This document shows positions 1 to 64,000 of a stretch of DNA of 64,000 nucleotides, piece by piece. This DNA comes from an uncultured Bacteroidales bacterium (lineage in GTDB: Bacteria > Bacteroidota > Bacteroidia > Bacteroidales > UBA932): assembly GCA_900318445.1 (NCBI GenBank), contig ONKO01000006.1, positions 1 through 64,000 on the forward strand. Reading direction: 5' to 3'. The notes below the pieces were generated by a model, which was given only the letters and a program-made list of their open reading frames with translations, did no database searches and had not been told where the DNA came from. Both the position numbers and the translations under genes were made by a program. Position 1 is the first letter of the stretch; every line of letters begins with the position of its first letter.

Positions 1-85
1 GTAACTTTGCCTTCAGCATTTTCGGGCATTCAATAGTAACCTTTGTTTAGCACCTTAAGTTACGAAAAATTATCCGAAAATTCAA

Positions 86-116
86 GGCTAATCAATTGAT
101 ATTCAATTGATTAGCC
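86..116. repeat. Perfect 14-bp inverted repeat with 3-nt loop
   Basis: GGCTAATCAATTGA (86-99) is followed by TAT and its exact reverse complement (103-116). It is AT-rich with no nearby gene in the window, so its role cannot be told. A terminator or protein-binding palindrome for a gene left of the window is possible. Confidence 0.7.
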
Positions 117-149
117 ATATTTTTTTAGCACCGAAAGTGACGAAGAACC

Positions 150-301
150 CATTTTAATAGGATTCGGGCATGAATGGTTTTACAATTGATTGTACATCAA
201 TACGTTAAGAAATTGGTTCTGCCCGAGGTTGGCATTTTAATAGGATTCGAGCATGAATGTTTTTACAATTGATTGTATCTGATTCTGCCCGAGGTTGGCA
301 T
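150..301 (+). repeat. Two tandem copies of intergenic repeat family C
   Basis: Each copy opens with CATTTTAATAGGATTCGGGC (150; variant at 233) and closes with CTGCCCGAGGTTGGCAT (219 and 285). TCGGGCA and TGCCCGA form an inverted pair around a variable AT-rich centre. A third copy lies at 25172-25231. Confidence 0.7.
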
Positions 302-311
302 AATCAGATAA

Positions 312-370
312 GACGGCCATCACAGCCACAAATGTCACAATCACCAACCATTTTTGTCAATTATACTGCC
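312..370 (+). repeat. Intergenic repeat family F, copy 1
   Basis: This ~59-bp block contains CCACAAATGTCACAATC, then CAACCA and TCAATTATAC. The same arrangement recurs at 22610-22668 with few differences. Confidence 0.65.
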
Positions 371-401
371 CCGATCAATATGCTTTAACCACACCCGGCG
401 T

Positions 402-456
402 GGACGTATGTACAAAAAAACGGTATTCCAGCGAGGTTTTGGTGTACGTACATCGT
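402..456 (+). repeat. Repeat family B (TGTACGTACATCG) copy 1
   Basis: GTACAAAAAAACG is followed ~20 bases later by GTGTACGTACATCG. The same pair, in the same order and spacing, is found at 24973-25027. In both places it lies directly upstream of a 110-bp palindromic element. Confidence 0.6.
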
Positions 457-469
457 ATTGGAGATGTGA

Positions 470-579
470 GCGTGGCGTCTATACACTTGGTAATCAACAC
501 ATTAGCACAACTGACGGGTATCGAAAACGCACCCGTCAGTTGTGCTAATACGCTCATATTCAAATGTTTAAGCGCCACG
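470..579 (+). repeat. 110-bp palindromic element R1 (diverged)
   Basis: It has the same length and layout as the five other copies: outer arms CGTGGCG / CGCCACG and a central hairpin starting 32 bases in. The central stem is TTAGCACAACTGACGGGT instead of TTAGAGTAACTGACGGGT. Both arms carry the matching change, so pairing is kept. Confidence 0.8.
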
Positions 580-588
580 CTGCGGCAC

Positions 589-782
589 GGTGGACCAGGT
601 CCAGCACCATTTTGGACGAGGTCACATTTTAACCCTTGGACCTGGTCCAGCACTTATGCCCTGTAGGCACCTGGGAGCCACACTCGGTGGACCTGGTCCA
701 GCACCTTTTTGGACGAGGTCCCATTTTAACTCTTGGACCTGGTCTAGCACTTATTCCCTCTAGGCACCTGGGAGCCACACTC
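589..782 (+). repeat. Two tandem 97-bp repeats with TGGACCTGGTCCA palindromes
   Basis: Unit starts are at 589 and 686, and a third partial unit begins at 783. Each contains TGGACCTGGTCCA (or a one-base variant) twice, a GGACGAGGTC half-variant, and CACCTGGGAGCCACACTCGG at its end. Copies differ at several scattered positions, so the duplication is not very recent. Confidence 0.8.
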
Positions 783-1004
783 GGTGGACCTGGTCCAGGG
801 CATAGAGTTGGACCTCGTCCAAATCTTGAGTGGACCTGGTCCAAGGCCCGAAGTGAAGACCAAGGCCCGAAGTGGGGACCAGGCCCGAAGTGGAGACCAG
901 CGCCCGAAGTGGGGTCCAAGGCCCGAAGTGGAGCCCAAGGCCCGAAGCCAATCCAGCCCCTGACTCTCTGCCGGGCCCCACACAAGAACCCGGCCCCACA
1001 CAAG

Positions 1005-1042
1005 AACCCGGCCCTGAGGCAAGGCGCCTCGTGAGCCGGGTT
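1005..1042 (-). terminator. Possible terminator hairpin after tpiA
   Basis: AACCCGGC (1005-1012) pairs with GCCGGGTT (1035-1042), and GAGGC/GCCTC nests inside. It lies about 20 bases past the tpiA stop on the minus strand. The following T-run is poor, so the call is weak. Confidence 0.35.
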
Positions 1043-1063
1043 TAATACGTATGTGCTGGCAGC

Positions 1064-1819
1064 TTAGAAGCTGAGGGCGATGGCCAGGAAGTCATCGGCC
1101 TTGAGGGCGGCGCCACCGATGAGGCCACCGTCGATGTCCTTCTCGGCGAAGAGCTCCTTGGCGTTGGAGGGCTTGCAGGAACCACCGTAGAGGATGGTCA
1201 TGTCGTCGGCCACCTGGGCACCGAATTTCTCGGCGATAACGTTACGGATGCAGGCGTGGATTTCCTCGGCCTGGGCGGCAGTGGCGGTTTTTCCGGTGCC
1301 GATGGCCCAGACGGGCTCGTAGGCGATGACTACGTTCTTCATGTCCTCGGCGGTGAAGTTATAGAGGACGTTCTTGGTCTGGGCGGTAACAACGTCGAAG
1401 TGCTTACCAGCCTCACGCTCCTCGAGGTTCTCACCCACGCAGAGGATGACCTTGAGGCCGGCGGCAAGGGCCAGCTGGGTTTTCACGACCAGCTTCTCGT
1501 CGGTCTCGCCGTAGTACTGGCGACGCTCGGAGTGACCGAGGATGGTGTACTGGCAGCCCAGGGAAGTGAGCATGTTCACAGCCACTTCACCGGTGTAGGC
1601 ACCTTTCTCGTGGTCTGCGCAGTTCTGGGCGCTCAGGGCAACCTTGGAGCCCTTGAGGACGTCTGCCACGGGATAGAGGTGGGTGAACGGAGGAGCAACA
1701 ACCAGTTCTACGTTGGCGGGAAGTTTTTTGGACTTTTCTACTACAGCTTTGGCGAGTTCTACGCCTTCGGGCACGGTGGTGTTCATTTTCCAGTTGCCCG
1801 CAACAATGAATTTTCTCAT
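1064..1819 (-). CDS. tpiA: Triosephosphate isomerase
   Basis: Interconverts dihydroxyacetone phosphate and glyceraldehyde 3-phosphate in glycolysis and gluconeogenesis, in the cytoplasm. At 251 residues it has normal family length. It shows the substrate-binding GNWKMN (Lys11), the electrophile His96 in LGHSERR, the catalytic base Glu168 in AYEPVWAIGTGKTA (also the flexible loop 6), and the phosphate-binding YGGSCKPSN and GGLIGGAALK loops near the C-terminus. The ATG is preceded by an A/T-rich leader. It is separated from the upstream phosphotransacylase by a strong hairpin (1851-1880), so it is probably its own transcription unit. The identification is secure. Confidence 0.98.
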   Translation of the reverse strand: MRKFIVAGNWKMNTTVPEGVELAKAVVEKSKKLPANVELVVAPPFTHLYPVADVLKGSKVALSAQNCADHEKGAYTGEVAVNMLTSLGCQYTILGHSERRQYYGETDEKLVVKTQLALAAGLKVILCVGENLEEREAGKHFDVVTAQTKNVLYNFTAEDMKNVVIAYEPVWAIGTGKTATAAQAEEIHACIRNVIAEKFGAQVADDMTILYGGSCKPSNAKELFAEKDIDGGLIGGAALKADDFLAIALSF

Positions 1820-1850
1820 ATTAAATAAAAATTAACCTTTATACACTACA

Positions 1851-1880
1851 TAAAAAGATGCCCGGACAAAAGCCGGGCAT
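1851..1880 (-). terminator. Rho-independent terminator of the ackA-phosphotransacylase operon
   Basis: ATGCCCGG (1858-1865) pairs perfectly with CCGGGCAT (1873-1880) around a 7-base loop, and the minus strand continues into CTTTTT. It lies a few bases past the phosphotransacylase stop. Confidence 0.85.
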
Positions 1881-1885
1881 AACTT

Positions 1886-2791
1886 TTACTTTACAGACAT
1901 TACGGCCGAAGCGATGGAGTTGAGTTTCACATCTACGGAGTCGGCACGGGAAGCCAGGATGCAGGGCACCTTGGTACCCACGAGGAAACCGGCCTGACGG
2001 ACGTCCTTGGCCAGCTTGGAGTTGGTCTTCCAGAACACGTTGGCGCTCTCGATGTTGGGGAACAGGAGGCAGTCGGCGTCTCCGGCCACGGGGCTCACGA
2101 GCTTCTTGATCTCTACAGACTCCTTGTCGATGGCCACATCCAGGGCCAGCGGACCGTCACCGATGGCCTTGATCTGGCCGCGGTCGCACATCTTGGCCAG
2201 CATGGCGCCCTCGATGCAGGCGGGCATGCTGTCCAGCATCTGCTCGGAGGCGGCGATGAAGGCAATCTTGGGAGTGGCGATGCCGAAGCTGCGGGCCACA
2301 CCGGTCACAAAGCCGGCCATCTTTACCTTCTGGCGGAAGTCCGGAGCGGGAATCACAGCCATGTCGGTGATGAAAATGAGCTTGTGGTAGTTGGGGTTCT
2401 CGATAACACCCACGTGGGAGAGAAGGCCCTTCGGAGGAAGCAGGCCCACCTCCTTATTGAGGATGGCGCGCAGGAACTTGTCGGTGGAGCACAGGCCCTT
2501 CATGAGGACGTCTCCCTCGCCGTCGTGCACCATGCGGACAGCCTCGGCCACAGCCTTGAGCTCGTCCTTGATGTCCACGATCTCAAACTTGGCCATGTCA
2601 ATGCTGCAATCCTGGCACACCTTGGCGATGAGCTCGCTGTCACCCACCAGGGTAACCTTCACGAAGCCCATGTCGGTAGCCAGGGAAGCGGCCTCGATGG
2701 TGTGGGAGTCTACGCCCCAGGCAGCCACCATCTTCTTGCAGATATTCTTTGCCTTGAGTTCGGCAAACAGTTCATTGAAATTGGTAATCAT
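1886..2791 (-). CDS. Phosphate acetyl/butyryltransferase (Ptb-type)
   Basis: Transfers an acyl group between CoA and phosphate, giving acyl-phosphate for ATP formation by the kinase encoded just upstream. About 301 residues. The C-terminal half carries the Ptb-type signature DGPLALDVAIDKESV followed by PVAGDADCLLFPNIESAN, and LLSHVGVIENP lies mid-protein. The length also fits the short Ptb branch of the PTA_PTB family rather than long Pta proteins. I chose the ATG at 2791 (MITNFNELF), with AGGA about 8 bases upstream; an ATG at 2812 would add seven residues and overlap ackA. It lies 4 bases after ackA, so the two are one operon. Whether the substrate is acetyl- or butyryl-CoA cannot be read from sequence; pairing with acetate kinase favours acetyl. 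Confidence 0.88.
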   Translation of the reverse strand: MITNFNELFAELKAKNICKKMVAAWGVDSHTIEAASLATDMGFVKVTLVGDSELIAKVCQDCSIDMAKFEIVDIKDELKAVAEAVRMVHDGEGDVLMKGLCSTDKFLRAILNKEVGLLPPKGLLSHVGVIENPNYHKLIFITDMAVIPAPDFRQKVKMAGFVTGVARSFGIATPKIAFIAASEQMLDSMPACIEGAMLAKMCDRGQIKAIGDGPLALDVAIDKESVEIKKLVSPVAGDADCLLFPNIESANVFWKTNSKLAKDVRQAGFLVGTKVPCILASRADSVDVKLNSIASAVMSVK

Positions 2792-2795
2792 ATCT

Positions 2796-4010
2796 TTATT
2801 CCTGATTTTCAAGTACTAGATGCATGGTATCGCGGGCAATCACCAGTTCCTCGTTGGTGCAGATGAGGGCCGCCTTCACCTTGGAATCTTCCGTGGTGAT
2901 GATGGCGTCTTCGCCGAAGGCCACATTGGCTTCATAATCTACCTTGAGGCCCAGGTAGGAGAAGTTCTCCAGCACGCGGCGGCGCAGGCGGCTGTTATGC
3001 TCGCCGATACCGCCGGTGAACACGATGAGGTCTACACCGTTCATGGCAGCCACATAGGAGCCGATGTTCTTGATGATATCGTAGGTGAACTTCTTGAACA
3101 CGAGCTTGGCCTTGGGATCTCCGTTGTTGGCGAACTCGTCCAGTTCACGGGCATCGGAGCTCTTGGTGGAAAGGCCCAGGAAGCCGGACTTGCGGTTGAG
3201 GATGACGGACATTTCGTCGGGGGTGACGCCCAGCTTGTTCTCCAGGTAGATGACGGCGTTGGCGTCGATGTTACCCACGCGGGTGCCCATGATCATGCCC
3301 TCCAGCGGGCTGAAGCCCATGGACGTATCCACGCACTTGCCGTTCTGGATGGCGCAGATGGAACTGCCGGCGCCCAGGTGGCAGGTAATAATCTTGGAGG
3401 AGTTGATGTCCAGGCCGGCCAGCTTGGCGCCCACACCGGCTACAAACTGATGGGACGTGCCGTGCGCACCGTAACGGCGTACGCGGTATTTCTCATAATA
3501 CTCGTAGGGAAGGCCGTACATATAGGCATAGGCAGGCATGGTCTGGTGGAAAGCGGTGTCGAAGGTAACCACCTGCGGCACGCTGGGAAGGACCTCCTGC
3601 ATGGCGTGGATGCCCAGAAGGTGGGCGGGATTGTGCAGCGGGGCGAAATCCGAGCAGAAGTCGATCTTCTGGAGGACGTCGTCGTTCACCAGCACGGAGC
3701 CGGAGAAGAAGTCTCCACCCTGCACGATACGGTGGCCCACCGCCTCGATGTCCTCGAGCGACTTGAGCACGCCGGTTTTCTTATCGGTCAGTGCGGCCAG
3801 GATGAGCTGCATACCCACTTTGTGGTCCGGGATGGGAACGTCGGTCACTATCTTTTCCCCTCCGGTGGGAGCATACTGGAGAATGCCGGCGGGAAGGCCG
3901 ATCTTCTCTGCGATACCCTTTGCAATGATGTCATAGACATCGTCGCTCTTCATGTCCAGCAGCTGATACTTGATGCTGGAAGAGCCGCAGTTGATTACAA
4001 GAATGATCAT
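2796..4010 (-). CDS. ackA: Acetate kinase
   Basis: Makes acetate and ATP from acetyl phosphate and ADP, the last step of acetate fermentation. At 404 residues the length fits acetate kinase rather than butyrate kinase (about 355). Seen motifs: N-terminal VINCGSSSIKYQLLD (ASKHA fold phosphate loop), GHRIVQGG, APLHNPAHLLGI, FDTAFHQTMP, RRYGAHGTSH, TCHLGAGSSI and MGFSPLEGMIMGTR. The usual YGFHGTSH reads YGAHGTSH here, a mild change next to the catalytic histidine. A TATCTTTG -7 box on the minus strand (4052-4059) lies about 40 bases upstream. It is transcribed ahead of the phosphotransacylase, the reverse of the common pta-ackA order. Confidence 0.96.
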   Translation of the reverse strand: MIILVINCGSSSIKYQLLDMKSDDVYDIIAKGIAEKIGLPAGILQYAPTGGEKIVTDVPIPDHKVGMQLILAALTDKKTGVLKSLEDIEAVGHRIVQGGDFFSGSVLVNDDVLQKIDFCSDFAPLHNPAHLLGIHAMQEVLPSVPQVVTFDTAFHQTMPAYAYMYGLPYEYYEKYRVRRYGAHGTSHQFVAGVGAKLAGLDINSSKIITCHLGAGSSICAIQNGKCVDTSMGFSPLEGMIMGTRVGNIDANAVIYLENKLGVTPDEMSVILNRKSGFLGLSTKSSDARELDEFANNGDPKAKLVFKKFTYDIIKNIGSYVAAMNGVDLIVFTGGIGEHNSRLRRRVLENFSYLGLKVDYEANVAFGEDAIITTEDSKVKAALICTNEELVIARDTMHLVLENQE

Positions 4011-4051
4011 AAGTTTATGTTTGTACAGTTAATGTTTTCACTATATCCATG

Positions 4052-4059
4052 CAAAGATA
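4052..4059 (-). promoter_or_regulatory. ackA promoter -7 box
   Basis: TATCTTTG on the minus strand fits the Bacteroidota -7 consensus TAnnTTTG. No convincing -33 TTTG is seen. It sits in the 74-base gap between ackA and the divergent comEC-like gene. Confidence 0.6.
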
Positions 4060-4084
4060 CGAAATTATTACTAATTTCGCACAT

Positions 4085-5170
4085 ATGAGGGAAAGCGTCA
4101 GGAGCATCGAAGCCATCTCCCTGTGCTTCACTGCGGGAGTCGTGACGGGGACGGTGCTGTTCCCGGGCACGGGCCTCCTCCTTCCCGCCCTGCTGCTCCC
4201 CGTCCTCGCCCTCCCCTGCCTCTTCCGCAGCCGGCTTCTGGGCGCGCCGGAGCCCGTATCGGCCGGCATCATCCTCCTCACCTTCCTTCTCGCGGGCATC
4301 TTCGCCGCGCGCAGTGCCGCCCTTCCCGCGGCGTCCACCATCGGCCCAATCGAAAGGCTGGCCGATGGTGCCGCGCAGTCGCTTCGCTCCGTCATCGGCT
4401 CGCTGCCCTTTCCCTCCGGGGAGACGGTGCCCCTCCTCAGTGCCTTCCTCACCGGCGACCGGAGCGGGCTCACACCTCAGCTGACGGCCCTTTTCCGGGA
4501 CAGCGGTGCCTCGCACCTCCTGGCCCTATCGGGCCTTCACATGGGCATCCTGTACCTGGTTTTCGATGCGTTCACAAAGCCCCTCGGCCATACGCCGGAA
4601 GCCCGCCGCCTGCGCTTTGTCCTCCTCACGGCCGGAACCGGCTTTTTCACTCTCATGACAGGCGCGGGGCCGTCCGTCGTGCGGGCGTTCCTTTTCATCA
4701 TCATCAGCGAGACCCTGCGCCTGAAGCAGCGCCCCCGCAGCAGCGCCCGGGTGTACTGCATGGCCCTTCTCATCCAGCTGGTGCTGGACCCTTCCGTCAT
4801 CGGGAGCCTGGGCTTTCAGCTGTCGTACCTCGCCATGGCCGGCATCTTCCTTGTCTACCCCGTCCTGGAACGGTGGTATCCGGAAGGAAGCCGGTACAAC
4901 CCCCTCCGGTGGCTGTGGAACACGGCGGCCCTCAGCATCAGCTGTCAGCTTTTCACCGCGCCCCTCGTGTGGATGCGTTTCCACACCTTCCCCCGCCTGT
5001 TTCTCCTGACGAACCTCCTGGTCCTGCCCCTTATGAGCGCCCTCATGATAACGGCGGTTCTCACGGTGGGGCTTGCCGCCATCGGCCTTCCGTGGCAGCC
5101 CCTGATAACAACAACAGACGGCCTGTGCCGTCTGCTGCGATGGATTCTCGAAATTATCTGCGGAGTGTAA
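4085..5170 (+). CDS. ComEC/Rec2-type DNA-uptake channel protein (competence domain only)
   Basis: Inner-membrane protein with the ComEC competence domain, which carries single-stranded DNA into the cytoplasm during natural transformation. About 361 residues from the ATG at 4085 (MRESVRSIEA). Several hydrophobic segments are visible, and the family signature LLALSGLHMGILY occurs mid-protein, followed by LTAGTGFFTLMTGAGPSVVRA. Full-length ComEC is usually 600-800 residues with an OB-fold domain before and a metallo-beta-lactamase domain after the channel. Here both are missing or very short, as in many Bacteroidota proteins. It ends 17 bases inside the convergent apbE gene. A role in competence is inferred from family membership; no other com gene is in the window. 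Confidence 0.88.
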   Translation: MRESVRSIEAISLCFTAGVVTGTVLFPGTGLLLPALLLPVLALPCLFRSRLLGAPEPVSAGIILLTFLLAGIFAARSAALPAASTIGPIERLADGAAQSLRSVIGSLPFPSGETVPLLSAFLTGDRSGLTPQLTALFRDSGASHLLALSGLHMGILYLVFDAFTKPLGHTPEARRLRFVLLTAGTGFFTLMTGAGPSVVRAFLFIIISETLRLKQRPRSSARVYCMALLIQLVLDPSVIGSLGFQLSYLAMAGIFLVYPVLERWYPEGSRYNPLRWLWNTAALSISCQLFTAPLVWMRFHTFPRLFLLTNLLVLPLMSALMITAVLTVGLAAIGLPWQPLITTTDGLCRLLRWILEIICGV

Positions 5171-6185
5171 AACCGGGAGACGCCCACTCCTTCATTTCCC
5201 CGTTGGAATCTGTATAAATAAGGTATCCTTCCAGGGCGGGATCTCCGAGGATGAGGATTTGCGCCCCCTGCAGGCCCACCACCATGCACCAGGTGGCGAT
5301 GGCATCCGACTCTGCGGCGTTGTTGGAAGACACGACCGTAGCGCTGAGCAGGTTATGCTGCACCGGATAGCCGGTACGGGGGTTGATGGTGTGGGAATAC
5401 TTGCGGCCGTCCCGGATATAGAACTTGCGGTAGTTGCCGGAAGTAACGATGCCGGCCGGCTTGCTGCCCGACGTCCAGATGCCGTCCAGGCCTTCCGGAA
5501 GCGCGCGGCCGTCGGAGGGCTGGTCCACGGGGCGGTCAATGCCCACGGACCACGCCTCGCCATTTGGATTGACGCCGTCACACCAGATTTCGCCGATGTC
5601 CACCAGCATGTCCTTGGCACCCAGGCTGTAGAGGTAGCCGGCAATGACGTCGCAGCTGTAGCCCTGCGCGATGGCGTTGAAGTTGAGGCGGGGATAGCCG
5701 ATGGAAGCAGGGTCTATGTAACCGTCCACCACGGGAAGCTCTGCGGGGAGATGTCCCATGCCGCTTTTCTGCAGCAGTTTCTGGATTTCTTCGTCGGAGG
5801 GGAAGGAACTGTTGCGGAAACCGAAGCCCCACGCATCGTAGAGCGCGGCGGCCCCGAAGTCCAGCGCACCGCCGGAGCGTTCCCACAGGCGGTAGCCCAG
5901 CCGGTACACATCCATGAACATAGCGTTGGAAGGAATCTTCTCACCTGCGTTGAAACGGGAGATGAGCGATTTCTTGTTATAGCCGGAAAGCGTGGTATCT
6001 ATCTTGACGATGAGGGCATCGATACTGTCCCGGATGGTCTCCACGGGAACCTTGATGCCTTTCATGTTGAGTTTGACGGAATAATTGCTGCCCTGGGCAT
6101 AACCCGAAATCTGTACATACTGACTGGGCTGGCTGCAGCAGACAACCATTAAAAGCATGACAGAAAGGAATAGCAGTTTTTTCAT
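5154..6185 (-). CDS. apbE: FAD:protein FMN transferase, lipoprotein
   Basis: Attaches FMN covalently to Thr/Ser of partner flavoproteins such as RnfG/NqrC subunits, outside the cytoplasm. 343 residues. The N-terminus is a lipoprotein signal (hydrophobic run ending in MVVCC). Family motifs are present: NFNAIAQGYSCDVIAGYL, DIGEIWCDG, a GIDRP segment, SGNYRKFYIRDGRKYSH, INPRTGYPV and the metal-binding AESDAIAT near the C-terminus. A TAATTTTG -7 box lies at 6206-6213 on the minus strand. It is monocistronic and convergent with the ComEC-like gene, overlapping it by 17 bases. No Rnf or Nqr genes are in the window. Confidence 0.95.
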   Translation of the reverse strand: MKKLLFLSVMLLMVVCCSQPSQYVQISGYAQGSNYSVKLNMKGIKVPVETIRDSIDALIVKIDTTLSGYNKKSLISRFNAGEKIPSNAMFMDVYRLGYRLWERSGGALDFGAAALYDAWGFGFRNSSFPSDEEIQKLLQKSGMGHLPAELPVVDGYIDPASIGYPRLNFNAIAQGYSCDVIAGYLYSLGAKDMLVDIGEIWCDGVNPNGEAWSVGIDRPVDQPSDGRALPEGLDGIWTSGSKPAGIVTSGNYRKFYIRDGRKYSHTINPRTGYPVQHNLLSATVVSSNNAAESDAIATWCMVVGLQGAQILILGDPALEGYLIYTDSNGEMKEWASPGFTLRR

Positions 6186-6205
6186 CTTGGCGCGAAAATT
6201 GTGTA

Positions 6206-6213
6206 CAAAATTA
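6206..6213 (-). promoter_or_regulatory. apbE promoter -7 box
   Basis: TAATTTTG on the minus strand, about 20 bases before the apbE ATG, matches TAnnTTTG. Confidence 0.55.
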
Positions 6214-6255
6214 CAAAATTTTCACGATATTTGCGAACTATATATCAGGAGAATG

Positions 6256-7188
6256 ATGAAAAAATATATCTTACTGGGCACCGCACTTCTTACGCTTCTT
6301 GGTGCCGCCAGCTGCAAAAAGACAGACGACGATACCACCAACACACCCAGCCTGAGCGGGTTAACCGTCAACCAGGTACCTCCTTTCCTTCCCAAAGGAA
6401 GCACGCTCACCTACAAGGCCAACGTGGATTACATCACGGTCTCCAAAGGTGACATGCCCGGGACCCTGGGCCTTTACTGGCAGGTGAACAGTGCAAAGCG
6501 CGACACCCTCACCCGCGACACCGCCCAGAGCAACCCGGACTTCGTGTACACCGCCGACACCCTGGGTACCTATAATGTATTCTGCTATGCCTACGCCACC
6601 GGATACTACAATGCATCGGCCTCCAGCTCCTTCATTGTGGTAGACCCCGAGACCGTCCTTACCGATGTCGAGGACCCGTCCGGCGAGGTAACGGTGAACG
6701 GCATCACCTGGAAGGCGGGCAACCTCAACAACGGCACCTGCGGCCTCAGCTTCCGCAACTCTTCCGTGCTGGACGCCCCCATGGGCCGCATGTACAACTG
6801 GCAGGAGGCCCAGACCGCCTGCCCCGCCGGCTGGCACCTGCCCTCCCTGCAGGATTTCAAGACGTCCTTCGCAGAGACTTCGGGCGTCATCCACTCCGGA
6901 GACCTCATGGCCGATGCCTCCTTCCGCGGCGAAAAGATGTGGGAGTACTGGAGCGGGGTCACCGTCACCAACAAATATGGATTCAACGCCATTCCCCTCG
7001 GATACATTGACAGCTCGGACACCATCAACACCTACGACAAGTGGGGAGAATATGCCTGCTGGTGGACCTCCGACTCGGCAGGTGGCATGGGCGTCTACCT
7101 GTACCTGTTTGAAAGGGAGCCCGAGGCTCTCACCGGAAAGGGAGACAAGGAAAGCCTCTATCTCAGCGTCCGCTGCATAAAGGACTAA
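6256..7188 (+). CDS. Lipoprotein with FISUMP domain
   Basis: Surface or periplasmic lipoprotein of about 310 residues. The signal peptide ends in LLGAASC (lipobox, Cys acylated). An Ig/PKD-like stretch follows (about residues 30-120). The C-terminal half matches the Fibrobacter succinogenes major paralogous (FISUMP) domain: VTVNGITWKAGNLN, MYNWQEAQTACPAGWHLPS, GEYACWWTSD and YLSVRCIKD at the very end. Two ATGs overlap (6253, 6256); AGGAG at 6247 serves either, and I prefer 6256 for spacing. The domain is common on Bacteroidota cell surfaces, but its ligand is unknown. A protein with a similar C-terminus is encoded at 37698-39269. Confidence 0.85.
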   Translation: MKKYILLGTALLTLLGAASCKKTDDDTTNTPSLSGLTVNQVPPFLPKGSTLTYKANVDYITVSKGDMPGTLGLYWQVNSAKRDTLTRDTAQSNPDFVYTADTLGTYNVFCYAYATGYYNASASSSFIVVDPETVLTDVEDPSGEVTVNGITWKAGNLNNGTCGLSFRNSSVLDAPMGRMYNWQEAQTACPAGWHLPSLQDFKTSFAETSGVIHSGDLMADASFRGEKMWEYWSGVTVTNKYGFNAIPLGYIDSSDTINTYDKWGEYACWWTSDSAGGMGVYLYLFEREPEALTGKGDKESLYLSVRCIKD

Positions 7189-7718
7189 CGCAGATCCGTT
7201 ATCACATACTCCTCCTCGGAAAGCGATTTCTCATCCAGTGAGAAGTCGCTTTTTCCTTGCAGCACGCCGTAGACGATATGCTGCAGCTGGAAACGGGCTT
7301 TTGTGTTCTCGTCCAGCGTAAGGGTTACGTCCAGTGAGTCGGTCCCGGCAGCGTTGACCCGGATGCGGTCCATGTAACGCCGGTACGAGCCGATGAAAAG
7401 GGCGGGATTGGTAAAGAGGTCTTCCTGCTCCACTTTCTCCACCAGTACCTCCCGGGCGTCCTCGTCCTGGGTCCAGCGGGTGATTCCGTTGCTGATGACC
7501 TTCAGGCCCAGGCCTTCCAGGATGTATGCGTTCCCTTCCACCGTAACGTCTCCGTCGGTGACGGGCGTGAATTCACTCCCCTGCCGGGAAAGGCTGTAGG
7601 TATAGTGGAACGTGACGCGGTGACCTTCCACGCGGTCCAGAAGCGGGATTCCGCCCCCCTGCGCAGAGGCCGCGAGGGCCCATACGGACAAAAAGAGTAT
7701 GCTTACGATGCGTTTCAC
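7185..7718 (-). CDS. LolA-like outer-membrane lipoprotein carrier protein
   Basis: Periplasmic protein of 177 residues with a signal peptide (cleavage after ALAASA) and a LolA-like beta-rich body, including EDLFTNPALFIGSYRR. By family it would carry lipoproteins or another hydrophobic ligand across the periplasm. The call leans on the gene order DUF4290-ftsK-lolA, which I know from other Bacteroidales, as much as on motifs. Its start abuts the ftsK stop, so it is the last gene of that operon. Its stop overlaps the convergent FISUMP lipoprotein by 4 bases. Confidence 0.7.
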   Translation of the reverse strand: MKRIVSILFLSVWALAASAQGGGIPLLDRVEGHRVTFHYTYSLSRQGSEFTPVTDGDVTVEGNAYILEGLGLKVISNGITRWTQDEDAREVLVEKVEQEDLFTNPALFIGSYRRYMDRIRVNAAGTDSLDVTLTLDENTKARFQLQHIVYGVLQGKSDFSLDEKSLSEEEYVITDLR

Positions 7719-10162
7719 TACTGATTGAGGAAATGCTGCAGGATTCCATCCAGTTCTGCGATGTCCTTCACCAGAACCTCCCGCGGCTTGGCCCCGTTCT
7801 GCGGGCCCACGATGCCGGCGGCTTCCAGCTGGTCCATCACACGTCCTGCTTTTGCATATCCCATGCCAAGCTTTCGTTGAAGGTCGGAGGTGGAGCCCCG
7901 CTGATTGAGCACCACGGTGCGGGCCGCTTCCTCAAAGCGTTCGTCCAGAGCCTTCATGTCCACCATGCCGCCGTCCCCGCTGTCATTTCCCTCGCTGGGA
8001 GGTTCGGGCAGGTAATACGGCGTGTTGTAGCTCTTCTGATAGCCCACCTGGTCTCCGATGGATTTCGTGAGTCTCACGATTTCATCGTTGCCGATATAAG
8101 CGCACTGCACGCGTTCCATCTCGATGCCGCTGTAGAACAGCATGTCACCGCGGCCGATGAGTTTGTCGGCTCCGGGCTGGTCCAGGATGGTGGCAGAGTC
8201 GATGCGGGACGTAACGCGGAAGGCAATTCGCATGGGGAAGTTGGCCTTGATAAGGCCGGTAATGACGTCTACCGTCGGGCGCTGGGTGGCCAGGATGACG
8301 TGCAGGCCGGCGGCACGGCCCTTCTGGGCCAGGCGGATGACGGAGGTGGTGATGCTGCGGGCCAGGGCCTTGGACTCGGGACCGGCGCCCACCGACATGG
8401 TGAGGTCTGCGTACTCATCGATGACCGCCACAATGTACGGAAGGAAATGATGGCCTTCGTCGGAGCGCAGGTGATGCTCCTTCCACTTGCTGTTATAGAG
8501 CTTGATATTGTTGACAAAAGCCTTGGACAGGAGTTCGTAGCGGGCATCCATCTCCACGCAGAGGGACTGCAGCACGGCGGCGGCGTCCTTGGCGTTCTTC
8601 ACAATAGCGCGGTCCATTTCCTCCTGCTCGCTCACGGCGTTGGGAAGGACGGCCAGGTAGTGGTGCAGCAGACGCCCGTAGGAGGAGAATTCCACCATCT
8701 TGGGGTCTATGAACACGAACTTGAGCTCCGACGGGTGCTTGGCATACAGGAGCGAAGCCACTATCACATTGAGGCCCACGGACTTACCCTGCTTGGTAGC
8801 GCCAGCCACGAGGAGGTGAGGGGCATCGGCCAGGTCGAAGACCTTCACCTGCTGGGAGATGGTATAGCCGATGGCGACGGGCAGCTCCGCCTTGCTTTCG
8901 CGGAAGGCCTCGCTGTTGAGGAGGTTCTTCAGGGGCACGATGGATGCCTTGTCGTTGGCCACCTCGATGCCGACGGAATCGGCCAGTGTGACAATGCGCA
9001 CGCCGCGCGCCTGGAGGTTGATGCCGATGTCTTCCTGCAACTGCTTGATAGCCGATATCTTGACGCCGGGGGCGGGATATACCTTGTAAAGGGTGACGGT
9101 GGGGCCTACGATGGCCGTGACGTCCCGCACCTGGATCTTGTAGCTGGCCAGCGTGTTGCGGATGAGGGTGTTGTTGCGGACGAGCTCGTCCTGCTGCACT
9201 TTATGCAGGGCGTTTGTATAGTCTTCCAGAATGGAGAAGTCCGGGGTCTTGTACCGCGGCAGGCCGTCCGGGGGGTCCAGGCGGTTGTCGATGGGTTTGA
9301 GCGGTTCCTTCACTTCCTGCTCCAGGGTGTCGTCGGTGACAACTTTGAAGGAGGGGTCTTCCGGCTGTTCTGGTTGTTCTGCACCAGCGTCCGGGGCCAC
9401 GGTCTCCGGGACCGCAAAAGAGAAGGCCGATGCGGTCCCGGAGACCGTGGCTCCGGACGCTTCGCTAACCTCGTCCTGTTCAACAGATTCGTCGTTATGA
9501 TGGTAAGGTTCCTCTGCACCGGAGGCTGTATGTTCCGCCGGGGCATCGGCCTCATTTTCAGCACCGGCGGAACATACAGTCTCCGGTGCATCAGTACGTT
9601 TATGCCCCATAAGAAAGTCGCTGAAACGCTTGCTCATGCAGTAGAGCCAGATGACAAAAAGGGCGACGAGGATGCAGAGGGTGATGATTTCGCCTACGCG
9701 GAAGACGGTCCAGTTCACAAGGGCTGCGCCGGCACGGCCGCCAAGGCCGCCGCCAAAGACGTATTCCAGGTCCAGGAAGCGGCCGGCGAAGGCCAGGATC
9801 CAGGAAAGGAGGAAAGACAGGGAGAGCATGCCGTAGAACCACTTCCGAAGGGAGGCGCGGCAGCCGCTCCAGAGGCGCTTGAGGCACAGGACCAGGAGGA
9901 AGAGCACAGGGCAGAAGGCCGCGAGGCCGAAGGACTCGGTAACCAGGAAATAGCCGGCCGAGAGCCCCGTGGATGCGGCGGCATTCTGGGCGGCACCGCC
10001 GGCCGTGAGGGCGCTCTGGTCTGCCTTCCAGTTGCAGATGTAGGAGATGACCGACACGCTCACCCAGACCGTGAAGACCAGGATGAAGATGTTGGCTGCA
10101 TATCGGATACCGGCCTGCTGGCGTTCGCTCAGGCCCTCCCAGTATTTCTTGAAAGGATTCAT
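7718..10162 (-). CDS. ftsK: DNA translocase FtsK
   Basis: Septum-anchored ATPase that pumps chromosome ends during division and promotes dimer resolution. 814 residues: four membrane segments in the first ~180, a variable acidic linker (~185-300), then the motor. Walker A is GATKQGKS (454-461; a Lys replaces the usual Gly), and Walker B is AVIDEYAD. A C-terminal winged-helix gamma domain (STSDLQRKLGMGYAKAGRVM) reads orientation sequences. The ATG overlaps the stop of the DUF4290 gene (ATGA), and the LolA-like gene follows. The linker-coding DNA contains two long inverted repeats (9387-9460, 9515-9590), described separately. They keep the frame open and encode mirrored Ala/Glu/Val-rich peptides. 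Confidence 0.97.
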   Translation of the reverse strand: MNPFKKYWEGLSERQQAGIRYAANIFILVFTVWVSVSVISYICNWKADQSALTAGGAAQNAAASTGLSAGYFLVTESFGLAAFCPVLFLLVLCLKRLWSGCRASLRKWFYGMLSLSFLLSWILAFAGRFLDLEYVFGGGLGGRAGAALVNWTVFRVGEIITLCILVALFVIWLYCMSKRFSDFLMGHKRTDAPETVCSAGAENEADAPAEHTASGAEEPYHHNDESVEQDEVSEASGATVSGTASAFSFAVPETVAPDAGAEQPEQPEDPSFKVVTDDTLEQEVKEPLKPIDNRLDPPDGLPRYKTPDFSILEDYTNALHKVQQDELVRNNTLIRNTLASYKIQVRDVTAIVGPTVTLYKVYPAPGVKISAIKQLQEDIGINLQARGVRIVTLADSVGIEVANDKASIVPLKNLLNSEAFRESKAELPVAIGYTISQQVKVFDLADAPHLLVAGATKQGKSVGLNVIVASLLYAKHPSELKFVFIDPKMVEFSSYGRLLHHYLAVLPNAVSEQEEMDRAIVKNAKDAAAVLQSLCVEMDARYELLSKAFVNNIKLYNSKWKEHHLRSDEGHHFLPYIVAVIDEYADLTMSVGAGPESKALARSITTSVIRLAQKGRAAGLHVILATQRPTVDVITGLIKANFPMRIAFRVTSRIDSATILDQPGADKLIGRGDMLFYSGIEMERVQCAYIGNDEIVRLTKSIGDQVGYQKSYNTPYYLPEPPSEGNDSGDGGMVDMKALDERFEEAARTVVLNQRGSTSDLQRKLGMGYAKAGRVMDQLEAAGIVGPQNGAKPREVLVKDIAELDGILQHFLNQ
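9387..9460. repeat. Long inverted repeat inside the ftsK linker, hairpin 1
   Basis: Arms of 30 bases (9387-9416 and 9431-9460) are reverse complements with a single mismatch, around a 14-base loop. The octamer GGCCGATG spans 9425-9432, in the loop and the base of the second arm. It lies wholly within coding sequence and keeps the reading frame. Confidence 0.9.
9515..9590. repeat. Long inverted repeat inside the ftsK linker, hairpin 2
   Basis: Arms of 27 bases (9515-9541 and 9564-9590) are reverse complements with one mismatch around a 22-base loop. The loop carries CATCGGCC (9544-9551), the reverse of the octamer in hairpin 1. Confidence 0.9.
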
Positions 10163-10836
10163 TTCTTGCCCTTTTTACCACGGAAGTTCCGGTTGAACTT
10201 GCCGCTCTTGCCGCCGCCGTTACCGCCAAAGTTCAGGTTCATGCCCGGGCGGGCGAAGGAGGCATCGGCCGAGATCTTGGACAGCTCGATGCCTTCCGGC
10301 ACGCGTACGCGGCCGCCCGAGAGGCGTTCGATGTCCTGGAAGATGGTCTCGTCCGACACGGTGTCCTTGTTCCAGATGAGGTACTGCTGGCGCATGTAGA
10401 TGGCAAGGGAGCGGATCATGGCGGTCTTCATCTCGCCTTCGGGCTCGCTGGCAATGAGGTCCAGGATGCTCTCGATGTTGCGGCCGTAGTGACGGGCGCG
10501 GATGGGCTTGGTGTTGAGCGGGATGGGGTCCGGGCGGCTGTTCACGACCTCCGGGGTGGGCGCAGGGAAAGGAGCGTCTACGTCAAGGTCGTAGCCGGCG
10601 ATGATGAAAAGGTGGTCCCACAGCTTCTGGGACCAGTTTTCCTGCTGGTGCACCTGGGGGTTCAGGCTCTCCATGACCTTAACCACGGCGAAGGCCTGCT
10701 GGGTGCGTTTTTCCCGGTCTTCGATGGCCTTGAGCTGCTCTACCATGTGCAGCACGTTACGGCCGTACTCGGGCATCTCAAGTTTTTCGACTTCTGTATT
10801 GTAATAGAGTTTGATGGTGTTCTCGCTTGCTTCCAT
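10159..10836 (-). CDS. DUF4290 family protein
   Basis: Cytoplasmic protein of about 225 residues belonging to the Bacteroidota-specific DUF4290 family. No function is established to my knowledge. Features seen: a conserved central part (MPEYGRNVLHMVEQ; ENWSQKLWDHLFIIAGYDLD; RHYGRNIESI) and a glycine/lysine/arginine-rich tail ending GKSGKFNRNFRGKKGKK, which could bind nucleic acid (inference). I start at the ATG at 10836 (MEASENTIKLYYN), downstream of a TACCTTTG -7 box at 10858-10865; a longer frame to 10911 would run through that promoter and into addA. It is the first gene of the DUF4290-ftsK-lolA operon. Confidence 0.85.
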   Translation of the reverse strand: MEASENTIKLYYNTEVEKLEMPEYGRNVLHMVEQLKAIEDREKRTQQAFAVVKVMESLNPQVHQQENWSQKLWDHLFIIAGYDLDVDAPFPAPTPEVVNSRPDPIPLNTKPIRARHYGRNIESILDLIASEPEGEMKTAMIRSLAIYMRQQYLIWNKDTVSDETIFQDIERLSGGRVRVPEGIELSKISADASFARPGMNLNFGGNGGGKSGKFNRNFRGKKGKK

Positions 10837-10849
10837 AGAATAATGTGTT

Positions 10850-13837
10850 TCAACCTGCAAAGGTAATGAAATTATCTTCCAAATACCAGAGGTATCCGGC
10901 AACTTTTGCATGGCCCATCTGGCGGTAGAGGTTCATATAACGCTGCACCTGACGGCTGTAGGACGGATTGGGAGCGCCGAACTTGTAGTCTATGACGTCT
11001 ACGCTGCCGTCTGCTCCGATGACCACGCGGTCGGGGCGGTATTCCCTTCCGTCCGGGCCGATGACGGCCGCCTCGGAGAGAATGCGCGCACCGGGAGCGA
11101 ACCAGCCGCGGCCGGAGACGGAGTCCAGGCGCTCCTTCAGGAAGGAAAGGGTTTCCGCACGGGCATCGGCCGGCAGTTCGCCGGAGCGGACGGCGGCTTC
11201 GACGGCTTCCGGGAGGTCATCGGCCACCCTCACGCGGGAGAGGATGCCGTGCAGGACGGTTCCGCGGATGCGGCGGCTGGCTTCGAGACCAACGCTGCCG
11301 TCGGCGCCAAAGTAATCGGCGGCTTCGGGGCTGAACTTGAGGCGGTTGCCGCTGTCGGCCGGGAACGAGGCGTATCCGGCTTCGAGGGTGACGGAGCCGT
11401 CTTCCTCGCGCTTCAGGGTGCTGAGGTCGTAGGGCGTTCCTTCGCAGAAGGAGGTGCTGCCCACAAAGGTGTAGAAAAGGTGCGAGAGGTTCTTGGGATC
11501 CTCCGGGTCGAAGCTCTTCGGGAGGGGGGCAGCGATGATCTTGAGGCCGTACTTGGCCCGCGTGAGGGCTACGTAGAAGACGTTGATATTGTCAATGGCC
11601 TGGCGGATGCGTTCCTCGCGGTAGTCTTCCTCGAAGAAGGTCTGGGCCGCGCCGCTGTCCAGCTTGACGCGGTAGACGCCATCGGCCTTTCCTTCCAGCT
11701 CGCTGCCCCTCAGGGCAGGCGCGCGCCAGCAGGCGCTACCCTTGAAGAGGGTCACTTTGTCGGCGAAGGGGACGATGACGAAGGGGAACTCCAGGCCCTT
11801 GGACTTGTGGATGGTCATGACGCGCACGGAGTTGCCGCGCTGGGGAGAGGCGATTTTGGGCTCTGCGTCATTCCAGGCCTTGAGGAAGGCGTCCAGTTTG
11901 TTGCCGTTCAGGGAGATCCAGTCCTGGAGGAAGTCCATGAAGGACTGGATGTAGGGGATTTCGGCCTCGAAACGCTCGGGATCGGCCTTCCGGATATCCC
12001 GGAGAAGGGCCTCGGCGAGGTCTGTGAGGGAGTGGTAGCCGGAGGGGATGGACACCTGCATGCTGCGGGCCAGGTAACCGGCTACGTCGGGGGCGTCTTC
12101 GCGGGGCGGGGCTTCTACCAGCGAGAGCTGGGACACCAGGCGGCGCACGGTGACGGAGGTCTTCACGAAGAGGGAGTCGTCGGATACTACCGGGATCTTG
12201 TTTTTGAGAAGCTCGGCGGCGATGGCCGATCCTTCGGCGTTGCCACGCACGAGGATGGCGACATCGGCCCACTCCCCTCCCCTTTCCTTTACCTCGGAGA
12301 GGGTGGCGAGGATTTCCGCCATCTGGTCGTCGGAGAAGACCACCTCCACGGAGCCGTCGGCGGGGTCCGGGAAACGGGCGGCCTGGGCGACATCGGCATA
12401 GACGGGGCCGATGACGGTGGTTCCGAGGATGCTGTCCAGGCGGGCCGATGCGTAGGCGAAGAAGCGGTTGTTGAAATCCACGATGGCGCGGCAGGTGCGG
12501 TAGTTGCTGTCCAGCACTTCTACCCGGGCGGCCGGGAATTCCTGCTGCAGGCGGCTGTCCAGGAGGTCCCAGTCGCTGCCCCGCCAGCGGTAGATGCTCT
12601 GCTTGACGTCTCCTACCACCAGGGAATCGCTGCCCTGCGCCACGCTGTTGCGAAGGAGGGGGCGGAAGTTGTCCCACTGGATGTCGGCGGTGTCCTGGAA
12701 CTCGTCCAGGAGGAAGTCGTCGTAGCGGACGCCCAGTTTTTCGTAGATGAAGGGGGCGTCGGTGCCGTCGATGATGCCTCTGAGGATGGTATTGCTGTCG
12801 TCGAGGGACAGGAGGTTTTTCTCTTTCTGGATATCCACGAAAGCCTGACGGAGCTCGGCGGCTACGCCCAGGCTGTAGAGCTGTTCGAGGATGATGCCGG
12901 CGGTATTGTAGGCTTTGAAGGGCTGGCCGGTGAAAAGGTCTGTGAAGGTTTTTATCGGAGCGTCAAGAGCCCCGTGCAGGGCGTCCTTCAGATGGGCCTT
13001 GGACTTGGAGAACCACTGGTCCGGGTCCTGGGCTTTGGCAAGGAAGGCGTCCGTGGGGCGGGATGTTCCCTTTACGGAGTCTGTGTAATTGTAGAGGGCT
13101 TTGAGGAAGCCACGGTTGGAGTCCGCGGGGTCTACCCCGGCCCCGCTCAGGGCATCGAGGGCGGCTTTGGCTGCCGTTTGGACGCGTTCTTCGAAGGTTT
13201 TGCGAACGGCCTTGCAGGTTTTGCGGAGGGGTTCCAGGGAGGTTCTGGGGATGTCTTTTCCTTCCGGAAGGTCCCGGAGGCTGGAGGCCATTTCGCGGAG
13301 GCTGTCCTCAAGGGAGAAGCGGCCGCGCTGCTCCAGGGATTCGCGAACGCTGCCGGTAAGCCAGTTCAGGAGCGTACGGTCTCCTTCTTCGCTGAGGCCG
13401 TCCAGCACGCGGTCTACGCTTTCACTCACCAGGGCTTCGCGGTCCAGCTGCACCTGATAGGATGCGAACTGGCCTATTTCCCGGGAAAACGCGCGCAGGG
13501 TTTGCTGGAAGAACTTGTCAATGGTACTCACGGCAAAGGCGGAGTAGTCGTGCAGGATGCCGGAGAGCTGCTGCCGGGCCTTTTTCTGGATTTCCGTAAG
13601 GGACCCCAGCTTTTCCAGGTCCTCACGATACGGCGACCCGGCCGGATCTTTCGCCAGCTGGTTAAGCTCCTTCAGGATACGACGCTTCATCTCGTCCGTG
13701 GCCTTGTTGGTGAACGTCACGGCCAGCACGTGCCGGTACGCATCCGGCCGCTCGCTCATCATCAGGAGCCTGATGTACTCCCTTGCCAGGTTATATGTCT
13801 TGCCGGACCCTGCCGACGCCTTGAGTATCTTGAGCAT
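10850..13837 (-). CDS. AddA-type UvrD/Rep helicase with C-terminal nuclease domain
   Basis: Repairs double-strand DNA ends by unwinding and resecting them for recombination. 995 residues. Helicase motifs: Walker A ASAGSGKT (7-14), DEFQDTADIQW (motif II), VGDVKQSIYRWRGSDW (motif III) and VRVMTIHKSKGLEFPFVIVP (motifs V-VI region). The C-terminus has a PD-(D/E)XK nuclease core: RPDRVV, then DVIDYKFG and QVQRYMNLYRQM. This architecture is AddA of AddAB (RecB-like). An addB partner, often next to addA in Bacteroidota, is not seen; upstream lies only repeat DNA and a transposase. The -7 box TATCTTTG (13844-13851) is only 6 bases before the ATG. Confidence 0.9.
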   Translation of the reverse strand: MLKILKASAGSGKTYNLAREYIRLLMMSERPDAYRHVLAVTFTNKATDEMKRRILKELNQLAKDPAGSPYREDLEKLGSLTEIQKKARQQLSGILHDYSAFAVSTIDKFFQQTLRAFSREIGQFASYQVQLDREALVSESVDRVLDGLSEEGDRTLLNWLTGSVRESLEQRGRFSLEDSLREMASSLRDLPEGKDIPRTSLEPLRKTCKAVRKTFEERVQTAAKAALDALSGAGVDPADSNRGFLKALYNYTDSVKGTSRPTDAFLAKAQDPDQWFSKSKAHLKDALHGALDAPIKTFTDLFTGQPFKAYNTAGIILEQLYSLGVAAELRQAFVDIQKEKNLLSLDDSNTILRGIIDGTDAPFIYEKLGVRYDDFLLDEFQDTADIQWDNFRPLLRNSVAQGSDSLVVGDVKQSIYRWRGSDWDLLDSRLQQEFPAARVEVLDSNYRTCRAIVDFNNRFFAYASARLDSILGTTVIGPVYADVAQAARFPDPADGSVEVVFSDDQMAEILATLSEVKERGGEWADVAILVRGNAEGSAIAAELLKNKIPVVSDDSLFVKTSVTVRRLVSQLSLVEAPPREDAPDVAGYLARSMQVSIPSGYHSLTDLAEALLRDIRKADPERFEAEIPYIQSFMDFLQDWISLNGNKLDAFLKAWNDAEPKIASPQRGNSVRVMTIHKSKGLEFPFVIVPFADKVTLFKGSACWRAPALRGSELEGKADGVYRVKLDSGAAQTFFEEDYREERIRQAIDNINVFYVALTRAKYGLKIIAAPLPKSFDPEDPKNLSHLFYTFVGSTSFCEGTPYDLSTLKREEDGSVTLEAGYASFPADSGNRLKFSPEAADYFGADGSVGLEASRRIRGTVLHGILSRVRVADDLPEAVEAAVRSGELPADARAETLSFLKERLDSVSGRGWFAPGARILSEAAVIGPDGREYRPDRVVIGADGSVDVIDYKFGAPNPSYSRQVQRYMNLYRQMGHAKVAGYLWYLEDNFITFAG
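10858..10865 (-). promoter_or_regulatory. -7 box of the DUF4290-ftsK-lolA operon
   Basis: TACCTTTG on the minus strand, about 20 bases before the DUF4290 ATG and inside the 3' end of addA, matches TAnnTTTG. This suggests ftsK can be transcribed independently of addA. Confidence 0.55.
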
Positions 13838-13843
13838 ACCTTA

Positions 13844-13851
13844 CAAAGATA
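13844..13851 (-). promoter_or_regulatory. addA promoter -7 box, possibly leaderless
   Basis: TATCTTTG on the minus strand ends 6 bases before the addA ATG, so transcription would begin at or very near the start codon. Confidence 0.55.
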
Positions 13852-13894
13852 GGGTTTTTCCCGGATTCCGGCAATATCGGGCCGTGCCGTGCCG

Positions 13895-14080
13895 GGCTCA
13901 GCGGCGCAGGTCCCGGGGCCAATGGCGCAAGTTCCGGGGCCGATGGCGCAGGTTCCGGGACCGATGGCGCAGGTCCCGGGGCCAATGGCGCAAGTTCCGG
14001 GGCCGATGGCGCAGGTTCCGGGCTCAATGGCGCAGGTTCCGGGGCCGATGGCGCAGGTTCCGGGCTTTTCGGCAATGCCA
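13895..14080 (+). repeat. 21-bp minisatellite (GGCGCAGGTTCCGGGGCCGAT type)
   Basis: About eight to nine imperfect copies of a 21-bp unit alternate GCAGGTTCC with GCAAGTTCC or GCAGGTCCC, and GGCCGATGG with GGCCAATGG or GACCGATGG. Read in one frame it would encode a MAQVPGP heptapeptide repeat, but there is no start context or conserved protein. The copies form a higher-order pattern, so larger blocks were also duplicated. Confidence 0.85.
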
Positions 14081-14088
14081 CCGTTCCG

Positions 14089-14198
14089 CCGTGGCGCTTA
14101 ACCTACTTATTATCAATTAATTAGAGTAACTGACGGGTATCAAAAAGCAACCCGTCAGTTACTCTAACGCGCTGACTTTCAACGAATTAACCGCCACG
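14089..14198 (+). repeat. 110-bp palindromic element R2
   Basis: Outer arm CCGTGGCGCTTA at the left and TTAACCGCCACG at the right. The central hairpin TTAGAGTAACTGACGGGT (from 14121) pairs with ACCCGTCAGTTACTCTAA. It lies on the 3' side of the RAYT transposase, whose 5' side carries R3. Confidence 0.9.
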
Positions 14199-14245
14199 AC
14201 TTTTCGAGGGTTCGCCACACCGGAACGTCCGTCAACACGGTCTGC

Positions 14246-14370
14246 CGGAGTCATCGGCCACACGCCACACCATGACTATCGGCCACACGCCACACCATGA
14301 CTATCGGCCACACGCCACACCATGACTATCGGCCACACGACCCGCCATGACTATCGGCCACAGGGTCGGT
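14246..14370 (+). repeat. 25-bp tandem repeat overlapping the transposase 3' end
   Basis: Units of CATGACTATCGGCCACACGC plus CACAC start at 14271, 14296, 14321 and 14346 (the last degenerate), with a partial unit before them. Each contains ATCGGCC. The transposase stop codon and its last ten or so residues lie in this repeat. Confidence 0.85.
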
Positions 14371-15282
14371 CACGGGCAGGCGGAGGAACTTGAGGATCTG
14401 CTTCCGTGGGGCTACGGTGCGGGTCTCCAGAAACGGGACAAGCGCATAACGACCGGCTTCAGGCATGAGGAAAAGGTCATGGATATCGGCGAGTCCCTTC
14501 TCTGCCATCAGGGAGCGTGTCATTTGGGCGTAGACCTTGTCGTCCCAGCCTACGAACTTCTCTTCAATGTCATGCTCGCTGCCTTTTGTCAGGCGCATGG
14601 CTTCGAGCATGGCTTCATAGCTGCCAAAGTACGCGATAGCCGCCTCGTAGTCTATTACATTATAAGAGGTCACAATGAAGTCGGCCAGTTGCTGCCGTTC
14701 CATGGAGCCCAGGGGCTTAAAGAGCCACTGAAGGGTCTGGTAGCGAAGCGGCTGGTTCTTGCCGGCCTTGTCCCTGACCAGCGACACGGCGCGGCGCAGT
14801 GCCTTCGACGCCGATGCGAGCCTGAGCGGCTCGGAGAACGGGTGGTCATTGTGGTAATAAGCCAGAAAGGACCAGCGGTACTCTGCTGCCAGGGCGGAGA
14901 GTTTTCGCTCCGGACCGTTGTTACCCAGATAGATAAGGGCCGTCCTTACACTTTTGTCTCCCATCTTGGGAGCACTGCCAAAGGGCTTGAGAAACAAAGG
15001 TGTCGGATGATGACACATTCTGTTCTGCATGGAAGCGAAGTGGGTCGTATACTCCTGCACAAAGGCCGACAACTCTTCACTCTCCTGCGCGCGAGTACAG
15101 TGGTGCAGGTGGTCTGGCATCAGGACCAGCGACAGAACACTTACCCGGTGCCTGCGGGCCGAGGCACAGATGAACGTGAAACAGGCAAGATAGTCCGAAA
15201 CGTTGTAAAACAGGACCTCCTCCCCCGCGGTTTTCTGAAAACAGTGGTTAACCGCTCCTGGAATAAACCTTCTTTTATGCAT
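14326..15282 (-). CDS. REP-associated tyrosine transposase (RAYT, Y1/IS200-like HUH family)
   Basis: Single-strand DNA nickase-transposase of the HUH class, about 318 residues from the ATG at 15282 (MHKRRFIPGAVNHC). It has the RAYT-like N-terminus, the metal-binding HUH motif MPDHLHH (His58, His60) and a candidate nucleophile Tyr118 in IYLGNNGPERKL, a position like the conserved Y..NP of RAYTs. The C-terminal half (about 150-318) is an extra domain I do not recognise. An in-frame extension to 15444 lacks family similarity. The last residues (ADSHGGSCGR) are encoded by the 25-bp tandem repeat. Flanking 110-bp elements R2 and R3 make it the likely agent of that repeat family. No RNA-guide gene or partner protein is adjacent. 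Confidence 0.88.
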   Translation of the reverse strand: MHKRRFIPGAVNHCFQKTAGEEVLFYNVSDYLACFTFICASARRHRVSVLSLVLMPDHLHHCTRAQESEELSAFVQEYTTHFASMQNRMCHHPTPLFLKPFGSAPKMGDKSVRTALIYLGNNGPERKLSALAAEYRWSFLAYYHNDHPFSEPLRLASASKALRRAVSLVRDKAGKNQPLRYQTLQWLFKPLGSMERQQLADFIVTSYNVIDYEAAIAYFGSYEAMLEAMRLTKGSEHDIEEKFVGWDDKVYAQMTRSLMAEKGLADIHDLFLMPEAGRYALVPFLETRTVAPRKQILKFLRLPVTDPVADSHGGSCGR

Positions 15283-15456
15283 ATCTTGGCGGCACGGCCT
15301 AATCCGCGCCTTCATAAAGTTAGGACAAGTTTGGCAGACCATCACCCAATCGGCTAAAACAAAATGCAGATTTTTATGTTTTAGCCACTTTCGTTCATTC
15401 GTCCCTGAAATCTGGGACGAAAATAAGCGGCTAAAACCACACATGCGACATTTTGA

Positions 15457-15566
15457 CCGTGGCGGCTAATGCGCTGATTAATAACCGATTAGAGTAACTG
15501 ACGGGTCACTTTTCGATACCCGTCAGTTACTCTAACGAGCTCTCTCTCAGCGAGTTAAGCGCCACG
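15457..15566 (+). repeat. 110-bp palindromic element R3
   Basis: Outer arms CCGTGGCGGCTAA and TTAAGCGCCACG. The central stem TTAGAGTAACTGACGGGT starts 32 bases in (15489), as in every other copy. It lies upstream of the transposase start. Confidence 0.9.
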
Positions 15567-15835
15567 CCCGATGAGAAGGGCGAGGGAGAGACAGCGGGGA
15601 GGCCGAGGGCGGGCCGAGGGACAGGGCCGAGGGCAGGCCGAGGGGCAGGGCTGAAGGCCAGGCAGAGGAGCAGGGCCGATGCCAGGCCGAGGGCCGGGGC
15701 TGAAGGCCAGGCAGAGGAGCAGGGCCGATGCCAGGCCGAGGGCCGGATGCCAGGCCGAGGGCCTGGGCCGATGCCGGGCCGAGGGACAGGGCCGATGCCG
15801 CCCCGGCCCCAGCACCACCCCCAACACCACCCCCA
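15567..15835 (+). repeat. Low-complexity GGCCGA-rich tract with a 49-bp duplication
   Basis: Irregular repeats of AGGCCGAGGGCAGGGCCGAT. Within it a 49-bp unit is duplicated (15649 and 15698). It directly follows R3. Confidence 0.75.
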
Positions 15836-15874
15836 ACCGCCTCAACCCCGCACTTGTTAAAATTTCCTAAAAAT

Positions 15875-15907
15875 TTATTGCAATTCGATAAATAATTATT
15901 ATATTTG
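15875..15907 (+). promoter_or_regulatory. Promoter of the NfeD-like/flotillin operon
   Basis: TTATTG (15875-15880), a 19-base gap and TATATTTG (15900-15907) fit the Bacteroidota -33/-7 pattern. The ATG follows 26 bases later. Confidence 0.65.
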
Positions 15908-15933
15908 CAACAGTAACCAATTCAAGAAGCACT

Positions 15934-16542
15934 ATGATTGCATCCTGGTGGGCTGAATTAAGCCTTGTCATGAAGATTCTGTGGAGCGTTACCCTTACGG
16001 CCTCGCTCATCTTTATCATCCAAAGCATTCTCACCTTTGTGGGCGCAGATGTAGACTCGGACTTTGACGTAGACGTGGACACATCCATGGACGGAAGCGA
16101 CCTGTCCAACATTGACGGCGGTTCCAACCTGTACACGCTGCGTAACTTCGTCAACTTTATCCTGGGTTTCGGCTGGAGCGCCATTCTGCTGCAGGACAGC
16201 ATCTCAAGCGTGGCCCTGCTCATTCTGGTATCGGCCCTTATCGGCGCAGCCCTCGTGGCGGCGGTGATGTACCTGTTCAAGTGGCTCGCCGGCATGCAGC
16301 AGAGCGGCAACATCAACCTCCAGAAGGCGGCCGCGGGCTGCGAAGGCAAAGTGTATCTCACCATCCCCGGCGCCCGCAGCGGAACCGGCAAGGTCCAGAT
16401 CACCATCAACGGAGCCGTGCGGGAATACGACGCCATGACCGAGAGCGAAGAGCCGCTGAAGACCGGCGTTCCCATCCGCGTGGTAGACTGCCTGGACGCC
16501 AACACCTTATTAGTAGAAGAAATCAACACTTATACCGTATAA
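15934..16542 (+). CDS. NfeD-like membrane protein, flotillin partner
   Basis: Integral membrane protein of 202 residues. Segments: membrane helix ~10-38, an acidic stretch ADVDSDFDVDVDTSMDGSD (~39-57), two more helices ~68-115, then a soluble C-terminal part (~120-200) of the OB-fold kind seen in NfeD/YuaF proteins (KAAAGCEGKVYLTIPGA; VPIRVVDCLDANTLLVEE). Such proteins are typically encoded beside flotillins and act with them in membrane microdomains. The flotillin gene follows 2 bases later. The family call rests on topology and neighbour as much as motifs. Confidence 0.8.
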   Translation: MIASWWAELSLVMKILWSVTLTASLIFIIQSILTFVGADVDSDFDVDVDTSMDGSDLSNIDGGSNLYTLRNFVNFILGFGWSAILLQDSISSVALLILVSALIGAALVAAVMYLFKWLAGMQQSGNINLQKAAAGCEGKVYLTIPGARSGTGKVQITINGAVREYDAMTESEEPLKTGVPIRVVDCLDANTLLVEEINTYTV

Positions 16543-16544
16543 TT

Positions 16545-17930
16545 ATGCCTCAACTGTACCTTATCCTCATTCTGGTGGCTGTAGTGTTCGTTACCCTGTC
16601 GGCCATCCTCAAGCGCTATCGTCGCTGCCCCTCGGACAAGATCCTTGTCATCTACGGTAAGACCGGCCGCAATGCAGGCGGTTCCATCTCATCGGCCCGC
16701 TGCGTGCACGGCGGCGCCGCCTTCATCTGGCCTGTGTTCCAGGATTATGCCTTCCTGGACCTCAAGCCCATCTCCATCGAGTGCAACCTCACCAACGCCC
16801 TGTCCAAGCAGAACATCCGCGTAGACGTCCCCTGCCGCTTCACCGTGGGTATCTCCACCGAGCCCGAGAGCATGACCAACGCCGCAGAGCGTCTCCTGGG
16901 CCTGTCCGTGGACAGCATCCAGAACATCGCCACCGATATCCTCTTCGGCCAGCTGCGTCTTGTCATCGCCACCATGGACATCGAGGAAATCAACTCGGAC
17001 CGCGACAAGTTCCTCGCCAACGTGTCTACCAACGTGGAGGCAGAACTCCGCAAGATTGGCCTTCGCCTGATCAACGTGAACGTCACCGATATCCGTGACG
17101 AGTCCGGCTACATCGAAGCCCTGGGTAAGGAAGCCGCTGCCAAGGCCATCAACGACGCCAAGAAGAGCGTGGCCGAGCAGAACCGTTACGGCGAAACCGG
17201 TAAGGCCATGGCCGACAAGGACACCCGTATCAACGTAGCCGCCGCCGACGCCGACGCCGTGAAGGGTGAAAACAGCGCCAAGATCGAGATCGCCAACTCC
17301 GACGCCCTCCGCCGTCAGAAGACCGCCGAAGCCGAGCGCACCGCTGTCGCCGCCGAAAAGGTGCAGGCCGCCAAGGCTCTCGAAGAGGCCTACCAGAGCG
17401 AGCGCGACGCCGAACTGGCCCGTGCCGAGCGCGAAGAAGCCACCCAGAAGGCCAACATCGTGGTGGCCGCCGAGATTGACAAGCAGAAGAAAATCATCGA
17501 AGCCGAGGCCGAAGCCGAACAGATCCGTCGCAAGGCAAAAGGTGAGGCCGATGCCATCTTCGCCAAGATGGACGCCCAAGCAAAGGGTATGCTGGAAATC
17601 CTCACCAAGCAGGCCGATGGTTTCAAGAACCTCGTAAACGCCGCCGAGGGAGACGCCCAGAAGGCTGTCCTCATGATGATCGCCGACAAACTGCCGGAGC
17701 TGGTGAAGACCCAGGTCGAGGCCGTCAAGGGCATCAACATCGACAAGGTCACCGTATGGGACGGCGGCAACACCACCAACGGCAAAACCGCAACCTCCAA
17801 CTTCATCTCCGGGATGATGAAGAGCGTTCCCCCGCTGGACGACCTCTTCAAGATGGCCGGCATGGAGCTGCCCACCTACCTCAAGGGCGCTACCAAGGCC
17901 GATGAGCCCCAGCCCGAAGAACAAAAGTAA
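16545..17930 (+). CDS. Flotillin / SPFH-domain membrane scaffold protein
   Basis: Membrane-anchored scaffold of 461 residues that organises ordered membrane domains. One N-terminal membrane helix (MPQLYLILILVAVVFVTLSA), an SPFH/band-7 domain (~30-200: KILVIYGKTG; CRFTVGISTEPESM; DILFGQLRLVIATMDIEEI) and a long alanine/glutamate-rich coiled coil (~200-380: AEAEAEQIRRKAKGEADAI) typical of YqiK/FloT-type flotillins. The start at 16545 is 2 bases after the NfeD-like stop; an earlier frame runs into that gene and is not used. The small XRE gene follows at once, so all three probably form one operon. Confidence 0.93.
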   Translation: MPQLYLILILVAVVFVTLSAILKRYRRCPSDKILVIYGKTGRNAGGSISSARCVHGGAAFIWPVFQDYAFLDLKPISIECNLTNALSKQNIRVDVPCRFTVGISTEPESMTNAAERLLGLSVDSIQNIATDILFGQLRLVIATMDIEEINSDRDKFLANVSTNVEAELRKIGLRLINVNVTDIRDESGYIEALGKEAAAKAINDAKKSVAEQNRYGETGKAMADKDTRINVAAADADAVKGENSAKIEIANSDALRRQKTAEAERTAVAAEKVQAAKALEEAYQSERDAELARAEREEATQKANIVVAAEIDKQKKIIEAEAEAEQIRRKAKGEADAIFAKMDAQAKGMLEILTKQADGFKNLVNAAEGDAQKAVLMMIADKLPELVKTQVEAVKGINIDKVTVWDGGNTTNGKTATSNFISGMMKSVPPLDDLFKMAGMELPTYLKGATKADEPQPEEQK

Positions 17931-17936
17931 GTGCCT

Positions 17937-18146
17937 ATGCCGATCATCACCAATATAGATGTCATGCTGGCCCGCCGGAAAATGTCTTCCGGCGAGCTGG
18001 CGGAGAAAGTCGGCATAACTCCCGCCAATCTTTCTATCCTCAAGTGCGGCAAGGCCAAGGCCATCCGCCTGAGTACCATGGAGGCTATCTGCGAGGCACT
18101 GGACTGCCAGCCCGGCGATATTCTGGAGTACAGGCCTCAGGAGTAA
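17937..18146 (+). CDS. Small XRE-family helix-turn-helix regulator
   Basis: DNA-binding protein of about 69 residues made of a single Cro/C1-type HTH (SSGELAEKVGITPANLSILK) and ending in CEALDCQPGDILEYRPQE. This is the compact YozG-like form. I take the ATG at 17937 (MPIITNIDVMLARRKM); a GTG at 17931 would touch the flotillin stop. Its place directly behind flotillin suggests co-transcription. The target is unknown. Confidence 0.85.
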   Translation: MPIITNIDVMLARRKMSSGELAEKVGITPANLSILKCGKAKAIRLSTMEAICEALDCQPGDILEYRPQE

Positions 18147-18204
18147 GGGGCTTTGGCGCCGGCCGTGGCTAGCGAGGCTGTGACCGTGGCTAGCGAGGCC
18201 GTGG

Positions 18205-18314
18205 CCGTGGCGCTTAAGTATCACATTTTCAACGCATTAGAGTAACTGACGGGTGTGGTTTTCATACCCGTCAGTTACTCTAATCTAGTGATAATCAGCA
18301 ACTTAACCGCCACG
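18205..18314 (+). repeat. 110-bp palindromic element R4
   Basis: Arms CCGTGGCGCTTAA and TTAACCGCCACG. Central hairpin from 18237 with stem TTAGAGTAACTGACGGGT. Confidence 0.9.
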
Positions 18315-18315
18315 G

Positions 18316-18475
18316 TCAAAAGGGAGGGACGAGCCGAGGACGGAGAGGCGGGCCGAGGGAAGGCCGGGGCGGGCCGATGACGGAGAGGAGGGCCGATGAC
18401 GGAGAGGGCAAGGCCGAAGGAAGGCCGGGGCAGGCCGGAGAGGCGGGACGAGGGCGGCGAGGCGGGAACGAGGCC
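18316..18475 (+). repeat. GGCCGA/GACGGAGAGG low-complexity tract
   Basis: Irregular repeats such as GGGCCGATGACGGAGAGG (twice) and AAGGCCGGGGC, directly after R4. Very similar in style to the tract after R3. Confidence 0.7.
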
Positions 18476-18481
18476 GAAGGG

Positions 18482-18513
18482 TTTGACGGAGTCCGGGAAA
18501 AAGACTATATTTG
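18482..18513 (+). promoter_or_regulatory. Promoter of the mannose-1-phosphate guanylyltransferase operon
   Basis: TTTG (18482-18485), a 20-base gap and TATATTTG (18506-18513) match the Bacteroidota consensus at both boxes. The ATG lies 21 bases downstream. Confidence 0.75.
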
Positions 18514-18534
18514 TGTTTTAGCACTGAAACGAGT

Positions 18535-19575
18535 ATGAATACACACGTTGTTATCATGGCCGGCGGCATCGGAAGCAGACTGTGGCCGCTTTCCACTCCG
18601 GAAGTTCCCAAGCAGTTCATTGACGTGCTGGGGGTCGGAAAAAGCCTCATCCAGCTCACCGTAGAACGTTTTGCACCGGTGTGTGAACCGGGCAATTTCT
18701 GGGTGGTGACCGGCGAGAAGTACGTGGAGCTGGTGAAAGAGCAGCTGCCGCAGATTCCCGCAGAGCAGATCCTCGCAGAGCCCGAAGGCCGTAACACGGC
18801 GCCGTGCATTGCCTATGCTTCCTGGAAAATCCAGAAAAAAGACCCCGAGGCCAACATCGTGGTTACCCCCGCCGACGCCCTGGTGCTCAAGACGCAGGAG
18901 TTTGCGGAGACCATTGCCAAGGCGCTGGCGTTCACGGCGGAGCGGGATGCCATTGTCACGGTAGGCATCGCCCCCACCCGTCCCGAGACCGGCTACGGCT
19001 ATATTCACGCCACAGAGGCCCTGCACGGGCAGCTCGTGAAGGTGAGCGAGTTCCGGGAGAAGCCAGACCTTGATACCGCCATCGGCTATCTTGAGGACGG
19101 CCACTACTTCTGGAATGCCGGCATCTTCGTGTGGAACGTGGGCACAATCATCGGCGAGCTTCGCGCCTATGCACCCCAGATAGCCGGGGTGATGGACGAG
19201 CTGGCATCGGCCTTTTTCACCGAGAAGGAGAGCGCGGAGCTGCATCGGCTATTCCCTACCTGCGAGAAAATCTCCATCGACTACGCCGTCATGGAGAAGA
19301 GTCCGCGCATCTACGTGATTGCCGAGGACCTGGCCTGGAGCGACCTTGGCAGCTGGGGCTCCGTGCAAACGCACATTGAGGCCGACGAAGACAACAACGT
19401 TACCGTGGGCAGCGACGTCCGCCTCTTCGGCTGCCGGGACTGCTTTGTGCATACCGCCGAGGAAAAGACCGTGGTGGTCGAAGGCCTGGACGGCTACATT
19501 GTGGCCGAGTCCAAGGACCGCCTTCTCATCTGCCGCCTGTCCCAGGAACAGCATATCAAAGAATATTCAGCCTAA
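18535..19575 (+). CDS. manC: Mannose-1-phosphate guanylyltransferase
   Basis: Makes GDP-mannose from mannose 1-phosphate and GTP for glycan synthesis. About 346 residues, fitting the short form without a C-terminal isomerase domain. Motifs: the nucleotide-binding MAGGIGSRLWPLS at the N-terminus with the catalytic arginine, VPKQF, AEPEGRNTAPCIAYAS, VTPADAL, ETGYGYI, FREKPD, YFWNAGIFVWNV and SIDYAVMEKS, then DLGSWG. The ATG at 18535 fits the promoter. It is followed after 5 bases by two phosphatase genes. Confidence 0.95.
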   Translation: MNTHVVIMAGGIGSRLWPLSTPEVPKQFIDVLGVGKSLIQLTVERFAPVCEPGNFWVVTGEKYVELVKEQLPQIPAEQILAEPEGRNTAPCIAYASWKIQKKDPEANIVVTPADALVLKTQEFAETIAKALAFTAERDAIVTVGIAPTRPETGYGYIHATEALHGQLVKVSEFREKPDLDTAIGYLEDGHYFWNAGIFVWNVGTIIGELRAYAPQIAGVMDELASAFFTEKESAELHRLFPTCEKISIDYAVMEKSPRIYVIAEDLAWSDLGSWGSVQTHIEADEDNNVTVGSDVRLFGCRDCFVHTAEEKTVVVEGLDGYIVAESKDRLLICRLSQEQHIKEYSA

Positions 19576-19580
19576 AATAC

Positions 19581-20885
19581 ATGAAAAAAACAGTTCTGAT
19601 TCTGACGGGTCTTCTGCTCGCATGGGCGGCAGGAGCCCAGACTTCCCGTGAGGAACTCCTTTCGCACATGGAGCTCACGGCCGGAAACTACGCCAACTAC
19701 CCGGCGCCCACCGGCCACCTCACCCCCGCGCCGGAAGGCTACGAGGCCTTCTACATCAGCCACTACGGCCGGCACGGGTCCCGTTACATGACCAGCGACA
19801 AGGCGTACCGGCGGCTCCGCCACCAGCTGGACTCGGCCCGCGCCCTCGGCATCCTCACGCCGTATGGGAAGGACGTGAGAAGGCGCATCAAGGTAGCATC
19901 GGCCGATGCCCGTGACCGCGCCGGAGAGCTCACCGCCCTGGGCGCCCGACAGCACCAGGCCATCGCTCGGCGCATGTACGACAACTACCCCGCGCTCCTG
20001 AGCCAGCCGCTCCAGGTATCGGCCAACTCGTCCGATTCCCGCCGCGTGATGCTGAGCATGGCCTACTTCGTGAACGAACTCAAGGCGCTGAATCCGTCGC
20101 TGAGCGTTTCCATGGACGCCAGCCAGCACGACCTCTATTACATCAAATCCAACAAGGCCATCGTGGTGCCTCCCTGCCCCACGGATGGTATGCTATACGA
20201 CAAACTGGAGCAGTTCAAGCACAAGCTCCTGAGCGGAGAGCCGCAGATGCAGGCCCTGTTCACGGACCCCGACAAGGCCCGGACATTCATCAACCCGTGC
20301 GAGATGGCCGAGGACCTGTTCAAGACGGCCATCGACATGTACTGCCTGCCGGAGCTGGGCATCCGCTTTGACGACCTCTTCGGCGAGAAAGGCATGATAG
20401 ACGGGTTCCGCGTGCACAACGCCAGCTGGTGCCTGTGGGAGGGCCTCATGCCGGGCTCCGAGAAGAGCTATTACCGCATCTATCCCCTGCTGCAGAACTT
20501 CCTGGACGAGGCCGATGCCATGATCGCCGCCGGCGGAAAGGGAATCCGCCTCCGCTTTGGCCACGACAGCATTGTGCTGCCCTTCACCTTTGTCCTGGGC
20601 TTCCCGGAAGCTACGAACACGACCGACGACATGGAGAACCTGCACAAGACCTTCTCCATCTTCCGCCTCATTCCCATGGCGGCCAACGTGCAGCTGGTGT
20701 TCTTCCGAAAAGACGGCAGCAACGACATCCTGGTCAAGTTCCTGATGAATGAGAACGAGACCTCCGTCCCCGTCAAGACAGACTGTTATCCGTATTATCA
20801 CTGGTCCGACGTTTCCACCTACTACAGGAACCTGATCGAAGACGCCCACCTCCAGTACCAAACCCCCGAAGAAGATGAAGACTAA
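19581..20885 (+). CDS. Secreted histidine acid phosphatase (MINPP/phytase-like), copy 1
   Basis: Exported phosphomonoesterase of histidine phosphatase clade 2, 434 residues. The signal peptide ends near AWAAGA. The nucleophile motif is RHGSR (64-68, His65), and the proton-donor pair is His328-Asp329 in RFGHDSIVLPF, so the active site is complete. Inositol-phosphate (MINPP-like) or sugar-phosphate substrates are plausible, since Bacteroidota use such enzymes on phytate, but specificity is inference. The paralogue downstream overlaps it by 11 bases, and the guanylyltransferase gene lies 5 bases upstream. Confidence 0.88.
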   Translation: MKKTVLILTGLLLAWAAGAQTSREELLSHMELTAGNYANYPAPTGHLTPAPEGYEAFYISHYGRHGSRYMTSDKAYRRLRHQLDSARALGILTPYGKDVRRRIKVASADARDRAGELTALGARQHQAIARRMYDNYPALLSQPLQVSANSSDSRRVMLSMAYFVNELKALNPSLSVSMDASQHDLYYIKSNKAIVVPPCPTDGMLYDKLEQFKHKLLSGEPQMQALFTDPDKARTFINPCEMAEDLFKTAIDMYCLPELGIRFDDLFGEKGMIDGFRVHNASWCLWEGLMPGSEKSYYRIYPLLQNFLDEADAMIAAGGKGIRLRFGHDSIVLPFTFVLGFPEATNTTDDMENLHKTFSIFRLIPMAANVQLVFFRKDGSNDILVKFLMNENETSVPVKTDCYPYYHWSDVSTYYRNLIEDAHLQYQTPEEDED

Positions 20886-22134
20886 GTTTATTGTATCGTT
20901 TATGCTGCTCCTGTCTCTGGGGGCAGCCGCACAGACTTCCCGGAGGGAGATGGCACGCGAACCGGGGCGCACCGGATCGGCCTACTTCGCTTACCCTGGC
21001 CCGTCGCAGAAGGCCCTCACGCCGGCACCGGCCGGATACGAGCCCGTCTACATCAGCCACTACGGCCGGCACGGGTCGCGTTACATGACCGACAACAAGT
21101 ACTACGTGCAGGCCATCGGCATGCTGGATTCCGCCGCCCGCACGGGCATCCTCACGCCGATGGGCGCGCAGGTGCTGGAGAAACTGAACACGGCTTATGC
21201 CGATGCCCTGAGCCGCGACGGAGACCTCACCAAGCTGGGCGGACGGCAGCACCGGGATATCGCGCACCGCATGTATGAGCGCTTCCCGTCGCTCCTTTCC
21301 CAGCCGCTGAAGGTGGACGCGCGCTCCTCTGTCGTGGGCCGATGCATGATCAGCATGTTCTACTTCTCACAGGAACTCCAGGGGCTGAATCCGGCGCTGG
21401 AAATCCGGATGGATGCCAGCAAGCGTGACATGCCATTCGTGGTGGGAGACGAGGACGTGGAAAAGCCCGAGGGGGCACAGGCCGATGCACTCAAGGCACG
21501 GGTTACCGCCATGCAGGACAAGGCCTACAACCCCGCCCGTCTCAAGAAAGTCCTTTTCACGGACGTAAAGAAGGCCGATGCCTTCGTGGACGGCGTAAAG
21601 CTGATGAAAGCCCTGTACAACATAGCGGAGGATATGCAGAACGTGCCGGAGTTGGGAATTGACCTGCTTGGCATTTTTACCCGGGAGGAACTGTTTGCCA
21701 TCTGGAACGGAAACAATGCCGGATGGCTGCGCCACTGCGGACTCCTGCCGGGGTCTACGCCAAGGTTCCTGGAGCAAAAGCCCGTGCTGGACAGTCTGGT
21801 GGCTGCGGCCGACAGGGCTGTGCGTTCTGGCGTCCCGTCTGTATCTTTAAGGTTCAGTCACGACAGCGCCGTACTCCCGCTGGCCTACCTCATGGGCCTG
21901 AAGGAAACGCAGGGCTGCACTGCAGACGTGGAGAACCTCTACAAGAGAGTTTCCATTGACAAGATCATCCCCATGGCTGCCAATATCCAGCTCATCTTCT
22001 ACCGCAAAGAGGGCTCCGAGGACATCCTGGTAAAATTTCTTCTGAACGAGAATGAGACCGCCATTCCCGTAAAGACAGATGTATCACCGTATTACCACTG
22101 GAGCGACGTCAAAGCTTATTGGGAGGCAAAATAA
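20875..22134 (+). CDS. Secreted histidine acid phosphatase (MINPP/phytase-like), copy 2
   Basis: Tandem paralogue of the preceding gene, 419 residues. The signal peptide ends in SLGAAA. The nucleophile motif is again RHGSR (65-69), in the shared context YISHYGRHGSRYMT. The acid motif reads RFSHDSAVLPL, with Ser in place of Gly before His-Asp; the catalytic residues are still present. The shared C-terminal segment VKFLLNENETAIPVKTD closely matches copy 1. The start overlaps copy 1 by 11 bases, implying translational coupling. Confidence 0.88.
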   Translation: MKTKFIVSFMLLLSLGAAAQTSRREMAREPGRTGSAYFAYPGPSQKALTPAPAGYEPVYISHYGRHGSRYMTDNKYYVQAIGMLDSAARTGILTPMGAQVLEKLNTAYADALSRDGDLTKLGGRQHRDIAHRMYERFPSLLSQPLKVDARSSVVGRCMISMFYFSQELQGLNPALEIRMDASKRDMPFVVGDEDVEKPEGAQADALKARVTAMQDKAYNPARLKKVLFTDVKKADAFVDGVKLMKALYNIAEDMQNVPELGIDLLGIFTREELFAIWNGNNAGWLRHCGLLPGSTPRFLEQKPVLDSLVAAADRAVRSGVPSVSLRFSHDSAVLPLAYLMGLKETQGCTADVENLYKRVSIDKIIPMAANIQLIFYRKEGSEDILVKFLLNENETAIPVKTDVSPYYHWSDVKAYWEAK

Positions 22135-22159
22135 TTTTGAAAAATTTTTCGAAAAAACA

Positions 22160-22190
22160 TTTGCAGTTTCAAAAAAAGTAACTACCTTTG
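22160..22190 (+). promoter_or_regulatory. tRNA-Lys promoter
   Basis: TTTG (22160-22163), 19 bases, then TACCTTTG (22183-22190): both boxes match the Bacteroidota consensus. The tRNA starts 22 bases downstream. Confidence 0.75.
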
Positions 22191-22211
22191 CAATCCCGAT
22201 TTGGGACGGAG

Positions 22212-22309
22212 GACTCGTTAGCTCAGTTGGTAGAGCACAACACTTTTAATGTTGGGGTCTCGGGTTCGAGCCCCGAACGGGGTCTCGGGTTCGAGCCCCG
22301 AACGGGTCA
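22212..22309 (+). tRNA. tRNA-Lys(TTT) with a tandemly duplicated T-arm
   Basis: Acceptor GACTCGT, D-arm GCTCAGTTGGTAGAGC, and an anticodon stem-loop CAACA-CTTTTAA-TGTTG with anticodon TTT. A 25-base segment holding the variable loop, the T-arm and the start of the 3' acceptor strand then occurs twice in tandem (22255-22279 and 22280-22304). Only the second copy is followed by ACGGGTC (22302-22308), which pairs fully with the 5' acceptor; after the first copy the strand would read ACGGGGT and lose the end pairs. So either the mature RNA carries an extra hairpin in its variable region, or it ends at an imperfect acceptor. Confidence 0.85.
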
Positions 22310-22321
22310 CAAAAGATACCA

Positions 22322-22397
<76 letters not shown>

Positions 22398-22400
22398 AAA

Positions 22401-22426
22401 GCCAGGCAGAAATGCCTGGCTTTTTT
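22401..22426 (+). terminator. Rho-independent terminator of the tRNA operon
   Basis: GCCAGGCA and TGCCTGGC pair perfectly around GAAA and are followed by TTTTTT. Confidence 0.92.
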
Positions 22427-22439
22427 GTACGCACCTTCT

Positions 22440-22455
22440 CCGATGTACGTACATC
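22440..22455. repeat. Perfect palindrome CGATGTACGTACATCG
   Basis: A 16-base perfect palindrome immediately left of R5. The same palindrome is directly left of R6 (25011-25026), and a related one lies left of R1. Confidence 0.8.
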
Positions 22456-22460
22456 GGTGG

Positions 22461-22570
22461 CCGTGGCGCTTATCACACTGACAATCAGCGCGTTAGAGTA
22501 ACTGACGGGTATGAATAGCATACCCGTCAGTTACTCTAATCGTTTAGTATTCAAGTATTTAAGCGCCACG
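22461..22570 (+). repeat. 110-bp palindromic element R5
   Basis: Arms CCGTGGCGCTTA and TAAGCGCCACG. Central stem TTAGAGTAACTGACGGGTAT from 22493, loop GAATAGC. Nearly identical to R6, including its flanks. Confidence 0.92.
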
Positions 22571-22609
22571 GACCACCGCTACGACGAGCCTCGTAAAAAC
22601 CCTCCTAAC

Positions 22610-22668
22610 GGTGGCCGTCAGCAACCACAAATGTCACAATCGACAACCAATAATATCAATTATACCGC
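22610..22668 (+). repeat. Intergenic repeat family F, copy 2
   Basis: CCACAAATGTCACAATC followed by CAACCA and TCAATTATACCGC, matching 312-370. Confidence 0.65.
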
Positions 22669-22693
22669 TTTGAGGGCCGCATAGTAATCCCAC

Positions 22694-22781
22694 TGCGGGT
22701 AACCGGACATTATTGGTCAAGTTACCGTCAAAAACGGCCTTTTTTGCGGGTAACCGGACTTAATTTGTCAAGTTACCCGCA
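22694..22781 (+). repeat. Intergenic repeat family E, copy 1
   Basis: GCGGGTAACCGGAC occurs twice, each followed by TCAAGTTACC; GCGGGTAAC and GTTACCCGC are inverted. The same arrangement recurs at 60725-60811. Confidence 0.75.
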
Positions 22782-22857
22782 CTACAGGCATTTTAACGCC
22801 CATTGAGGGACCTGCGCCAGAGCGACACACACCGCGCAACAATTCTGTCATTTTTCC

Positions 22858-22865
22858 TATCTTTG
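22858..22865 (+). promoter_or_regulatory. -7 box upstream of the phosphatase remnant and GH43 gene
   Basis: TATCTTTG matches TAnnTTTG. The -33 region is not convincing. It precedes the decayed lipoprotein start by 32 bases and may still drive the GH43 gene. Confidence 0.5.
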
Positions 22866-22897
22866 CAGATACCACTAACACTGACACACACTAGACC

Positions 22898-23313
22898 ATG
22901 AAACACATCTTTAGGTTTTTGCTTCCTGCACTGCTATTCACTGCATGCACCTCTGCTTCCAAGGCAAGGACCGCTGCGGATGGGGATCGGCCTTCGTTCT
23001 GGCAGCCCTGGGGGCCAGCCGGAAAACCATCGTAGAAGACTTCGGCCTGTCCAATGCTTCTTATGCTCCGGCCATTGAGGCCTTGTCGGCCAAAGTCGTC
23101 GAGAAAGGAGGCGGAGAGGCGGAGCTGGGCTTTATCCGCGCCATGATTGGCGTGAATGTAGAGAATTTCGAGAGTACGCTGGACCTGATTGATGCGCAGT
23201 ATGGCTCCCTCCAGGCGTACCTGGAAAAAGCGCTCGGTTTTACGCCCGAAGAGCAGGAGAGCATGAAACGGAAATACTTACGCAAAAATGCGCGATTTGA
23301 GGTTCTTAAGTGA
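22898..23313 (+). pseudogene. Decayed tyrosine phosphatase lipoprotein (internal deletion with frame change)
   Basis: An ATG at 22898 opens a lipoprotein signal (hydrophobic run ending LLFTAC) but stops after about 45 codons. In another frame, from about 22944, the sequence reads HLCFQGKDRCGWGSAFVLAA and continues to 23313. That matches the phosphate-binding loop of Y_phosphatase3-type enzymes (HCxxGKDRTGxG) and its C-terminal helices (EDFGLSNASY; ALGFTPEEQESMKRKYL). So the signal peptide is joined out of frame to the catalytic loop, with the N-terminal two-thirds of a normal ~250-330-residue protein missing. A short translated form cannot be excluded. The intact C-terminal frame overlaps nothing, and GH43 follows 7 bases later. 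Confidence 0.75.
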
Positions 23314-23320
23314 ATGTAGT

Positions 23321-24832
23321 ATGAAAAAACAGATTATCCTCCTTCTACTTCTGACAGCCTGCGCAGGACGTCCCGCTATGGTTGCGCCCTCACTGGACTA
23401 CCATAATCCCATCATCGGCGGTTTCCATCCGGACCCTTCCATCTGCCGGGTGGGGGAAGACTATTATATCGTGAATTCATCGTTTCAATATTTTCCTGGA
23501 GTGCCGGTCTATCACAGCCGTGATCTGGCTCATTGGGAGCTCATTGGAAACGCCCTGAACCGGGAATCACAACTACCTCTGCAGCAGTCGGGGTCGTGGT
23601 CTGGCATCTATGCAACTACCCTCCGCTACCATGATGGGCTGTTCTATATGGTCACCACCAACACAACCATCGGCAAAAATTTCTTTGTAACGGCAGAGAA
23701 CCCGGCCGGTCCCTGGTCCGAGCCTGTCTATCTGGAGCAGGCCGGGATAGACCCGTCCTTTCTCTTTGAGGACGGGAAATGCTATTTCGTGAGCAATCCA
23801 GAGGGGCAAATCACGCTCTGCGAGATAGATCCTGTCACCGGGAAGCAACTTACTCCTTCCCGCCCTATCTGGAACGGCATGGGAGGGCGTTTCCCGGAAG
23901 GACCACATATCTACAAGATAAAGAATTGGTATTATCTCCTGATATCCGAAGGCGGAACGGAACTGGCGCACTCACTTACGATTGCCCGCAGTCGGAATCC
24001 TTACGGCCCTTATGAAGCATGTCCCCACAATCCCATCCTTACACACTGCAGTCATGCTGGGGAAAACAACCCCATCCAGGGAACAGGACACGGAGATCTG
24101 GTTCAGGCACCGGACGGCTCCTGGTGGGTAGTTTTCCTGGCCTACCGCAATTTTGGCGGTAGCTACCACCATCTGGGCCGTGAAACTTATCTTGCGCCTG
24201 TCACATGGGAAAAAGGCTGGCCGATGGTGAATGGCGGAGCCCCCATCACAAGCGGCACGATGCCGCGGGAAGAAGTAACGCGCACATATGCCTTTGACAA
24301 GCCACTTGGCCCGGAATGGATCTATATCCAGAATCCGGATTCTTCCTGCTATGCAATTACAGGCGGCGAACTTCGCCTCGTTGGCAAGGGAGCACTGTCG
24401 GCAAACGACCATCCCACGTTTGTGGGCGTAAGGCAGGAAAGCGAAATCCTGGAAACCACGGTGCGGGTGTCTCTGGATGCCCCGGGTATGGCAGGCCTTT
24501 CCCTCTACCAGATTCAGGACGGCCACGCAGAACTCTCCCTGGTTCGCAGCAGGGAACATGTGCGTGCGACGGTCCATTACACGCTCAAGAGCATGGACTA
24601 TGACGCGGCCTCAGTACAGATTTCAGGGACATCGGCCTGGCTTAAAATCACGTCTGACGGCATTCAGTATCAATTCTATGTCTCCGAGGACGGGAAACAG
24701 TGGCTGTATCTCGACGCCATCAGTTCCGCGCTCCTTAGCTCGGAAGTCGTTGGAGGCTTCACCGGAATTGTGCTCGGGCTTTACGCAGAGAATACCGTGG
24801 CACGGTTCTCATCTTTGTGTATAAAAGAATAG
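23321..24832 (+). CDS. GH43 family glycosidase (beta-xylosidase/arabinofuranosidase type), lipoprotein
   Basis: Glycoside hydrolase family 43 enzyme of 503 residues, predicted to cleave xylosyl or arabinosyl units from hemicellulose. The lipobox LLLTAC puts acylated Cys14 at the N-terminus. Five-bladed propeller residues: the catalytic base Asp38 in FHPDPSICR, the Asp in GIDPSFLFEDGK that tunes the acid, and the proton-donor Glu in RFPEGPHIYK. A C-terminal beta-sandwich (~320-503) resembles the GH43_C2/DUF1349 domain. I chose the ATG at 23321, which starts the signal peptide; an upstream frame to 23288 overlaps the phosphatase remnant. It is alone, not part of a SusCD locus. Subfamily and substrate are inferred. 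Confidence 0.92.
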   Translation: MKKQIILLLLLTACAGRPAMVAPSLDYHNPIIGGFHPDPSICRVGEDYYIVNSSFQYFPGVPVYHSRDLAHWELIGNALNRESQLPLQQSGSWSGIYATTLRYHDGLFYMVTTNTTIGKNFFVTAENPAGPWSEPVYLEQAGIDPSFLFEDGKCYFVSNPEGQITLCEIDPVTGKQLTPSRPIWNGMGGRFPEGPHIYKIKNWYYLLISEGGTELAHSLTIARSRNPYGPYEACPHNPILTHCSHAGENNPIQGTGHGDLVQAPDGSWWVVFLAYRNFGGSYHHLGRETYLAPVTWEKGWPMVNGGAPITSGTMPREEVTRTYAFDKPLGPEWIYIQNPDSSCYAITGGELRLVGKGALSANDHPTFVGVRQESEILETTVRVSLDAPGMAGLSLYQIQDGHAELSLVRSREHVRATVHYTLKSMDYDAASVQISGTSAWLKITSDGIQYQFYVSEDGKQWLYLDAISSALLSSEVVGGFTGIVLGLYAENTVARFSSLCIKE

Positions 24833-24850
24833 AATTACGGCCTGCCCCCG

Positions 24851-24893
24851 ACGTGAAATCGGACAAAAACGGCAAAAATGTCCGATTTGGCGA
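24851..24893 (+). repeat. Intergenic repeat family D, copy 1
   Basis: ACGTGAAATCGGACAAAAAC followed by GGCAAAAATGTCCGATTTGG. ATCGGACA and TGTCCGAT form an inverted pair. Further copies are at 25242-25284, 52790-52831 and 52840-52882. Confidence 0.8.
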
Positions 24894-24972
24894 CGGGCGC
24901 AACCCGAAATCGGCGCAGGTTCACGGACAGGCGCCATCGGGGTGCTAGTGGGCTTTTTCGCAACTCCCCACC

Positions 24973-25027
24973 CGATGTACGTACAAAAAAACGCCAACCC
25001 AGTGCAGTTTCGATGTACGTACATCGG
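24973..25027 (+). repeat. Repeat family B, copy 2
   Basis: GATGTACGTACAAAAAAACG and then the palindrome CGATGTACGTACATCG (25011-25026), just left of R6. Matches 402-456 in order and spacing. Confidence 0.7.
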
Positions 25028-25030
25028 TAG

Positions 25031-25140
25031 CCGTGGCGCTTACAACACTGACAATCAGCGCGTTAGAGTAACTGACGGGTATGAATAGCATACCCGTCAG
25101 TTACTCTAATCGTTTAGTATTCAACTATTTAAGCGCCACG
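25031..25140 (+). repeat. 110-bp palindromic element R6
   Basis: Arms CCGTGGCGCTTA and TAAGCGCCACG. Central stem TTAGAGTAACTGACGGGTAT from 25063 and loop GAATAGC. Only a few bases differ from R5. Confidence 0.92.
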
Positions 25141-25171
25141 CTACATCAGGAAAGAGGCCTTGCCGAGGGGG

Positions 25172-25231
25172 CGTTTTAATAGGGTTCGGGCATGAGCGGT
25201 TAGAAAATAACCCCTGCCCGAGGTTGGCATA
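25172..25231 (+). repeat. Intergenic repeat family C, copy 3
   Basis: GTTTTAATAGGGTTCGGGCA at the left and CTGCCCGAGGTTGGCATA at the right, with a shorter centre than the copies at 150-301. Confidence 0.7.
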
Positions 25232-25241
25232 GTCAATTATA

Positions 25242-25284
25242 CCTGAAATCGGACAAAAACAGCGAAAATGCGCGATTTGGCGGC
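25242..25284 (+). repeat. Intergenic repeat family D, copy 2 (diverged)
   Basis: CTGAAATCGGACAAAAAC then GCGAAAATGCGCGATTTGGC. The right half matches the AAAAATGCGCGATTTG at the end of the phosphatase remnant (about 23284). Confidence 0.65.
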
Positions 25285-25332
25285 GGACCGAACGGGATTT
25301 ATTCCTAACTTTACGGAACAAAACCACTAGCC

Positions 25333-26481
25333 ATGCACAAAAAACTTTATTCACTGGCGCTGATGGCCGTTCTCACAGCAGCCTGTACGCAAAATCCCGA
25401 GAAAGCATTCGAAAAAGACATAGAGGCCTACCGGAAGGAAGTGGGGAACGTGGGTATGGCCGTAGCCGTGGTGAAGGGCGGCGAAATTGTCTACCACAAC
25501 CAGTTTGGCGTCAAAAACCTTGAGACGAAGGAGCCCATCGCGGAGGACGACCTCTTCCGCATCGCGTCCATCTCCAAGTCCTTCAGCGCCACATCCATCA
25601 TGCAGCTCAAGGAACAGGGACTGGTATCCCTGGACACGGACGTGAGCGAACTGGCCGGATTCCCCATCCGCAATCCCAAGTATCCAGACACCGTCATTAC
25701 GCTGGAAATGCTCCTCTCCCACACGTCCAGCCTCAACGACAGTGAAGGCTACTTTACGCTGGACGCCATCAACCCCGCCACCAACCCCAAATGGCAGAAC
25801 TGCTACAACGACTACGCTCCCGGCGAAGGCTACGAGTACTGCAACCTCAACTTCAACCTGGTGGGAACCTTCATCGAGAAACTCTCCGGAGAGCGCTTTG
25901 ACCAGTATGTTGTAAACCACGTCCTAAAGCTCCTTGGCATCTACGGCGGCTACTGCGTGGACTCCCTGGACCGGAGCAAGTTCGTGAGCCTCTACAACTA
26001 CATAGACGGTAAGTACGTAGAAGAGCCGGACGCCTACGAGCCCCGGAGCGAGCGCATCGCCGCCTACAAGTTCGGCTACGACACACCCGTCTTTTCCCCT
26101 ACCGGCGGCATGAAGATATCGGCCTGCGACCTGGCCCGCTACATGATGATGCACATGGGCTGGGGTACGGCTCCGGACGGCACCAAGATTATCGAAGAGG
26201 AAGATTCCCGCAGCATGCAGACGGAGCGCTCGGCCCCCGAGCACTACGGACTTGCCCTGGAGCACGCCTTTGACCGCATTCCGGGCGTTGAACTGGTGGG
26301 CCACACCGGAAGCGCCTACGGCCTCCGTAGCGCCATGTTCTGGGCCGAAGACCGTAGTTTTGGGCTGGTATGTATCAGTAGCGGCTCCTTCGAAGAATAC
26401 GACTCCGACGACAGCCAGATTCTGAACGAAACGCTGCGGCGGCTATACCGGCATTTCTGCGCCGGCGGGGCCCAGCAGTAG
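25333..26481 (+). CDS. Serine hydrolase, beta-lactamase/class C PBP family lipoprotein
   Basis: Penicillin-binding-protein-like serine hydrolase (Beta-lactamase family, PF00144 type) of 382 residues. The lipoprotein signal ends in LTAAC. The catalytic triad motifs are present: SxxK in IASISKSFS (nucleophile Ser), YxN in YEYCNLNFN, and HTG in LVGHTGSAYG. Such proteins include D-aminopeptidases, esterases and peptidoglycan-modifying enzymes; true beta-lactamase activity is only one option, and the sequence does not decide. Its last 39 bases overlap the convergent HAD gene. Confidence 0.88.
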   Translation: MHKKLYSLALMAVLTAACTQNPEKAFEKDIEAYRKEVGNVGMAVAVVKGGEIVYHNQFGVKNLETKEPIAEDDLFRIASISKSFSATSIMQLKEQGLVSLDTDVSELAGFPIRNPKYPDTVITLEMLLSHTSSLNDSEGYFTLDAINPATNPKWQNCYNDYAPGEGYEYCNLNFNLVGTFIEKLSGERFDQYVVNHVLKLLGIYGGYCVDSLDRSKFVSLYNYIDGKYVEEPDAYEPRSERIAAYKFGYDTPVFSPTGGMKISACDLARYMMMHMGWGTAPDGTKIIEEEDSRSMQTERSAPEHYGLALEHAFDRIPGVELVGHTGSAYGLRSAMFWAEDRSFGLVCISSGSFEEYDSDDSQILNETLRRLYRHFCAGGAQQ

Positions 26482-27108
26482 TGCCAGCATTTCCCACGCA
26501 TCGCTGAACTTGTAACGCGCCGGAATATCCTGCCAGCCACGGCCCTTCCAGTCGGCCAGGGCAAAGTCGCAGCCGGCATCCCGCGCGCAGGCAAAGTCGT
26601 GCCAGGTATCTCCAAGGAAGAGCACTTCCCGGGGCTCAATAGCCTCCCCGAGCGAACGGGAAGCCAGGCCGATGCAGTGCAGCAGCGGCTCCGGGTGCGG
26701 TTTGTGACGGGGCGTATCCTCGCTGCAGACAATATGCCCAAGATAAGGGAGCATTTCCTTCAGGTAAAGATCCTTGTCAAACTCCATGCGGCTGCGGGAG
26801 GTCACCACGCCCGTTGCCATTCCGCTGGCCTTCACACGCCGAAGCGCCTCCAGCACCCCCGGCATCGGCCGGATATGGTGCGAAAGCGCCACGAAGTTTT
26901 CCTCCCAGCGCTGGCCGAAGCGGTGGGCATCGGCATATCCGAGAATACCGGCCACCTTGCCGCTGGGGATGCCGAAGACCTTGTAGGCCTCCTCATAGGA
27001 AACTTCCTTCCCCATGAGCTCGCGGATGGTGACCATGAGCGACTCCACACCGGTCTTTTCGGTGTCGATGAGCGTTCCGTCTATGTCGAATACAGCCAGC
27101 CTATACAT
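26443..27108 (-). CDS. HAD-family phosphatase (Gph/PpaX-like)
   Basis: Cytoplasmic haloacid-dehalogenase-type phosphatase of about 221 residues. Motif I FDIDGTLID, motif II Thr/Ser in GVVTSRSR, motif III Lys in RHKPHPEPLL, motif IV LFLGDTWHDFACA. An alpha-helical cap follows motif I, as in phosphoglycolate phosphatase and PpaX pyrophosphatase. I start at 27108 (MYRLAVFDIDG); a longer frame to 27165 would translate the promoter. A TACTTTTG box (27135-27142) lies within a near-perfect 17-bp inverted repeat just upstream. Its 3' end overlaps the serine hydrolase by 39 bases. Confidence 0.9.
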   Translation of the reverse strand: MYRLAVFDIDGTLIDTEKTGVESLMVTIRELMGKEVSYEEAYKVFGIPSGKVAGILGYADAHRFGQRWEENFVALSHHIRPMPGVLEALRRVKASGMATGVVTSRSRMEFDKDLYLKEMLPYLGHIVCSEDTPRHKPHPEPLLHCIGLASRSLGEAIEPREVLFLGDTWHDFACARDAGCDFALADWKGRGWQDIPARYKFSDAWEMLALLLGPAGAEMPV

Positions 27109-27110
27109 GA

Positions 27111-27149
27111 CTTTTGCTACTTCTGCGAGAATCGCAAAAGTAGCAAAAG
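27111..27149 (-). promoter_or_regulatory. Promoter -7 box within an inverted repeat upstream of the HAD gene
   Basis: CTTTTGCTACTTCTGCG (27111-27127) and CGCAAAAGTAGCAAAAG (27133-27149) are reverse complements with one mismatch. The minus-strand -7 box TACTTTTG is at 27135-27142. The palindrome could be an operator or a leader hairpin. Confidence 0.55.
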
Positions 27150-27174
27150 ATAATGGTTTGCGCAAGGGGCGCGG

Positions 27175-29235
27175 CTACAGCTTTTCCAGCGTCAGGCCCG
27201 AGTAGCTCTTGTAGGCCACCTGCTCCCTCTTATAAGCCCCTTCGGCATCAAAGAGGAGGAACATATAGGACGTTACATTGTTGGCCGATTGAGGCCCGGA
27301 GAGGAGGTAGAGCTTTCCGTCAATGAAGCCCAGCGCCATATTGGTGGTGCCGCCCCAGTAGATGGAAAGGTCGTCCGTGAAGCCCAGCTTGACGGAACTT
27401 CCCTTGTAGGTCCCAAGCGCCTGCGGCTCTATGACAATGCAATGGTGTTCTGCGTCGTAGAAGCCGGTCACCTCCGGGCTGAAGTCACGGGTGTTGGAAA
27501 GGCCGCGGATGGAGAAGGCATTGGATCCCTGGCGGTAAATATCCACCCTGTATTCCTCCGTCTCCTTGGAAGAAGCCTCGGAGTTGGTCACCGTGGCGGT
27601 TCCGCGGAAAGCACCCACAAAGTCCTGCATGGAGACATTGGTGTCAAAGTCGGTGCTCTTGTGGCCCAGCGTATAGGCCGTCTTGCTCACAAGAACCGTG
27701 TCTCCATACTCATTGTAGGCCATGACGCAGAGGGTGAATCCGCAGCCCGAAGCCATGTTGTTGAAACCGGTACTGAGGCCCTCCGGGGAGTTGATCTCCT
27801 CCGTGAAGGTTTCGTTAATCTGGTTGCCGTGCTCGTCCACATACTGGGCCAGCGTAGTATCATAGAGGTCCAGAATGAGGTCCAGGACATCGGCCCGTAC
27901 GCAAAGGTACTTGACCTTGGCGGCGTTCTTGCAGCGAAGCTCCCAGAGGAGGGTGCTGTACGGGTCGTAGAGCGGGTTGTCGGACGGGCAGTACCAGTTG
28001 AAGAGCGTCACCTGCGGGGCCAGTTCCCCGGTGGGGTCGCTGGTGAAGCGCAGCGTGTACAGATCCTTCTCCGGCTCTCCCTCCAGGTTGTAAGCCAGGG
28101 CCACAACCGTATAATTACCCTGCGGGATGTTCCAAAGGTCCGTATTCTCGGAATAGAAGACACGGGGGGCGATAACACCCACCTCTCTGTCGGCCACAAG
28201 CGCATTCCGGACGCTCTTTTGCGTCTGTTTGTCGGCGGTGATATCTCCGGAGACAAACGCAACCTTGTACTGCTTGGTATATTCTCCGGGAATAAACGAA
28301 AACTTGGGAGCGGCAAAACCGGTCTCGGTCCGGGCAATTCCTTCGTAGACAATCTTCACCGTAGCCGTAGTATCTTCCTCGCCGTCAAAGGTGAGCGTTT
28401 CCTCGCCCTTGGCGAAGTAACCGCCGGTCACAAAGTAGATGAGGTTGAAGGTGAACTTGCCCTTTCCGTCATAGGTGCAGGGATAGGAGGCGTAGGCATT
28501 CTTGTTGCCGGTATACACCGCCATGTCGGAGACCTGCACGTACTCGTTGTAGTTGCTGTTGAAAAAGCCGATGCTCTGGGCCGGCACCACGCAGGTATTG
28601 TCGTCGTTGAGGATGAAGCGGAAGCTCACCCCGCTGGCCCAATCGTTGACCCGGAAGATGTTGGCACCCACGGCCTTGTCCACGGTGAGACCGCCGTCAT
28701 TGCCGCTGTAGAAGGCATTGTAGTGGAAGGTGGCCGTCTGGCGCACCGTCTCTCCCGCGGCATTGACACGCGTGTACTCCTCCCACTCCAGGGCGAACGA
28801 CACCTTGATATCCATCTTGTCGGCAAACTGGGTATCCCAGGTGGCATCCGGTCCCAGCGGAGCCTCGCGGTCGTAGATATAGAGCGTCGCCTTGAAGTCG
28901 GAGCCCGCCATAAGGGACGCCAGGTCCACCTTGATGGCAACGGGCGTGCTGTACTCCCCGTCCCTGATCTCCACCTTGCCCGGGACGGTAAAATGCTCCT
29001 TGTCGTCGCCGATCAGGTTGAGCCACACGGCGTAGGTGCCCGTCTTGCCGGGGCGCGCAATGTCAACAAGGATGGTACCCTCGGTGAGTCCCTTGGTAAA
29101 CTCTTTGGTGACGGATTTCTGCAGGAAATGGATTTCCTTTCCGTCATCGCTTTTCTCTTTATAGAGTGTACCCTCGCCCTTTGTGCAGGCTGCAAGAGTA
29201 CAGAGCATCAGCATGAAATACGAAAACTTTCTCAT
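27175..29235 (-). CDS. Surface lipoprotein of the SusCD-protease operon
   Basis: Lipoprotein of 686 residues (signal peptide ending LCTLAAC) with no catalytic motif I can recognise. The body is beta-rich and looks like several Ig/FN3-like modules (roughly 25-130, 130-320, 330-410, 410-540), with a C-terminal domain of about 150 residues (DFVGAFRGTATVTNS onward). Its position just after susD is where SusE/SusF-like surface binding proteins sit, so ligand binding at the outer surface is a fair guess. Its ATG shares one base with the intact-frame susD stop (TAATG), implying coupling. It is the last gene of the operon. Confidence 0.8.
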   Translation of the reverse strand: MRKFSYFMLMLCTLAACTKGEGTLYKEKSDDGKEIHFLQKSVTKEFTKGLTEGTILVDIARPGKTGTYAVWLNLIGDDKEHFTVPGKVEIRDGEYSTPVAIKVDLASLMAGSDFKATLYIYDREAPLGPDATWDTQFADKMDIKVSFALEWEEYTRVNAAGETVRQTATFHYNAFYSGNDGGLTVDKAVGANIFRVNDWASGVSFRFILNDDNTCVVPAQSIGFFNSNYNEYVQVSDMAVYTGNKNAYASYPCTYDGKGKFTFNLIYFVTGGYFAKGEETLTFDGEEDTTATVKIVYEGIARTETGFAAPKFSFIPGEYTKQYKVAFVSGDITADKQTQKSVRNALVADREVGVIAPRVFYSENTDLWNIPQGNYTVVALAYNLEGEPEKDLYTLRFTSDPTGELAPQVTLFNWYCPSDNPLYDPYSTLLWELRCKNAAKVKYLCVRADVLDLILDLYDTTLAQYVDEHGNQINETFTEEINSPEGLSTGFNNMASGCGFTLCVMAYNEYGDTVLVSKTAYTLGHKSTDFDTNVSMQDFVGAFRGTATVTNSEASSKETEEYRVDIYRQGSNAFSIRGLSNTRDFSPEVTGFYDAEHHCIVIEPQALGTYKGSSVKLGFTDDLSIYWGGTTNMALGFIDGKLYLLSGPQSANNVTSYMFLLFDAEGAYKREQVAYKSYSGLTLEKL

Positions 29236-30769
29236 TACGGATTCTGATCTTCGGGGTTAATGTTGGGATTGGCATCAAGCTCGGCCTTGGGAATGGTAAG
29301 CACCCAGTCGTAGGTGGCAGGGTTCGTGAGGTTGATGCCGGCGCGCGACATGGCCGTAATGCAGTCGCTGGAGAAACCGTCAGAGGTCTTGCGGTCAATA
29401 CCCTGTCCCAGGCGGCGTATTCTCCCCAGAGTTCTACGCGACGCTGCACCAGAATGTTCTCCAGAAGGGAGCCCGTCCAGGTGGTGGTAGTGGAACCCAG
29501 GAAAGTGCCGGAGTAGTTGTAGGCATTGTAGGAAGGGTTGCGGGGAGCCATGACCTCGTTCATAAGGTCACGGGCTTCGTCGGTGCGGCCCAGGCGAAGG
29601 GCAGCCTCGGCAGCCGTAAAGTACATTTCCTCCACGCGCATGTAGATATAGTCTCCCAGCCAGGAAGCCACGTTGGAGAACTTGAACTTCCGGGTCACGT
29701 AGGGGCTCTCCTTGTCGGTGGGATCCCACCAGGCGCGGCGGATGTCGCCCGCTCCAATATGGTTGTAGAGGCTGGAGTTGATGAGCTTGGGGGCCGATTG
29801 GCCATAAGCGCCGTCCACGCAGTCCATGTGGGTAAAGAAGCCCGCATAAGCACCCGACTGCTCGGAGTTCTCGATGCCGGCGCCCCACATGACGTTGGCG
29901 GCCGAGATGGAGTTCATGCCGCTCATGAGCATGGATTCCGTGCCTATAGTGTAGTCCCCTTCCTCGATCACGCGTTTGGCAGCGTTATAGGCGCCTTCCC
30001 AGTCGCCGACAACAAGGCAATAACGGCTCTTGAGGCCGAGGGCGGTGTAGAGGGATATCTGGCTCTTGTTCCCCTTATTGAGCGTACTCTTCAGGCCCTT
30101 GTCCAGCAGGACGATGGCCGAATCCAGGTCGCTCTTAACCTGCGCATACACGGTCTTGAGGCTGGAGCGGGGTGCCCCGCCGGTCTTGATGCCGGTACCG
30201 GTGGTGTAGATGGGCACGCCGGGGTCGTTCCAGCGGGACTCGTCCGTGATGGGGTTGTACGGCGGACGGGCGAACCACTCGGCCAGATAAAGGTAGCTCA
30301 TGCCGCGGATGGCAAAGGCCTGTCCCACGACGAAAGCGACGTCCTCCTCTTCGCCGGACATGGCTTCGCCGGCGTCGATCACGTAGTTGGAGTCTGCAAT
30401 CCACTTGTAGTAAGCTCTCCACACGTCGTAGGAGCGCCAGGAGTCCGAGGTATAGAAGGACTTCACATTGTAGATGTGGTCGTACCAGAACCAGCCGTTG
30501 CCCTGGCCCTGCATGATGAAGTCATCGGCCATGGCATCCTGTGCGAGGTTGTATGCGGCGATTCCGAAGCACTGGTGCGTGTTGCCGCCGGTGCTCCAGC
30601 CGGCCGTCCACATGGAACGGTATACGCCGTTGATGGAGGTAATGGCCGTGCCCGCAGCCTGGAGCATCTTGTCTCCGGAACCGGAGTCGGTGGGAGAGAA
30701 TTCCAGGGCGTCTTTCGCACAGCCTGCCGCTGCAAGAAGGAGCAGCAATTCGTATATATGCTTTTTCAT
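29235..30769 (-). CDS. SusD/RagB-like outer-membrane nutrient-binding lipoprotein, frameshifted near the 3' end
   Basis: Surface lid that binds substrate above the SusC channel. The lipobox AAAGC follows the signal. Typical SusD segments: AFAIRGMSYLYLAEWFARPP, YMRVEEMYFTAAEAALRLGR and RRVELWGEYAAWDR. After that arginine (about 29404-29408) the frame changes. The open frame runs on to 29159 with unrelated sequence, whereas the next frame reads GIDRKTSDGFSSD and then VLTIPKAELDANPN and NPEDQNP, the SusD C-terminus, and stops at 29235 exactly at the next ATG. One missing base (for example CTGTCC for CTGGTCC on the plus strand) explains it. It may be a real mutation, phase variation or a sequencing error. 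About 500 residues when repaired. Confidence 0.9.
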
Positions 30770-30778
30770 TTCCCTTTA

Positions 30779-33700
30779 TTAGAAATTAAGTTCGATGCCG
30801 GCGACCAGGGCTCTTGCAGGAGTGTAGCTGTAAGAAACACCTCCGGTGAAGTTCTGCTGGGGGTCCATGCCGCCCAGGCGGCTGAAGAGGGCCACGTTGT
30901 CGGCGGTGAGGTGCAGGCGGCAGCTCTTGATGGCAGCCTTCTGGGTGAGACGGGTGGGGAACGTATACCCCACGGTGACATTCTTGACGGCGAAGAAGGA
31001 CGCGTCAATCAGGTAGCGGTCGGTGGCCGCATAGGAACCGCCGATCTCCACCATGGGCACGTCGGTAATGTCACCGGGCTGCTGCCAGCGGCGCAGGATA
31101 TCCTTGTGCCAGTTGCTGCCGGCATACTGGACCTCCATGGTACCGGAATAGAGGCTGTCGTATACCTTGCCGCCCACCGAATAGGTGGTTAGGAAAGACA
31201 GGTCCCAGTTTTTAAACAGGGAGAAGTTCATGCCGAAGCTGCCGGAGAAAAGCGGCTCGCGGCTGCCCATGTAGTACTTGCTCAGGGAAGCCAGGGACAC
31301 GTTGTCGGTCACGTACTCGTCGCACTTCACGTTGATGGTATTGCCGTCGGCATCCACTCCCCTCCGGTAATAGCAGTAGTAGAGCTGCTTGCCGGTGGCG
31401 GGATCCACGCCGGCGCTCTTCGACAGCATGAACGTGTAGATGGGATATCCCTTCTCGATGACGCGGTTGCCGGAAGTGATCTGGTCCTGGGAGGACGTGA
31501 GTTCCAGCACCTTGTTGCGGTTCAGGGAAGCCGAGAAGCTGGCATCCCAGCGGAAGTTTCCGCTGTCCACGATGGTACCTCTCAGGGACGTTTCAAAGCC
31601 CTGGTTGCGCATGCTGCCCACGTTGTCGTCATATCCGTCGAAACCGGTGGAAGGGGCGAGCGGGTTATTCAGGAGCATGTCCGTGGTCTTGCGGCTATAG
31701 TATTCCATGGCTACGGAGAGGCGTCCCTTGAACAGGCTGGCGTCGAAACCGGTATTGAGGTTGGCGTTCTTTTCCCACGTCACATCCCGGTTCTCCAGCT
31801 TGCTGGCGAAGGCGCCGGCTTCGGTTCCGTTGGGCCAGGTGTAGTCGTACAGACCCTGCCAGGCGTAGTAGATGCCCAGGTTGTCGTTACCCTGCAGGCC
31901 GTAGGAGACCTTGGCGGTGAGGTTGCTCAGCCACCCCTTTGTATCCTTCATGAACGTTTCCTCGCTCACGCGCCAGGAAGCGCCCACGCTCCAGAAATAA
32001 CCCCGGCGGTGGGATTTGTGGAAACGGGACGACTCGTCGGTACGGAAACTGGCGTCAAAGTAGTAGCGGTTCCTGTAACCGTAGTTGAGGCGGGAGAAGT
32101 AACTCTCGATGGCGTAATTGTCGGAGTAGGAGCTGTTGCCGGAGGTGGTTACCGCCGGGTTGAGTTCGTCGATTCCGTCCATGATGCCGGTTTTCTCGCC
32201 GGAAGCGTAATCGTAGTGGTAACGGTAGTACTCATGGCCGAGCATCACCTTGATGTCATGGTCGGAGGCAAAGACGCGGTCGTAGTTGAGAATCTGGTTG
32301 AAGGTGTAGCTCAGGACGCGGGTGTTGGTCTTGGACAGACGCCCCCCTTGCGCGGCGGCGTTGCCGTGATACTTGTCATTGACGATGGTACGCTGGTAGT
32401 CGTTGAAGTCCACACCGAAGTTGGCGCTGAACTTGAGGCCGTAGAGAAGGGCATCCTTATTCACCGTCCCCAGCGTAAGGTAGGTACGGGCCGATGCCGC
32501 GTTGCGGTAGTAGTAGGCCTTGTTGTTGAACAGTTCGGCCTTGGAGTTGAAGCCCTGGGCCGTAGGACGGTTGGCATAACCGTTGTCGTCCTCGTCGCCG
32601 TACTCGTACTGGCGCTCGCCCGCCCCGTCCAGGACGTCGTTACCGTCCATGTCCTTCAGGTAGACGGGATACACCGGGCCCATGAACTGGGCGGTGTACC
32701 ACACGTTGGAAGTGGAGGAACCGGAGAAGTTCTGGTAGTCGGCCGCCGTGTGGGCCAGGTTGGCGCTGAAGCCGGCCTTAAGCCAGTCGGTCGCCTGCGT
32801 GTTCACATTGACGCGGCCGGTGTAACGCTCGAAGTCCGTGTTCTGCAGAACACCCTTTTCATTGTAGTAACCCAGCGTAATAAGGTAGTCGCTCTTGGCA
32901 GAGCCGCCGGAGAGGGAGAACACGTGCTCGGTGCGGGGTGCGCTGTTGTTGGAGATCTCCTTCATCCAGTTTTCGTCCCAGCTGGCCACGGCATCGGCCT
33001 TCACAAGACCGGTGTTCTGATCGATGAGGGTTTCCCAGGTATAGTTCTTATAAGGGTTGTAGTATTCGGGGTTCTTGAGACCGCCGATCTGCGTGCCCAG
33101 GTTGGCGGCCGCGTAGGCGCTGGCGCTCTCAAGGTCCATGCCGGTACCATACCGGGCGCCGTTGCGAAGGGCCTCGTACACCGTCTGGATGAACTCCTTC
33201 GTACCCAGGAGGGCATAGGGAGGAAGAGCGCGGGAGGCGACGCCGAAGGTTCCCTTGTAGGAGATGCTGGTGCGGTCCTCGGCACCCTTCCGGGTGGTGA
33301 TGATGATGACGCCGTTGGCGCCGCGGGCACCGTACAGGGCACCGGCCGATGCATCCTTGAGGACGGTCATGCTCTCGATATCGGCAGGGTTGATGCTGCT
33401 CAGGGAGCCATCATACGGAATGCCGTCCACCACATAGAGGGGCGTATAGTTGGCACTGATGGAGCCGATACCGCGCACGGTGATGGCGGCATCCTCGCCG
33501 GGCTGTCCGCCGCCGGAGGTGACGGTAACGCCGGCCACGCTGCCTTCCAGGCTCTTGGTCACGTTGCCAACGGCACGCTTGCGCAGGTCATCGCCCTTCA
33601 CCACGGCTGCAGAGCCGGTAAAGGACTCCTTCTTGGCCGTGCCGTAGGCGACCACCATGGCGTCGTCCAGTTCCAGGGACTCCTCGTCCAGGACGATATC

Positions 33701-33976
33701 AATCTTCGTGCGGCCTCCCACCGGCACTTCCAGCGTCTGGTATCCGATGCTGGAAATGCTGAGCACGGCATCGGCCGGCACTTTGTCCAGGGTGTAGTCT
33801 CCGTCCAGCGAAGTACTCACACCCATCGTGGTTCCCTTCACGAATACTCCCGCTCCTATGACCGGCAGTCCGCTGCGGTCCGTCACCGTACCGCTCACGG
33901 ACAGGGTCCCCTGCGCAAGCAGCTGCGTGCATGCAACGAGCAGCGCCGCCAGGGTCATTGCTATCTTGTTTTTCAT
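30779..33976 (-). CDS. SusC/RagA-like TonB-dependent receptor
   Basis: Outer-membrane import channel of 1065 residues, powered by TonB. Signal peptide (ends LLAQG), an N-terminal carboxypeptidase-like domain (~25-100: VSGTVTDRSGLPVIGAGVFV; GDYTLDKVPADAVLSISSIG), the TonB-box region MVVAYGTAKKESFTGS, the plug (~115-230: VRGIGSISANYTPLYVVDGI; SAGALYGARGANGVIIITTR) and a long beta-barrel ending in the aromatic-terminated VAGIELNF. Its stop precedes susD by 9 bases, and its start overlaps the FN3 lipoprotein by 4. With a protease in the same operon and no glycosidase, the cargo may be peptides rather than glycans (inference). Confidence 0.96.
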   Translation of the reverse strand: MKNKIAMTLAALLVACTQLLAQGTLSVSGTVTDRSGLPVIGAGVFVKGTTMGVSTSLDGDYTLDKVPADAVLSISSIGYQTLEVPVGGRTKIDIVLDEESLELDDAMVVAYGTAKKESFTGSAAVVKGDDLRKRAVGNVTKSLEGSVAGVTVTSGGGQPGEDAAITVRGIGSISANYTPLYVVDGIPYDGSLSSINPADIESMTVLKDASAGALYGARGANGVIIITTRKGAEDRTSISYKGTFGVASRALPPYALLGTKEFIQTVYEALRNGARYGTGMDLESASAYAAANLGTQIGGLKNPEYYNPYKNYTWETLIDQNTGLVKADAVASWDENWMKEISNNSAPRTEHVFSLSGGSAKSDYLITLGYYNEKGVLQNTDFERYTGRVNVNTQATDWLKAGFSANLAHTAADYQNFSGSSTSNVWYTAQFMGPVYPVYLKDMDGNDVLDGAGERQYEYGDEDDNGYANRPTAQGFNSKAELFNNKAYYYRNAASARTYLTLGTVNKDALLYGLKFSANFGVDFNDYQRTIVNDKYHGNAAAQGGRLSKTNTRVLSYTFNQILNYDRVFASDHDIKVMLGHEYYRYHYDYASGEKTGIMDGIDELNPAVTTSGNSSYSDNYAIESYFSRLNYGYRNRYYFDASFRTDESSRFHKSHRRGYFWSVGASWRVSEETFMKDTKGWLSNLTAKVSYGLQGNDNLGIYYAWQGLYDYTWPNGTEAGAFASKLENRDVTWEKNANLNTGFDASLFKGRLSVAMEYYSRKTTDMLLNNPLAPSTGFDGYDDNVGSMRNQGFETSLRGTIVDSGNFRWDASFSASLNRNKVLELTSSQDQITSGNRVIEKGYPIYTFMLSKSAGVDPATGKQLYYCYYRRGVDADGNTINVKCDEYVTDNVSLASLSKYYMGSREPLFSGSFGMNFSLFKNWDLSFLTTYSVGGKVYDSLYSGTMEVQYAGSNWHKDILRRWQQPGDITDVPMVEIGGSYAATDRYLIDASFFAVKNVTVGYTFPTRLTQKAAIKSCRLHLTADNVALFSRLGGMDPQQNFTGGVSYSYTPARALVAGIELNF

Positions 33977-35871
33977 CTTTTTTCCAACAGTTTCTGATTG
34001 TGGATTTCCCTCCAGAGTTCATCTTCCGAGAACGGCATCTGTTCCGTTACCGTCCTTCCTTCCATGCCGGGGATCACATCGAAGATTCCATAGTGAATGG
34101 CCGTGGGATTGCTGCGGACGCTGCTTCTGCCGATGGCAGACGGAGCCGTCGCCGCCGGGGTGGTGGAGCCGACGGAATACTTGGTAATCTTGTCCCCGGC
34201 CGTGTTAGTGGCCGTTGCAATGAGCGTGTAACTGGTATTGGGATCGGCATTGCAGATAAAGCCAATTCCACCGTCGTTGACATGCTCAACATCACCCTCG
34301 GCAATGTCGTGTCCGTAGTCCTCTACCAGTCTGCTGTAGAGACTCTTCGGAACCTCGGCGATATTTTCCGTCTTGAACAGGCCATACCGCACGGCCACGA
34401 TGTTCACGCCCTTGAGGCTCGCGATGATTTTCTCGGAGGTGGGCTGATAATTCTCATTCACGCCCAGGCTGGTGACAAACCAGGTCTTTTCGTCGGCAAT
34501 GCTCTTGGTGCCAATAGAATTGACCAGCAGGACTTCTTCTCCGCCGGCATTCTTGGCAAGGGCCGCCACCGTGTAGGAGGTAGCCGACGAGCACTCCGTC
34601 ACCTTCATGAGACCGTCACGGTCATTCACCATGGACATGAGTCCTTCTCCCACTTCCGTATAATAACCGGGCGTGGAGAGGATTTCCTTGATAGCCTTCT
34701 CATCCAGCGTGGGGAATGCCCGCATGAAGGTCTCGGTGGTGAAAGCCCTGTAGCGGATGGAGGTCACATTGTCACCCTTCCAACGGGTAAAGAAGGAGTT
34801 GGTGAGGTTGAGTCCCAGCGTAGCCGCATACTGCTTGTCCAGGTACACTTCCTGCGAGAACCAGCTGCAGCTGCCAAAGTTGGGGCCGTCGGTGTAACCG
34901 GTACGGGTAGTCTTCACGGTCTTGGTGTAAAGGCCCGTGGTCACGTTGCCCCGCACGTCCATGCCAAAAGCGATGATGTTATAGCTGAGCTCGGAGACGA
35001 GACCGCCAATCTTGAAGGACTGGCTGCCGGCTTTGAGGGCCGATGCCATAGCCAGCGGGAAGCTGACGCTCTGCGACTGCGCATACTCCACAATGGCCTT
35101 GCGATAGATCTCGATGATCTCTTCTTCGGTGTGGGTGATAAAGCTCGTCGTAGGAATCATATCCTGATAGTAGGTCATCTCCGGCATGGCAAACACCTCG
35201 AAGGTGGCATAGTCGGCGCCGGTTCCGGCCGGAGCAATGATAAGGGCCGGGATGTCTTCGCTCTCGGTGGTGAACGCCAGGGTAGCCTCCTGGGAGTCCA
35301 GGGAGAGGGTGGCGTCTCCGGTCAGGGCCTTCACCGTAAAGGTGTAATCCTGGCCGGCGTGGAGGTTACTGAACTCCAGGCGGGTTCCCGTGGTAGTACC
35401 CTTCTGGCCGCCCAGCGTGTAGCTATACCCGCTGGCGCCGTTGACACCGCTCCAGTTAATGACCGTCTTGGATGCATAGGCGCAGCCAAGGGTAATGATA
35501 GGAGCCGGGAGAGGCTTTACCTCGGAGGTAACCACGTTGATGTAAGAAGGCTCGGACGGGACATCGGCCGATCCCTCGCGGGGAAGGGCCGTGAGAGAGA
35601 GCGTATACTCGGTGTTCTCCTGCAGGCCGTCCACGACGAGGACGGTGGTGTCGGTGGTTGCCGTGACTCCGGCAAACTCATATGCATACTGGGCTGCGCC
35701 CTCTACCCTTCCCCACTTGATGGAGAAAGAGGTGGTGCCCAGGGTGGCTATCTTGATTTCGGGAGCAGACAGTTTGCTTCCCTTCACGGCATCTCCGGCT
35801 TCCTTTGCGCAGGAAAAAGCGAGGATGACGGTGAAAAGAAACGCTGCTGCTTTAGATGCAAACTTTCTCAT
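33973..35871 (-). CDS. Lipoprotein with two N-terminal fibronectin type III domains
   Basis: Lipoprotein of 632 residues (signal ending ILAFSC). Two FN3-like modules follow (~33-115: SAPEIKIATLGTTSFSIKWG, ENTEYTLSLTAL; ~120-200: PAPIITLGCAYASKTVINWS, GQDYTFTVKAL). The remaining 430 residues form repeated units of a kind with VRYGLFKTENIAEVPKSLY and SIRYRAFTTETFMRAFPT, which look related to each other. No enzyme motif is seen. It overlaps the S8 protease gene and susC by 4 bases each (ATGA), so it is translationally coupled inside the operon. A surface adhesin or substrate-binding role is the likely class. Confidence 0.75.
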   Translation of the reverse strand: MRKFASKAAAFLFTVILAFSCAKEAGDAVKGSKLSAPEIKIATLGTTSFSIKWGRVEGAAQYAYEFAGVTATTDTTVLVVDGLQENTEYTLSLTALPREGSADVPSEPSYINVVTSEVKPLPAPIITLGCAYASKTVINWSGVNGASGYSYTLGGQKGTTTGTRLEFSNLHAGQDYTFTVKALTGDATLSLDSQEATLAFTTESEDIPALIIAPAGTGADYATFEVFAMPEMTYYQDMIPTTSFITHTEEEIIEIYRKAIVEYAQSQSVSFPLAMASALKAGSQSFKIGGLVSELSYNIIAFGMDVRGNVTTGLYTKTVKTTRTGYTDGPNFGSCSWFSQEVYLDKQYAATLGLNLTNSFFTRWKGDNVTSIRYRAFTTETFMRAFPTLDEKAIKEILSTPGYYTEVGEGLMSMVNDRDGLMKVTECSSATSYTVAALAKNAGGEEVLLVNSIGTKSIADEKTWFVTSLGVNENYQPTSEKIIASLKGVNIVAVRYGLFKTENIAEVPKSLYSRLVEDYGHDIAEGDVEHVNDGGIGFICNADPNTSYTLIATATNTAGDKITKYSVGSTTPAATAPSAIGRSSVRSNPTAIHYGIFDVIPGMEGRTVTEQMPFSEDELWREIHNQKLLEKR

Positions 35872-37685
35872 TTCACACTCACTTCTATGGTTTTGACGAC
35901 AGCCGTTCCGTCAGAGACGCTGACGGTAGCCTCTCCGGGCTTCTTACCCACCAGGGTGAGAACACCCTTGGAGACAGAAACCTCCACTACAGAGCTGTCT
36001 GTGCAGCTGTAGGCAATAGCACTGACCCCGAGGAAGTATTCCTTGAGGTCCAGGGTCCTGGTCTCCCCTACCTTGAGGCTCACAGAAGGAATGCCTTCCA
36101 TCATGCCCACCGTAAGAAGAAGCCGATAGGTGTCGAGTGAGCCTACGCCCATCTTGCTGGCATAGGCAGCCGTGCAGAAGGGATCGATGGGCTTGCAACT
36201 GCCAAGAAGAGCGCCGCGGAGCATGTCGGCGGTAAGGCCCTTGCGCTTGTCGACGCCGTAGTAATAGCTCACGGCCAGAGCGCAGGCACCGCTCACGTGG
36301 GGGCAGGCCATGGACGTTCCCTGCATGCTGCCATACGAGGAAGAGCCGTCGGCAGCGACCACGGTACTGTAGACGCCGCCGTAATTGGCATCCATCACCT
36401 CGTCTCCGCCGGGAGCGCACATGCTCACCCATTTTCCAAAGTTGGTGTAGTAAGAAGGAGTACCTTTATAGGACGTGGCGGCCACGCTCACCACCTTCGG
36501 GTCTGCGGCCGGGTATTCCGTGAGTTCGGAGGCATCGTTGCCCGCTGCGAAGATGACGATACCACCAGCCATCGGCCCAACCTGTTCGCCGTTCTCGTCC
36601 AGGCCGGCATACTGGATGAAGTAGTCAATGGCTTCCTTCATGGCCGAGTAATTGCCCTTGTTCCAGTCTCCGCTGGAGAGAGCGCCGCTGGCATATCCCC
36701 AGCTGTTCTGGGAAATGACAGCGCCGTTGTCGGCGGCATATTTCATGGCACGGGCCGATGCACCGAGGCCGCCGCCGGAGGTGCCGTTGGCGGCAGTACC
36801 CAGCGTCTCCAGGGTCATGATGCGCACACCGTCCCCCTTGCCGGAGCCGCCGGCGATGCCATTCACGCCGATGCCGTTGTTGTTCACGGCCGCGATGGTG
36901 CCGGCCACATGGGTGCCGTGGCTGTCCTCCTCGCTGAAGGTGATGTCTCCGCTATTGTCAATGAAATTGTAACCATAGATGTCATCGATGTAACCGTTTT
37001 CGTCGTCATCGATGCCGTTGCCGGGAATCTCGCCGGGATTCTTCCACATATTGGCGGCCAGGTCTTCGTGGTCGTATTTGACGCCCTGGTCAATCACAGC
37101 CACAATCACGTCCGGGTTACCGGTGCAAAGCTGCCAGGCGTCGTAGACACGGGCATCGGCCCCGGCCACGGTGGAACTGGTGAACACCCGGCCCGTGTTG
37201 TTGTAGTGCCACTGGTACTCCTGCGCACGCGGGCTTTCGTTGAAGGGGAACGCGGCCGTGGAGGCAAGCCGCAGCGCCTGCTCATATTCCACCGCCTCAA
37301 CATTCTCGCTGCTTCTGAGATACTCGGCCACGCGGGCCACCGGAACGTCCTTCGAGAAATCGGCGATGAACCAGCGGTCCAGCCCCGCTTCCCGGGTGCG
37401 TTTTTCAAAACGCCCGCAGGCGGGGAAAAGCCGCTCGAACCGGATTTCTCCGAGTTCCGGAACCAGGAGGTGTTCTTCCCTGTCCATGCCCGCCGTCGCC
37501 TTGGTCACGGCATAGGACGGGCTCACTTTAAAGAGAATCTGTCCGGGAAGGGCGGTGCGGGCATCGCCGATGACAACGGCTCCCGCCTCCTTCCCCTGCG
37601 GAGACTCCGGCTCCGCATTCCGAGTACACCCCGCCAGCACGCCAAGCGCAGCCAGCGGGATGAAAAAAGATTTGTTTAGGTACAT
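35868..37685 (-). CDS. S8 subtilisin-like serine protease, lipoprotein
   Basis: Exported peptidase of 605 residues anchored by Cys20 (GVLAGC). It has an N-terminal inhibitor-I9-like prodomain (~45-140) and a complete catalytic triad: Asp199 in VAVIDQGV, His256 in EDSHGTHVAGT, Ser458 in GTSMACPHVSG, with the oxyanion Asn383 in FAAGND. An Ig-like (BID_2-type) module lies at the C-terminus (~525-605: LKVGETRTLDLKEYF; GEATVSVSDG). Located between the FISUMP lipoprotein and FN3 lipoprotein genes, upstream of susC, it is the only clear enzyme of the operon. It could degrade extracellular protein for import by the SusCD pair. Confidence 0.93.
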   Translation of the reverse strand: MYLNKSFFIPLAALGVLAGCTRNAEPESPQGKEAGAVVIGDARTALPGQILFKVSPSYAVTKATAGMDREEHLLVPELGEIRFERLFPACGRFEKRTREAGLDRWFIADFSKDVPVARVAEYLRSSENVEAVEYEQALRLASTAAFPFNESPRAQEYQWHYNNTGRVFTSSTVAGADARVYDAWQLCTGNPDVIVAVIDQGVKYDHEDLAANMWKNPGEIPGNGIDDDENGYIDDIYGYNFIDNSGDITFSEEDSHGTHVAGTIAAVNNNGIGVNGIAGGSGKGDGVRIMTLETLGTAANGTSGGGLGASARAMKYAADNGAVISQNSWGYASGALSSGDWNKGNYSAMKEAIDYFIQYAGLDENGEQVGPMAGGIVIFAAGNDASELTEYPAADPKVVSVAATSYKGTPSYYTNFGKWVSMCAPGGDEVMDANYGGVYSTVVAADGSSSYGSMQGTSMACPHVSGACALAVSYYYGVDKRKGLTADMLRGALLGSCKPIDPFCTAAYASKMGVGSLDTYRLLLTVGMMEGIPSVSLKVGETRTLDLKEYFLGVSAIAYSCTDSSVVEVSVSKGVLTLVGKKPGEATVSVSDGTAVVKTIEVSVK

Positions 37686-37697
37686 TTATAAGTTGGA

Positions 37698-39269
37698 TTA
37701 TTCTTTTACGCAACGGATCTGGCAGGCATACACCATGGCTCCGAAGCCGGAGAAAGCGGCTGCCTCGTTCATCCTCACCCACTCATACTCAAAGTATGCG
37801 CTTTCGCCTTCCTTGTACGTGTTAGGGGCGGTAGTCCAGTACATGCCCAGTTCACCGGTGTAGTGGTTGTACACATAGTCCTCGCCGCGCATGGGCACGA
37901 AGGTACCCACCACCGGATAGAAGTCTCCGGTGGGCTTCCAGACACGTCCGCAATTTCCGAACTTCTCCCACAGCCAGTGGAAGTCCTCGGTGTACTCGTC
38001 CGGCTTGCCGCCGGTGAGGTCGCGGGGGTTATTCTCATCCACGTTGCCAAAGTTGGCGTAGAGTTTTCCTCCGGGCACCTTGTAACCGGCCGGGCAGGGG
38101 TCGAAGATGGTCTTGTTCTCGTCCCAGAGCTTTACCTGGGTGACGGATTTGTCGGCCCCCACGCTGGAGACATACCAGGTATAGAGGGAGTTGCTGCTGA
38201 ACTGCTCAATGTGCTTGTTGGGATACTTGACGCTGTAAGGGATGTTACCGGGATTGGTGCTCACCTTGGGAGCCGTATTGGTGGCGAAGACATCCCAGGG
38301 ACGGGTGCCGTCGCCGATCTCGGCGTTGATCTCGTTGTCCTCGGGCTCGTTGATGTCGGGATAGCCGTTGGTGCGGTAGGGAGTGCGGGACGGCAGGAAC
38401 GGATCCTTACGGCCCCACTGGTAGAACATGCCCCGGTTTTCGAGGTTCATCGGCTCGTTGTTCATGGCACCCAGGTTGCGGTCCATGATCTGGGCCACCA
38501 CCCTGGGATTGCCTTCCAGGTCCGGCAGGATGTGGTCGTGGGCCGTAACCGGCGTGTCGGTGACCCAGATGTGCCAGCTCCAGAGAACTTCTCCGTGAAT
38601 GTCCTCGATGGCGATGAGGGCGTTGCCCTCCGAACGGCCGGTGGAGAAGGTGATATAGCCGTTATGGTAAACGGGGGTGCCGTCAATGACCTCGTAGGTG
38701 AGGGAACGGTCTCCGTCGTGACGGGCTTCCCAGATGAGCGTGGCACGGGTGCCGCCCTCGATGTTTACCCCGTAGTTTTTGATGTAGTCGCTGCCGCCGT
38801 CGCCCTTGCCGTTACCTTTGACCGTGGCGCTAAAACGGTACGTTCCATGCGTATGTGCAATGTAGCAGTTGGCAAAGCCGTCGGCGCTGAGGTTGATGGC
38901 CTCGCCGGCTCTCTGCACAAGAGAGACCTTCGCGCTCGCAGATTCTTCGCCGCGTACGGCGGTGAACACCAGTTCTCCGGAAAGGGTCTCGGCGCTGGCG
39001 TTGACGCCGGCCTTGATGACATAGGCGCCGTCTTCCCCGGTGACTTCAAACCCGGACGGAACTTCCCCGCAGGAGACGGTCCCGTTGCTCGCGAGTGTAA
39101 TCATGGCCTGGCCGCCGGTGACATCGAAGACGACCTTGCTGTCAGATGCCTGAATGTAGAGGGGAGCCACATATTCCGGGGCTTCCGTCACATTCACTTT
39201 GGTGCATGCCGCTGCGCCGGAAAGGGCGAGGGCACAAAGTATGATAGATTTGATTTTCATTTCTCTCAT
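37698..39269 (-). CDS. Lipoprotein with BACON-like and FISUMP-like domains
   Basis: Lipoprotein of about 520 residues; the signal ends GAAAC. A BACON/Ig-like module covers roughly residues 40-120 (SKVVFDVTGGQAMITL; SASAKVSLVQRAG). The C-terminal two-thirds is a FISUMP-like fold: VVAQIMDRNLGAMNN, MFYQWGRKDPF, FDPCPAGYKVP, GMYWTTAPN, and YACQIRCVKE at the end, as in the lipoprotein at 6256-7188. The start could be ATG 39269 or ATG 39260 (MKIKSIILC); the second gives the cleaner signal peptide. The gap to the LRR gene is 5 bases. The ligand is unknown. Confidence 0.82.
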   Translation of the reverse strand: MREMKIKSIILCALALSGAAACTKVNVTEAPEYVAPLYIQASDSKVVFDVTGGQAMITLASNGTVSCGEVPSGFEVTGEDGAYVIKAGVNASAETLSGELVFTAVRGEESASAKVSLVQRAGEAINLSADGFANCYIAHTHGTYRFSATVKGNGKGDGGSDYIKNYGVNIEGGTRATLIWEARHDGDRSLTYEVIDGTPVYHNGYITFSTGRSEGNALIAIEDIHGEVLWSWHIWVTDTPVTAHDHILPDLEGNPRVVAQIMDRNLGAMNNEPMNLENRGMFYQWGRKDPFLPSRTPYRTNGYPDINEPEDNEINAEIGDGTRPWDVFATNTAPKVSTNPGNIPYSVKYPNKHIEQFSSNSLYTWYVSSVGADKSVTQVKLWDENKTIFDPCPAGYKVPGGKLYANFGNVDENNPRDLTGGKPDEYTEDFHWLWEKFGNCGRVWKPTGDFYPVVGTFVPMRGEDYVYNHYTGELGMYWTTAPNTYKEGESAYFEYEWVRMNEAAAFSGFGAMVYACQIRCVKE

Positions 39270-39274
39270 GTATT

Positions 39275-42200
39275 TTATTTCCAGGTGCCGTCAATCTGGC
39301 TGTAGTCGCTGAGGCCGGTGCAGCCGCGGAAGGCAGCCTCAAAGGAGGTAATGGCCTTGAGGCCAGTGGTCTCGGCATTGGCAGAAGTACGTTCATACAG
39401 GTGATACTTCACTCCGCCGATGGTGGTGTAGGGAGACTCACCGGTAAGGGAGGTGCATCCATTGAAAAGGAACCTCACAGTGGTGACAGACACCATACCG
39501 TCAAAAATACTGGCCGGAACACTCTTCAGGCTGGAGCAGCCATTGAAGAGATTGAAGAGGGTGGTCACTTTCTCGGCGTTGATGACGAAGTCTGCGGCGA
39601 CACTCTCGAGAGCCGTGCAGTCGACGAACATTCCGGTAATAGTAGCAGCCTGGCCGTAGCAGTCAAACGCCTCGCTTCCAACGGTCTTAAGACTGGTGCA
39701 GCCCTTGAACACCTGGGTGTAGGTTTTGACCTGATGGCCCTTGAAGAGCCGGGCGGGAACTGCTTCCAGTGCCTTGCAATCCAGGAACATATTGCTCACC
39801 GTGAGCGCACCCTTGGTAGGATTGCCCAGCAGGTCATCCGGAATGGTCTTGAGGTTGTCGCAGCCTTCGAACATGTTGCCAAAATTGTTGGCCGTAGCAG
39901 AAGAGCCGAAGAGGTTGTGCGGGGCCTCCACCATATTGTCGCAGTTCTTAAAGCTGTAGCTGAAGTTCGTAGCCTTGTCCATTCCGCCGAAGATAGCCTC
40001 GGGGACCGTCTTGATACCGGAATTCTGGAACACGTAGGTTGCGGTGGTGACAGCGTTCAGGTTGTCGAAAAGTCCGGCGGGAACAGTTTCCAGGGCAGTG
40101 CAGCCGTCAAAGAGGTTGGCGATGGTGCCGCTGGCAGCGGTGTTGGCTTCGCCGAACATCAGGTCCACACTCTTCAGGGCGGTGTCGTTGAGGAACATCT
40201 TGGTCAGGGTCTTGGCCTTGGCACCTCCGGGGAAGACATCAGCCTCTACGGTCTCCAGCGCCTTGCACTCGGCAAACATCTGGTCAAAGGAGGCCACATT
40301 CACGAGCGGCTTCAGAAGGCCGGACGGAACGGACTTGAGGCCGGAATTATAGAAGATCCTCGTGGCGGAAGTCACTTTGGCAAGGGCGCTGAATACGGTG
40401 CCCGGGATGCTCTCCAGGGCCGTGCAGCCCTCGAAGAGGCTGGTGATGTTGGTAACGGCGGCACCATCGGCAAATGCATCGGCGTTCACCTCCTCGAGGG
40501 CGGTGCAGCCGTAGAACATCTTGGAGATGTTGGTTACCTTGGAGCAGCCGGCAAGAAGGTTCGCGGGGACGCGCTTAAGACCGGTGCAGTCCTGGAACAA
40601 TCCGGAGAAGGAGGTTACCTTCGAGAGGCCGTTGAACAGGCCCGAAGGGAGTTCCTCCAGGGAAGCGCAGCCTTTGAAAATGGAAGAGAAGGAGGTAACG
40701 TTCACAAAATCCTTGAACAGATTGGCGGGAACCCGGGTAAGTGAAGAGCAGCCCTCGAAGAGGGAGCTGAGACCGGTCACGGCCGGGAATCCGTCAAACA
40801 GGCCTTCGGGAATTTCCTTGAGGGAAGCGCAGTCTTCGAAGACCATGTTCAGGCAGCTGCTCTTGTTGCTGGCCTTGGTGGGGAATGCCGTCAGGGCGCC
40901 GGATTCCGTGAAGAGGGTGGCCGGGATGGATTCGAGGAGCTCGCATCCGTTGAAGCAGGACATGAAGGTCTCTACCTTGGAGAAGCCCTTGAACAGGTGC
41001 TCCGGGATGGATTTGATGTGAGTCTGGCAGAACGTGCTGGAGAAGTTGGTGTTCTCGTAGTTCTCACCGAAGAGGTTCTCGGGGATCTCCTCCACGGCAG
41101 TGTGGTTGAAGGTCATGCGGAAGGTTTCCACCTTGGTCTGGTGGGCAAACAGGCCGGCCGGGATTTTCTTCAGGCTGGTGCAGTTGGAGAACACGGCGTT
41201 GCAGTTTGTAATCTCCGGATTGTGGTCGAAGATTCCGGCCGGGATTTCCTCCAACCCGGTCTGGGAGAATACCTGGGACACATCGTCGAGGAGCGGATTC
41301 TTGGAGAAGATGTCCTTGTCCACGCGGGTAATGCCGGTAGCACCGAAGGCATTGCACACGCTGTTGAGCTCCGGGCAGTTGTAGAAGATATCGGCCGGGA
41401 TTTCCGTGATATTTCCGCAGGAGTAGAACATGTTGTCCACCCACAGCAGTTTTTCGGCATATTTCAGGAAGCCCTCGGGAATCTTTTCCAGGCCGGACTG
41501 GGAGAACATCTCGCACATGTCAACTACCCCGGCAAAGGCGCCGCGGTCGTCGGTGGGAACGGAAGTCAGGGACTTGCAGGCTTTGAATGCGCCCTCGAGC
41601 TCCACGAAGCCCAGTTCGCCCCAGTTGTAGATCTTGGCCACCATGTCGGTGTAGGAAGAGCCGTAGTAGTCACCGTAGCTGAAACGGGGAACCTGGCCCC
41701 AGATGGAAACCACATAGAGGTTCTGGTCGGTGTAGGTGTGCTTCGGGGCCTCCGTCACATCTCCCAGTTCCTCCACGGTGCCGTCGCCCCAGTCCACCTT
41801 GATGCCGGAGCCCTTGGAGAAAGGCAGGATGGCCTCGTAGTTGACATTTCCGTAGGCGTTGGGCTTTACCACCACGCCCATGATGAAGGCTTTGATGTCG
41901 ATACCGGCCTGCGACACCACGATGTCGATGGTCTTGACGTTCTTCGCGCCGTCACCGGTAGTGATTCTCACGATGGATTTGCGGGTTTCGGCGTTGCGGT
42001 TGTCGGAGCCGGTGAAGGTGAGTTTTCCCACCTCGTAGCCTTCCACCGGGGCGCCGTCCTCGCGCTGGATGTCAAACCAGTCGGACTCTCCTTCCACCAC
42101 TGCGTAGCTCCAGTCGTAATTGGAGGCAATCTGTACCTCGGCCGTCTTGGAAGGGAACGGTTCCATGGGAACGACCAGTGCGCTGGAAGCGGCGTCCACC

Positions 42201-42886
42201 TTGCGGTCCTGGGAGACGGCGATGGTCTCGGTCACCCTTTCGTCGCCCTCGCCCGCATACAGGACGAAGGAAGCCTCACGGTCGGTGACGGCCTTGTTGT
42301 CGTAGGCCTCGAGCGTGATGGTATTGCCGTTTCTCTTCACGAGCAGCCAGTCAATGCCGGCCGTCTCAAAGTTCCAGTCGTCCAGGGAGCTTTCCACCGT
42401 AAAGGAGGCGCTGGTGCAGCCCACGGCGGCAAAGTGGAAGTTATTTTCACTGGCCACGATTTCCGGCGTGCCGTAAGCGTTCTGGGTGGCACTGATGGTA
42501 GCGGTGAGGTCACCGGCTTTGATGGTATAGCGGGCCGAAAGCTTCTTTTCCGCTGCATTCTTCCGGGCGCTGATGGTGAGCGTTCCGGCCGTCTTGTCGG
42601 CCGTGAGGGTGGCTATGTCGTCACCGTCCTTCGCCACTTCCCAGTCGGCCACATTGGTATTGACATACACAATGACATCTCCGCCCAGGCTCTTGAAGGC
42701 CACGCTGGCATGCTGGCTGTCGGAAGCTTCGAAAAGCGTGTTGGCACTCTCGATGCTCAGGGTGGGAGTGACAACCGCCGGCTTTTCCGCTCCGGGAACA
42801 GGGTTTTCCATGGTTACTTCCTCCTTCACGCAGGACGCAGCTGCCACAAGGAGGCTTATCGCTGAAAGTAAAACAGTCTTTTTCAT
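39275..42886 (-). CDS. BspA-like leucine-rich-repeat surface lipoprotein
   Basis: Very long surface lipoprotein, 1203 residues, signal ending AAASC. Residues ~45-340 form three BACON/Ig-like modules (VFKSLGGDVIVYVNT-type strands; SAGIDIK boundary), followed by a PKD-like segment (KVDWGDGTVEELGDV). From ~410 to the end there are some thirty short repeats of about 22-26 residues with the pattern MFxxCxxLxxIPxxLFxxxxxVxxF, the BspA (Treponema pallidum-type) LRR. Such proteins bind fibronectin, fibrinogen or other cells in oral Bacteroidota. Here it is co-transcribed with a protease and SusCD, so it may hold protein substrates or mucin at the surface (inference). Confidence 0.9.
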   Translation of the reverse strand: MKKTVLLSAISLLVAAASCVKEEVTMENPVPGAEKPAVVTPTLSIESANTLFEASDSQHASVAFKSLGGDVIVYVNTNVADWEVAKDGDDIATLTADKTAGTLTISARKNAAEKKLSARYTIKAGDLTATISATQNAYGTPEIVASENNFHFAAVGCTSASFTVESSLDDWNFETAGIDWLLVKRNGNTITLEAYDNKAVTDREASFVLYAGEGDERVTETIAVSQDRKVDAASSALVVPMEPFPSKTAEVQIASNYDWSYAVVEGESDWFDIQREDGAPVEGYEVGKLTFTGSDNRNAETRKSIVRITTGDGAKNVKTIDIVVSQAGIDIKAFIMGVVVKPNAYGNVNYEAILPFSKGSGIKVDWGDGTVEELGDVTEAPKHTYTDQNLYVVSIWGQVPRFSYGDYYGSSYTDMVAKIYNWGELGFVELEGAFKACKSLTSVPTDDRGAFAGVVDMCEMFSQSGLEKIPEGFLKYAEKLLWVDNMFYSCGNITEIPADIFYNCPELNSVCNAFGATGITRVDKDIFSKNPLLDDVSQVFSQTGLEEIPAGIFDHNPEITNCNAVFSNCTSLKKIPAGLFAHQTKVETFRMTFNHTAVEEIPENLFGENYENTNFSSTFCQTHIKSIPEHLFKGFSKVETFMSCFNGCELLESIPATLFTESGALTAFPTKASNKSSCLNMVFEDCASLKEIPEGLFDGFPAVTGLSSLFEGCSSLTRVPANLFKDFVNVTSFSSIFKGCASLEELPSGLFNGLSKVTSFSGLFQDCTGLKRVPANLLAGCSKVTNISKMFYGCTALEEVNADAFADGAAVTNITSLFEGCTALESIPGTVFSALAKVTSATRIFYNSGLKSVPSGLLKPLVNVASFDQMFAECKALETVEADVFPGGAKAKTLTKMFLNDTALKSVDLMFGEANTAASGTIANLFDGCTALETVPAGLFDNLNAVTTATYVFQNSGIKTVPEAIFGGMDKATNFSYSFKNCDNMVEAPHNLFGSSATANNFGNMFEGCDNLKTIPDDLLGNPTKGALTVSNMFLDCKALEAVPARLFKGHQVKTYTQVFKGCTSLKTVGSEAFDCYGQAATITGMFVDCTALESVAADFVINAEKVTTLFNLFNGCSSLKSVPASIFDGMVSVTTVRFLFNGCTSLTGESPYTTIGGVKYHLYERTSANAETTGLKAITSFEAAFRGCTGLSDYSQIDGTWK

Positions 42887-42889
42887 CTT

Positions 42890-44008
42890 TTACTCGGTTC
42901 TTTCTACAAAATACATTTCGCCGCTGGCGTAGTAGAGGTCGGAGAAGTAGCCATAGCTCTGGTTGGAAGAGAAATAGCCCACGAGGCCGAAGGAACGTCC
43001 TTCGACGCCCCGCACAATCTCCAGGATTTTCACCTCCTTCGTGTGCTGGGGGTCGTTCTCCTCATCATAGCCCTTGCCCAGCTGGCACACCACGTTGTTG
43101 GTCTCGAAAGACTTGCCGGCGAAGTCGGGCTCGGCCAGATAGAAGATGGTAAACGAGCCGTCGGGGGAATCGATATCCAGGCAGGCGCGGCCGGTAAGGA
43201 TGGAAAGGGTTCCTTCCTTCTTGTCGTAGGTGGCCTCGTTCACGGTTCCTTCATGGAAGAGGTTCTTAACCGTGAAGCTCCGGCCATATTCCTTCGCCTC
43301 GATGATGCAGGTGGTTCCCACACCGGAGGCGCCGATGGCCTGTCCGCCGTAGTACCAGTCCTCCGCATAGAGGCCGTATTCACCCAGGAAATTGAAGTAA
43401 GGGTTATGGGAGCGGGAAATCTGGTTTACGGTAATACTGGACGACTCGCCGTTTTCACGGTTCACTTTCACGGAAGCGGTCCTGTCCTCGGCGCCCTCAT
43501 TGGGGATGCTCTTGACCTTGACCACACCCGTTGCATCGTCCTTGACGGCAGAGAGCCAGTCGGCCCCGGACTCGACGGTCCACTCGCAGGTGGCGTCCAC
43601 CGAGAAGTAAACGCTGTCCACCTCCGAATCCAGCTCAATCAGCTCCGGAGCATTGATGACCGTGATACCCATGTTAGCCGACTGGACAATGGTGAGCACG
43701 CGGGGCTCGGCCTTGCCAGCCGAAATCTCAACCTTTGCGGTCCTTTTTTGAGAAGACGCGTTCGAGGGAACGCTGATGGCGATTGCATTGGCGGAGGGGG
43801 TGAGGCTCACCCATTCTTCCTTGCAATCTGCGGTCCAGGTGGAAAGACTGCCCACGCCGATGATGGCGTTGCCACCTGCCTGGGAAAAGGCCACCTCCGT
43901 GCGGGAAAGCACAATGACATCGGCCGTTTCCGTCCTGCTTTTGCTGCAGCTGCCCGCACATGCCAGAAGGCATGCAGCGGCCAAAAGGTAAAAAGTTCTT
44001 TTAAACAT
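42890..44008 (-). CDS. BACON-domain lipoprotein, first gene of the SusCD-protease operon
   Basis: Lipoprotein of 372 residues; the signal contains two possible lipoboxes (LLAC and AGSC). Two BACON-type beta-sandwich modules: ~32-110 (EVAFSQAGGNAIIGVGS, WVSLTPSANAIAISVPS, RVLTIVQS) and ~115-200 (VYFSVDATCEWTVESGADWL; SSITVNQISRS). The last ~170 residues form an unrecognised domain (NPYFNFLGEYGLYAEDW; SYGYFSDLYYASGEMYFVE). BACON modules often bind mucin or glycans in Bacteroidota. It lies 3 bases before the LRR gene. A weak -7-like TAACTTCG lies upstream; no clear promoter is seen. Confidence 0.82.
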   Translation of the reverse strand: MFKRTFYLLAAACLLACAGSCSKSRTETADVIVLSRTEVAFSQAGGNAIIGVGSLSTWTADCKEEWVSLTPSANAIAISVPSNASSQKRTAKVEISAGKAEPRVLTIVQSANMGITVINAPELIELDSEVDSVYFSVDATCEWTVESGADWLSAVKDDATGVVKVKSIPNEGAEDRTASVKVNRENGESSSITVNQISRSHNPYFNFLGEYGLYAEDWYYGGQAIGASGVGTTCIIEAKEYGRSFTVKNLFHEGTVNEATYDKKEGTLSILTGRACLDIDSPDGSFTIFYLAEPDFAGKSFETNNVVCQLGKGYDEENDPQHTKEVKILEIVRGVEGRSFGLVGYFSSNQSYGYFSDLYYASGEMYFVERTE

Positions 44009-44151
44009 TTTTGGTTATGGTAAGGTTGAATACTTTCAGCCAGGGTTCAAACGGAATGCGAAGTTAGACATAATTTTTAAATAATTATGCACAATTTCTC
44101 GATAATTCGCACCATTATTTTACTAATTTTGACCAAAATTGCATAGATACA

Positions 44152-44181
44152 AATATTCCCGGCCTTTCGACCGGGAATATT
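44152..44181 (-). terminator. Hairpin after nrdG, probable terminator
   Basis: AATATTCCCGG (44152-44162) and CCGGGAATATT (44171-44181) pair perfectly across an 8-base loop, 18 bases past the nrdG stop. The T-run afterwards is short (ATATTTGT). Confidence 0.55.
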
Positions 44182-44198
44182 GTGAATAATATGCAGAT

Positions 44199-44669
44199 TT
44201 AATGCACTCTACGAGCCTGCAGCCTGGAGGTAATGTCCTCCCACTCCCCTTCCCCGCTGCGGCGGTAGAGCCGCTGGTTGGTGGTGGGGCTGTTGAGCGG
44301 GCCGCACTCGGGACGGTAAGGACCCAGTTTGATGTAGTCGAAGTGGTCCCAGAAGACCTCCTCCACTTCCTCACGGCCGCTGTAGACGGCAGCAAGAAGC
44401 CCCTTGGAACGTACGTGGTCGGCCAGGTCCAGGAGTGCCTCGGGATCTCTCCCCTCTCCGAGGAAAAGGAAACAGTTGACCCCGAAGTTATCGGCAACGA
44501 GGCGGTCGATGATATCCGCCGTAAGCTCCCGGCCGATGTCCTTTCTCAGGAACGGTGAATGGCATCCGACGCAATTTCCCCGGCAGTTGGATATTTCAAC
44601 GGCCAGGGAAACACGGTCCGGAATTTCTTCCATGACCACGGATGTCATTTCGGGGACGTACTTGATCAT
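44199..44669 (-). CDS. nrdG: Anaerobic ribonucleotide reductase activating protein (radical SAM)
   Basis: Generates the glycyl radical on NrdD using S-adenosylmethionine and a 4Fe-4S cluster. 156 residues. The cluster-binding motif CxxxCxxC is CRGNCVGC (Cys29, Cys33, Cys36). FLFLGEGRDPEALLDL is the site equivalent to GGEP-like loops, and YIKLGPYRPECGPL follows. The start overlaps the nrdD stop by 4 bases. The hairpin at 44152-44181 probably ends the operon. Confidence 0.93.
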   Translation of the reverse strand: MIKYVPEMTSVVMEEIPDRVSLAVEISNCRGNCVGCHSPFLRKDIGRELTADIIDRLVADNFGVNCFLFLGEGRDPEALLDLADHVRSKGLLAAVYSGREEVEEVFWDHFDYIKLGPYRPECGPLNSPTTNQRLYRRSGEGEWEDITSRLQARRVH

Positions 44670-46846
44670 TTGCCCGTGTAGAAGCGGTGCTGCGCTTCTT
44701 CCTGCCGCATCTCGGAGAAGGAGGACACGCGCTTGAGGTAGCCGATGACACGGGTGAGGTAGTCAAGGTTGGTGCTGCCGCACTTGGGGCAGACGGTGAG
44801 GGTGTCCTTGGAGATGAAACCGCAGTCGTTGCATACGGTGTTGCGGCAGTTGAAAGTAAAGTAGTTGGTGCCGTAATGGGCGGCGGTGTTAAGGAGCTGG
44901 CGATACTGGTCTTTGGAAAGGTGCTCCGCAATGTTCATGTGCAGGGCGCTGCCGCCGTCCAGATACTTCACATACTCTTCTCCGTGCAGCTTGAACTTGT
45001 CAATCATGGACAGGCTCTCGTCCTCGGGGTTGTAGAAGTAGGAGCTGTACATGTTGTGCTTTGCGCTCACGAAGTAGCCGTCCTTCTTGTCCCACTTGTA
45101 GTTCTTGCCCGAGAGGTTCTCGCCGGGAACGAACTCCGTATTGAACATGGTCTCCTTGGTGCGGTCCTTGCGGTTGGCCACGTTGATGGTCTCCAGGAGG
45201 GTGTTCACGAACTCCTTGTACTCTTCGTTGGGAGAAATCTCAAGGCCCAGGAACTCGGCGGCGTCGGTAAGGCCGTTCACGCCCACGGTAAGGTACTGCT
45301 TCTTCATGTCAATGAAACCGGCGCGGTACACGTCCAGCATATCGGCCTTGAGGAAATCCTTGATAATCTCGTTGAAGGCGGTCTGGTACTTGTGCACGCG
45401 GAGCGTCTGCTCCGTGACGGCGTCGGCGATATAGCGGTAGAGGACGGTTTTGTCGTAGGAACCCTTCACCAGCGCTACGCCAGGGGTCATGTCCACGCGC
45501 TTTTCCATCTTGAAGTACTTGCGGGCGGCATCCTGGATGAGGCGGTTGAGGTTGATGGTCATGACGCTCTTGGAGCCGGTAGCCACCGAGGCCGTACCCA
45601 TGGAATACTGGTGCGTGGTGTGGTTGTGCTCGTCGTCGGCGAGGTCCTTGAGGGAATTGCGCAGACGGCAGCAGCTGCTCAGGGAGTCCGGGCTGCTCGA
45701 GATATAGCAGAAAAAGCTGTGGCCCTTGGCCCACATCTCGGCGGTGAAATCGGCGTACTCCTTGTCGGCGTAATCGTCCCCGCCGTCGGTGAGAAGGGCC
45801 ATGGTCTCTACCGGGAAGGTGAGGATATAGTGCGTGCGCTCTTCGTTGAACCAGTTCATGAAATGCTTCTGCAGCCAGGAGAGCGTCTCCCACTTCGGGG
45901 CCGAGCCGTCCGGGAAGCGGAACTCGCCGAAGACGCCTTCGAAATAGGGCTTGTCAAAATAGCCGATGTTCCAGAACACCGTCTGGTAGCCGCGGTTGCC
46001 GGCAGGCATGTTCATGGAGTGCACCACCTGCTGGAAGCAGTTGTCGATGACCTTGGTGAGCGTGCGCTGCTTGGTATTGTTTTCCACGACCTCGTCCAGG
46101 CGCTCCAGGTAGTTGTCACCGTAGTCCTTGCGGATGAAGTAATCCAGGTACATGAGGAACTCCGGGGTGGCCACGGCGCCCATGAACTGGGAACTGATGG
46201 AATACACCAGATTGATGAACTCACCGCAGAAGCTCTTGAGGTCTGTGGGGGCGATGGATACGCCGCCCAGTTCCTGGAGACCGCTTTCCAGGAAAGGATA
46301 CATGGTGATGGCCACGCAGTACGGATAACCGGGAGTGCCGCTCTCGTCATGCTTGTAAAGCACGTGGGACTCCAGGTCCTGGATGTACTGGTCGGCGAGC
46401 TGCCGGCTGTACAGGGACTTGATCTTGTCCTGCATGATGTAGCGGTTCTGCTTGATGTTGTTCTCCTTGTAGAGCTCGTTGCCCAGCGTCACAATGTTCT
46501 TGTGCGTGATATTGGCGTTGGAGTCGAACTTGGAACCCGTAGCGGCGTTGGAAGCCTTGATATAGTCCTTGATAAAATCCCGTTTCTTGCGGAGGTCGGT
46601 TCCGCGGTCGAAGGTCTCGATATACTCCAGGGCGACCTTCTTGTTGATGGACATGAGGGAATCCACCACCTGACGGCGGATTTCCTGGCTGGACATCTTG
46701 TCATAGATAAAGAGATTGTCCACGACCGAGACCACCACGTCCTCGGGGACGGGCTGGCCCGTATGCACGTAGGCAAGGCGAATGCCGTTCATAAGCTTCT
46801 CACGGTCAAACTCTTCGAAGCTTCCATTGGTCTTACGTACTTCCAT
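44666..46846 (-). CDS. nrdD: Anaerobic ribonucleoside-triphosphate reductase
   Basis: Class III ribonucleotide reductase making dNTPs without oxygen. 726 residues. An N-terminal ATP-cone allosteric domain (MEVRKTNGSFEEFDREKLMN; GQPVPEDVVVSVVDNL), the catalytic barrel, and a C-terminal zinc site with two CxxC pairs (NTVCNDCGF; VCPKCGSTN). It ends with the glycyl-radical loop RVIGYLKRVSSF, where the Gly of VIGY carries the radical. A TAATTTTG -7 box is at 46923-46930 on the minus strand, giving a ~70-base leader. Marks the organism as anaerobic or able to grow so. Confidence 0.97.
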   Translation of the reverse strand: MEVRKTNGSFEEFDREKLMNGIRLAYVHTGQPVPEDVVVSVVDNLFIYDKMSSQEIRRQVVDSLMSINKKVALEYIETFDRGTDLRKKRDFIKDYIKASNAATGSKFDSNANITHKNIVTLGNELYKENNIKQNRYIMQDKIKSLYSRQLADQYIQDLESHVLYKHDESGTPGYPYCVAITMYPFLESGLQELGGVSIAPTDLKSFCGEFINLVYSISSQFMGAVATPEFLMYLDYFIRKDYGDNYLERLDEVVENNTKQRTLTKVIDNCFQQVVHSMNMPAGNRGYQTVFWNIGYFDKPYFEGVFGEFRFPDGSAPKWETLSWLQKHFMNWFNEERTHYILTFPVETMALLTDGGDDYADKEYADFTAEMWAKGHSFFCYISSSPDSLSSCCRLRNSLKDLADDEHNHTTHQYSMGTASVATGSKSVMTINLNRLIQDAARKYFKMEKRVDMTPGVALVKGSYDKTVLYRYIADAVTEQTLRVHKYQTAFNEIIKDFLKADMLDVYRAGFIDMKKQYLTVGVNGLTDAAEFLGLEISPNEEYKEFVNTLLETINVANRKDRTKETMFNTEFVPGENLSGKNYKWDKKDGYFVSAKHNMYSSYFYNPEDESLSMIDKFKLHGEEYVKYLDGGSALHMNIAEHLSKDQYRQLLNTAAHYGTNYFTFNCRNTVCNDCGFISKDTLTVCPKCGSTNLDYLTRVIGYLKRVSSFSEMRQEEAQHRFYTGK

Positions 46847-46922
46847 ATCACTAAACTATTTGTTACTCGAAAGGGGCTAAAAGGGACGGACTGCCCCGCG
46901 GACAATCCGTCTCACTCTTCTG

Positions 46923-46930
46923 CAAAATTA
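46923..46930 (-). promoter_or_regulatory. nrdD promoter -7 box
   Basis: TAATTTTG on the minus strand fits TAnnTTTG. It lies about 77 bases before the ATG; the leader shows no evident riboswitch. Confidence 0.45.
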
Positions 46931-46995
46931 AATTGTTCTACCTGGAAAACAGGCCGGGGGCGGGAAAAGTTATCAACAAACTTTTTAACAGCCTC

Positions 46996-49881
46996 CTAGT
47001 ATCCGAAGATATCTTCCTGAGTCAGAACCTCAACGGGGCCCAGCGTGCGGAGGAACGCCATATCGAGGTCTTTGGGATCTCCCAGGATGGCATAATAATA
47101 GGTACGGCCGCGGATCCAGTCCTCGTGGGTGGAAAGGAGGTCGAACATGGTGAGCTTCATCACCTTGTCGTAGATGAGCTGCTCGCGGGGAACGGTGAAG
47201 CCCAGGGACCGGTTGCGGATGTAGGAATAGAGGACCGAGATGCCGGTCACGCGCTGCGTACGGATTTTGTTGGTGATGGCAGCCTTGGCGATTTCCAGGT
47301 TCTCCGGAGCTTCCGGCAGGGTTTCGATAATCTCCGCAAAGCCTTCCACGGCCTTGCGGAGCTTGTCGTTCTGCGAGGCGATGGTGGCGCGAAAGTAGTA
47401 GTCGTTGTTGGTGAACGAGGGCATGACCAGCGAGGCGCCGGCGTTGTAGGCCAGGGCGCGGGACTCGCGCATTTCCTGGAACACGATGGAGTTCATGCCC
47501 GTGCCGTAGTACTCGTTGAAGAGTTCGATGTAGGGAGTCTGCTCCACCATGAGTTTCTCGCCGCGGTTGGAGTACTGCATGTAGTTGAACTGGCGGGAGT
47601 TATAGGGAGCCACGAACACCTTGGGCTCGCGGGTGATGAGCTTGGGCTGGTTCACGCGCTGCACCGGGATCATGTGGTCCGAGTTGTGGTGCTCCAGCAT
47701 GGCCTTCACCTCTTCCAGCGAGGCGGGGCCGTAATAAAGGATGCGGTGCTCGTATTTGAACAGGCTCTGGAAGGCGTCGATGAGTTCCTCGGGGGTGAGG
47801 GCCATCACCTGGTCGTTGGTGAGCGTGGTCGCTTTGATGAACTCCGGACCCAGCATCATGTAGCGCTGCAGCGCCGCGTTGCAGCGGCCCTGGCGCATCT
47901 TGGCGTCGGAGCGGGAACGGAGGATATCGGCCTTGAGCCCGTCCAGGACGGCGGCATCGGGAACGGCGTTCCGGCCCAGGTCGTCTCCCAGGATGAGCAC
48001 TTTCTCCGTGTTCTCCGCCAGGCCGCGGAACGTGACGGTGGTGAGCTCGCTGCTCACGTTCATGTTCCACTTAGAGGCCAGGGAGTAGAGATCGAAGGAG
48101 ATCTCGGCGGCCGAGTGCTCCGGCGTGCTGAGGTAGCGCACGTAGTCGGCCGAGAAAGGAAGGAGGGGGTCTGCGTCCGAGCCACGGTCGAACCAGAGGG
48201 TAAGGGTGGCGATGTCGTTCTTGTCGTTGTGCTTGTAGAGAAGCTCCATCCCCTTGTAGGTAGAGACCACCATGTCCCTTCCGTAGTCCACGAAGACGGG
48301 CTCGATGGGCGTCACGGGGGCTTTTGCAATTTCCTGGAGGAAGGCGCTCTGCTTGTCACGGTTGGTGACGATGGGGGTAATCCGGGGCGCGTCGATCCGC
48401 TTCACGGAAGGGTCGGGGCCGGTGTGCTTGTACACCACGGCATAGTTGCCGGGAACAAGGTGCTCCTGTGCCCAGGCCACCAGTTGCTCCTTCGAAAGGG
48501 TTTCGGTCTTACGAATCTTACCCACCTGCTGCTCCCAGGTGAGGCCGTCCACGAAGCTGTCCATCATGAGGCGGGTACGGAGCTCGTTGCTTTCCAGCAT
48601 GCTGCTCTGGGACAGGCGGTAGTTGGCGATGGCCGCTTCGAGGAGCTCCTCGGAGAAATCTCCGCGGGAGATGCGGTACACCTCTTCCCGGACAATCTCT
48701 TCCACTTCCCGGAGGCTCTGCCCTTCCTTGGGGGAAGCCTGGGCCAGGAAGATGCCCCAGTCGGAGCGGGAGTAGGGATAAACATCGGCCTCCAGCACGC
48801 GCTGCTTCTGCAAGACATCGAGGTCGATGAGACCGGCCAGGCCGTTATTCAGGATAAGGCTGGCGATCTGGGCGTACTCTGCATCCTCAAAGGTGTTGCC
48901 GGGGGTGCGCCAGCCCATGAGGACAAACTCGTTTTCGAAACCGAAGACATCCTTTGAAAGCGGCTGGGCGGCCGGTTCCTCGGGCTCAATGGTGCGGCGG
49001 GGAACCTCAGGAGCGGGCGCCCAGGTGCCGAAATACTTTTCGATGGTGGCCACCATCTCATCGGGGTCGAAGTCTCCGGAGAGGAAGATGGCCATATTGC
49101 CAGGAACGTAGTAGGTGTCTTTCTGGTGACGGATGGCGCGGATGGAAGGATTCTTCAGGTGATCCTGCGTTCCGATGACCGTCTGGTGACCGTAAGGATG
49201 GTGCGGGAAGAGCATCTCGTTGAGGGCGTCGATGGCTTTCTCGCCGTCGTCGGTCATGGACATGTTCTTCTCCTCATACACGGCTTCCAGTTCCGTGTGG
49301 AAACCGCGGAAGACGGTGTTCATGAAGCGGTCGGCCTGGATGCGGGCCCAGTTGTCCACCTGGTTGGAGGGGATTTCCTCCACGTAACAAGTGACATCGT
49401 CGGAGGTAAAGGCGTTGGAGCCTTCGGAGCCGATGATGGACATGAGCTTGTCGTATTCGTTGGGGATGGCTATTTTGGAAGCCTCGTAGCTCACGGCGTC
49501 AATCTCCGCATAGAGGGCTTCGCGCTCCTTCGGGTCCGTGAGGGTGCGGTATACCTCGAACAGGGAGTCGATCTTCTGAAGCAGCGGACGCTCTGCCATA
49601 TAATCCTGCGTACCCAGGACACGGGTGCCCTTGAACATCATGTGCTCCAGGTAGTGGGCCAGACCGGTATTGTCGGAGGGGTCGTCCTTACCGCCCACGC
49701 GGGCGGCGATGTAGGTCTGGATGCGGGGCTCGTCCCGGTTCACGGACATGTACACCTTAAGACCGTTTTCCAGCGTGTAAACGCGGGCCTGAAGGGGATC
49801 TCCCTTAACGGTTTCATTACGGCTGCAGGCTGTGAGCGCCAGGGCGGCGGCGGTAAGAATAATCAAAAAAGGTTTCATCAT
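46996..49881 (-). CDS. M16-family zinc metallopeptidase (pitrilysin-like), lipoprotein
   Basis: Two-lobed M16 peptidase of about 961 residues with a lipobox (LALTAC, Cys19), so it is likely anchored in the periplasm or outer membrane. The inverted zinc motif HxxEH is HYLEH (His76, Glu79, His80), with the third ligand Glu downstream in LEAVYEEKNMSM. A second, inactive M16 half follows from ~residue 500, as in pitrilysins. Two ATGs overlap (49881, 49878). The frame stays open far upstream, antisense to tyrS, but the signal peptide, the TACTTTTG -7 box at 49906-49913 and family alignment all place the start here. Confidence 0.93.
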   Translation of the reverse strand: MMKPFLIILTAAALALTACSRNETVKGDPLQARVYTLENGLKVYMSVNRDEPRIQTYIAARVGGKDDPSDNTGLAHYLEHMMFKGTRVLGTQDYMAERPLLQKIDSLFEVYRTLTDPKEREALYAEIDAVSYEASKIAIPNEYDKLMSIIGSEGSNAFTSDDVTCYVEEIPSNQVDNWARIQADRFMNTVFRGFHTELEAVYEEKNMSMTDDGEKAIDALNEMLFPHHPYGHQTVIGTQDHLKNPSIRAIRHQKDTYYVPGNMAIFLSGDFDPDEMVATIEKYFGTWAPAPEVPRRTIEPEEPAAQPLSKDVFGFENEFVLMGWRTPGNTFEDAEYAQIASLILNNGLAGLIDLDVLQKQRVLEADVYPYSRSDWGIFLAQASPKEGQSLREVEEIVREEVYRISRGDFSEELLEAAIANYRLSQSSMLESNELRTRLMMDSFVDGLTWEQQVGKIRKTETLSKEQLVAWAQEHLVPGNYAVVYKHTGPDPSVKRIDAPRITPIVTNRDKQSAFLQEIAKAPVTPIEPVFVDYGRDMVVSTYKGMELLYKHNDKNDIATLTLWFDRGSDADPLLPFSADYVRYLSTPEHSAAEISFDLYSLASKWNMNVSSELTTVTFRGLAENTEKVLILGDDLGRNAVPDAAVLDGLKADILRSRSDAKMRQGRCNAALQRYMMLGPEFIKATTLTNDQVMALTPEELIDAFQSLFKYEHRILYYGPASLEEVKAMLEHHNSDHMIPVQRVNQPKLITREPKVFVAPYNSRQFNYMQYSNRGEKLMVEQTPYIELFNEYYGTGMNSIVFQEMRESRALAYNAGASLVMPSFTNNDYYFRATIASQNDKLRKAVEGFAEIIETLPEAPENLEIAKAAITNKIRTQRVTGISVLYSYIRNRSLGFTVPREQLIYDKVMKLTMFDLLSTHEDWIRGRTYYYAILGDPKDLDMAFLRTLGPVEVLTQEDIFGY

Positions 49882-49905
49882 CCAGCAATTAACGAATAGA
49901 ATTTC

Positions 49906-49913
49906 CAAAAGTA
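49906..49913 (-). promoter_or_regulatory. M16 peptidase promoter -7 box
   Basis: TACTTTTG on the minus strand, 25 bases before the ATG. It lies 13 bases from the divergent tyrS -7 box. Confidence 0.55.
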
Positions 49914-49926
49914 CGCATTTTTTTCG

Positions 49927-49934
49927 TACCTTTG
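49927..49934 (+). promoter_or_regulatory. tyrS promoter -7 box
   Basis: TACCTTTG, 22 bases before the tyrS ATG, matches TAnnTTTG. Only a weak ATTTC is found near -33. Confidence 0.6.
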
Positions 49935-49956
49935 TACGTTTAAAAGAGAAACCTGT

Positions 49957-51243
49957 ATGAAAAATTTTGTAGAAGAGCTCCGCTGGCGCGGAATGATTCA
50001 AGACATAATGCCCGGGACCGAGGAAAAACTGATGGAAGGTCCCAAAGCCGCTTACGTGGGGATTGACCCCACGGCCGATTCCCTGCACATCGGCCACCTC
50101 GTGAGCGTCATGATCCTCAAGCACTTCCAGAGCTGCGGCCACAAGCCCTACGCCCTGGTGGGCGGCGCCACCGGCATGATCGGAGACCCCTCCATGAAAA
50201 GTGCCGAGAGAAACCTCCTGGACGAGGCTACCCTCAGCCACAACGTAGCCTGCATCAAGGCCCAGCTCTCCCGTTTCCTGGACTTCGACTCCGACGCTCC
50301 CAACAAGGCCGAGCTCGTGAACAACTACGACTGGATGAAGGACTACAGCTTCATCAACTTCATCCGTGACATCGGCAAGCACATCACCGTCAATTATATG
50401 ATGGCCAAGGACAGCGTGAAAAAGCGCCTGTCCCGCGACTCTTCCGAAGGCATGTCCTTCACCGAGTTCAGCTACCAGCTCATGCAGGGCTACGACTTCT
50501 ACTGGCTGTGGAAGAACAAGGGCTGCATCCTGCAGCTGGGCGGCTCCGACCAGTGGGGCAACATCACCACCGGCTCCGAGCTCATCCGCCGCATGGACGG
50601 CGGCGAGGCTTTCGCCCTCACCTGCCCGCTCATCAGAAAGGCCGACGGCACCAAGTTCGGCAAAACCGAAAAGGGCAACATCTGGCTGGACGCCGAGCGC
50701 ACCTCGCCTTACGAGTTCTACCAGTTCTGGCTCAACGTGGCCGATGATGACGCAGAGCGATATATCAAGATCTTCACCCTCCTGGACCGTGAGACCATCG
50801 AGGCGCTTATCGCCCGCCACCGGGAGAACCCCGGCGCCCGCGAGCTCCAGAAGGTGCTGGCCCGCGAGGTTACCGTCATGTGCCACGGACAGGCCGCCTA
50901 CGACAACGCCGTAGCCGCTTCCCAGATGCTCTTCGGCGGCACGTCCGAAGACCTTAAGAAGCTGGACGAGCGCACGTTCCTGGCCGTTTTCGGAGACGTT
51001 CCCTCCTTTGACCTCCCCAAGGCCGAGCTCCCCGTGAACATCATGGACCTTATGGCCGTCAAGACCAATATCCTTCCCTCCAAGGGTGAGGCCCGCAAGA
51101 TGGTCCAGGGGGGCGGCATCGCCATCAACAAGGACAAAGTGACCGACATCAACGCAGAGGTCACCGAAGCCGACATCGTGAACGGCCACTACATCCTGGC
51201 CCAGAAAGGCAAGAAGAACTACTTCATCATCAATATCAAGTAA
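49957..51243 (+). CDS. tyrS: Tyrosyl-tRNA synthetase
   Basis: Charges tRNA-Tyr. 428 residues. Class I signatures: HIGH as LHIGH (44-47) and the KMSKS loop as KFGKT (~residue 230). Tyrosine-binding residues lie in [16 protein letters not shown] and [21 protein letters not shown] is characteristic. The C-terminal S4-like RNA-binding domain covers ~360-428 ([17 protein letters not shown]). It leads an operon with rbfA and a permease gene, with rbfA starting directly after its stop. Confidence 0.97.
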
Positions 51244-51591
51244 ATGGAAAAACCTGCAAGCACCCGGCAGCTCAAAGTTGCCCGTGAAATCCAGAAAGAC
51301 CTGGCAGAGATCATCCGAGCCAAAGGCATGGCCGCTTTTGACGGTGCCCTGGTGACGGTGAGCGAGGTCCGTGTGAGCCCGGACCTGTCGGTGGCCAAGG
51401 TTTTCGTGAGTATCTTCCCCTCGGCCAAGCAGGAGAAGGTGATGGGGCTCCTGGAAGAGAGCAACAAGGCGCTCCGCGGAGAACTGGGCCATCTGGTGGC
51501 CAAGCAGTTCCGCATTGTCCCGGAGCTCATTTTCCTCCTGGACACGTCGCTTGACTATGCGGAGCACATCGAAGAGCTTCTGAAAAAGTGA
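51244..51591 (+). CDS. rbfA: Ribosome-binding factor A
   Basis: Binds the 30S precursor and helps 16S rRNA 5'-end maturation, notably in the cold. 115 residues, a single KH-like fold: STRQLKVAREIQKDLAEII at the N-terminus, VTVSEVRVSPDLSVAKVFVS in the middle, and VAKQFRIVPELIFLLDTSLD near the end. It starts directly at the tyrS stop, and its own stop overlaps the GTG of the permease gene. Confidence 0.95.
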   Translation: MEKPASTRQLKVAREIQKDLAEIIRAKGMAAFDGALVTVSEVRVSPDLSVAKVFVSIFPSAKQEKVMGLLEESNKALRGELGHLVAKQFRIVPELIFLLDTSLDYAEHIEELLKK

Positions 51592-52766
51592 TTCCGCTGC
51601 CGCTCAGATTCGCCTTCCGCTACCTGTTTGCCCGGAAGTCCTACAACGTCATCAACCTCATCTCGGGGATTGGCGTAGCCGGCATGGCGGTGGGCACGGC
51701 GGCCCTCATCACGGTCCTTTCCGTTTTCAACGGATTCAATGCACTTGTAAGCGATTCCCTCGCCCAGGCCGGCGCCACCCTGGTGGTACGGCCTGCCGGG
51801 GGAAAAGTTTTTATCCCGGAGGGCCCGGCTTTTGACTGGCTCTCCCAGCATGCTTCCAGCGTTTCGCAGGTGCTGGAAGAGCAGGCGTTCCTTTCCTTCG
51901 AAGACCGGCAGAGCCTGGCCCGCGTGAAAGGCATCGACAGCGTATCCGAAAGCGGAAGCGCCCTTGAGGAGCATATTGTAAGCGGCCGGTGGCAACTGCA
52001 CCGGGGAGACCTTCCCCAGGCAGTGGGCGGAGCCGTACTTTGCCACAACCTGGGTATCCGTCCGCAGTTTGTCACGCCCCTGGAAATCCACTACCCTTCC
52101 CGCACGGGTTCCATTTCGCTGGCGAACCCCGCCGCCAGCCTTGAGACGCAGCGCGTACAGCTCGCGGGCACCTTCTCCATCAATGCGGAGCTGGATGCCA
52201 AGCTCATCATCGTTCCCATCGAGGTAATGCGGGAGCTGCTGGACTATGACAAGGAGGTGTCAGCCCTGGAGATTGAATGCGACCCTTCGCTCAAGAAGGA
52301 GCTGCAGGAGCGCCTGGGCCCCGATTTCCGCGTACTGGACCTCAAGGAGCAGAACGAGTCTGTATACCGCATGATGCGCTATGAAAAACTGGCCATCTAC
52401 CTCATTCTGGTCTTCATCGTGGCCCTTGTCGCCTTCAACATCTACAGTTCCCTCCGGATGCTCATCATCGAGAAGGAGGCCGATATGGGAACGCTCCGGA
52501 GCCTGGGTGCCCCCGAAGCCCTTCTTCGCCGCATCTTCCTCCTCGAAGGCGTTCTGGTCTCGCTCCTCGGCATGGCCATCGGCCTTCTCATCGGCATCAC
52601 GGCCGTTATCCTGCAGCAGCGCTTTGGCTTTGTGCCCATGCCTGGCAACTTCGCCGTCACCTCTTATCCCGTAGCGCTCAAAGCCACCGACATCCTCTAC
52701 ACCGTACTGGGCGTAAGCTTCGTGGGCCTTGTCATGGCCTTCATCCCCTCCCGCAAATTGAATTAG
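51588..52766 (+). CDS. LolC/E-type ABC transporter permease (MacB/FtsX fold)
   Basis: Inner-membrane permease of 392 residues, resembling the LolCE subunits that release lipoproteins from the inner membrane. One membrane helix at the N-terminus (~20-45: YNVINLISGIGVAGMAVGTA), a periplasmic domain (~50-265) and three C-terminal helices (~270-300, 320-350, 365-390; DMGTLRSLGAPEALLRRIFL between them, the FtsX coupling segment). The start is GTG, overlapping the rbfA stop. No ATP-binding subunit is encoded nearby. The order rbfA-permease occurs in other Bacteroidales, to my knowledge. Confidence 0.9.
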   Translation: MIPLPLRFAFRYLFARKSYNVINLISGIGVAGMAVGTAALITVLSVFNGFNALVSDSLAQAGATLVVRPAGGKVFIPEGPAFDWLSQHASSVSQVLEEQAFLSFEDRQSLARVKGIDSVSESGSALEEHIVSGRWQLHRGDLPQAVGGAVLCHNLGIRPQFVTPLEIHYPSRTGSISLANPAASLETQRVQLAGTFSINAELDAKLIIVPIEVMRELLDYDKEVSALEIECDPSLKKELQERLGPDFRVLDLKEQNESVYRMMRYEKLAIYLILVFIVALVAFNIYSSLRMLIIEKEADMGTLRSLGAPEALLRRIFLLEGVLVSLLGMAIGLLIGITAVILQQRFGFVPMPGNFAVTSYPVALKATDILYTVLGVSFVGLVMAFIPSRKLN

Positions 52767-52789
52767 GGCCGATTTTACGTCACGGCCTG

Positions 52790-52882
52790 CGCCAAATCGG
52801 ACATTTTCGCCGTTTTTGTCCGATTTCACGTTGCGGTCTGCGCCAAATCGGACATTTTTGACGTTTTTGTCCGATTTCACGT
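52790..52882 (-). repeat. Intergenic repeat family D, two tandem copies
   Basis: Copies at 52790-52831 and 52840-52882, in reverse orientation to 24851-24893. Each reads GCGCCAAATCGGACATTTT, a short centre and GTTTTTGTCCGATTTCACGT. They fill the gap between the converging permease and corA genes. The ATCGGACA/TGTCCGAT hairpins could act as a bidirectional terminator. Confidence 0.8.
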
Positions 52883-52909
52883 CGGGGCTGGCGATTTCGC
52901 GTCAGGGAG

Positions 52910-53875
52910 TTACAGCAGTTTCTTGCGACGGAAGAGCACAAAGACCAGCAGCGTGCTCAGAACCATGAGGCCCAGGATGATGATCCAGTTCCAGAAGTTG
53001 GCGTTGGGGTCATCGGCTGCAATGATGGGAAGGCGCACATTCATGCCGTAGAAGCCAGCGATGAGGGTGGGCGGCATGAGGAACACGCTCACCACGGTGA
53101 ACACCTTCATGATCTTGTTCTGCTCCAGGTTGATAAGACCGAGGACGGTGTCCTGCAGATATTCCAGACGCTCGAAGCAGAAGCTCGTATGGCTCAGGAG
53201 GGAAGTGATATCCTGCAGGAGTACGTTGAGGCGGTTTTCCAGGGAGCGCGGCACTTTGGTAGAGCGCATGAGGTTGGAGATGAGGCGCTGCTTATCCACT
53301 ACGTTCTCACGGACCACCATGGTATTTTCCTGCATCTGGGAAATGTCGATGAGGAGTTCCTGGTCAATGTCTTCCTGGTCATTGATCTGCTTGGCGTACT
53401 GGGAGATTTCCTTGGACAGGAGCTCGATCATATCGGCATCGAGGTCTACACGTTGGTCCAGGATGCTGGCGAACACGCTGAAGCCGGAAGGATATTGCCG
53501 CGGATTTACCTGCAGGCGGCGCTGCAGTTCCGTGAACGAGCGCAGGGGCACTTCACGGAGCGTAGCCAGGGTGTCATCCACAATGGTGAACGACACGGGC
53601 TGCATCATGTACTCGTCCTGTCCCGGGGTAAGGAAGTTGGTGTTGGCGAAAATGGCGTCGTCGGTTTCGAAGTAACGGGACGATGACTCAATTTCCTCCG
53701 CCTGTGCACGGCTCTGGATTTCGGTGCCCATGAAAGCCTCCACCGCACGTTTTTCGTCCCCGGTAGGCTGTACCAGGTCTATCCACACGGCGTCCTCCAA
53801 CTTGATCTGCGGGAAGTCTTTCTCCGACTGGGAGACGAGAATTTTTCCGTTTTCTCTGTAGAAGATACTCAGCAT
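52910..53875 (-). CDS. corA: CorA-type magnesium/divalent cation transporter
   Basis: Pentameric inner-membrane Mg2+ (or Co2+/Ni2+) channel. 321 residues: a large N-terminal cytoplasmic alpha/beta domain, the long stalk helix (~180-265) and two C-terminal membrane helices (~255-280 and ~293-315), separated by the selectivity motif YGMN. The C-terminal RRKKLL is basic, as expected for the inside end. A minus-strand TACTTTTG -7 box lies at 53965-53972, giving a leader of about 85 bases. The leader shows no recognisable M-box-like riboswitch. Confidence 0.94.
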   Translation of the reverse strand: MLSIFYRENGKILVSQSEKDFPQIKLEDAVWIDLVQPTGDEKRAVEAFMGTEIQSRAQAEEIESSSRYFETDDAIFANTNFLTPGQDEYMMQPVSFTIVDDTLATLREVPLRSFTELQRRLQVNPRQYPSGFSVFASILDQRVDLDADMIELLSKEISQYAKQINDQEDIDQELLIDISQMQENTMVVRENVVDKQRLISNLMRSTKVPRSLENRLNVLLQDITSLLSHTSFCFERLEYLQDTVLGLINLEQNKIMKVFTVVSVFLMPPTLIAGFYGMNVRLPIIAADDPNANFWNWIIILGLMVLSTLLVFVLFRRKKLL

Positions 53876-53964
53876 ATCTCTTTGACTGTTTTAGCTCCGG
53901 GCCAGTCGCACCGGATGGATGAACATATAAGGAACCAGCTGACATTACGGAAAAGTCAGCCTGC

Positions 53965-53972
53965 AAAAGTAC
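53965..53972 (-). promoter_or_regulatory. corA promoter -7 box
   Basis: TACTTTTG on the minus strand, 90 bases before the corA ATG, matches TAnnTTTG. Confidence 0.45.
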
Positions 53973-53997
53973 GGAAAAATTTTGAAACTACAAGTGT

Positions 53998-54639
53998 TTA
54001 ATCCAGATATTCTGTGGGGTCGAACCCTTCCAGCGCTTCCTTGCGCTCCACGCAGGTGCCGCACTTTCCGCAGTGCTTCTCGCCGCCTTTGTAGCAGGAA
54101 TAGGTAAGGGAATAATCTACGCCGATGGCTTTTCCGCGCAGGGCGATGTCCCGCTTGGTGATGTTGCAGTACGGGGAAATCACCTGCACGCCATTGTAGG
54201 TACCGGCTTTCACGGCCGCCGAGAAGGCGTCGATGAACTCCGGACGGCAGTCGGGATAGATGGCGTGGTCTCCGCTATGGTTCGCCAGCATGATGGCGTC
54301 CAGCTCGTAGCTCTCGGCCAGGCCAGCCGCCACGGCCAGCATGATGCCGTTGCGGAAAGGGACCACGGTGCTTTTCATGTTCTCATCGGCATAATGGCCT
54401 TCGGGGATGTCTCCCCCGCTCAGGAGAAGGTCACTCTTGAAATACTGGCCGATGAACCCCAGCGGAATCACCAGGTGCTTGATGCCCAGCCGTTTGCAAT
54501 TTTCCACCGCATAGGCAATCTCGCGGGCGTTGTGCTTGGAACCGTAGTCAAAAGTGACGGCGAGGGCAATGCTGTCCTTGTATTCATAAAGCAGCGTGGT
54601 GCTGTCCAGGCCGCCGGAGTAAATCAAAAGAGCTTTCAT
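53998..54639 (-). CDS. queC: 7-cyano-7-deazaguanine synthase
   Basis: Converts 7-carboxy-7-deazaguanine to preQ0 with ammonia and ATP, in queuosine biosynthesis. About 213 residues from the ATG at 54639. N-terminal PP-loop LLIYSGGLDSTTLL, then LANHSGDHAIYPDCRPEF, and a zinc site from Cys residues in SCYKGG and HCGKCGTCVERKEAL. It overlaps the upstream oxidoreductase by 4 bases (ATGA). queE and queD lie about 7-8 kb away at 61721-62637, so three steps of the pathway are in this window. Confidence 0.96.
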   Translation of the reverse strand: MKALLIYSGGLDSTTLLYEYKDSIALAVTFDYGSKHNAREIAYAVENCKRLGIKHLVIPLGFIGQYFKSDLLLSGGDIPEGHYADENMKSTVVPFRNGIMLAVAAGLAESYELDAIMLANHSGDHAIYPDCRPEFIDAFSAAVKAGTYNGVQVISPYCNITKRDIALRGKAIGVDYSLTYSCYKGGEKHCGKCGTCVERKEALEGFDPTEYLD

Positions 54640-55796
54640 AGACTGGTTTTTATTTCTTCCACGGCGCTGCGGGCGCTGGCGACGGCGGCCACCACCGTGG
54701 CAGGGCCCGTGAGGAAGTCTCCGCAGAGCCATACGTTGCGAAGACCCTGTGCCTCTTCCCGCAGCGCGGGATCGGGTTTTTCACTGATGGCCGTAATGAG
54801 CGTATCGCACGGCACAAAGTGCTCGGTGCCTTCGATGATGCGCGTAATGACGCGGCTTCCATCCTCCGGCTGCACGTTTTCGCAGTCGCAGAAGACAACG
54901 CCGCCTTCCTTCACCTCCACGGGCGCCTGGAATACCTTGAACTGTACGCCATCGGCCTTGGCCTCTTCCACTTCCATGGGATTGGCGGGCATGTTCTCGA
55001 AGGTCTTGCGGTAATAGACCCAGGTCTCGGCACCCCGGCGGACGGCGGTGCGGCAGGCGTCCATGGCTACGTTTCCGCCGCCAATGACAATCACTTTCTT
55101 TCCCAGGGTGAAGTTTTCGGGATTCTTGAGGAAAGGCAGGGCCTGCACCGAATGCTCCTCACCGGGAATGCCCAGCGTAGCGGGAGACTCGGCTCCGGCG
55201 GCCACAAGGACGGCGTCATACTGGGCCGACAGAGCTTTCAGCGTGACTTCCTTCCCTACCTCCACGTTTCCATGGAAGGAGATGCCGGCATCGGCAAACA
55301 TCTTCTCGTAGGCGTCGCAGTATTTCTTGTCCAGGCGGAAGGCCGGGATGCCGTAGCGGAGCACGCCGCCCATGCGCGGGTTGGCATCGTAGAGATGGAC
55401 ATCGCCCCCCATCTCGAAGAGCCACACGGTGGCGGCGATACCGGCCGGGCCGGCACCGACAACGGCGATGCGCTTTCCCTCCATCTCCCCGGACTTTCTC
55501 TCCAGGCGATGCTGGAAAAGGTAAGCGCCGGAGATTTCCTGCTCTATCTCGTACCACTTCACGGGTACCTGTTTCACATTGAGCACGCAGTGGCCGTAGC
55601 AGAACTGCTTCCAGTCGCACACCTGTGAGGTAACGGCGCTGAGGGGGTTGTTCGCAAAGAGCATACGGCCGGCTTCTTCCAGCTGGCCCTGCCGGTACAG
55701 GAGCATGCACTCCGGGACGGGAGTGTGCACGGGACAGCCCTGCAGCGCGCATTTGGGCTTTTTACACAGTAAACAACGTGAAGCTTCGGGATTCAT
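54636..55796 (-). CDS. GltD-like NAD(P)H-dependent flavoprotein oxidoreductase
   Basis: FAD- and NAD(P)H-binding oxidoreductase of 386 residues, resembling the glutamate synthase small subunit. The N-terminal Fe-S domain has cysteines in CLLCKKPKCALQGCPVHTP and CDWKQFCYGHC. FAD site VVGAGPAGIAA (~110), NAD(P) site VIGGGNVAMDACRTA (~240), and C-terminal VWLCGDFLTGPATVVAAVAS. It is about 90 residues shorter than GltD, and no GltB is adjacent. It could serve glutamate synthase, an NfnL-like or a DPD-like system. It sits between recR and queC with 4-base overlaps on both sides. Confidence 0.85.
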   Translation of the reverse strand: MNPEASRCLLCKKPKCALQGCPVHTPVPECMLLYRQGQLEEAGRMLFANNPLSAVTSQVCDWKQFCYGHCVLNVKQVPVKWYEIEQEISGAYLFQHRLERKSGEMEGKRIAVVGAGPAGIAATVWLFEMGGDVHLYDANPRMGGVLRYGIPAFRLDKKYCDAYEKMFADAGISFHGNVEVGKEVTLKALSAQYDAVLVAAGAESPATLGIPGEEHSVQALPFLKNPENFTLGKKVIVIGGGNVAMDACRTAVRRGAETWVYYRKTFENMPANPMEVEEAKADGVQFKVFQAPVEVKEGGVVFCDCENVQPEDGSRVITRIIEGTEHFVPCDTLITAISEKPDPALREEAQGLRNVWLCGDFLTGPATVVAAVASARSAVEEIKTSL

Positions 55797-56419
55797 GGTT
55801 TAAATACTTGTCTATTGGTTATGGAGCGGCCCAGGGTCAAGGAGTCCGCATATTCGAGGTCGTCGCCGAAGCCCAGGCCGCGCGCGAGGGTGCTCACGCG
55901 GACGCCGGTCTCTTCGATCTGACGATATACGTAGAAGGCGGTGGTTTCCCCTTCCACGTCTCCGCTCAGGGCCAGAATAATCTCGGCCGATGACGGATCT
56001 TCGAGCGCTTTCACGCGCCCGGCTAATTCACTGATGGTAAGGTCCGAGGGGCCTACACCGGCGATGGGCGAAATGATGCCGCCCAGCACGTGGTACACGC
56101 CGTGGTACTGGCCTGTGGCCTCAATGCTCATGACGTCCCGCACGCTTTCCACCACGCAGATGGTGCGCTGGTCGCGGGACTTGTCGGAGCAGATGCTGCA
56201 GATTTCGTCGTCGGAGATCATGCGGCAGCGTTTGCAGTAACACACATTGTCGCGGAGGGCGTCGATGGCGCCCGTGAAGTGATGGACGTTCTCCGAGGGC
56301 TGCTTCAGCAGGTGCAGGGCCAGGCGCAACGCACTCCGTCTTCCCACGCCGGGAAGGGAGCTGATGGCCTCCACAGCATCGGAAAGGAGGGCCGATGGAT
56401 ATGTTTCCTTATAGGGCAT
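55793..56419 (-). CDS. recR: Recombination mediator RecR
   Basis: Acts with RecF/RecO to load RecA at gaps. 208 residues: an N-terminal helix-hairpin-helix (SLPGVGRRSALRLALHLL), a four-cysteine zinc finger (CYCKRCRMISDDEICSIC) and a Toprim domain (ICVVESVRDVMSIEATGQY; LALSGDVEGETTAFYVYRQI). The end segment TLARGLGFGDDLEYAD is typical. It overlaps the upstream kinase by 11 bases and the oxidoreductase by 4. Confidence 0.97.
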   Translation of the reverse strand: MPYKETYPSALLSDAVEAISSLPGVGRRSALRLALHLLKQPSENVHHFTGAIDALRDNVCYCKRCRMISDDEICSICSDKSRDQRTICVVESVRDVMSIEATGQYHGVYHVLGGIISPIAGVGPSDLTISELAGRVKALEDPSSAEIILALSGDVEGETTAFYVYRQIEETGVRVSTLARGLGFGDDLEYADSLTLGRSITNRQVFKP

Positions 56420-57224
56420 GGAATTCTACCAGACCTTCGGCGGGAGTGGCCAGGAACTTGGAGAAAGTGACGCCGTAGGTTTTGCCCATTTCCCGGAGGA
56501 TTTCGCGGGAGGCGTAACCAAAGCCGCCCACGACACCCACAGGAAGGGGTTTGTACTGCTTGAGGGTTTTCTCGAAGAGGTTCCTGAAGTTTCCTTCTAC
56601 GAGATTCCGGACGTATTCGTACTTACCGTAGCGCTCCAGGATAAAGGGTGCAAAACCGCCCAGGAATCGGGCCGGGGCCTCACCGCCGTACACTTTACGC
56701 ACGATATAGAGGTAGTTCAGTTCCGGATAGGTTTCTTTCACTTCTTTCAGAAGTTCCTCCGGCATGTAGTTCTTGATGAAGTCCGTGAGGAAGAGTTTTC
56801 CCAGCACGGCGCCGCTGCCTTCGTCCCCCAGGATGAAGCCGCCGCAGTCCACCTTCCAGCCCATGTTCTTTCCGTCGTACTCGCAGGTGTTGGCACCGGT
56901 TCCGAGGATGGCGGCGATGCCGGGGTTGTGGCCGCAGACGGCACGGGCGGCGCCCAGCATGTCGGAGGCGTACTCGATGGAAGCGCCGGGGAACCATCGG
57001 CCAAAATCTACAGCCGGTTTTTCCAGCAGGCCTGCGGCATACAGGTGGATATCCTCCACGCCGGGGCCGATTTGGGCGGCCGCCTCGCCGATGATCTCGT
57101 TCAGTTTTTCCTCCGGAGTTTGTACCAGGTTGAAGCCCGGCGTACGGACGTTCCGGGTGGTTTTGTTTACTACCACGCACCAGTCGGCTTTGGTGGCGCC
57201 GCAGTCTATGATAAGTTGTTTCAC
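56409..57224 (-). CDS. BadF/BadG-type sugar kinase-like ATPase
   Basis: ASKHA-fold kinase of 271 residues resembling N-acetylglucosamine kinases (BadF/BadG/BcrA/BcrD family). Phosphate 1 motif at the N-terminus LIIDCGATKADWCVV; AAILGTGANTCEYDG (phosphate 2) and GGFILGDEGSGAVLGK (adenosine region) in the middle; VVGGFGYASREIL near the end. The substrate is likely an amino sugar but is not shown by sequence. A TATCTTTG -7 box (57244-57251) lies 20 bases upstream, so it begins an operon kinase-recR-oxidoreductase-queC. Confidence 0.85.
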   Translation of the reverse strand: MKQLIIDCGATKADWCVVVNKTTRNVRTPGFNLVQTPEEKLNEIIGEAAAQIGPGVEDIHLYAAGLLEKPAVDFGRWFPGASIEYASDMLGAARAVCGHNPGIAAILGTGANTCEYDGKNMGWKVDCGGFILGDEGSGAVLGKLFLTDFIKNYMPEELLKEVKETYPELNYLYIVRKVYGGEAPARFLGGFAPFILERYGKYEYVRNLVEGNFRNLFEKTLKQYKPLPVGVVGGFGYASREILREMGKTYGVTFSKFLATPAEGLVEFHAL

Positions 57225-57234
57225 GGTTATCGGA

Positions 57235-57822
57235 TTAATCTCTCAAAGATACGTATTTCCCGCGGCTTTTCCAATGGATGTAGCCATAGACTGCGCTGCC
57301 AATGTACACCAGGTACAGGACTGCCATCCAGTACTGGCCGGTGGTGAGGCAGAGGGTGGTGGTAAGGACATCGGCCACTATCCAGATGAACCACTGCTCC
57401 AGGTAGCTCTGGGCCAGCCACCACGTTCCCACCACGCTGAGCATGACGGCTACAGCGTCCAGGAAGGGGGCGGGGTCTCCGGTGGCTTTGAGGACGGGGA
57501 TCATGACGGCGGTGCCGGCCGTGAAAAGGACGGCGCTGAGAATGCCGGCTTTAAGGGAAACCTTCCGGAGGTGAATGTCGCCTTCTTCCACCTGTCCGCT
57601 GGCTTTTCTCCACTGGATGAGGCCCACCACGGACATGGCTACGTAATAGAGGTTCAGGCCCATGGACGCCCACACGTGGGTGACGGCAAACTCGAAGGCG
57701 CATGCTGCCCCCGTGAGAATACCAATCACCCACATGGCGTTCTTCTGCAGAATCTCCAGCACCACATAGACGATGCCGGTGACCAGTGCAAAGATTTCTA
57801 TGGCCTGAATGACCTGGTCCAA
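57235..57822 (-). CDS. pnuC: Nicotinamide riboside transporter PnuC family
   Basis: Inner-membrane facilitator for a vitamin B3 or B1 precursor (nicotinamide riboside in the best-known members). 195 residues with about six to seven hydrophobic helices. Family features: IGILTGAACAFEFAVTHVW, NLYYVAMSVVGLIQWRK and WFIWIVADVLTTTLCL. The start is TTG at 57822, directly after the FKBP stop; the next ATG would remove the first helix. Close coupling to the isomerase gene looks like one transcription unit. Thiamine (PnuT) cannot be excluded. Confidence 0.88.
   Translation of the reverse strand: MDQVIQAIEIFALVTGIVYVVLEILQKNAMWVIGILTGAACAFEFAVTHVWASMGLNLYYVAMSVVGLIQWRKASGQVEEGDIHLRKVSLKAGILSAVLFTAGTAVMIPVLKATGDPAPFLDAVAVMLSVVGTWWLAQSYLEQWFIWIVADVLTTTLCLTTGQYWMAVLYLVYIGSAVYGYIHWKSRGKYVSLRD
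57244..57251 (-). promoter_or_regulatory. -7 box of the kinase-recR-queC operon
   Basis: TATCTTTG on the minus strand, inside the 3' end of pnuC, matches TAnnTTTG. Confidence 0.55.
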
Positions 57823-58425
57823 CTATCGCACTTCGATGAGTTCCACAACGAATTTGAGGGCGCTGCACGGAGGAATGCCTTGGGTGCCGGTTTCGCCGTA
57901 TGCGAGATGGTAGGGCAGGTAAAGTTCGTACTTGGCGCCTTCGCTCATGAGCTGAAGACCTTCGGTCCAGCCCTTGATAACCTGATTGAGGCCGAACTCG
58001 ATGGGTTCTCCTCTCTTGTAGGAGCTGTCGAACACCTGGCCGTTCGGGAAGGTGCCCTCGTAGTGGCAGTATACTTTGTCGGTGGCCTTCGGCTTCTTGC
58101 CGGTGCCTTCCTTAATCACCTTGTACATGAGGCCGCTGCCGGTGGCTTTCACCTCAGGGTCCTTGGCCATCTGGGCCAGGAACTTCTCGCCTTCTTCCTT
58201 GGCGGCGGCGCCTGCAACGGCTGCACGCTCGGAAGCCTCGTCCTCGAGCTCCTTGTAGAAAGCTTCCAGGGCCTCACCGGCCTCTTCCATGCTAATCTCC
58301 GGCTTTACTCCGGTGAGCATATCTTTCAGTCCTTTGAGGAAGTCCTCGACGTTATTGACGTGGATACCCTGCTGATAGAAGCTGGATGCCACGCTCATTC
58401 CAAATGCGTATGATTTTTTGTCCAT
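57823..58425 (-). CDS. FKBP-type peptidyl-prolyl cis-trans isomerase
   Basis: Protein-folding isomerase of the FkpA/Mip type, 200 residues. An N-terminal helical dimerisation domain (~1-90: MDKKSYAFGMSVASSFYQQG; EEAGEALEAFYKEL) and the FKBP domain (~100-200: YCHYEGTFPNGQVFDSSYKR; QVIKGWTEGLQLMSEG; GIPPCSALKFVVELIEV). No signal peptide is visible, so it is probably cytoplasmic, unlike FkpA. A TATCTTTG -7 box at 58452-58459 lies 27 bases upstream, and pnuC follows without a gap. Confidence 0.94.
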   Translation of the reverse strand: MDKKSYAFGMSVASSFYQQGIHVNNVEDFLKGLKDMLTGVKPEISMEEAGEALEAFYKELEDEASERAAVAGAAAKEEGEKFLAQMAKDPEVKATGSGLMYKVIKEGTGKKPKATDKVYCHYEGTFPNGQVFDSSYKRGEPIEFGLNQVIKGWTEGLQLMSEGAKYELYLPYHLAYGETGTQGIPPCSALKFVVELIEVR

Positions 58426-58451
58426 AAATAGTTGAATTATCTAAAATCTTG

Positions 58452-58459
58452 CAAAGATA
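58452..58459 (-). promoter_or_regulatory. FKBP isomerase promoter -7 box
   Basis: TATCTTTG on the minus strand matches TAnnTTTG, 27 bases before the ATG. Confidence 0.6.
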
Positions 58460-58548
58460 CAAATTTTTCCTTGTACTCCCCTTTTTCCGTCCTTTCCGGA
58501 TTTTGGTCGACTCAGATTGGAGTCTATCCCTGATAGAAGTTGACGCTG

Positions 58549-58668
58549 GTCGCAGGTCTGACGGATTTGCGTCGCAGGTCGAGCGGTTTTGTGTCGCAGG
58601 TCAGGTGCCGTTGCGTCGCAGGTCGGGCGGTTTTGTGTCGCAGGTCAGGTGCCGTTGCGTCGCAGGTC
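58549..58668 (+). repeat. Six 10-bp direct repeats at exact 22-bp spacing
   Basis: GTCGCAGGTC starts at 58549, 58571, 58593, 58615, 58637 and 58659. The 12-base spacers fall into three types (TGACGGATTTGC; GAGCGGTTTTGT / GGGCGGTTTTGT; AGGTGCCGTTGC), and the last two alternate. The 22-bp period is two helical turns, so all copies face one side of the DNA. Confidence 0.9.
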
Positions 58669-58780
58669 TGCGTTTTTGGGCCGAACGGGGACGCAAATCG
58701 GCCACCAGTGCATTCTAGCGTCGCAGGTCAGCCATTTTTTGCAGACCTGGGACGCTTCTCGTCCTAACCTGCGACAGCAA

Positions 58781-58810
58781 AAAAACCTCGGAAACAATTC
58801 CGAGGTTTTT
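58781..58810 (-). terminator. Terminator after tRNA-Thr (bidirectional)
   Basis: AAAAACCTCGGAA and TTCCGAGGTTTTT pair perfectly around ACAA, giving T-runs on both strands. Confidence 0.9.
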
Positions 58811-58813
58811 CTG

Positions 58814-58886
58814 AGCCACTCATCAGGCTCGAACTGACGACCTGCGCGTTACGAATGCGCTGCTCTACCGACTGAGCTAAAGTGGC
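58814..58886 (-). tRNA. tRNA-Thr(CGT)
   Basis: Read on the minus strand: acceptor GCCACTT/GAGTGGC, D-arm GCTCAGTCGGTAGAGC, anticodon loop TTCGTAA (anticodon CGT), T-arm GTCAG-TTCGAGC-CTGAT. One A-C mismatch closes the anticodon stem (GCGCA/CGCGC). No CCA is encoded. A terminator follows at once. Confidence 0.93.
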
Positions 58887-58934
58887 AAAACCGATTGTGA
58901 TGGATCGGGACTGCAAATATACAAACATTTTTTG

Positions 58935-58942
58935 TAATTTTG
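58935..58942 (+). promoter_or_regulatory. Promoter -7 box of the BaiN/YhiN flavoprotein gene
   Basis: TAATTTTG, 16 bases before the ATG, matches TAnnTTTG. Confidence 0.55.
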
Positions 58943-58958
58943 CAACAAATTTCTTTGT

Positions 58959-60458
58959 ATGAAGTCTGACATTGTTATCATTGGTGGAGGAGCCGCGGGG
59001 CTCATGGCAGCGATCGGCGCTGCGAAAGTGTTGTCTGAAAGTGAAAACGGCGGCACTGTTACTGTACTTGAAAAAATGCCCAAGGCGGGCCGTAAAGTGA
59101 TGATTACCGGCAAGGGCCGCTGCAACTTTACCAATGTAAAGGACTGGCAGGACTTCAGTACCCATATCCGTACAGACAATAACTTCGTAAGTCCGGCCTG
59201 GCACAACCTGACCCCTGAAGGCATGATCGAGCTTCTGAAGCAGAACGGTCTTCGCTCCGTTGTGGAGCGGGGAGACCGCGCTTACCCTCAGAGCCACATG
59301 GCCGGAGACGTAGTGGATACGCTGCTGCGTGCCTGCACCCTCGCCGGTGTGAAGGTAGTGACGGACTGCGAAGTCAAAACCATTGACGTAACGCCCCGTG
59401 GCTTCAGCCTGGACTGTGTCCAGACCAGCCGCAAGAATGTGCGCATCCCGGTGGAGGATCCCCGCAAGTTAAGACCGGGCAAGCCGGCTCCCACCCGTGA
59501 GGAAATCACCATCGAACCGGTGGAATACAATTGCAAGAAGCTGATCATCGCCACCGGCGGCCTGTCCTATCCTGGCACCGGCAGCACCGGAGACGGCTAT
59601 ATGTGGGCCGAAGAACTGGGCCACAGCGTGGAAGCCTGCTTCCCGTCCCTGACCGCCCTCGTGCCTGTTGGCTACAAGGAAAGCAATCCTCTGGCCGGAG
59701 AAATCAAACAGGCCTTCCGCGGCCGTACTGTTTACGGAAAAACCAAGGAGCGCAAGATTGCCCCGCTTCCCAAGTGGTATCCCACTTTTGAAAAACATAT
59801 CGAGCGTGTAACGCCGCTCTCGGACCTTGGCGAACTCTTCAACGGCAACAACTTGGACAACGTGCAGCTCACCCTTTATATTAATGGACAGGAGGCGCAG
59901 CAGGAATTCGGTGACATCGAATTCACCGACGGCGGTCTGGAAGGTCCGCTGGGCTTCATGGTAAGCCGCAAGGCCGTGAAGGCCCTGAACGACGGCCAGA
60001 AGGTCTCCGTCTCCATTGACCTCAAGCCCGCCGTAGAACTGGAGAAGCTGGATGCCGATATCCATGCCAAATGGGAAGAGGTCATCAACGACGACCGTTC
60101 CAAGGGCCAGAGCTTCCAGCGCCTGTTCCGCATCATGCTGGGTAAGCTCATGCCCTGGAATGCCACCCTGGCTTTCCTCAAGACCAACCCCAAGGTGAGC
60201 GTAGACAGCCTGGCCCAGGCCATGAAGGACTGGAAACTGGACATCGCTGGTTTCGTGGGCTTCGAGCGCTGCGTAGTTACCGCCGGCGGCATCTCCACCG
60301 ACGAAATCACCGCCAAGACCCTCGAGTCCAAGAAGCAGCCCGGCCTTTACTTCGCCGGCGAAGTGCTGGACATGGACTGCGACACCGGCGGCTACAACCT
60401 GCAGATGGCCTTCTCTACCGGCTACCTCGCCGGCGAATCCGCCGCCAAGGCCCTGTAG
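58959..60458 (+). CDS. BaiN/YhiN (HI0933) family FAD-dependent oxidoreductase
   Basis: Cytoplasmic flavoprotein of 499 residues. The N-terminal Rossmann motif IVIIGGGAAGLMAAIGAA binds FAD. GRKVMITGKGRCNFTN, RAYPQSHMAGDVVDTL and IIATGGLSYPGTGSTGDGY are hallmarks of the HI0933 family. The C-terminal VTAGGISTDEITAKTLESK, LYFAGEVLDMDCDTGGYNLQ and AFSTGYLAG complete it. It is about 80-100 residues longer than E. coli YhiN because of insertions around 160-180. The physiological reaction is uncertain; BaiN of gut clostridia reduces bile-acid intermediates, but that role should not be assumed here. A terminator follows at 60485-60528. Confidence 0.92.
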   Translation: MKSDIVIIGGGAAGLMAAIGAAKVLSESENGGTVTVLEKMPKAGRKVMITGKGRCNFTNVKDWQDFSTHIRTDNNFVSPAWHNLTPEGMIELLKQNGLRSVVERGDRAYPQSHMAGDVVDTLLRACTLAGVKVVTDCEVKTIDVTPRGFSLDCVQTSRKNVRIPVEDPRKLRPGKPAPTREEITIEPVEYNCKKLIIATGGLSYPGTGSTGDGYMWAEELGHSVEACFPSLTALVPVGYKESNPLAGEIKQAFRGRTVYGKTKERKIAPLPKWYPTFEKHIERVTPLSDLGELFNGNNLDNVQLTLYINGQEAQQEFGDIEFTDGGLEGPLGFMVSRKAVKALNDGQKVSVSIDLKPAVELEKLDADIHAKWEEVINDDRSKGQSFQRLFRIMLGKLMPWNATLAFLKTNPKVSVDSLAQAMKDWKLDIAGFVGFERCVVTAGGISTDEITAKTLESKKQPGLYFAGEVLDMDCDTGGYNLQMAFSTGYLAGESAAKAL

Positions 60459-60484
60459 CCCTTGTCTTGATAATTACCTTAAGA

Positions 60485-60528
60485 GGCTGACCAAAAAGTC
60501 AAAATGACTTGGGTCAGCCCCTTTTTTT
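60485..60528 (+). terminator. Rho-independent terminator after the BaiN/YhiN gene
   Basis: GGCTGACC (60485-60492) pairs with GGTCAGCC (60512-60519), with AAGTCA/TGACTT pairing inside, followed by seven T. Confidence 0.9.
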
Positions 60529-60824
60529 GTTTCCTGGTGCTCATAGTGGTCCATTCGAATGGCCCGGTAGAGTCAAAAACGGCCATTTTTGCTCTTACCC
60601 TGCCAAGTTAGTGGACCGCTAGCGTCACAAGTGCCGGAGGAAGGGAGACCCTCCAGGGGGACTCCACACCCATCACTACCAAAAAAGAGGTCAACTCATT
60701 TTGAGTCAACTCTTTTTGATATACTGCGGGGAACTTGACATTTTGGGTCAAGTTACCGTCAAAAAAAGCCATTTTTGCGGGTAACCGGACTGAAATCGTC
60801 AAGTTACCCGCATTGTGGGCATGA
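60529..60824. other. Gene-free region with repeat family E and a hairpin
   Basis: It contains a GTCCATT/GGCC...GTGGACC block related to family E (60541-60605), an AAAAGAGGTCAACTCA/TGAGTCAACTCTTTT hairpin (60680-60716) that could end transcription from either side, and a family E copy (60725-60811). No gene is supported. Confidence 0.7.
60725..60811 (+). repeat. Intergenic repeat family E, copy 2
   Basis: GTCAAGTTACCGTCAAAAA, then TTTTTGCGGGTAACCGGACT and TCAAGTTACCCGCA, matching 22694-22781 in order. Confidence 0.75.
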
Positions 60825-61721
60825 TCATGAAGCCGCGCGGCTACGGGAGACGAGGACCACGCCGGAAACGATGACCACGGCGGCCAGCACCTTCTGCCAC
60901 GTGAGCGTGTCCAGGCCGGTCCAGATGCTCACCACCGTAGTCACCATGGGAGACAGGTAGTTGTACATGCTCACCAGCGTAGGCCGGATGAACTTCTGGC
61001 CGTAAGGGATGAGGAAATAGGCAATGACAGTAGCAAAGACAATGAGGTACCCAATCTCCCACAGAACCACCGGAGGCACCGCGGCATAATCCGTAGTCAC
61101 GAGGCCCCGGAAGGAAAACGGCAGCGCCAGGATGAGGGAGAACAGGAACGACCACTTCATGAAGGTGACCACGGAGTACTTGGCAATGAGCGGCCGGAAA
61201 ATACCCAGATACAGTGAGAACGAGATGCTGTTCAGGAGCAACATCACAAAGCCCAGCGGAGTAGTGGCCGATGCCCCGCCGCCGTGCACGGAGTTAAAGA
61301 TGAGAAACAGCACACCCGCCAGACTCACCGCCACACCGCCGGCCTTCTTTCCCGTGATGGGCTCTCCCAGGAAAAAGAACGCGAAGACCATGGTGAAAAC
61401 CGGTCCCAGCGTACCCAGAATGGCCGTGTCGATGGACGTAGACATGGTAATGCCCACCAGGAACGTCACCTGCGGGCCGAACAGTCCCAGAAACGAAGCC
61501 AGTGCAATCTTCGGCAGGTCCTTCCGGTCCACCTTCTCCTTGGGCAGAAACAGCGAGCCCAGCCAGAACAGGGCCGATGCCCCCAGCGCCCGCAGCGTAA
61601 ACAGCACAATGGGCGCCACCGCCTGCGCATTGGCGATGTCCTTGCACAGCACCACATTGAGGCCGAAGATGAGATACGCCCCGGCAATGGAAAGATGTCC
61701 TTTTAACGCGTCGGAAGCCAT
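60825..61721 (-). CDS. EamA-family (DMT superfamily) transporter
   Basis: Inner-membrane drug/metabolite transporter of 298 residues with about ten helices in two EamA repeats (first ~10-140, second ~150-290). Typical pieces: GAYLIFGLNVVLCKDI, ITMSTSIDTAILGTLGPVFTMVFAFFFLGEPITG, and SMYNYLSPMVTTVVSIW in the second half. The substrate is unknown. It is the last gene of the MATE-queD-queE operon, its ATG sharing one base with the queE stop. Given that context, a metabolite linked to queuosine is possible but speculative. Confidence 0.9.
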   Translation of the reverse strand: MASDALKGHLSIAGAYLIFGLNVVLCKDIANAQAVAPIVLFTLRALGASALFWLGSLFLPKEKVDRKDLPKIALASFLGLFGPQVTFLVGITMSTSIDTAILGTLGPVFTMVFAFFFLGEPITGKKAGGVAVSLAGVLFLIFNSVHGGGASATTPLGFVMLLLNSISFSLYLGIFRPLIAKYSVVTFMKWSFLFSLILALPFSFRGLVTTDYAAVPPVVLWEIGYLIVFATVIAYFLIPYGQKFIRPTLVSMYNYLSPMVTTVVSIWTGLDTLTWQKVLAAVVIVSGVVLVSRSRAAS

Positions 61722-62305
61722 TACCTTATCCCCAGGAGTTTATGTGTCTGGAGCGACAGCCGCCAGGCAGGATGCGCCATCACATAGGCCGATACTTCGG
61801 CCGCATTGGTAACGCCACCCTCATCGCAGGGCTGCAGGAAGTGCCACGTGGCCGGGAAATCGGCCCAGGCCGATGGATCCACGCCGGGAGCCAGCACCAG
61901 TTTCACTTCATCGGCCCGCTGCAGGACGACGGTTCCGTTGCCGCGCAGGCCACGCACTTGGTCCTTGGGGCTCAGCGTGACCCAGTCCAGCCCGGCAGGC
62001 AGCACACAGGTCCCATTGGTCTCCACGTGCAGCGTATAACCGGCCTCATGGAAGAGCGCCACCAGCGCATCGTCCAGCTGCAGACCGGGTTCTCCGCCGG
62101 TGAAGCACACCCGTCGGCACGCACCGCCACAGGCCCGGACGGCAGCGAGGATATCGGCCCCGGACATCTCCGAAAAGCCCTTGTGATCCGTGTCGCAGAA
62201 CGGGCACTGCAGGTTGCAGCCGCTAAAGCGCACGAACACGATGGGCGTCCCCGTCCAGAAGCCCTCCCCCTGCAGGGAGGAAAATATTTCGTTGACTCTG
62301 TACAT
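61721..62305 (-). CDS. queE: 7-carboxy-7-deazaguanine synthase (radical SAM)
   Basis: Radical-SAM enzyme that rearranges 6-carboxytetrahydropterin to 7-carboxy-7-deazaguanine, step 3 of queuosine synthesis. 194 residues. N-terminal [18 protein letters not shown], cluster motif CNLQCPFC (Cys30, Cys34, Cys37) and FTGGEPGLQ; the motif is the regular CxxxCxxC. It lies between queD and EamA with one-base TAATG overlaps at both ends. Confidence 0.96.
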
Positions 62306-62637
62306 TAGTCACGCTCGTAAGCGGCCATGTTCATCTCGCTCTCCCACACCTCCACCTTGTAGGCGTTGTCCACGTGGTCGCAGATCCAGCGGGCGATGTT
62401 CTCGGCCGTGGGGTTGAAGTCGAACACCTCGTTGAGGTTCTTGTGGTCCAGGGCCGTAGTGATGTCCTTCTTGATGTGGGTGAAGTCCGTCACCATGCCG
62501 TCTGCATTGAGCGTCTCGCTCTTGCAGTAGATTTTCACAATCCAGTTGTGGCCATGCAGGGACTCGCACTTGCTCTCATAGGAGAGGTGCAGCGCATGGG
62601 CCGACGATATTTCCAGTCGTTTGCAAACGTAATACAT
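62305..62637 (-). CDS. queD: 6-carboxytetrahydropterin synthase
   Basis: Converts dihydroneopterin triphosphate to 6-carboxytetrahydropterin, step 2 of queuosine synthesis. 110 residues. Zinc-binding histidines in SSAHAL and SLHGHNW, catalytic Cys in [10 protein letters not shown], and C-terminal [13 protein letters not shown]. The start lies 6 bases after the MATE stop; queE begins on its stop codon. Confidence 0.95.
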
Positions 62638-62643
62638 ATATCA

Positions 62644-64000
62644 TTAAACATTTTTAAGCCAGGAGCCCCGGTAGAGGCGGATGAGAAACAGCATGCCCCG
62701 GAACGTGAGTTCCACGGCCATGCACACCCAGAAACCCACCAGGCCGTACATGCGGGTAATAAAGATAGCCGGAAGGATGCGCACCACCCACATGGACCCG
62801 AAGTTCATCACGCTGGGCCAGCGGGTATCCCCCGCTCCCACGAAAGCGCCGTAGATAACCAGCGAGGCCGCATAACCTACCTCGGCAAAAGCCTCGATCC
62901 GGAGCACCCGCGCACCCAGTTCGATAACCGGAACATCCGGCGACATGACGCCCATCATCTGAGGGGCGAAGAAATACATAAGAACGGCCAGGAAGCCCAT
63001 GACGGACATGCCCATAAAGGCCGTAATCCAGGCAAAGCGCGTAGCCAGCTCCTTGCGGCGGGCGCCGACGGACTGGCCGACGAGCGTAGTGGCGGCATCG
63101 GCAATACCCACACCCGGCATGTAGCACAAGCTCTCGGCCGTGATGGCGAAGGAATTGGCTGCGATGGCGATAGTGCCGAGAGGTGCCACAATGACGGTGG
63201 CGCAGATGTAGCCGCCCCTGAGAAGAATGTTCTGCAGCGCCATGGGAGCGCTGATATTCAGCGCCTTTTTCACAGTGGTTTCCTCGGGGTGGAAACTTCC
63301 CTTCTCCTGCGTAAGGCTGAGCTCTTTGGAACGGAAAGCCAGGAAGGAGAACATGAGAAGGCCGGTGATCACCTCGGCCAGGCCGCTTCCCAGCGCTGCA
63401 CCGGCAACGCCCATCTCCAGTTTATATATAAAGAGGTAGTTGAAGACAACGTCCATCAGGCACATGCCAATGCTCAGAAGACTGGGCACCTTCATGTTGC
63501 CGCTCGCCTGCAGCATGGCCGCGCACATCCAGTCCAGGAACATGGCCGGCATAAAGAGCGAGAGGATGAGGAAGTAGCGGGAGGCATCGGCCACAATGTC
63601 CTCTCCGCCACCCAGCCAGACGGGCAGCTGCTGCGACACGGCAGCACCCAGCAGGCCGATGACCAGGCCGAAGCCCAGCACACATACCAGCGCCTGCCTC
63701 AGCACGGCCCGGGCTCCCTTGAAGTCGTTGCCGCCGATGCGGTGCGCCACTTGCACGGAGAAACCGCTGGTAGCCGCCATGCCAAACCCGCCCATGAGCC
63801 ACATGCACGTGGATACCAGGCCGATGGAAGCACCGGCGGCAGCTCCCAGGTGGCCCACCATGGCGGAATCGATGTACTGCATCATCACCGAGGACAGCTG
63901 CGCCAGAATGGCCGGATAGCTGAGCATCAGGCACAGTTTTACCTGCTGCCCGGTGGTCAGCACACCTCCGCTGCGGATTTGTCCCAGCAGTATGTCCTTG
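62644..64000 (-). CDS. MATE-family efflux transporter (5' end outside the window)
   Basis: Multidrug and toxic compound extrusion antiporter; at least 452 residues are encoded here. The frame continues upstream of the GTG at 63963 to the window edge as KDILLGQIRSGGVLTTGQQ, which matches the usual N-terminus of the family, so the true start lies beyond 64000. About twelve membrane helices; two repeats, with LSYPAILAQLSSVMMQYIDS near the start and APMALQNILLRGGYICATV opening the second. The cation and cargo are unknown. It heads or belongs to the queD-queE-EamA operon. Confidence 0.93.
   Translation of the reverse strand, partial: KDILLGQIRSGGVLTTGQQVKLCLMLSYPAILAQLSSVMMQYIDSAMVGHLGAAAGASIGLVSTCMWLMGGFGMAATSGFSVQVAHRIGGNDFKGARAVLRQALVCVLGFGLVIGLLGAAVSQQLPVWLGGGEDIVADASRYFLILSLFMPAMFLDWMCAAMLQASGNMKVPSLLSIGMCLMDVVFNYLFIYKLEMGVAGAALGSGLAEVITGLLMFSFLAFRSKELSLTQEKGSFHPEETTVKKALNISAPMALQNILLRGGYICATVIVAPLGTIAIAANSFAITAESLCYMPGVGIADAATTLVGQSVGARRKELATRFAWITAFMGMSVMGFLAVLMYFFAPQMMGVMSPDVPVIELGARVLRIEAFAEVGYAASLVIYGAFVGAGDTRWPSVMNFGSMWVVRILPAIFITRMYGLVGFWVCMAVELTFRGMLFLIRLYRGSWLKNV

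What the first reader, a model, noticed from the sequence alone, without database searches (positions are those of the whole stretch)
470..25140. Six copies of an exactly 110-bp element with a fixed nested-palindrome design
R1 470-579, R2 14089-14198, R3 15457-15566, R4 18205-18314, R5 22461-22570 and R6 25031-25140 are all 110 bp. Each has outer arms CCGTGGCG/CGCCACG and a central hairpin starting 32 bases in (TTAGAGTAACTGACGGGT in five, a compensated variant in R1). Constant length and architecture with variable spacers is what a non-autonomous mobile element (REPIN/MITE-like) shows, not independent terminators.
Basis: seen in the sequence. Interest (0 to 1): 0.8.

Follow-up and report, generated by a model that had tools for sequence, protein, structure and literature searches.

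The report
Hairpin repeats paired with transposases
The six repeats belong to a family of about 108-base hairpin-forming DNA elements scattered through this bacterium and many relatives; matching pairs of them bracket a small transposase gene, and each transposase version seems to have its own 'key' version of the repeat.

Summary
R1-R6 are copies of a 109-bp dyad-symmetric element. The draft genome holds at least 82 such elements; 49 belong to the window's family, all 109 bp. Congeners carry the same architecture with different but complementary sequence: 29 of 37 genus genomes, and weak hits in 4 of 24 other-family genomes. Covariation over 97 elements supports an outer and a long inner stem; between them lies TGATANTCA. 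R2 and R3 bracket a divergent HUH (Y1) transposase, 14326-15444(-), a relative of REP-associated tyrosine transposases (RAYTs). Of 40 such genes in the genus, 27 have an element within 300 bp on both sides, 9 on one, 4 on none. Flanking elements share an inner-stem 'key'; keys differ between transposases; dispersed copies match a key of their own genome in 84 of 118 cases, against 4% for other genomes. The R5 site is empty in 18 of 18 congeners examined. Best reading: a REPIN/REPtron-like non-autonomous family mobilised in trans as single-stranded hairpins by cognate RAYT-like enzymes, differing from canonical REPs by great, nearly constant length and no universal GT[AG]G head. Mobilisation is inferred, not shown.

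The parts
471..579 (.). R1, key-A element, CAC/GTG stem variant
14090..14198 (.). R2, key-A element, 127 bp beyond the stop codon of the Y1 gene
14326..15444 (-). RAYT-like HUH/Y1 transposase, 372 aa; HUH histidines H112 and H114, tyrosine Y172
   Evidence: NCBIfam NF047646 E 3e-6, below cut-off; Pfam Y1_Tnp E 2.8e-4, 21.4 bits against cut-off 23 (23.6 bits in the six-frame search); the three residues are invariant in 34 of 34 aligned sequences
15458..15566 (.). R3, key-A element, 13 bp upstream of the ATG of the Y1 gene
18206..18314 (.). R4, key-A element
22462..22570 (.). R5, key-A element, 64 bp after a tRNA-Lys pair; no element at this site in 18 of 18 congeners
25032..25140 (.). R6, key-A element, 97% identical to R5
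24972..25030 (+). adjoining GATGTACGTACA repeat that accompanies a subset of key-A copies; probably a separate repeat

Best explanation
The elements are the REP/REPIN counterpart of a divergent family of REP-associated HUH (Y1) transposases. Shown: a family of nearly constant-length (about 108 bp) nested inverted repeats, dispersed and not kept at one place between species; Y1 genes bracketed by two copies; one key per Y1 gene, shared by its flanking copies and by many dispersed copies in the same genome. Inferred: when the region is single-stranded (for example on the lagging-strand template) an element folds into an outer stem, a 20+20-nt internal loop carrying TGATANTCA on each strand, and a long inner stem. 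The cognate Y1 enzyme recognises this chassis plus the inner-stem key, cleaves through its tyrosine and moves or copies the element in trans. The transposase gene itself stays put, as RAYTs do (a syntenic copy was seen in two congeners). Key and enzyme drift together, and new copies with the current key replace old ones.
For: Inventory of G000: 82 elements; key A 46, B 13, C 6, D 5, E 4, F 5, other 3. Keys A, B and C are each the key of the two elements flanking one of the three subfamily Y1 genes found in G000. Flanks within 300 bp: both sides 27, one 9, none 4 of 40 Y1 loci (model R2; at E<=0.001 these become 23, 12, 5 by the E-values). R2 was partly built from such flanks; with R1, built from G000 alone, the tally at any distance in the fetched locus is 13, 14, 13. 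Control: none of 10 other Y1_Tnp-matching loci of G000 (some doubtful, E up to 0.3) has an element in the about 1.5 kb on either side. Key score within a locus: median 13 (28 loci); between loci: median 5, 99th percentile 11 (630 pairs). Solo copies matching a key of their own genome: 84 of 118 (26 of 47 without G000); of another genome: 96 of 2360 comparisons. Nearest Y1 relatives share keys more than chance: 8.53 against 5.54, sd 0.31, 0 of 5000 permutations. Covariation on 97 elements: 715 cells changed on both sides against 300 shuffled; score 0.518 against 0.199 (0 of 500) and 0.12-0.15 when slid. Key-A copies: conserved blocks 95% identical, variable blocks 44%. HUH and Tyr in 34 of 34; NCBIfam REP_Tyr_transpos matched by 34 of 34 at E<=0.01.
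Against: No transposition, exact empty site or target duplication was seen. Protein identity against key over all pairs of loci is null (rho 0.017, 722 of 2000 permutations as high), so co-variation shows only among close relatives and may be plain shared ancestry. Keys D, E and F have no Y1 partner found in G000, though the draft is 88% complete. 34 of 118 solo copies match no key of their own genome. Four of 40 Y1 loci have no flanking element. The window protein scores below both curated cut-offs by hmmscan.
Confidence: 0.8

Rival explanations
1. Each copy has a host function (a protein-binding or chromosome-organising site, or a hairpin acting in RNA) and is kept by selection at the host level; the Y1 gene is a domesticated maintenance factor.
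For: All 46 key-A copies have the same length and conserved blocks are 95% identical while variable blocks are 44% identical, which is more constraint than dead transposon copies should show. Elements occur in 8 of 14 genus genomes without a subfamily Y1 match.
Against: Sites are not conserved where tested (0 of 18 at the R5 site). Stem and arm sequences differ between species and between families in one genome. Fast loss of inactive copies would give the same pattern, and copies that lost the conserved blocks would be under-detected by the searches used.
Confidence: 0.13
2. The elements are the ends of an autonomous transposon of about 1.3 kb (element-Y1-element) and solo copies are its internal deletion products.
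For: Y1 genes are bracketed at short distances, as in IS200/IS605.
Against: G000 has three subfamily Y1 genes, one per key, while key A has 46 elements. Beside gene X the Y1 stays at a syntenic place in G005 and G061 while diverging to 52% and 49% identity. Each flank is a complete symmetric unit.
Confidence: 0.05
3. A conserved structural RNA or transcription terminator.
For: Strong predicted hairpins; R5 follows a tRNA-Lys terminator and C16:127971 follows a tRNA-like sequence, read by eye.
Against: No Rfam family besides tRNA at gathering thresholds in the window; no T-run after the hairpin in the copies printed; near-identical copies in different contexts (R5/R6 97%); no element at the R5 site in 18 of 18 congeners.
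Confidence: 0.02

Closest known systems
REPIN / RAYT systems of Proteobacteria (PMC3116915 and PMC2817692, abstract and passages seen)
   Same: Hairpin-forming inverted-repeat units dispersed in extragenic DNA; a Y1 transposase gene flanked by two cognate copies; enzyme and repeat reported to co-evolve; more than one pair per genome.
   Different: Here one long unit of nearly constant length whose palindrome spans both halves, without a supported local hairpin in each half; GT[AG]G missing from both ends in 61 of 97; open frames of 296-386 codons, stop to stop; a Bacteroidales genus.
'Double foot' REPs of TnpAREP subclass 2.4 (PMC6006769, section 12 and passages seen)
   Same: A repeat with a 5' head and its reverse complement at the 3' end, in Bacteroidetes among others; its Y motif YIxNNP resembles the Y..NN. 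here; key-A elements begin CGTGG and end CCACG.
   Different: That type is defined by GT[AG]G, missing from most elements here. Subclass 2.4 has median 194 aa and motifs NH[IFV]H and WQ; here the residue before the first His is D in 19, N in 12 and T in 3 of 34, and 25 of 34 have no W between HUH and Tyr.
TnpAREP subclass 2.6 of Bacteroidetes, 'atypical secondary structures' (PMC6006769, section 12 and passages seen)
   Same: Bacteroidetes; flanked by repeats without GT[AG]G, copies of which occur elsewhere in the genome.
   Different: Described there as weaker secondary structures; here stems are long. Protein motifs (NH[LIV]H, YIH[QN]NP, median 179 aa) differ. Its figure and supplementary table were not seen, so overlap cannot be excluded.
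TIR-flanked RAYTs (TIRYT; PMC3733652 and PMC6006769, passages seen)
   Same: Y1 gene flanked by long inverted repeats, some of which form dispersed families.
   Different: Reported flanking consensus GGGG[AT][CG]A[CG] and DnaA-like C-terminal domain; here a nested palindrome with TGATANTCA. A DnaA-like domain was not searched for separately; Pfam showed only Y1_Tnp.
IS200/IS605 transposons (ISDra2 TnpA, PDB 2xo6; name recalled, the call says TRANSPOSASE)
   Same: HUH/Tyr core (profile match E 0.0011); hairpins on both sides of the gene.
   Different: Repeats are many and transposase genes few; each repeat is a complete symmetric unit.

Membership tests
RAYT (REP-associated tyrosine transposase) | HUH motif plus a single catalytic tyrosine of the Y1 family | tested here: met
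   both His and the Tyr in 34 of 34 aligned sequences; Pfam Y1_Tnp in 33 of 34 at E<=0.01
RAYT (REP-associated tyrosine transposase) | Score at or above the cut-off of NCBIfam NF047646 (80 bits) | tested here: not met
   window protein 27.2 bits; 34 of 34 match at E<=0.01, best 4.1e-13, scores of the others not listed
RAYT / REPtron | Gene flanked by two repeats of one family | tested here: met
   both sides 27, one 9, none 4 of 40 within 300 bp; met for the window gene
REP / REPIN | Many dispersed copies in the genome, extragenic | tested here: met
   82 places; no reading frame open in 54 of 77 elements against about 3% of random 109-mers of the window; gene annotation was not done
REP / REPIN | GT[AG]G tetranucleotide at the foot of the hairpin | tested here: not met
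   at positions 2-5 of at least one end in 36 of 97, of neither in 61 of 97
REPIN | Two REPs, each with its own local palindrome, in inverted orientation | tested here: not met
   no covariation supports a local hairpin in the halves; only the short TGATANTCA dyad lies there
REP / REPIN | Cleavage or mobilisation by the cognate TnpAREP | not testable with these tools
   needs a protein assay or strain sequencing
Conserved structural RNA | Orthologous position next to the same gene across species | tested here: not met
   0 of 18 congeners at the R5 site, 0 of 4 on the 5' side of the gene after R6

The most novel reading that the evidence does not exclude
A genus of Bacteroidales has evolved a modular address system for mobile hairpins: one constant chassis (about 108 bp, outer stem, TGATANTCA on each strand, TTA at the base of the inner stem) carries an interchangeable inner-stem key that is read sequence-specifically by its own HUH transposase. 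Several mutually orthogonal enzyme/key pairs coexist in one genome, and keys turn over across the whole genome in concert with the enzyme.
Probability: 0.35. Interest if true: 0.85.

Novelty: new variant of a known kind. Interest (0 to 1): 0.68.

Why it matters
How a RAYT chooses its repeat, and why such pairs persist, is open. Here nature supplies many enzyme/key pairs on one nearly constant chassis, at least three in this genome, so specificity could be mapped by swapping keys. The pattern also sharpens the question of persistence: copies that share only 44% of their variable bases keep their conserved blocks at 95%.

Tried and rejected
Two hand-typed patterns found nothing because I mis-spaced them (loop one base too long; right spacer one base too long, on recount); BLAST with R6 and covariance models worked. 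Local mini-hairpins in each half: rejected, no covariation. Arm-to-arm gene conversion as cause of the compensated stems: rejected, the variable parts of the two arms of one element are no more alike than arms of different elements (8.1 against 8.9 of 20). Mantel test of enzyme against key over all pairs: null; only near pairs show it. Exploratory: among 73 enzyme pairs of at least 45% identity the key tracks the N-terminal (HUH) half (rho 0.33, p 0.004) and not the C-terminal half (rho 0.05), uncorrected for relatedness. Structure prediction from two sequences was poor (mean pLDDT 44.5); no fold search was run on it. Clustering: 22 of 80 elements have a neighbour within 3 kb against 15.7 expected, largest simulated 34, so unremarkable. 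Within-genome empty sites: the adjoining GATGTACGTACA repeat occurs without the element but gave no clean before/after pair. Literature searches REPIN+RAYT+Bacteroidetes, REPIN+RAYT+domesticated, repetitive extragenic palindromic/Bacteroidales/tyrosine transposase, Bacteroidales+RAYT, REPIN/RAREFAN and UBA2861 (listings, capped at 5 to 15 rows) showed no description of these elements; the library lacks most subscription papers, and figures and supplements were not seen.
Full report
What was checked. The core inverted repeat with an 11-base loop occurs six times in the window and never in 100 shuffles. Each copy folds 7.8 to 13 standard deviations better than its shuffles. The symmetric unit is 109 bp. 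At gathering thresholds Rfam gives only three tRNAs in the window.

Copies in the genome. The window lies in a 2.31-Mb draft of 32 contigs, 88% complete. BLAST with R6 gives 80 matching stretches, many of them the same place on both strands. A hairpin scan of the fetched loci, which required an 11-base loop, gave 38 full-length copies that align without a gap. A covariance model from 97 elements (R2), which does not require that loop, gave 149 matches on both strands in the own genome (only 150 candidates are scored, so the list may be cut). Together these give 82 distinct places: 46 with key A (AACTGACGGGT), all 109 bp; 13 with key B (TCTCTTTAGGC), 101-110 bp; 6 with key C (GTCGGGTGCAC); 5, 4 and 5 with keys D, E and F; and 3 others of 109 bp that look like diverged key A. 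Near-identical copies sit in different contexts (to R6: R5 97%, C18:72032 96%), so some copying is recent. Three further copies (C11:16197, C31:109, C32:23247) are cut in the loop by the same insertion-like sequence at contig ends.

Anatomy. In the 38 copies the outer bases, positions 32-35 and 39-49 and single bases 18, 20, 23 and 26 hardly vary, while much of 12-31 is near saturation. Over 49 copies mean pairwise identity is 95% in the conserved blocks and 44% in the variable ones (1176 pairs). Positions 36-38 match between arms in 33 of 38 copies, in four different versions. Across species (97 elements of 105-111 bp) arm and stem sequences change but pairing stays: 79.6% of cells paired against 61.7% in shuffles and 36-40% when slid; 715 cells with both sides changed against 300; score 0.518 against 0.199; outer helix 83.8% and inner helix 79.7% paired. 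The elements were gathered with a model that rewards pairing, which leans this count towards the structure; the triplet result came from a scan that left those bases free. Constant in at least 90% of the 97 are T3, A11, T18, A26, T33 and their mirror images. A mini-hairpin inside TGATANTCA is not supported by covariation.

Transposase. The 372-aa protein at 14326-15444(-), between R2 (127 bp from its stop) and R3 (13 bp from its ATG), is a divergent Y1/HUH protein. Relatives were found at 40 loci (after dropping fragments) in 22 of 61 genomes, all in the genus; by profile in 23 of 37 genus genomes and 0 of 24 other-family genomes. Both HUH histidines and the tyrosine are present in 34 of 34 aligned sequences. 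All 34 match NCBIfam's REP-associated tyrosine transposase and 33 match Pfam Y1_Tnp at E<=0.01. The best solved relative is a transposase, PDB 2xo6, E 0.0011. One named relative, 46% identical, is in Bacteroidales bacterium UBA2861, also with an element on each side.

Association. Of the 40 loci 27 have an element within 300 bp on both sides, 9 on one, 4 on none with model R2; at E<=0.001 (E-values) 23, 12 and 5. Because R2 was built partly from such flanks, the G000-only model R1 is the fairer count: 13, 14 and 13. Ten further Y1_Tnp-matching loci of G000 (L047, L049-L057; some doubtful) have none in the about 1.5 kb on each side. Elements at one locus share the inner-stem key (score 8-18, median 13, 28 loci); between loci the median is 5 and the 99th percentile 11 (630 pairs). 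Solo elements match a key of their own genome in 84 of 118 cases (58 of 71 in G000, 26 of 47 elsewhere) and another genome's keys in 96 of 2360 comparisons. In G000 each of the three subfamily Y1 genes has its own key, and solo copies of each key exist. Keys go with the enzyme among near relatives (0 of 5000 permutations as high) but not over the whole set. Beside gene X (18511-19575) G005 and G061 have Y1 genes 52% and 49% identical to the window's, each bracketed by elements whose keys resemble key A by eye; these are 2 of 11 congener gene-X loci, of which only about 1.5 kb on each side was seen, less than the distance in the window.

Distribution and position. With R1, 20 of 61 genomes match at E<=0.001, all in the genus; with R2 at E<=0.01, 29 of 37 genus genomes and 4 of 24 genomes of other families, the latter weakly (E 3e-4 to 7e-3). 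An order-wide search of 198 genomes at E<=0.001 found only the own genome, but scored only 19 candidates per genome and so is insensitive; one further congener in it had none. Elements occur in 21 of 23 genus genomes with the Y1 subfamily and 8 of 14 without. The R5 site has no element in 18 of 18 congeners that keep the tRNA-Lys pair, at least about 770 bases downstream being examined; six of the 18 are known to carry elements elsewhere (G003, G005, G019, G028; G061, G171), the other 12 were not searched. The gene after R6 has no element on its 5' side in 4 of 4 congeners; two have one on its 3' side.

Mechanism. Shown: architecture, dispersion, cognate pairing, non-conserved position. [quoted passage not shown] That the inner stem is the address read by the enzyme is inferred from its being shared between a Y1 gene's flanks and many of that genome's solo copies while differing between Y1 loci. 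Host-level selection on each copy is the main rival.

Against known kinds. It works like a REPtron and its enzyme is a RAYT relative, but two defining features of canonical REPs/REPINs were tested and not met: GT[AG]G is missing from both ends of 61 of 97 elements, and no local hairpin in each half is supported. Double-foot REPs (subclass 2.4) and the atypical repeats of Bacteroidetes subclass 2.6 in PMC6006769 (section 12 and passages read; figures and supplement not seen) are the nearest described relatives. Hence a new variant of a known kind. The genus was not named by any search.

Noticed in passing
G000 C11:16197 (L034), C31:109 (L025), C32:23247 (L022): Three key-A elements at contig ends are interrupted in the hairpin loop by a sequence beginning GGCTCACCGGATAATTTCCG (both ends of it seen): an insertion sequence that may target the loop, as some insertion sequences are reported to target REPs, and that breaks the assembly.
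   Followed up: partly
window 24972-25030, also about 400-455, and left of about 14 to 16 key-A copies: A second repeat, CCGATGTACGTACAAAAAA...GGCATTCCAG...TTTCGATGTACGTACATC, adjoins a subset of key-A elements and also occurs without them, in places repeated about 84 bp apart.
   Followed up: partly
window 13870-14060, 14270-14340, 15590-15830: Intergenic regions around the transposase hold short degenerate tandem repeats (read by eye).
   Followed up: no
G000 C30:73202, 73551 and 80630: Three copies share flanking sequence on at least one side (25 bases seen) and a diverged key with mostly compensated changes, suggesting local duplication.
   Followed up: no
G005 C18 (L110) 2440-2814: Three elements in tandem, 134 bp apart, directly downstream of a Y1 gene.
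   Followed up: no
G030 (97% complete): Many elements with a common key (GTCTATGGG in those fetched) but no Y1 gene of the subfamily at E<=1e-15: an orphan family or one served by another enzyme.
   Followed up: partly
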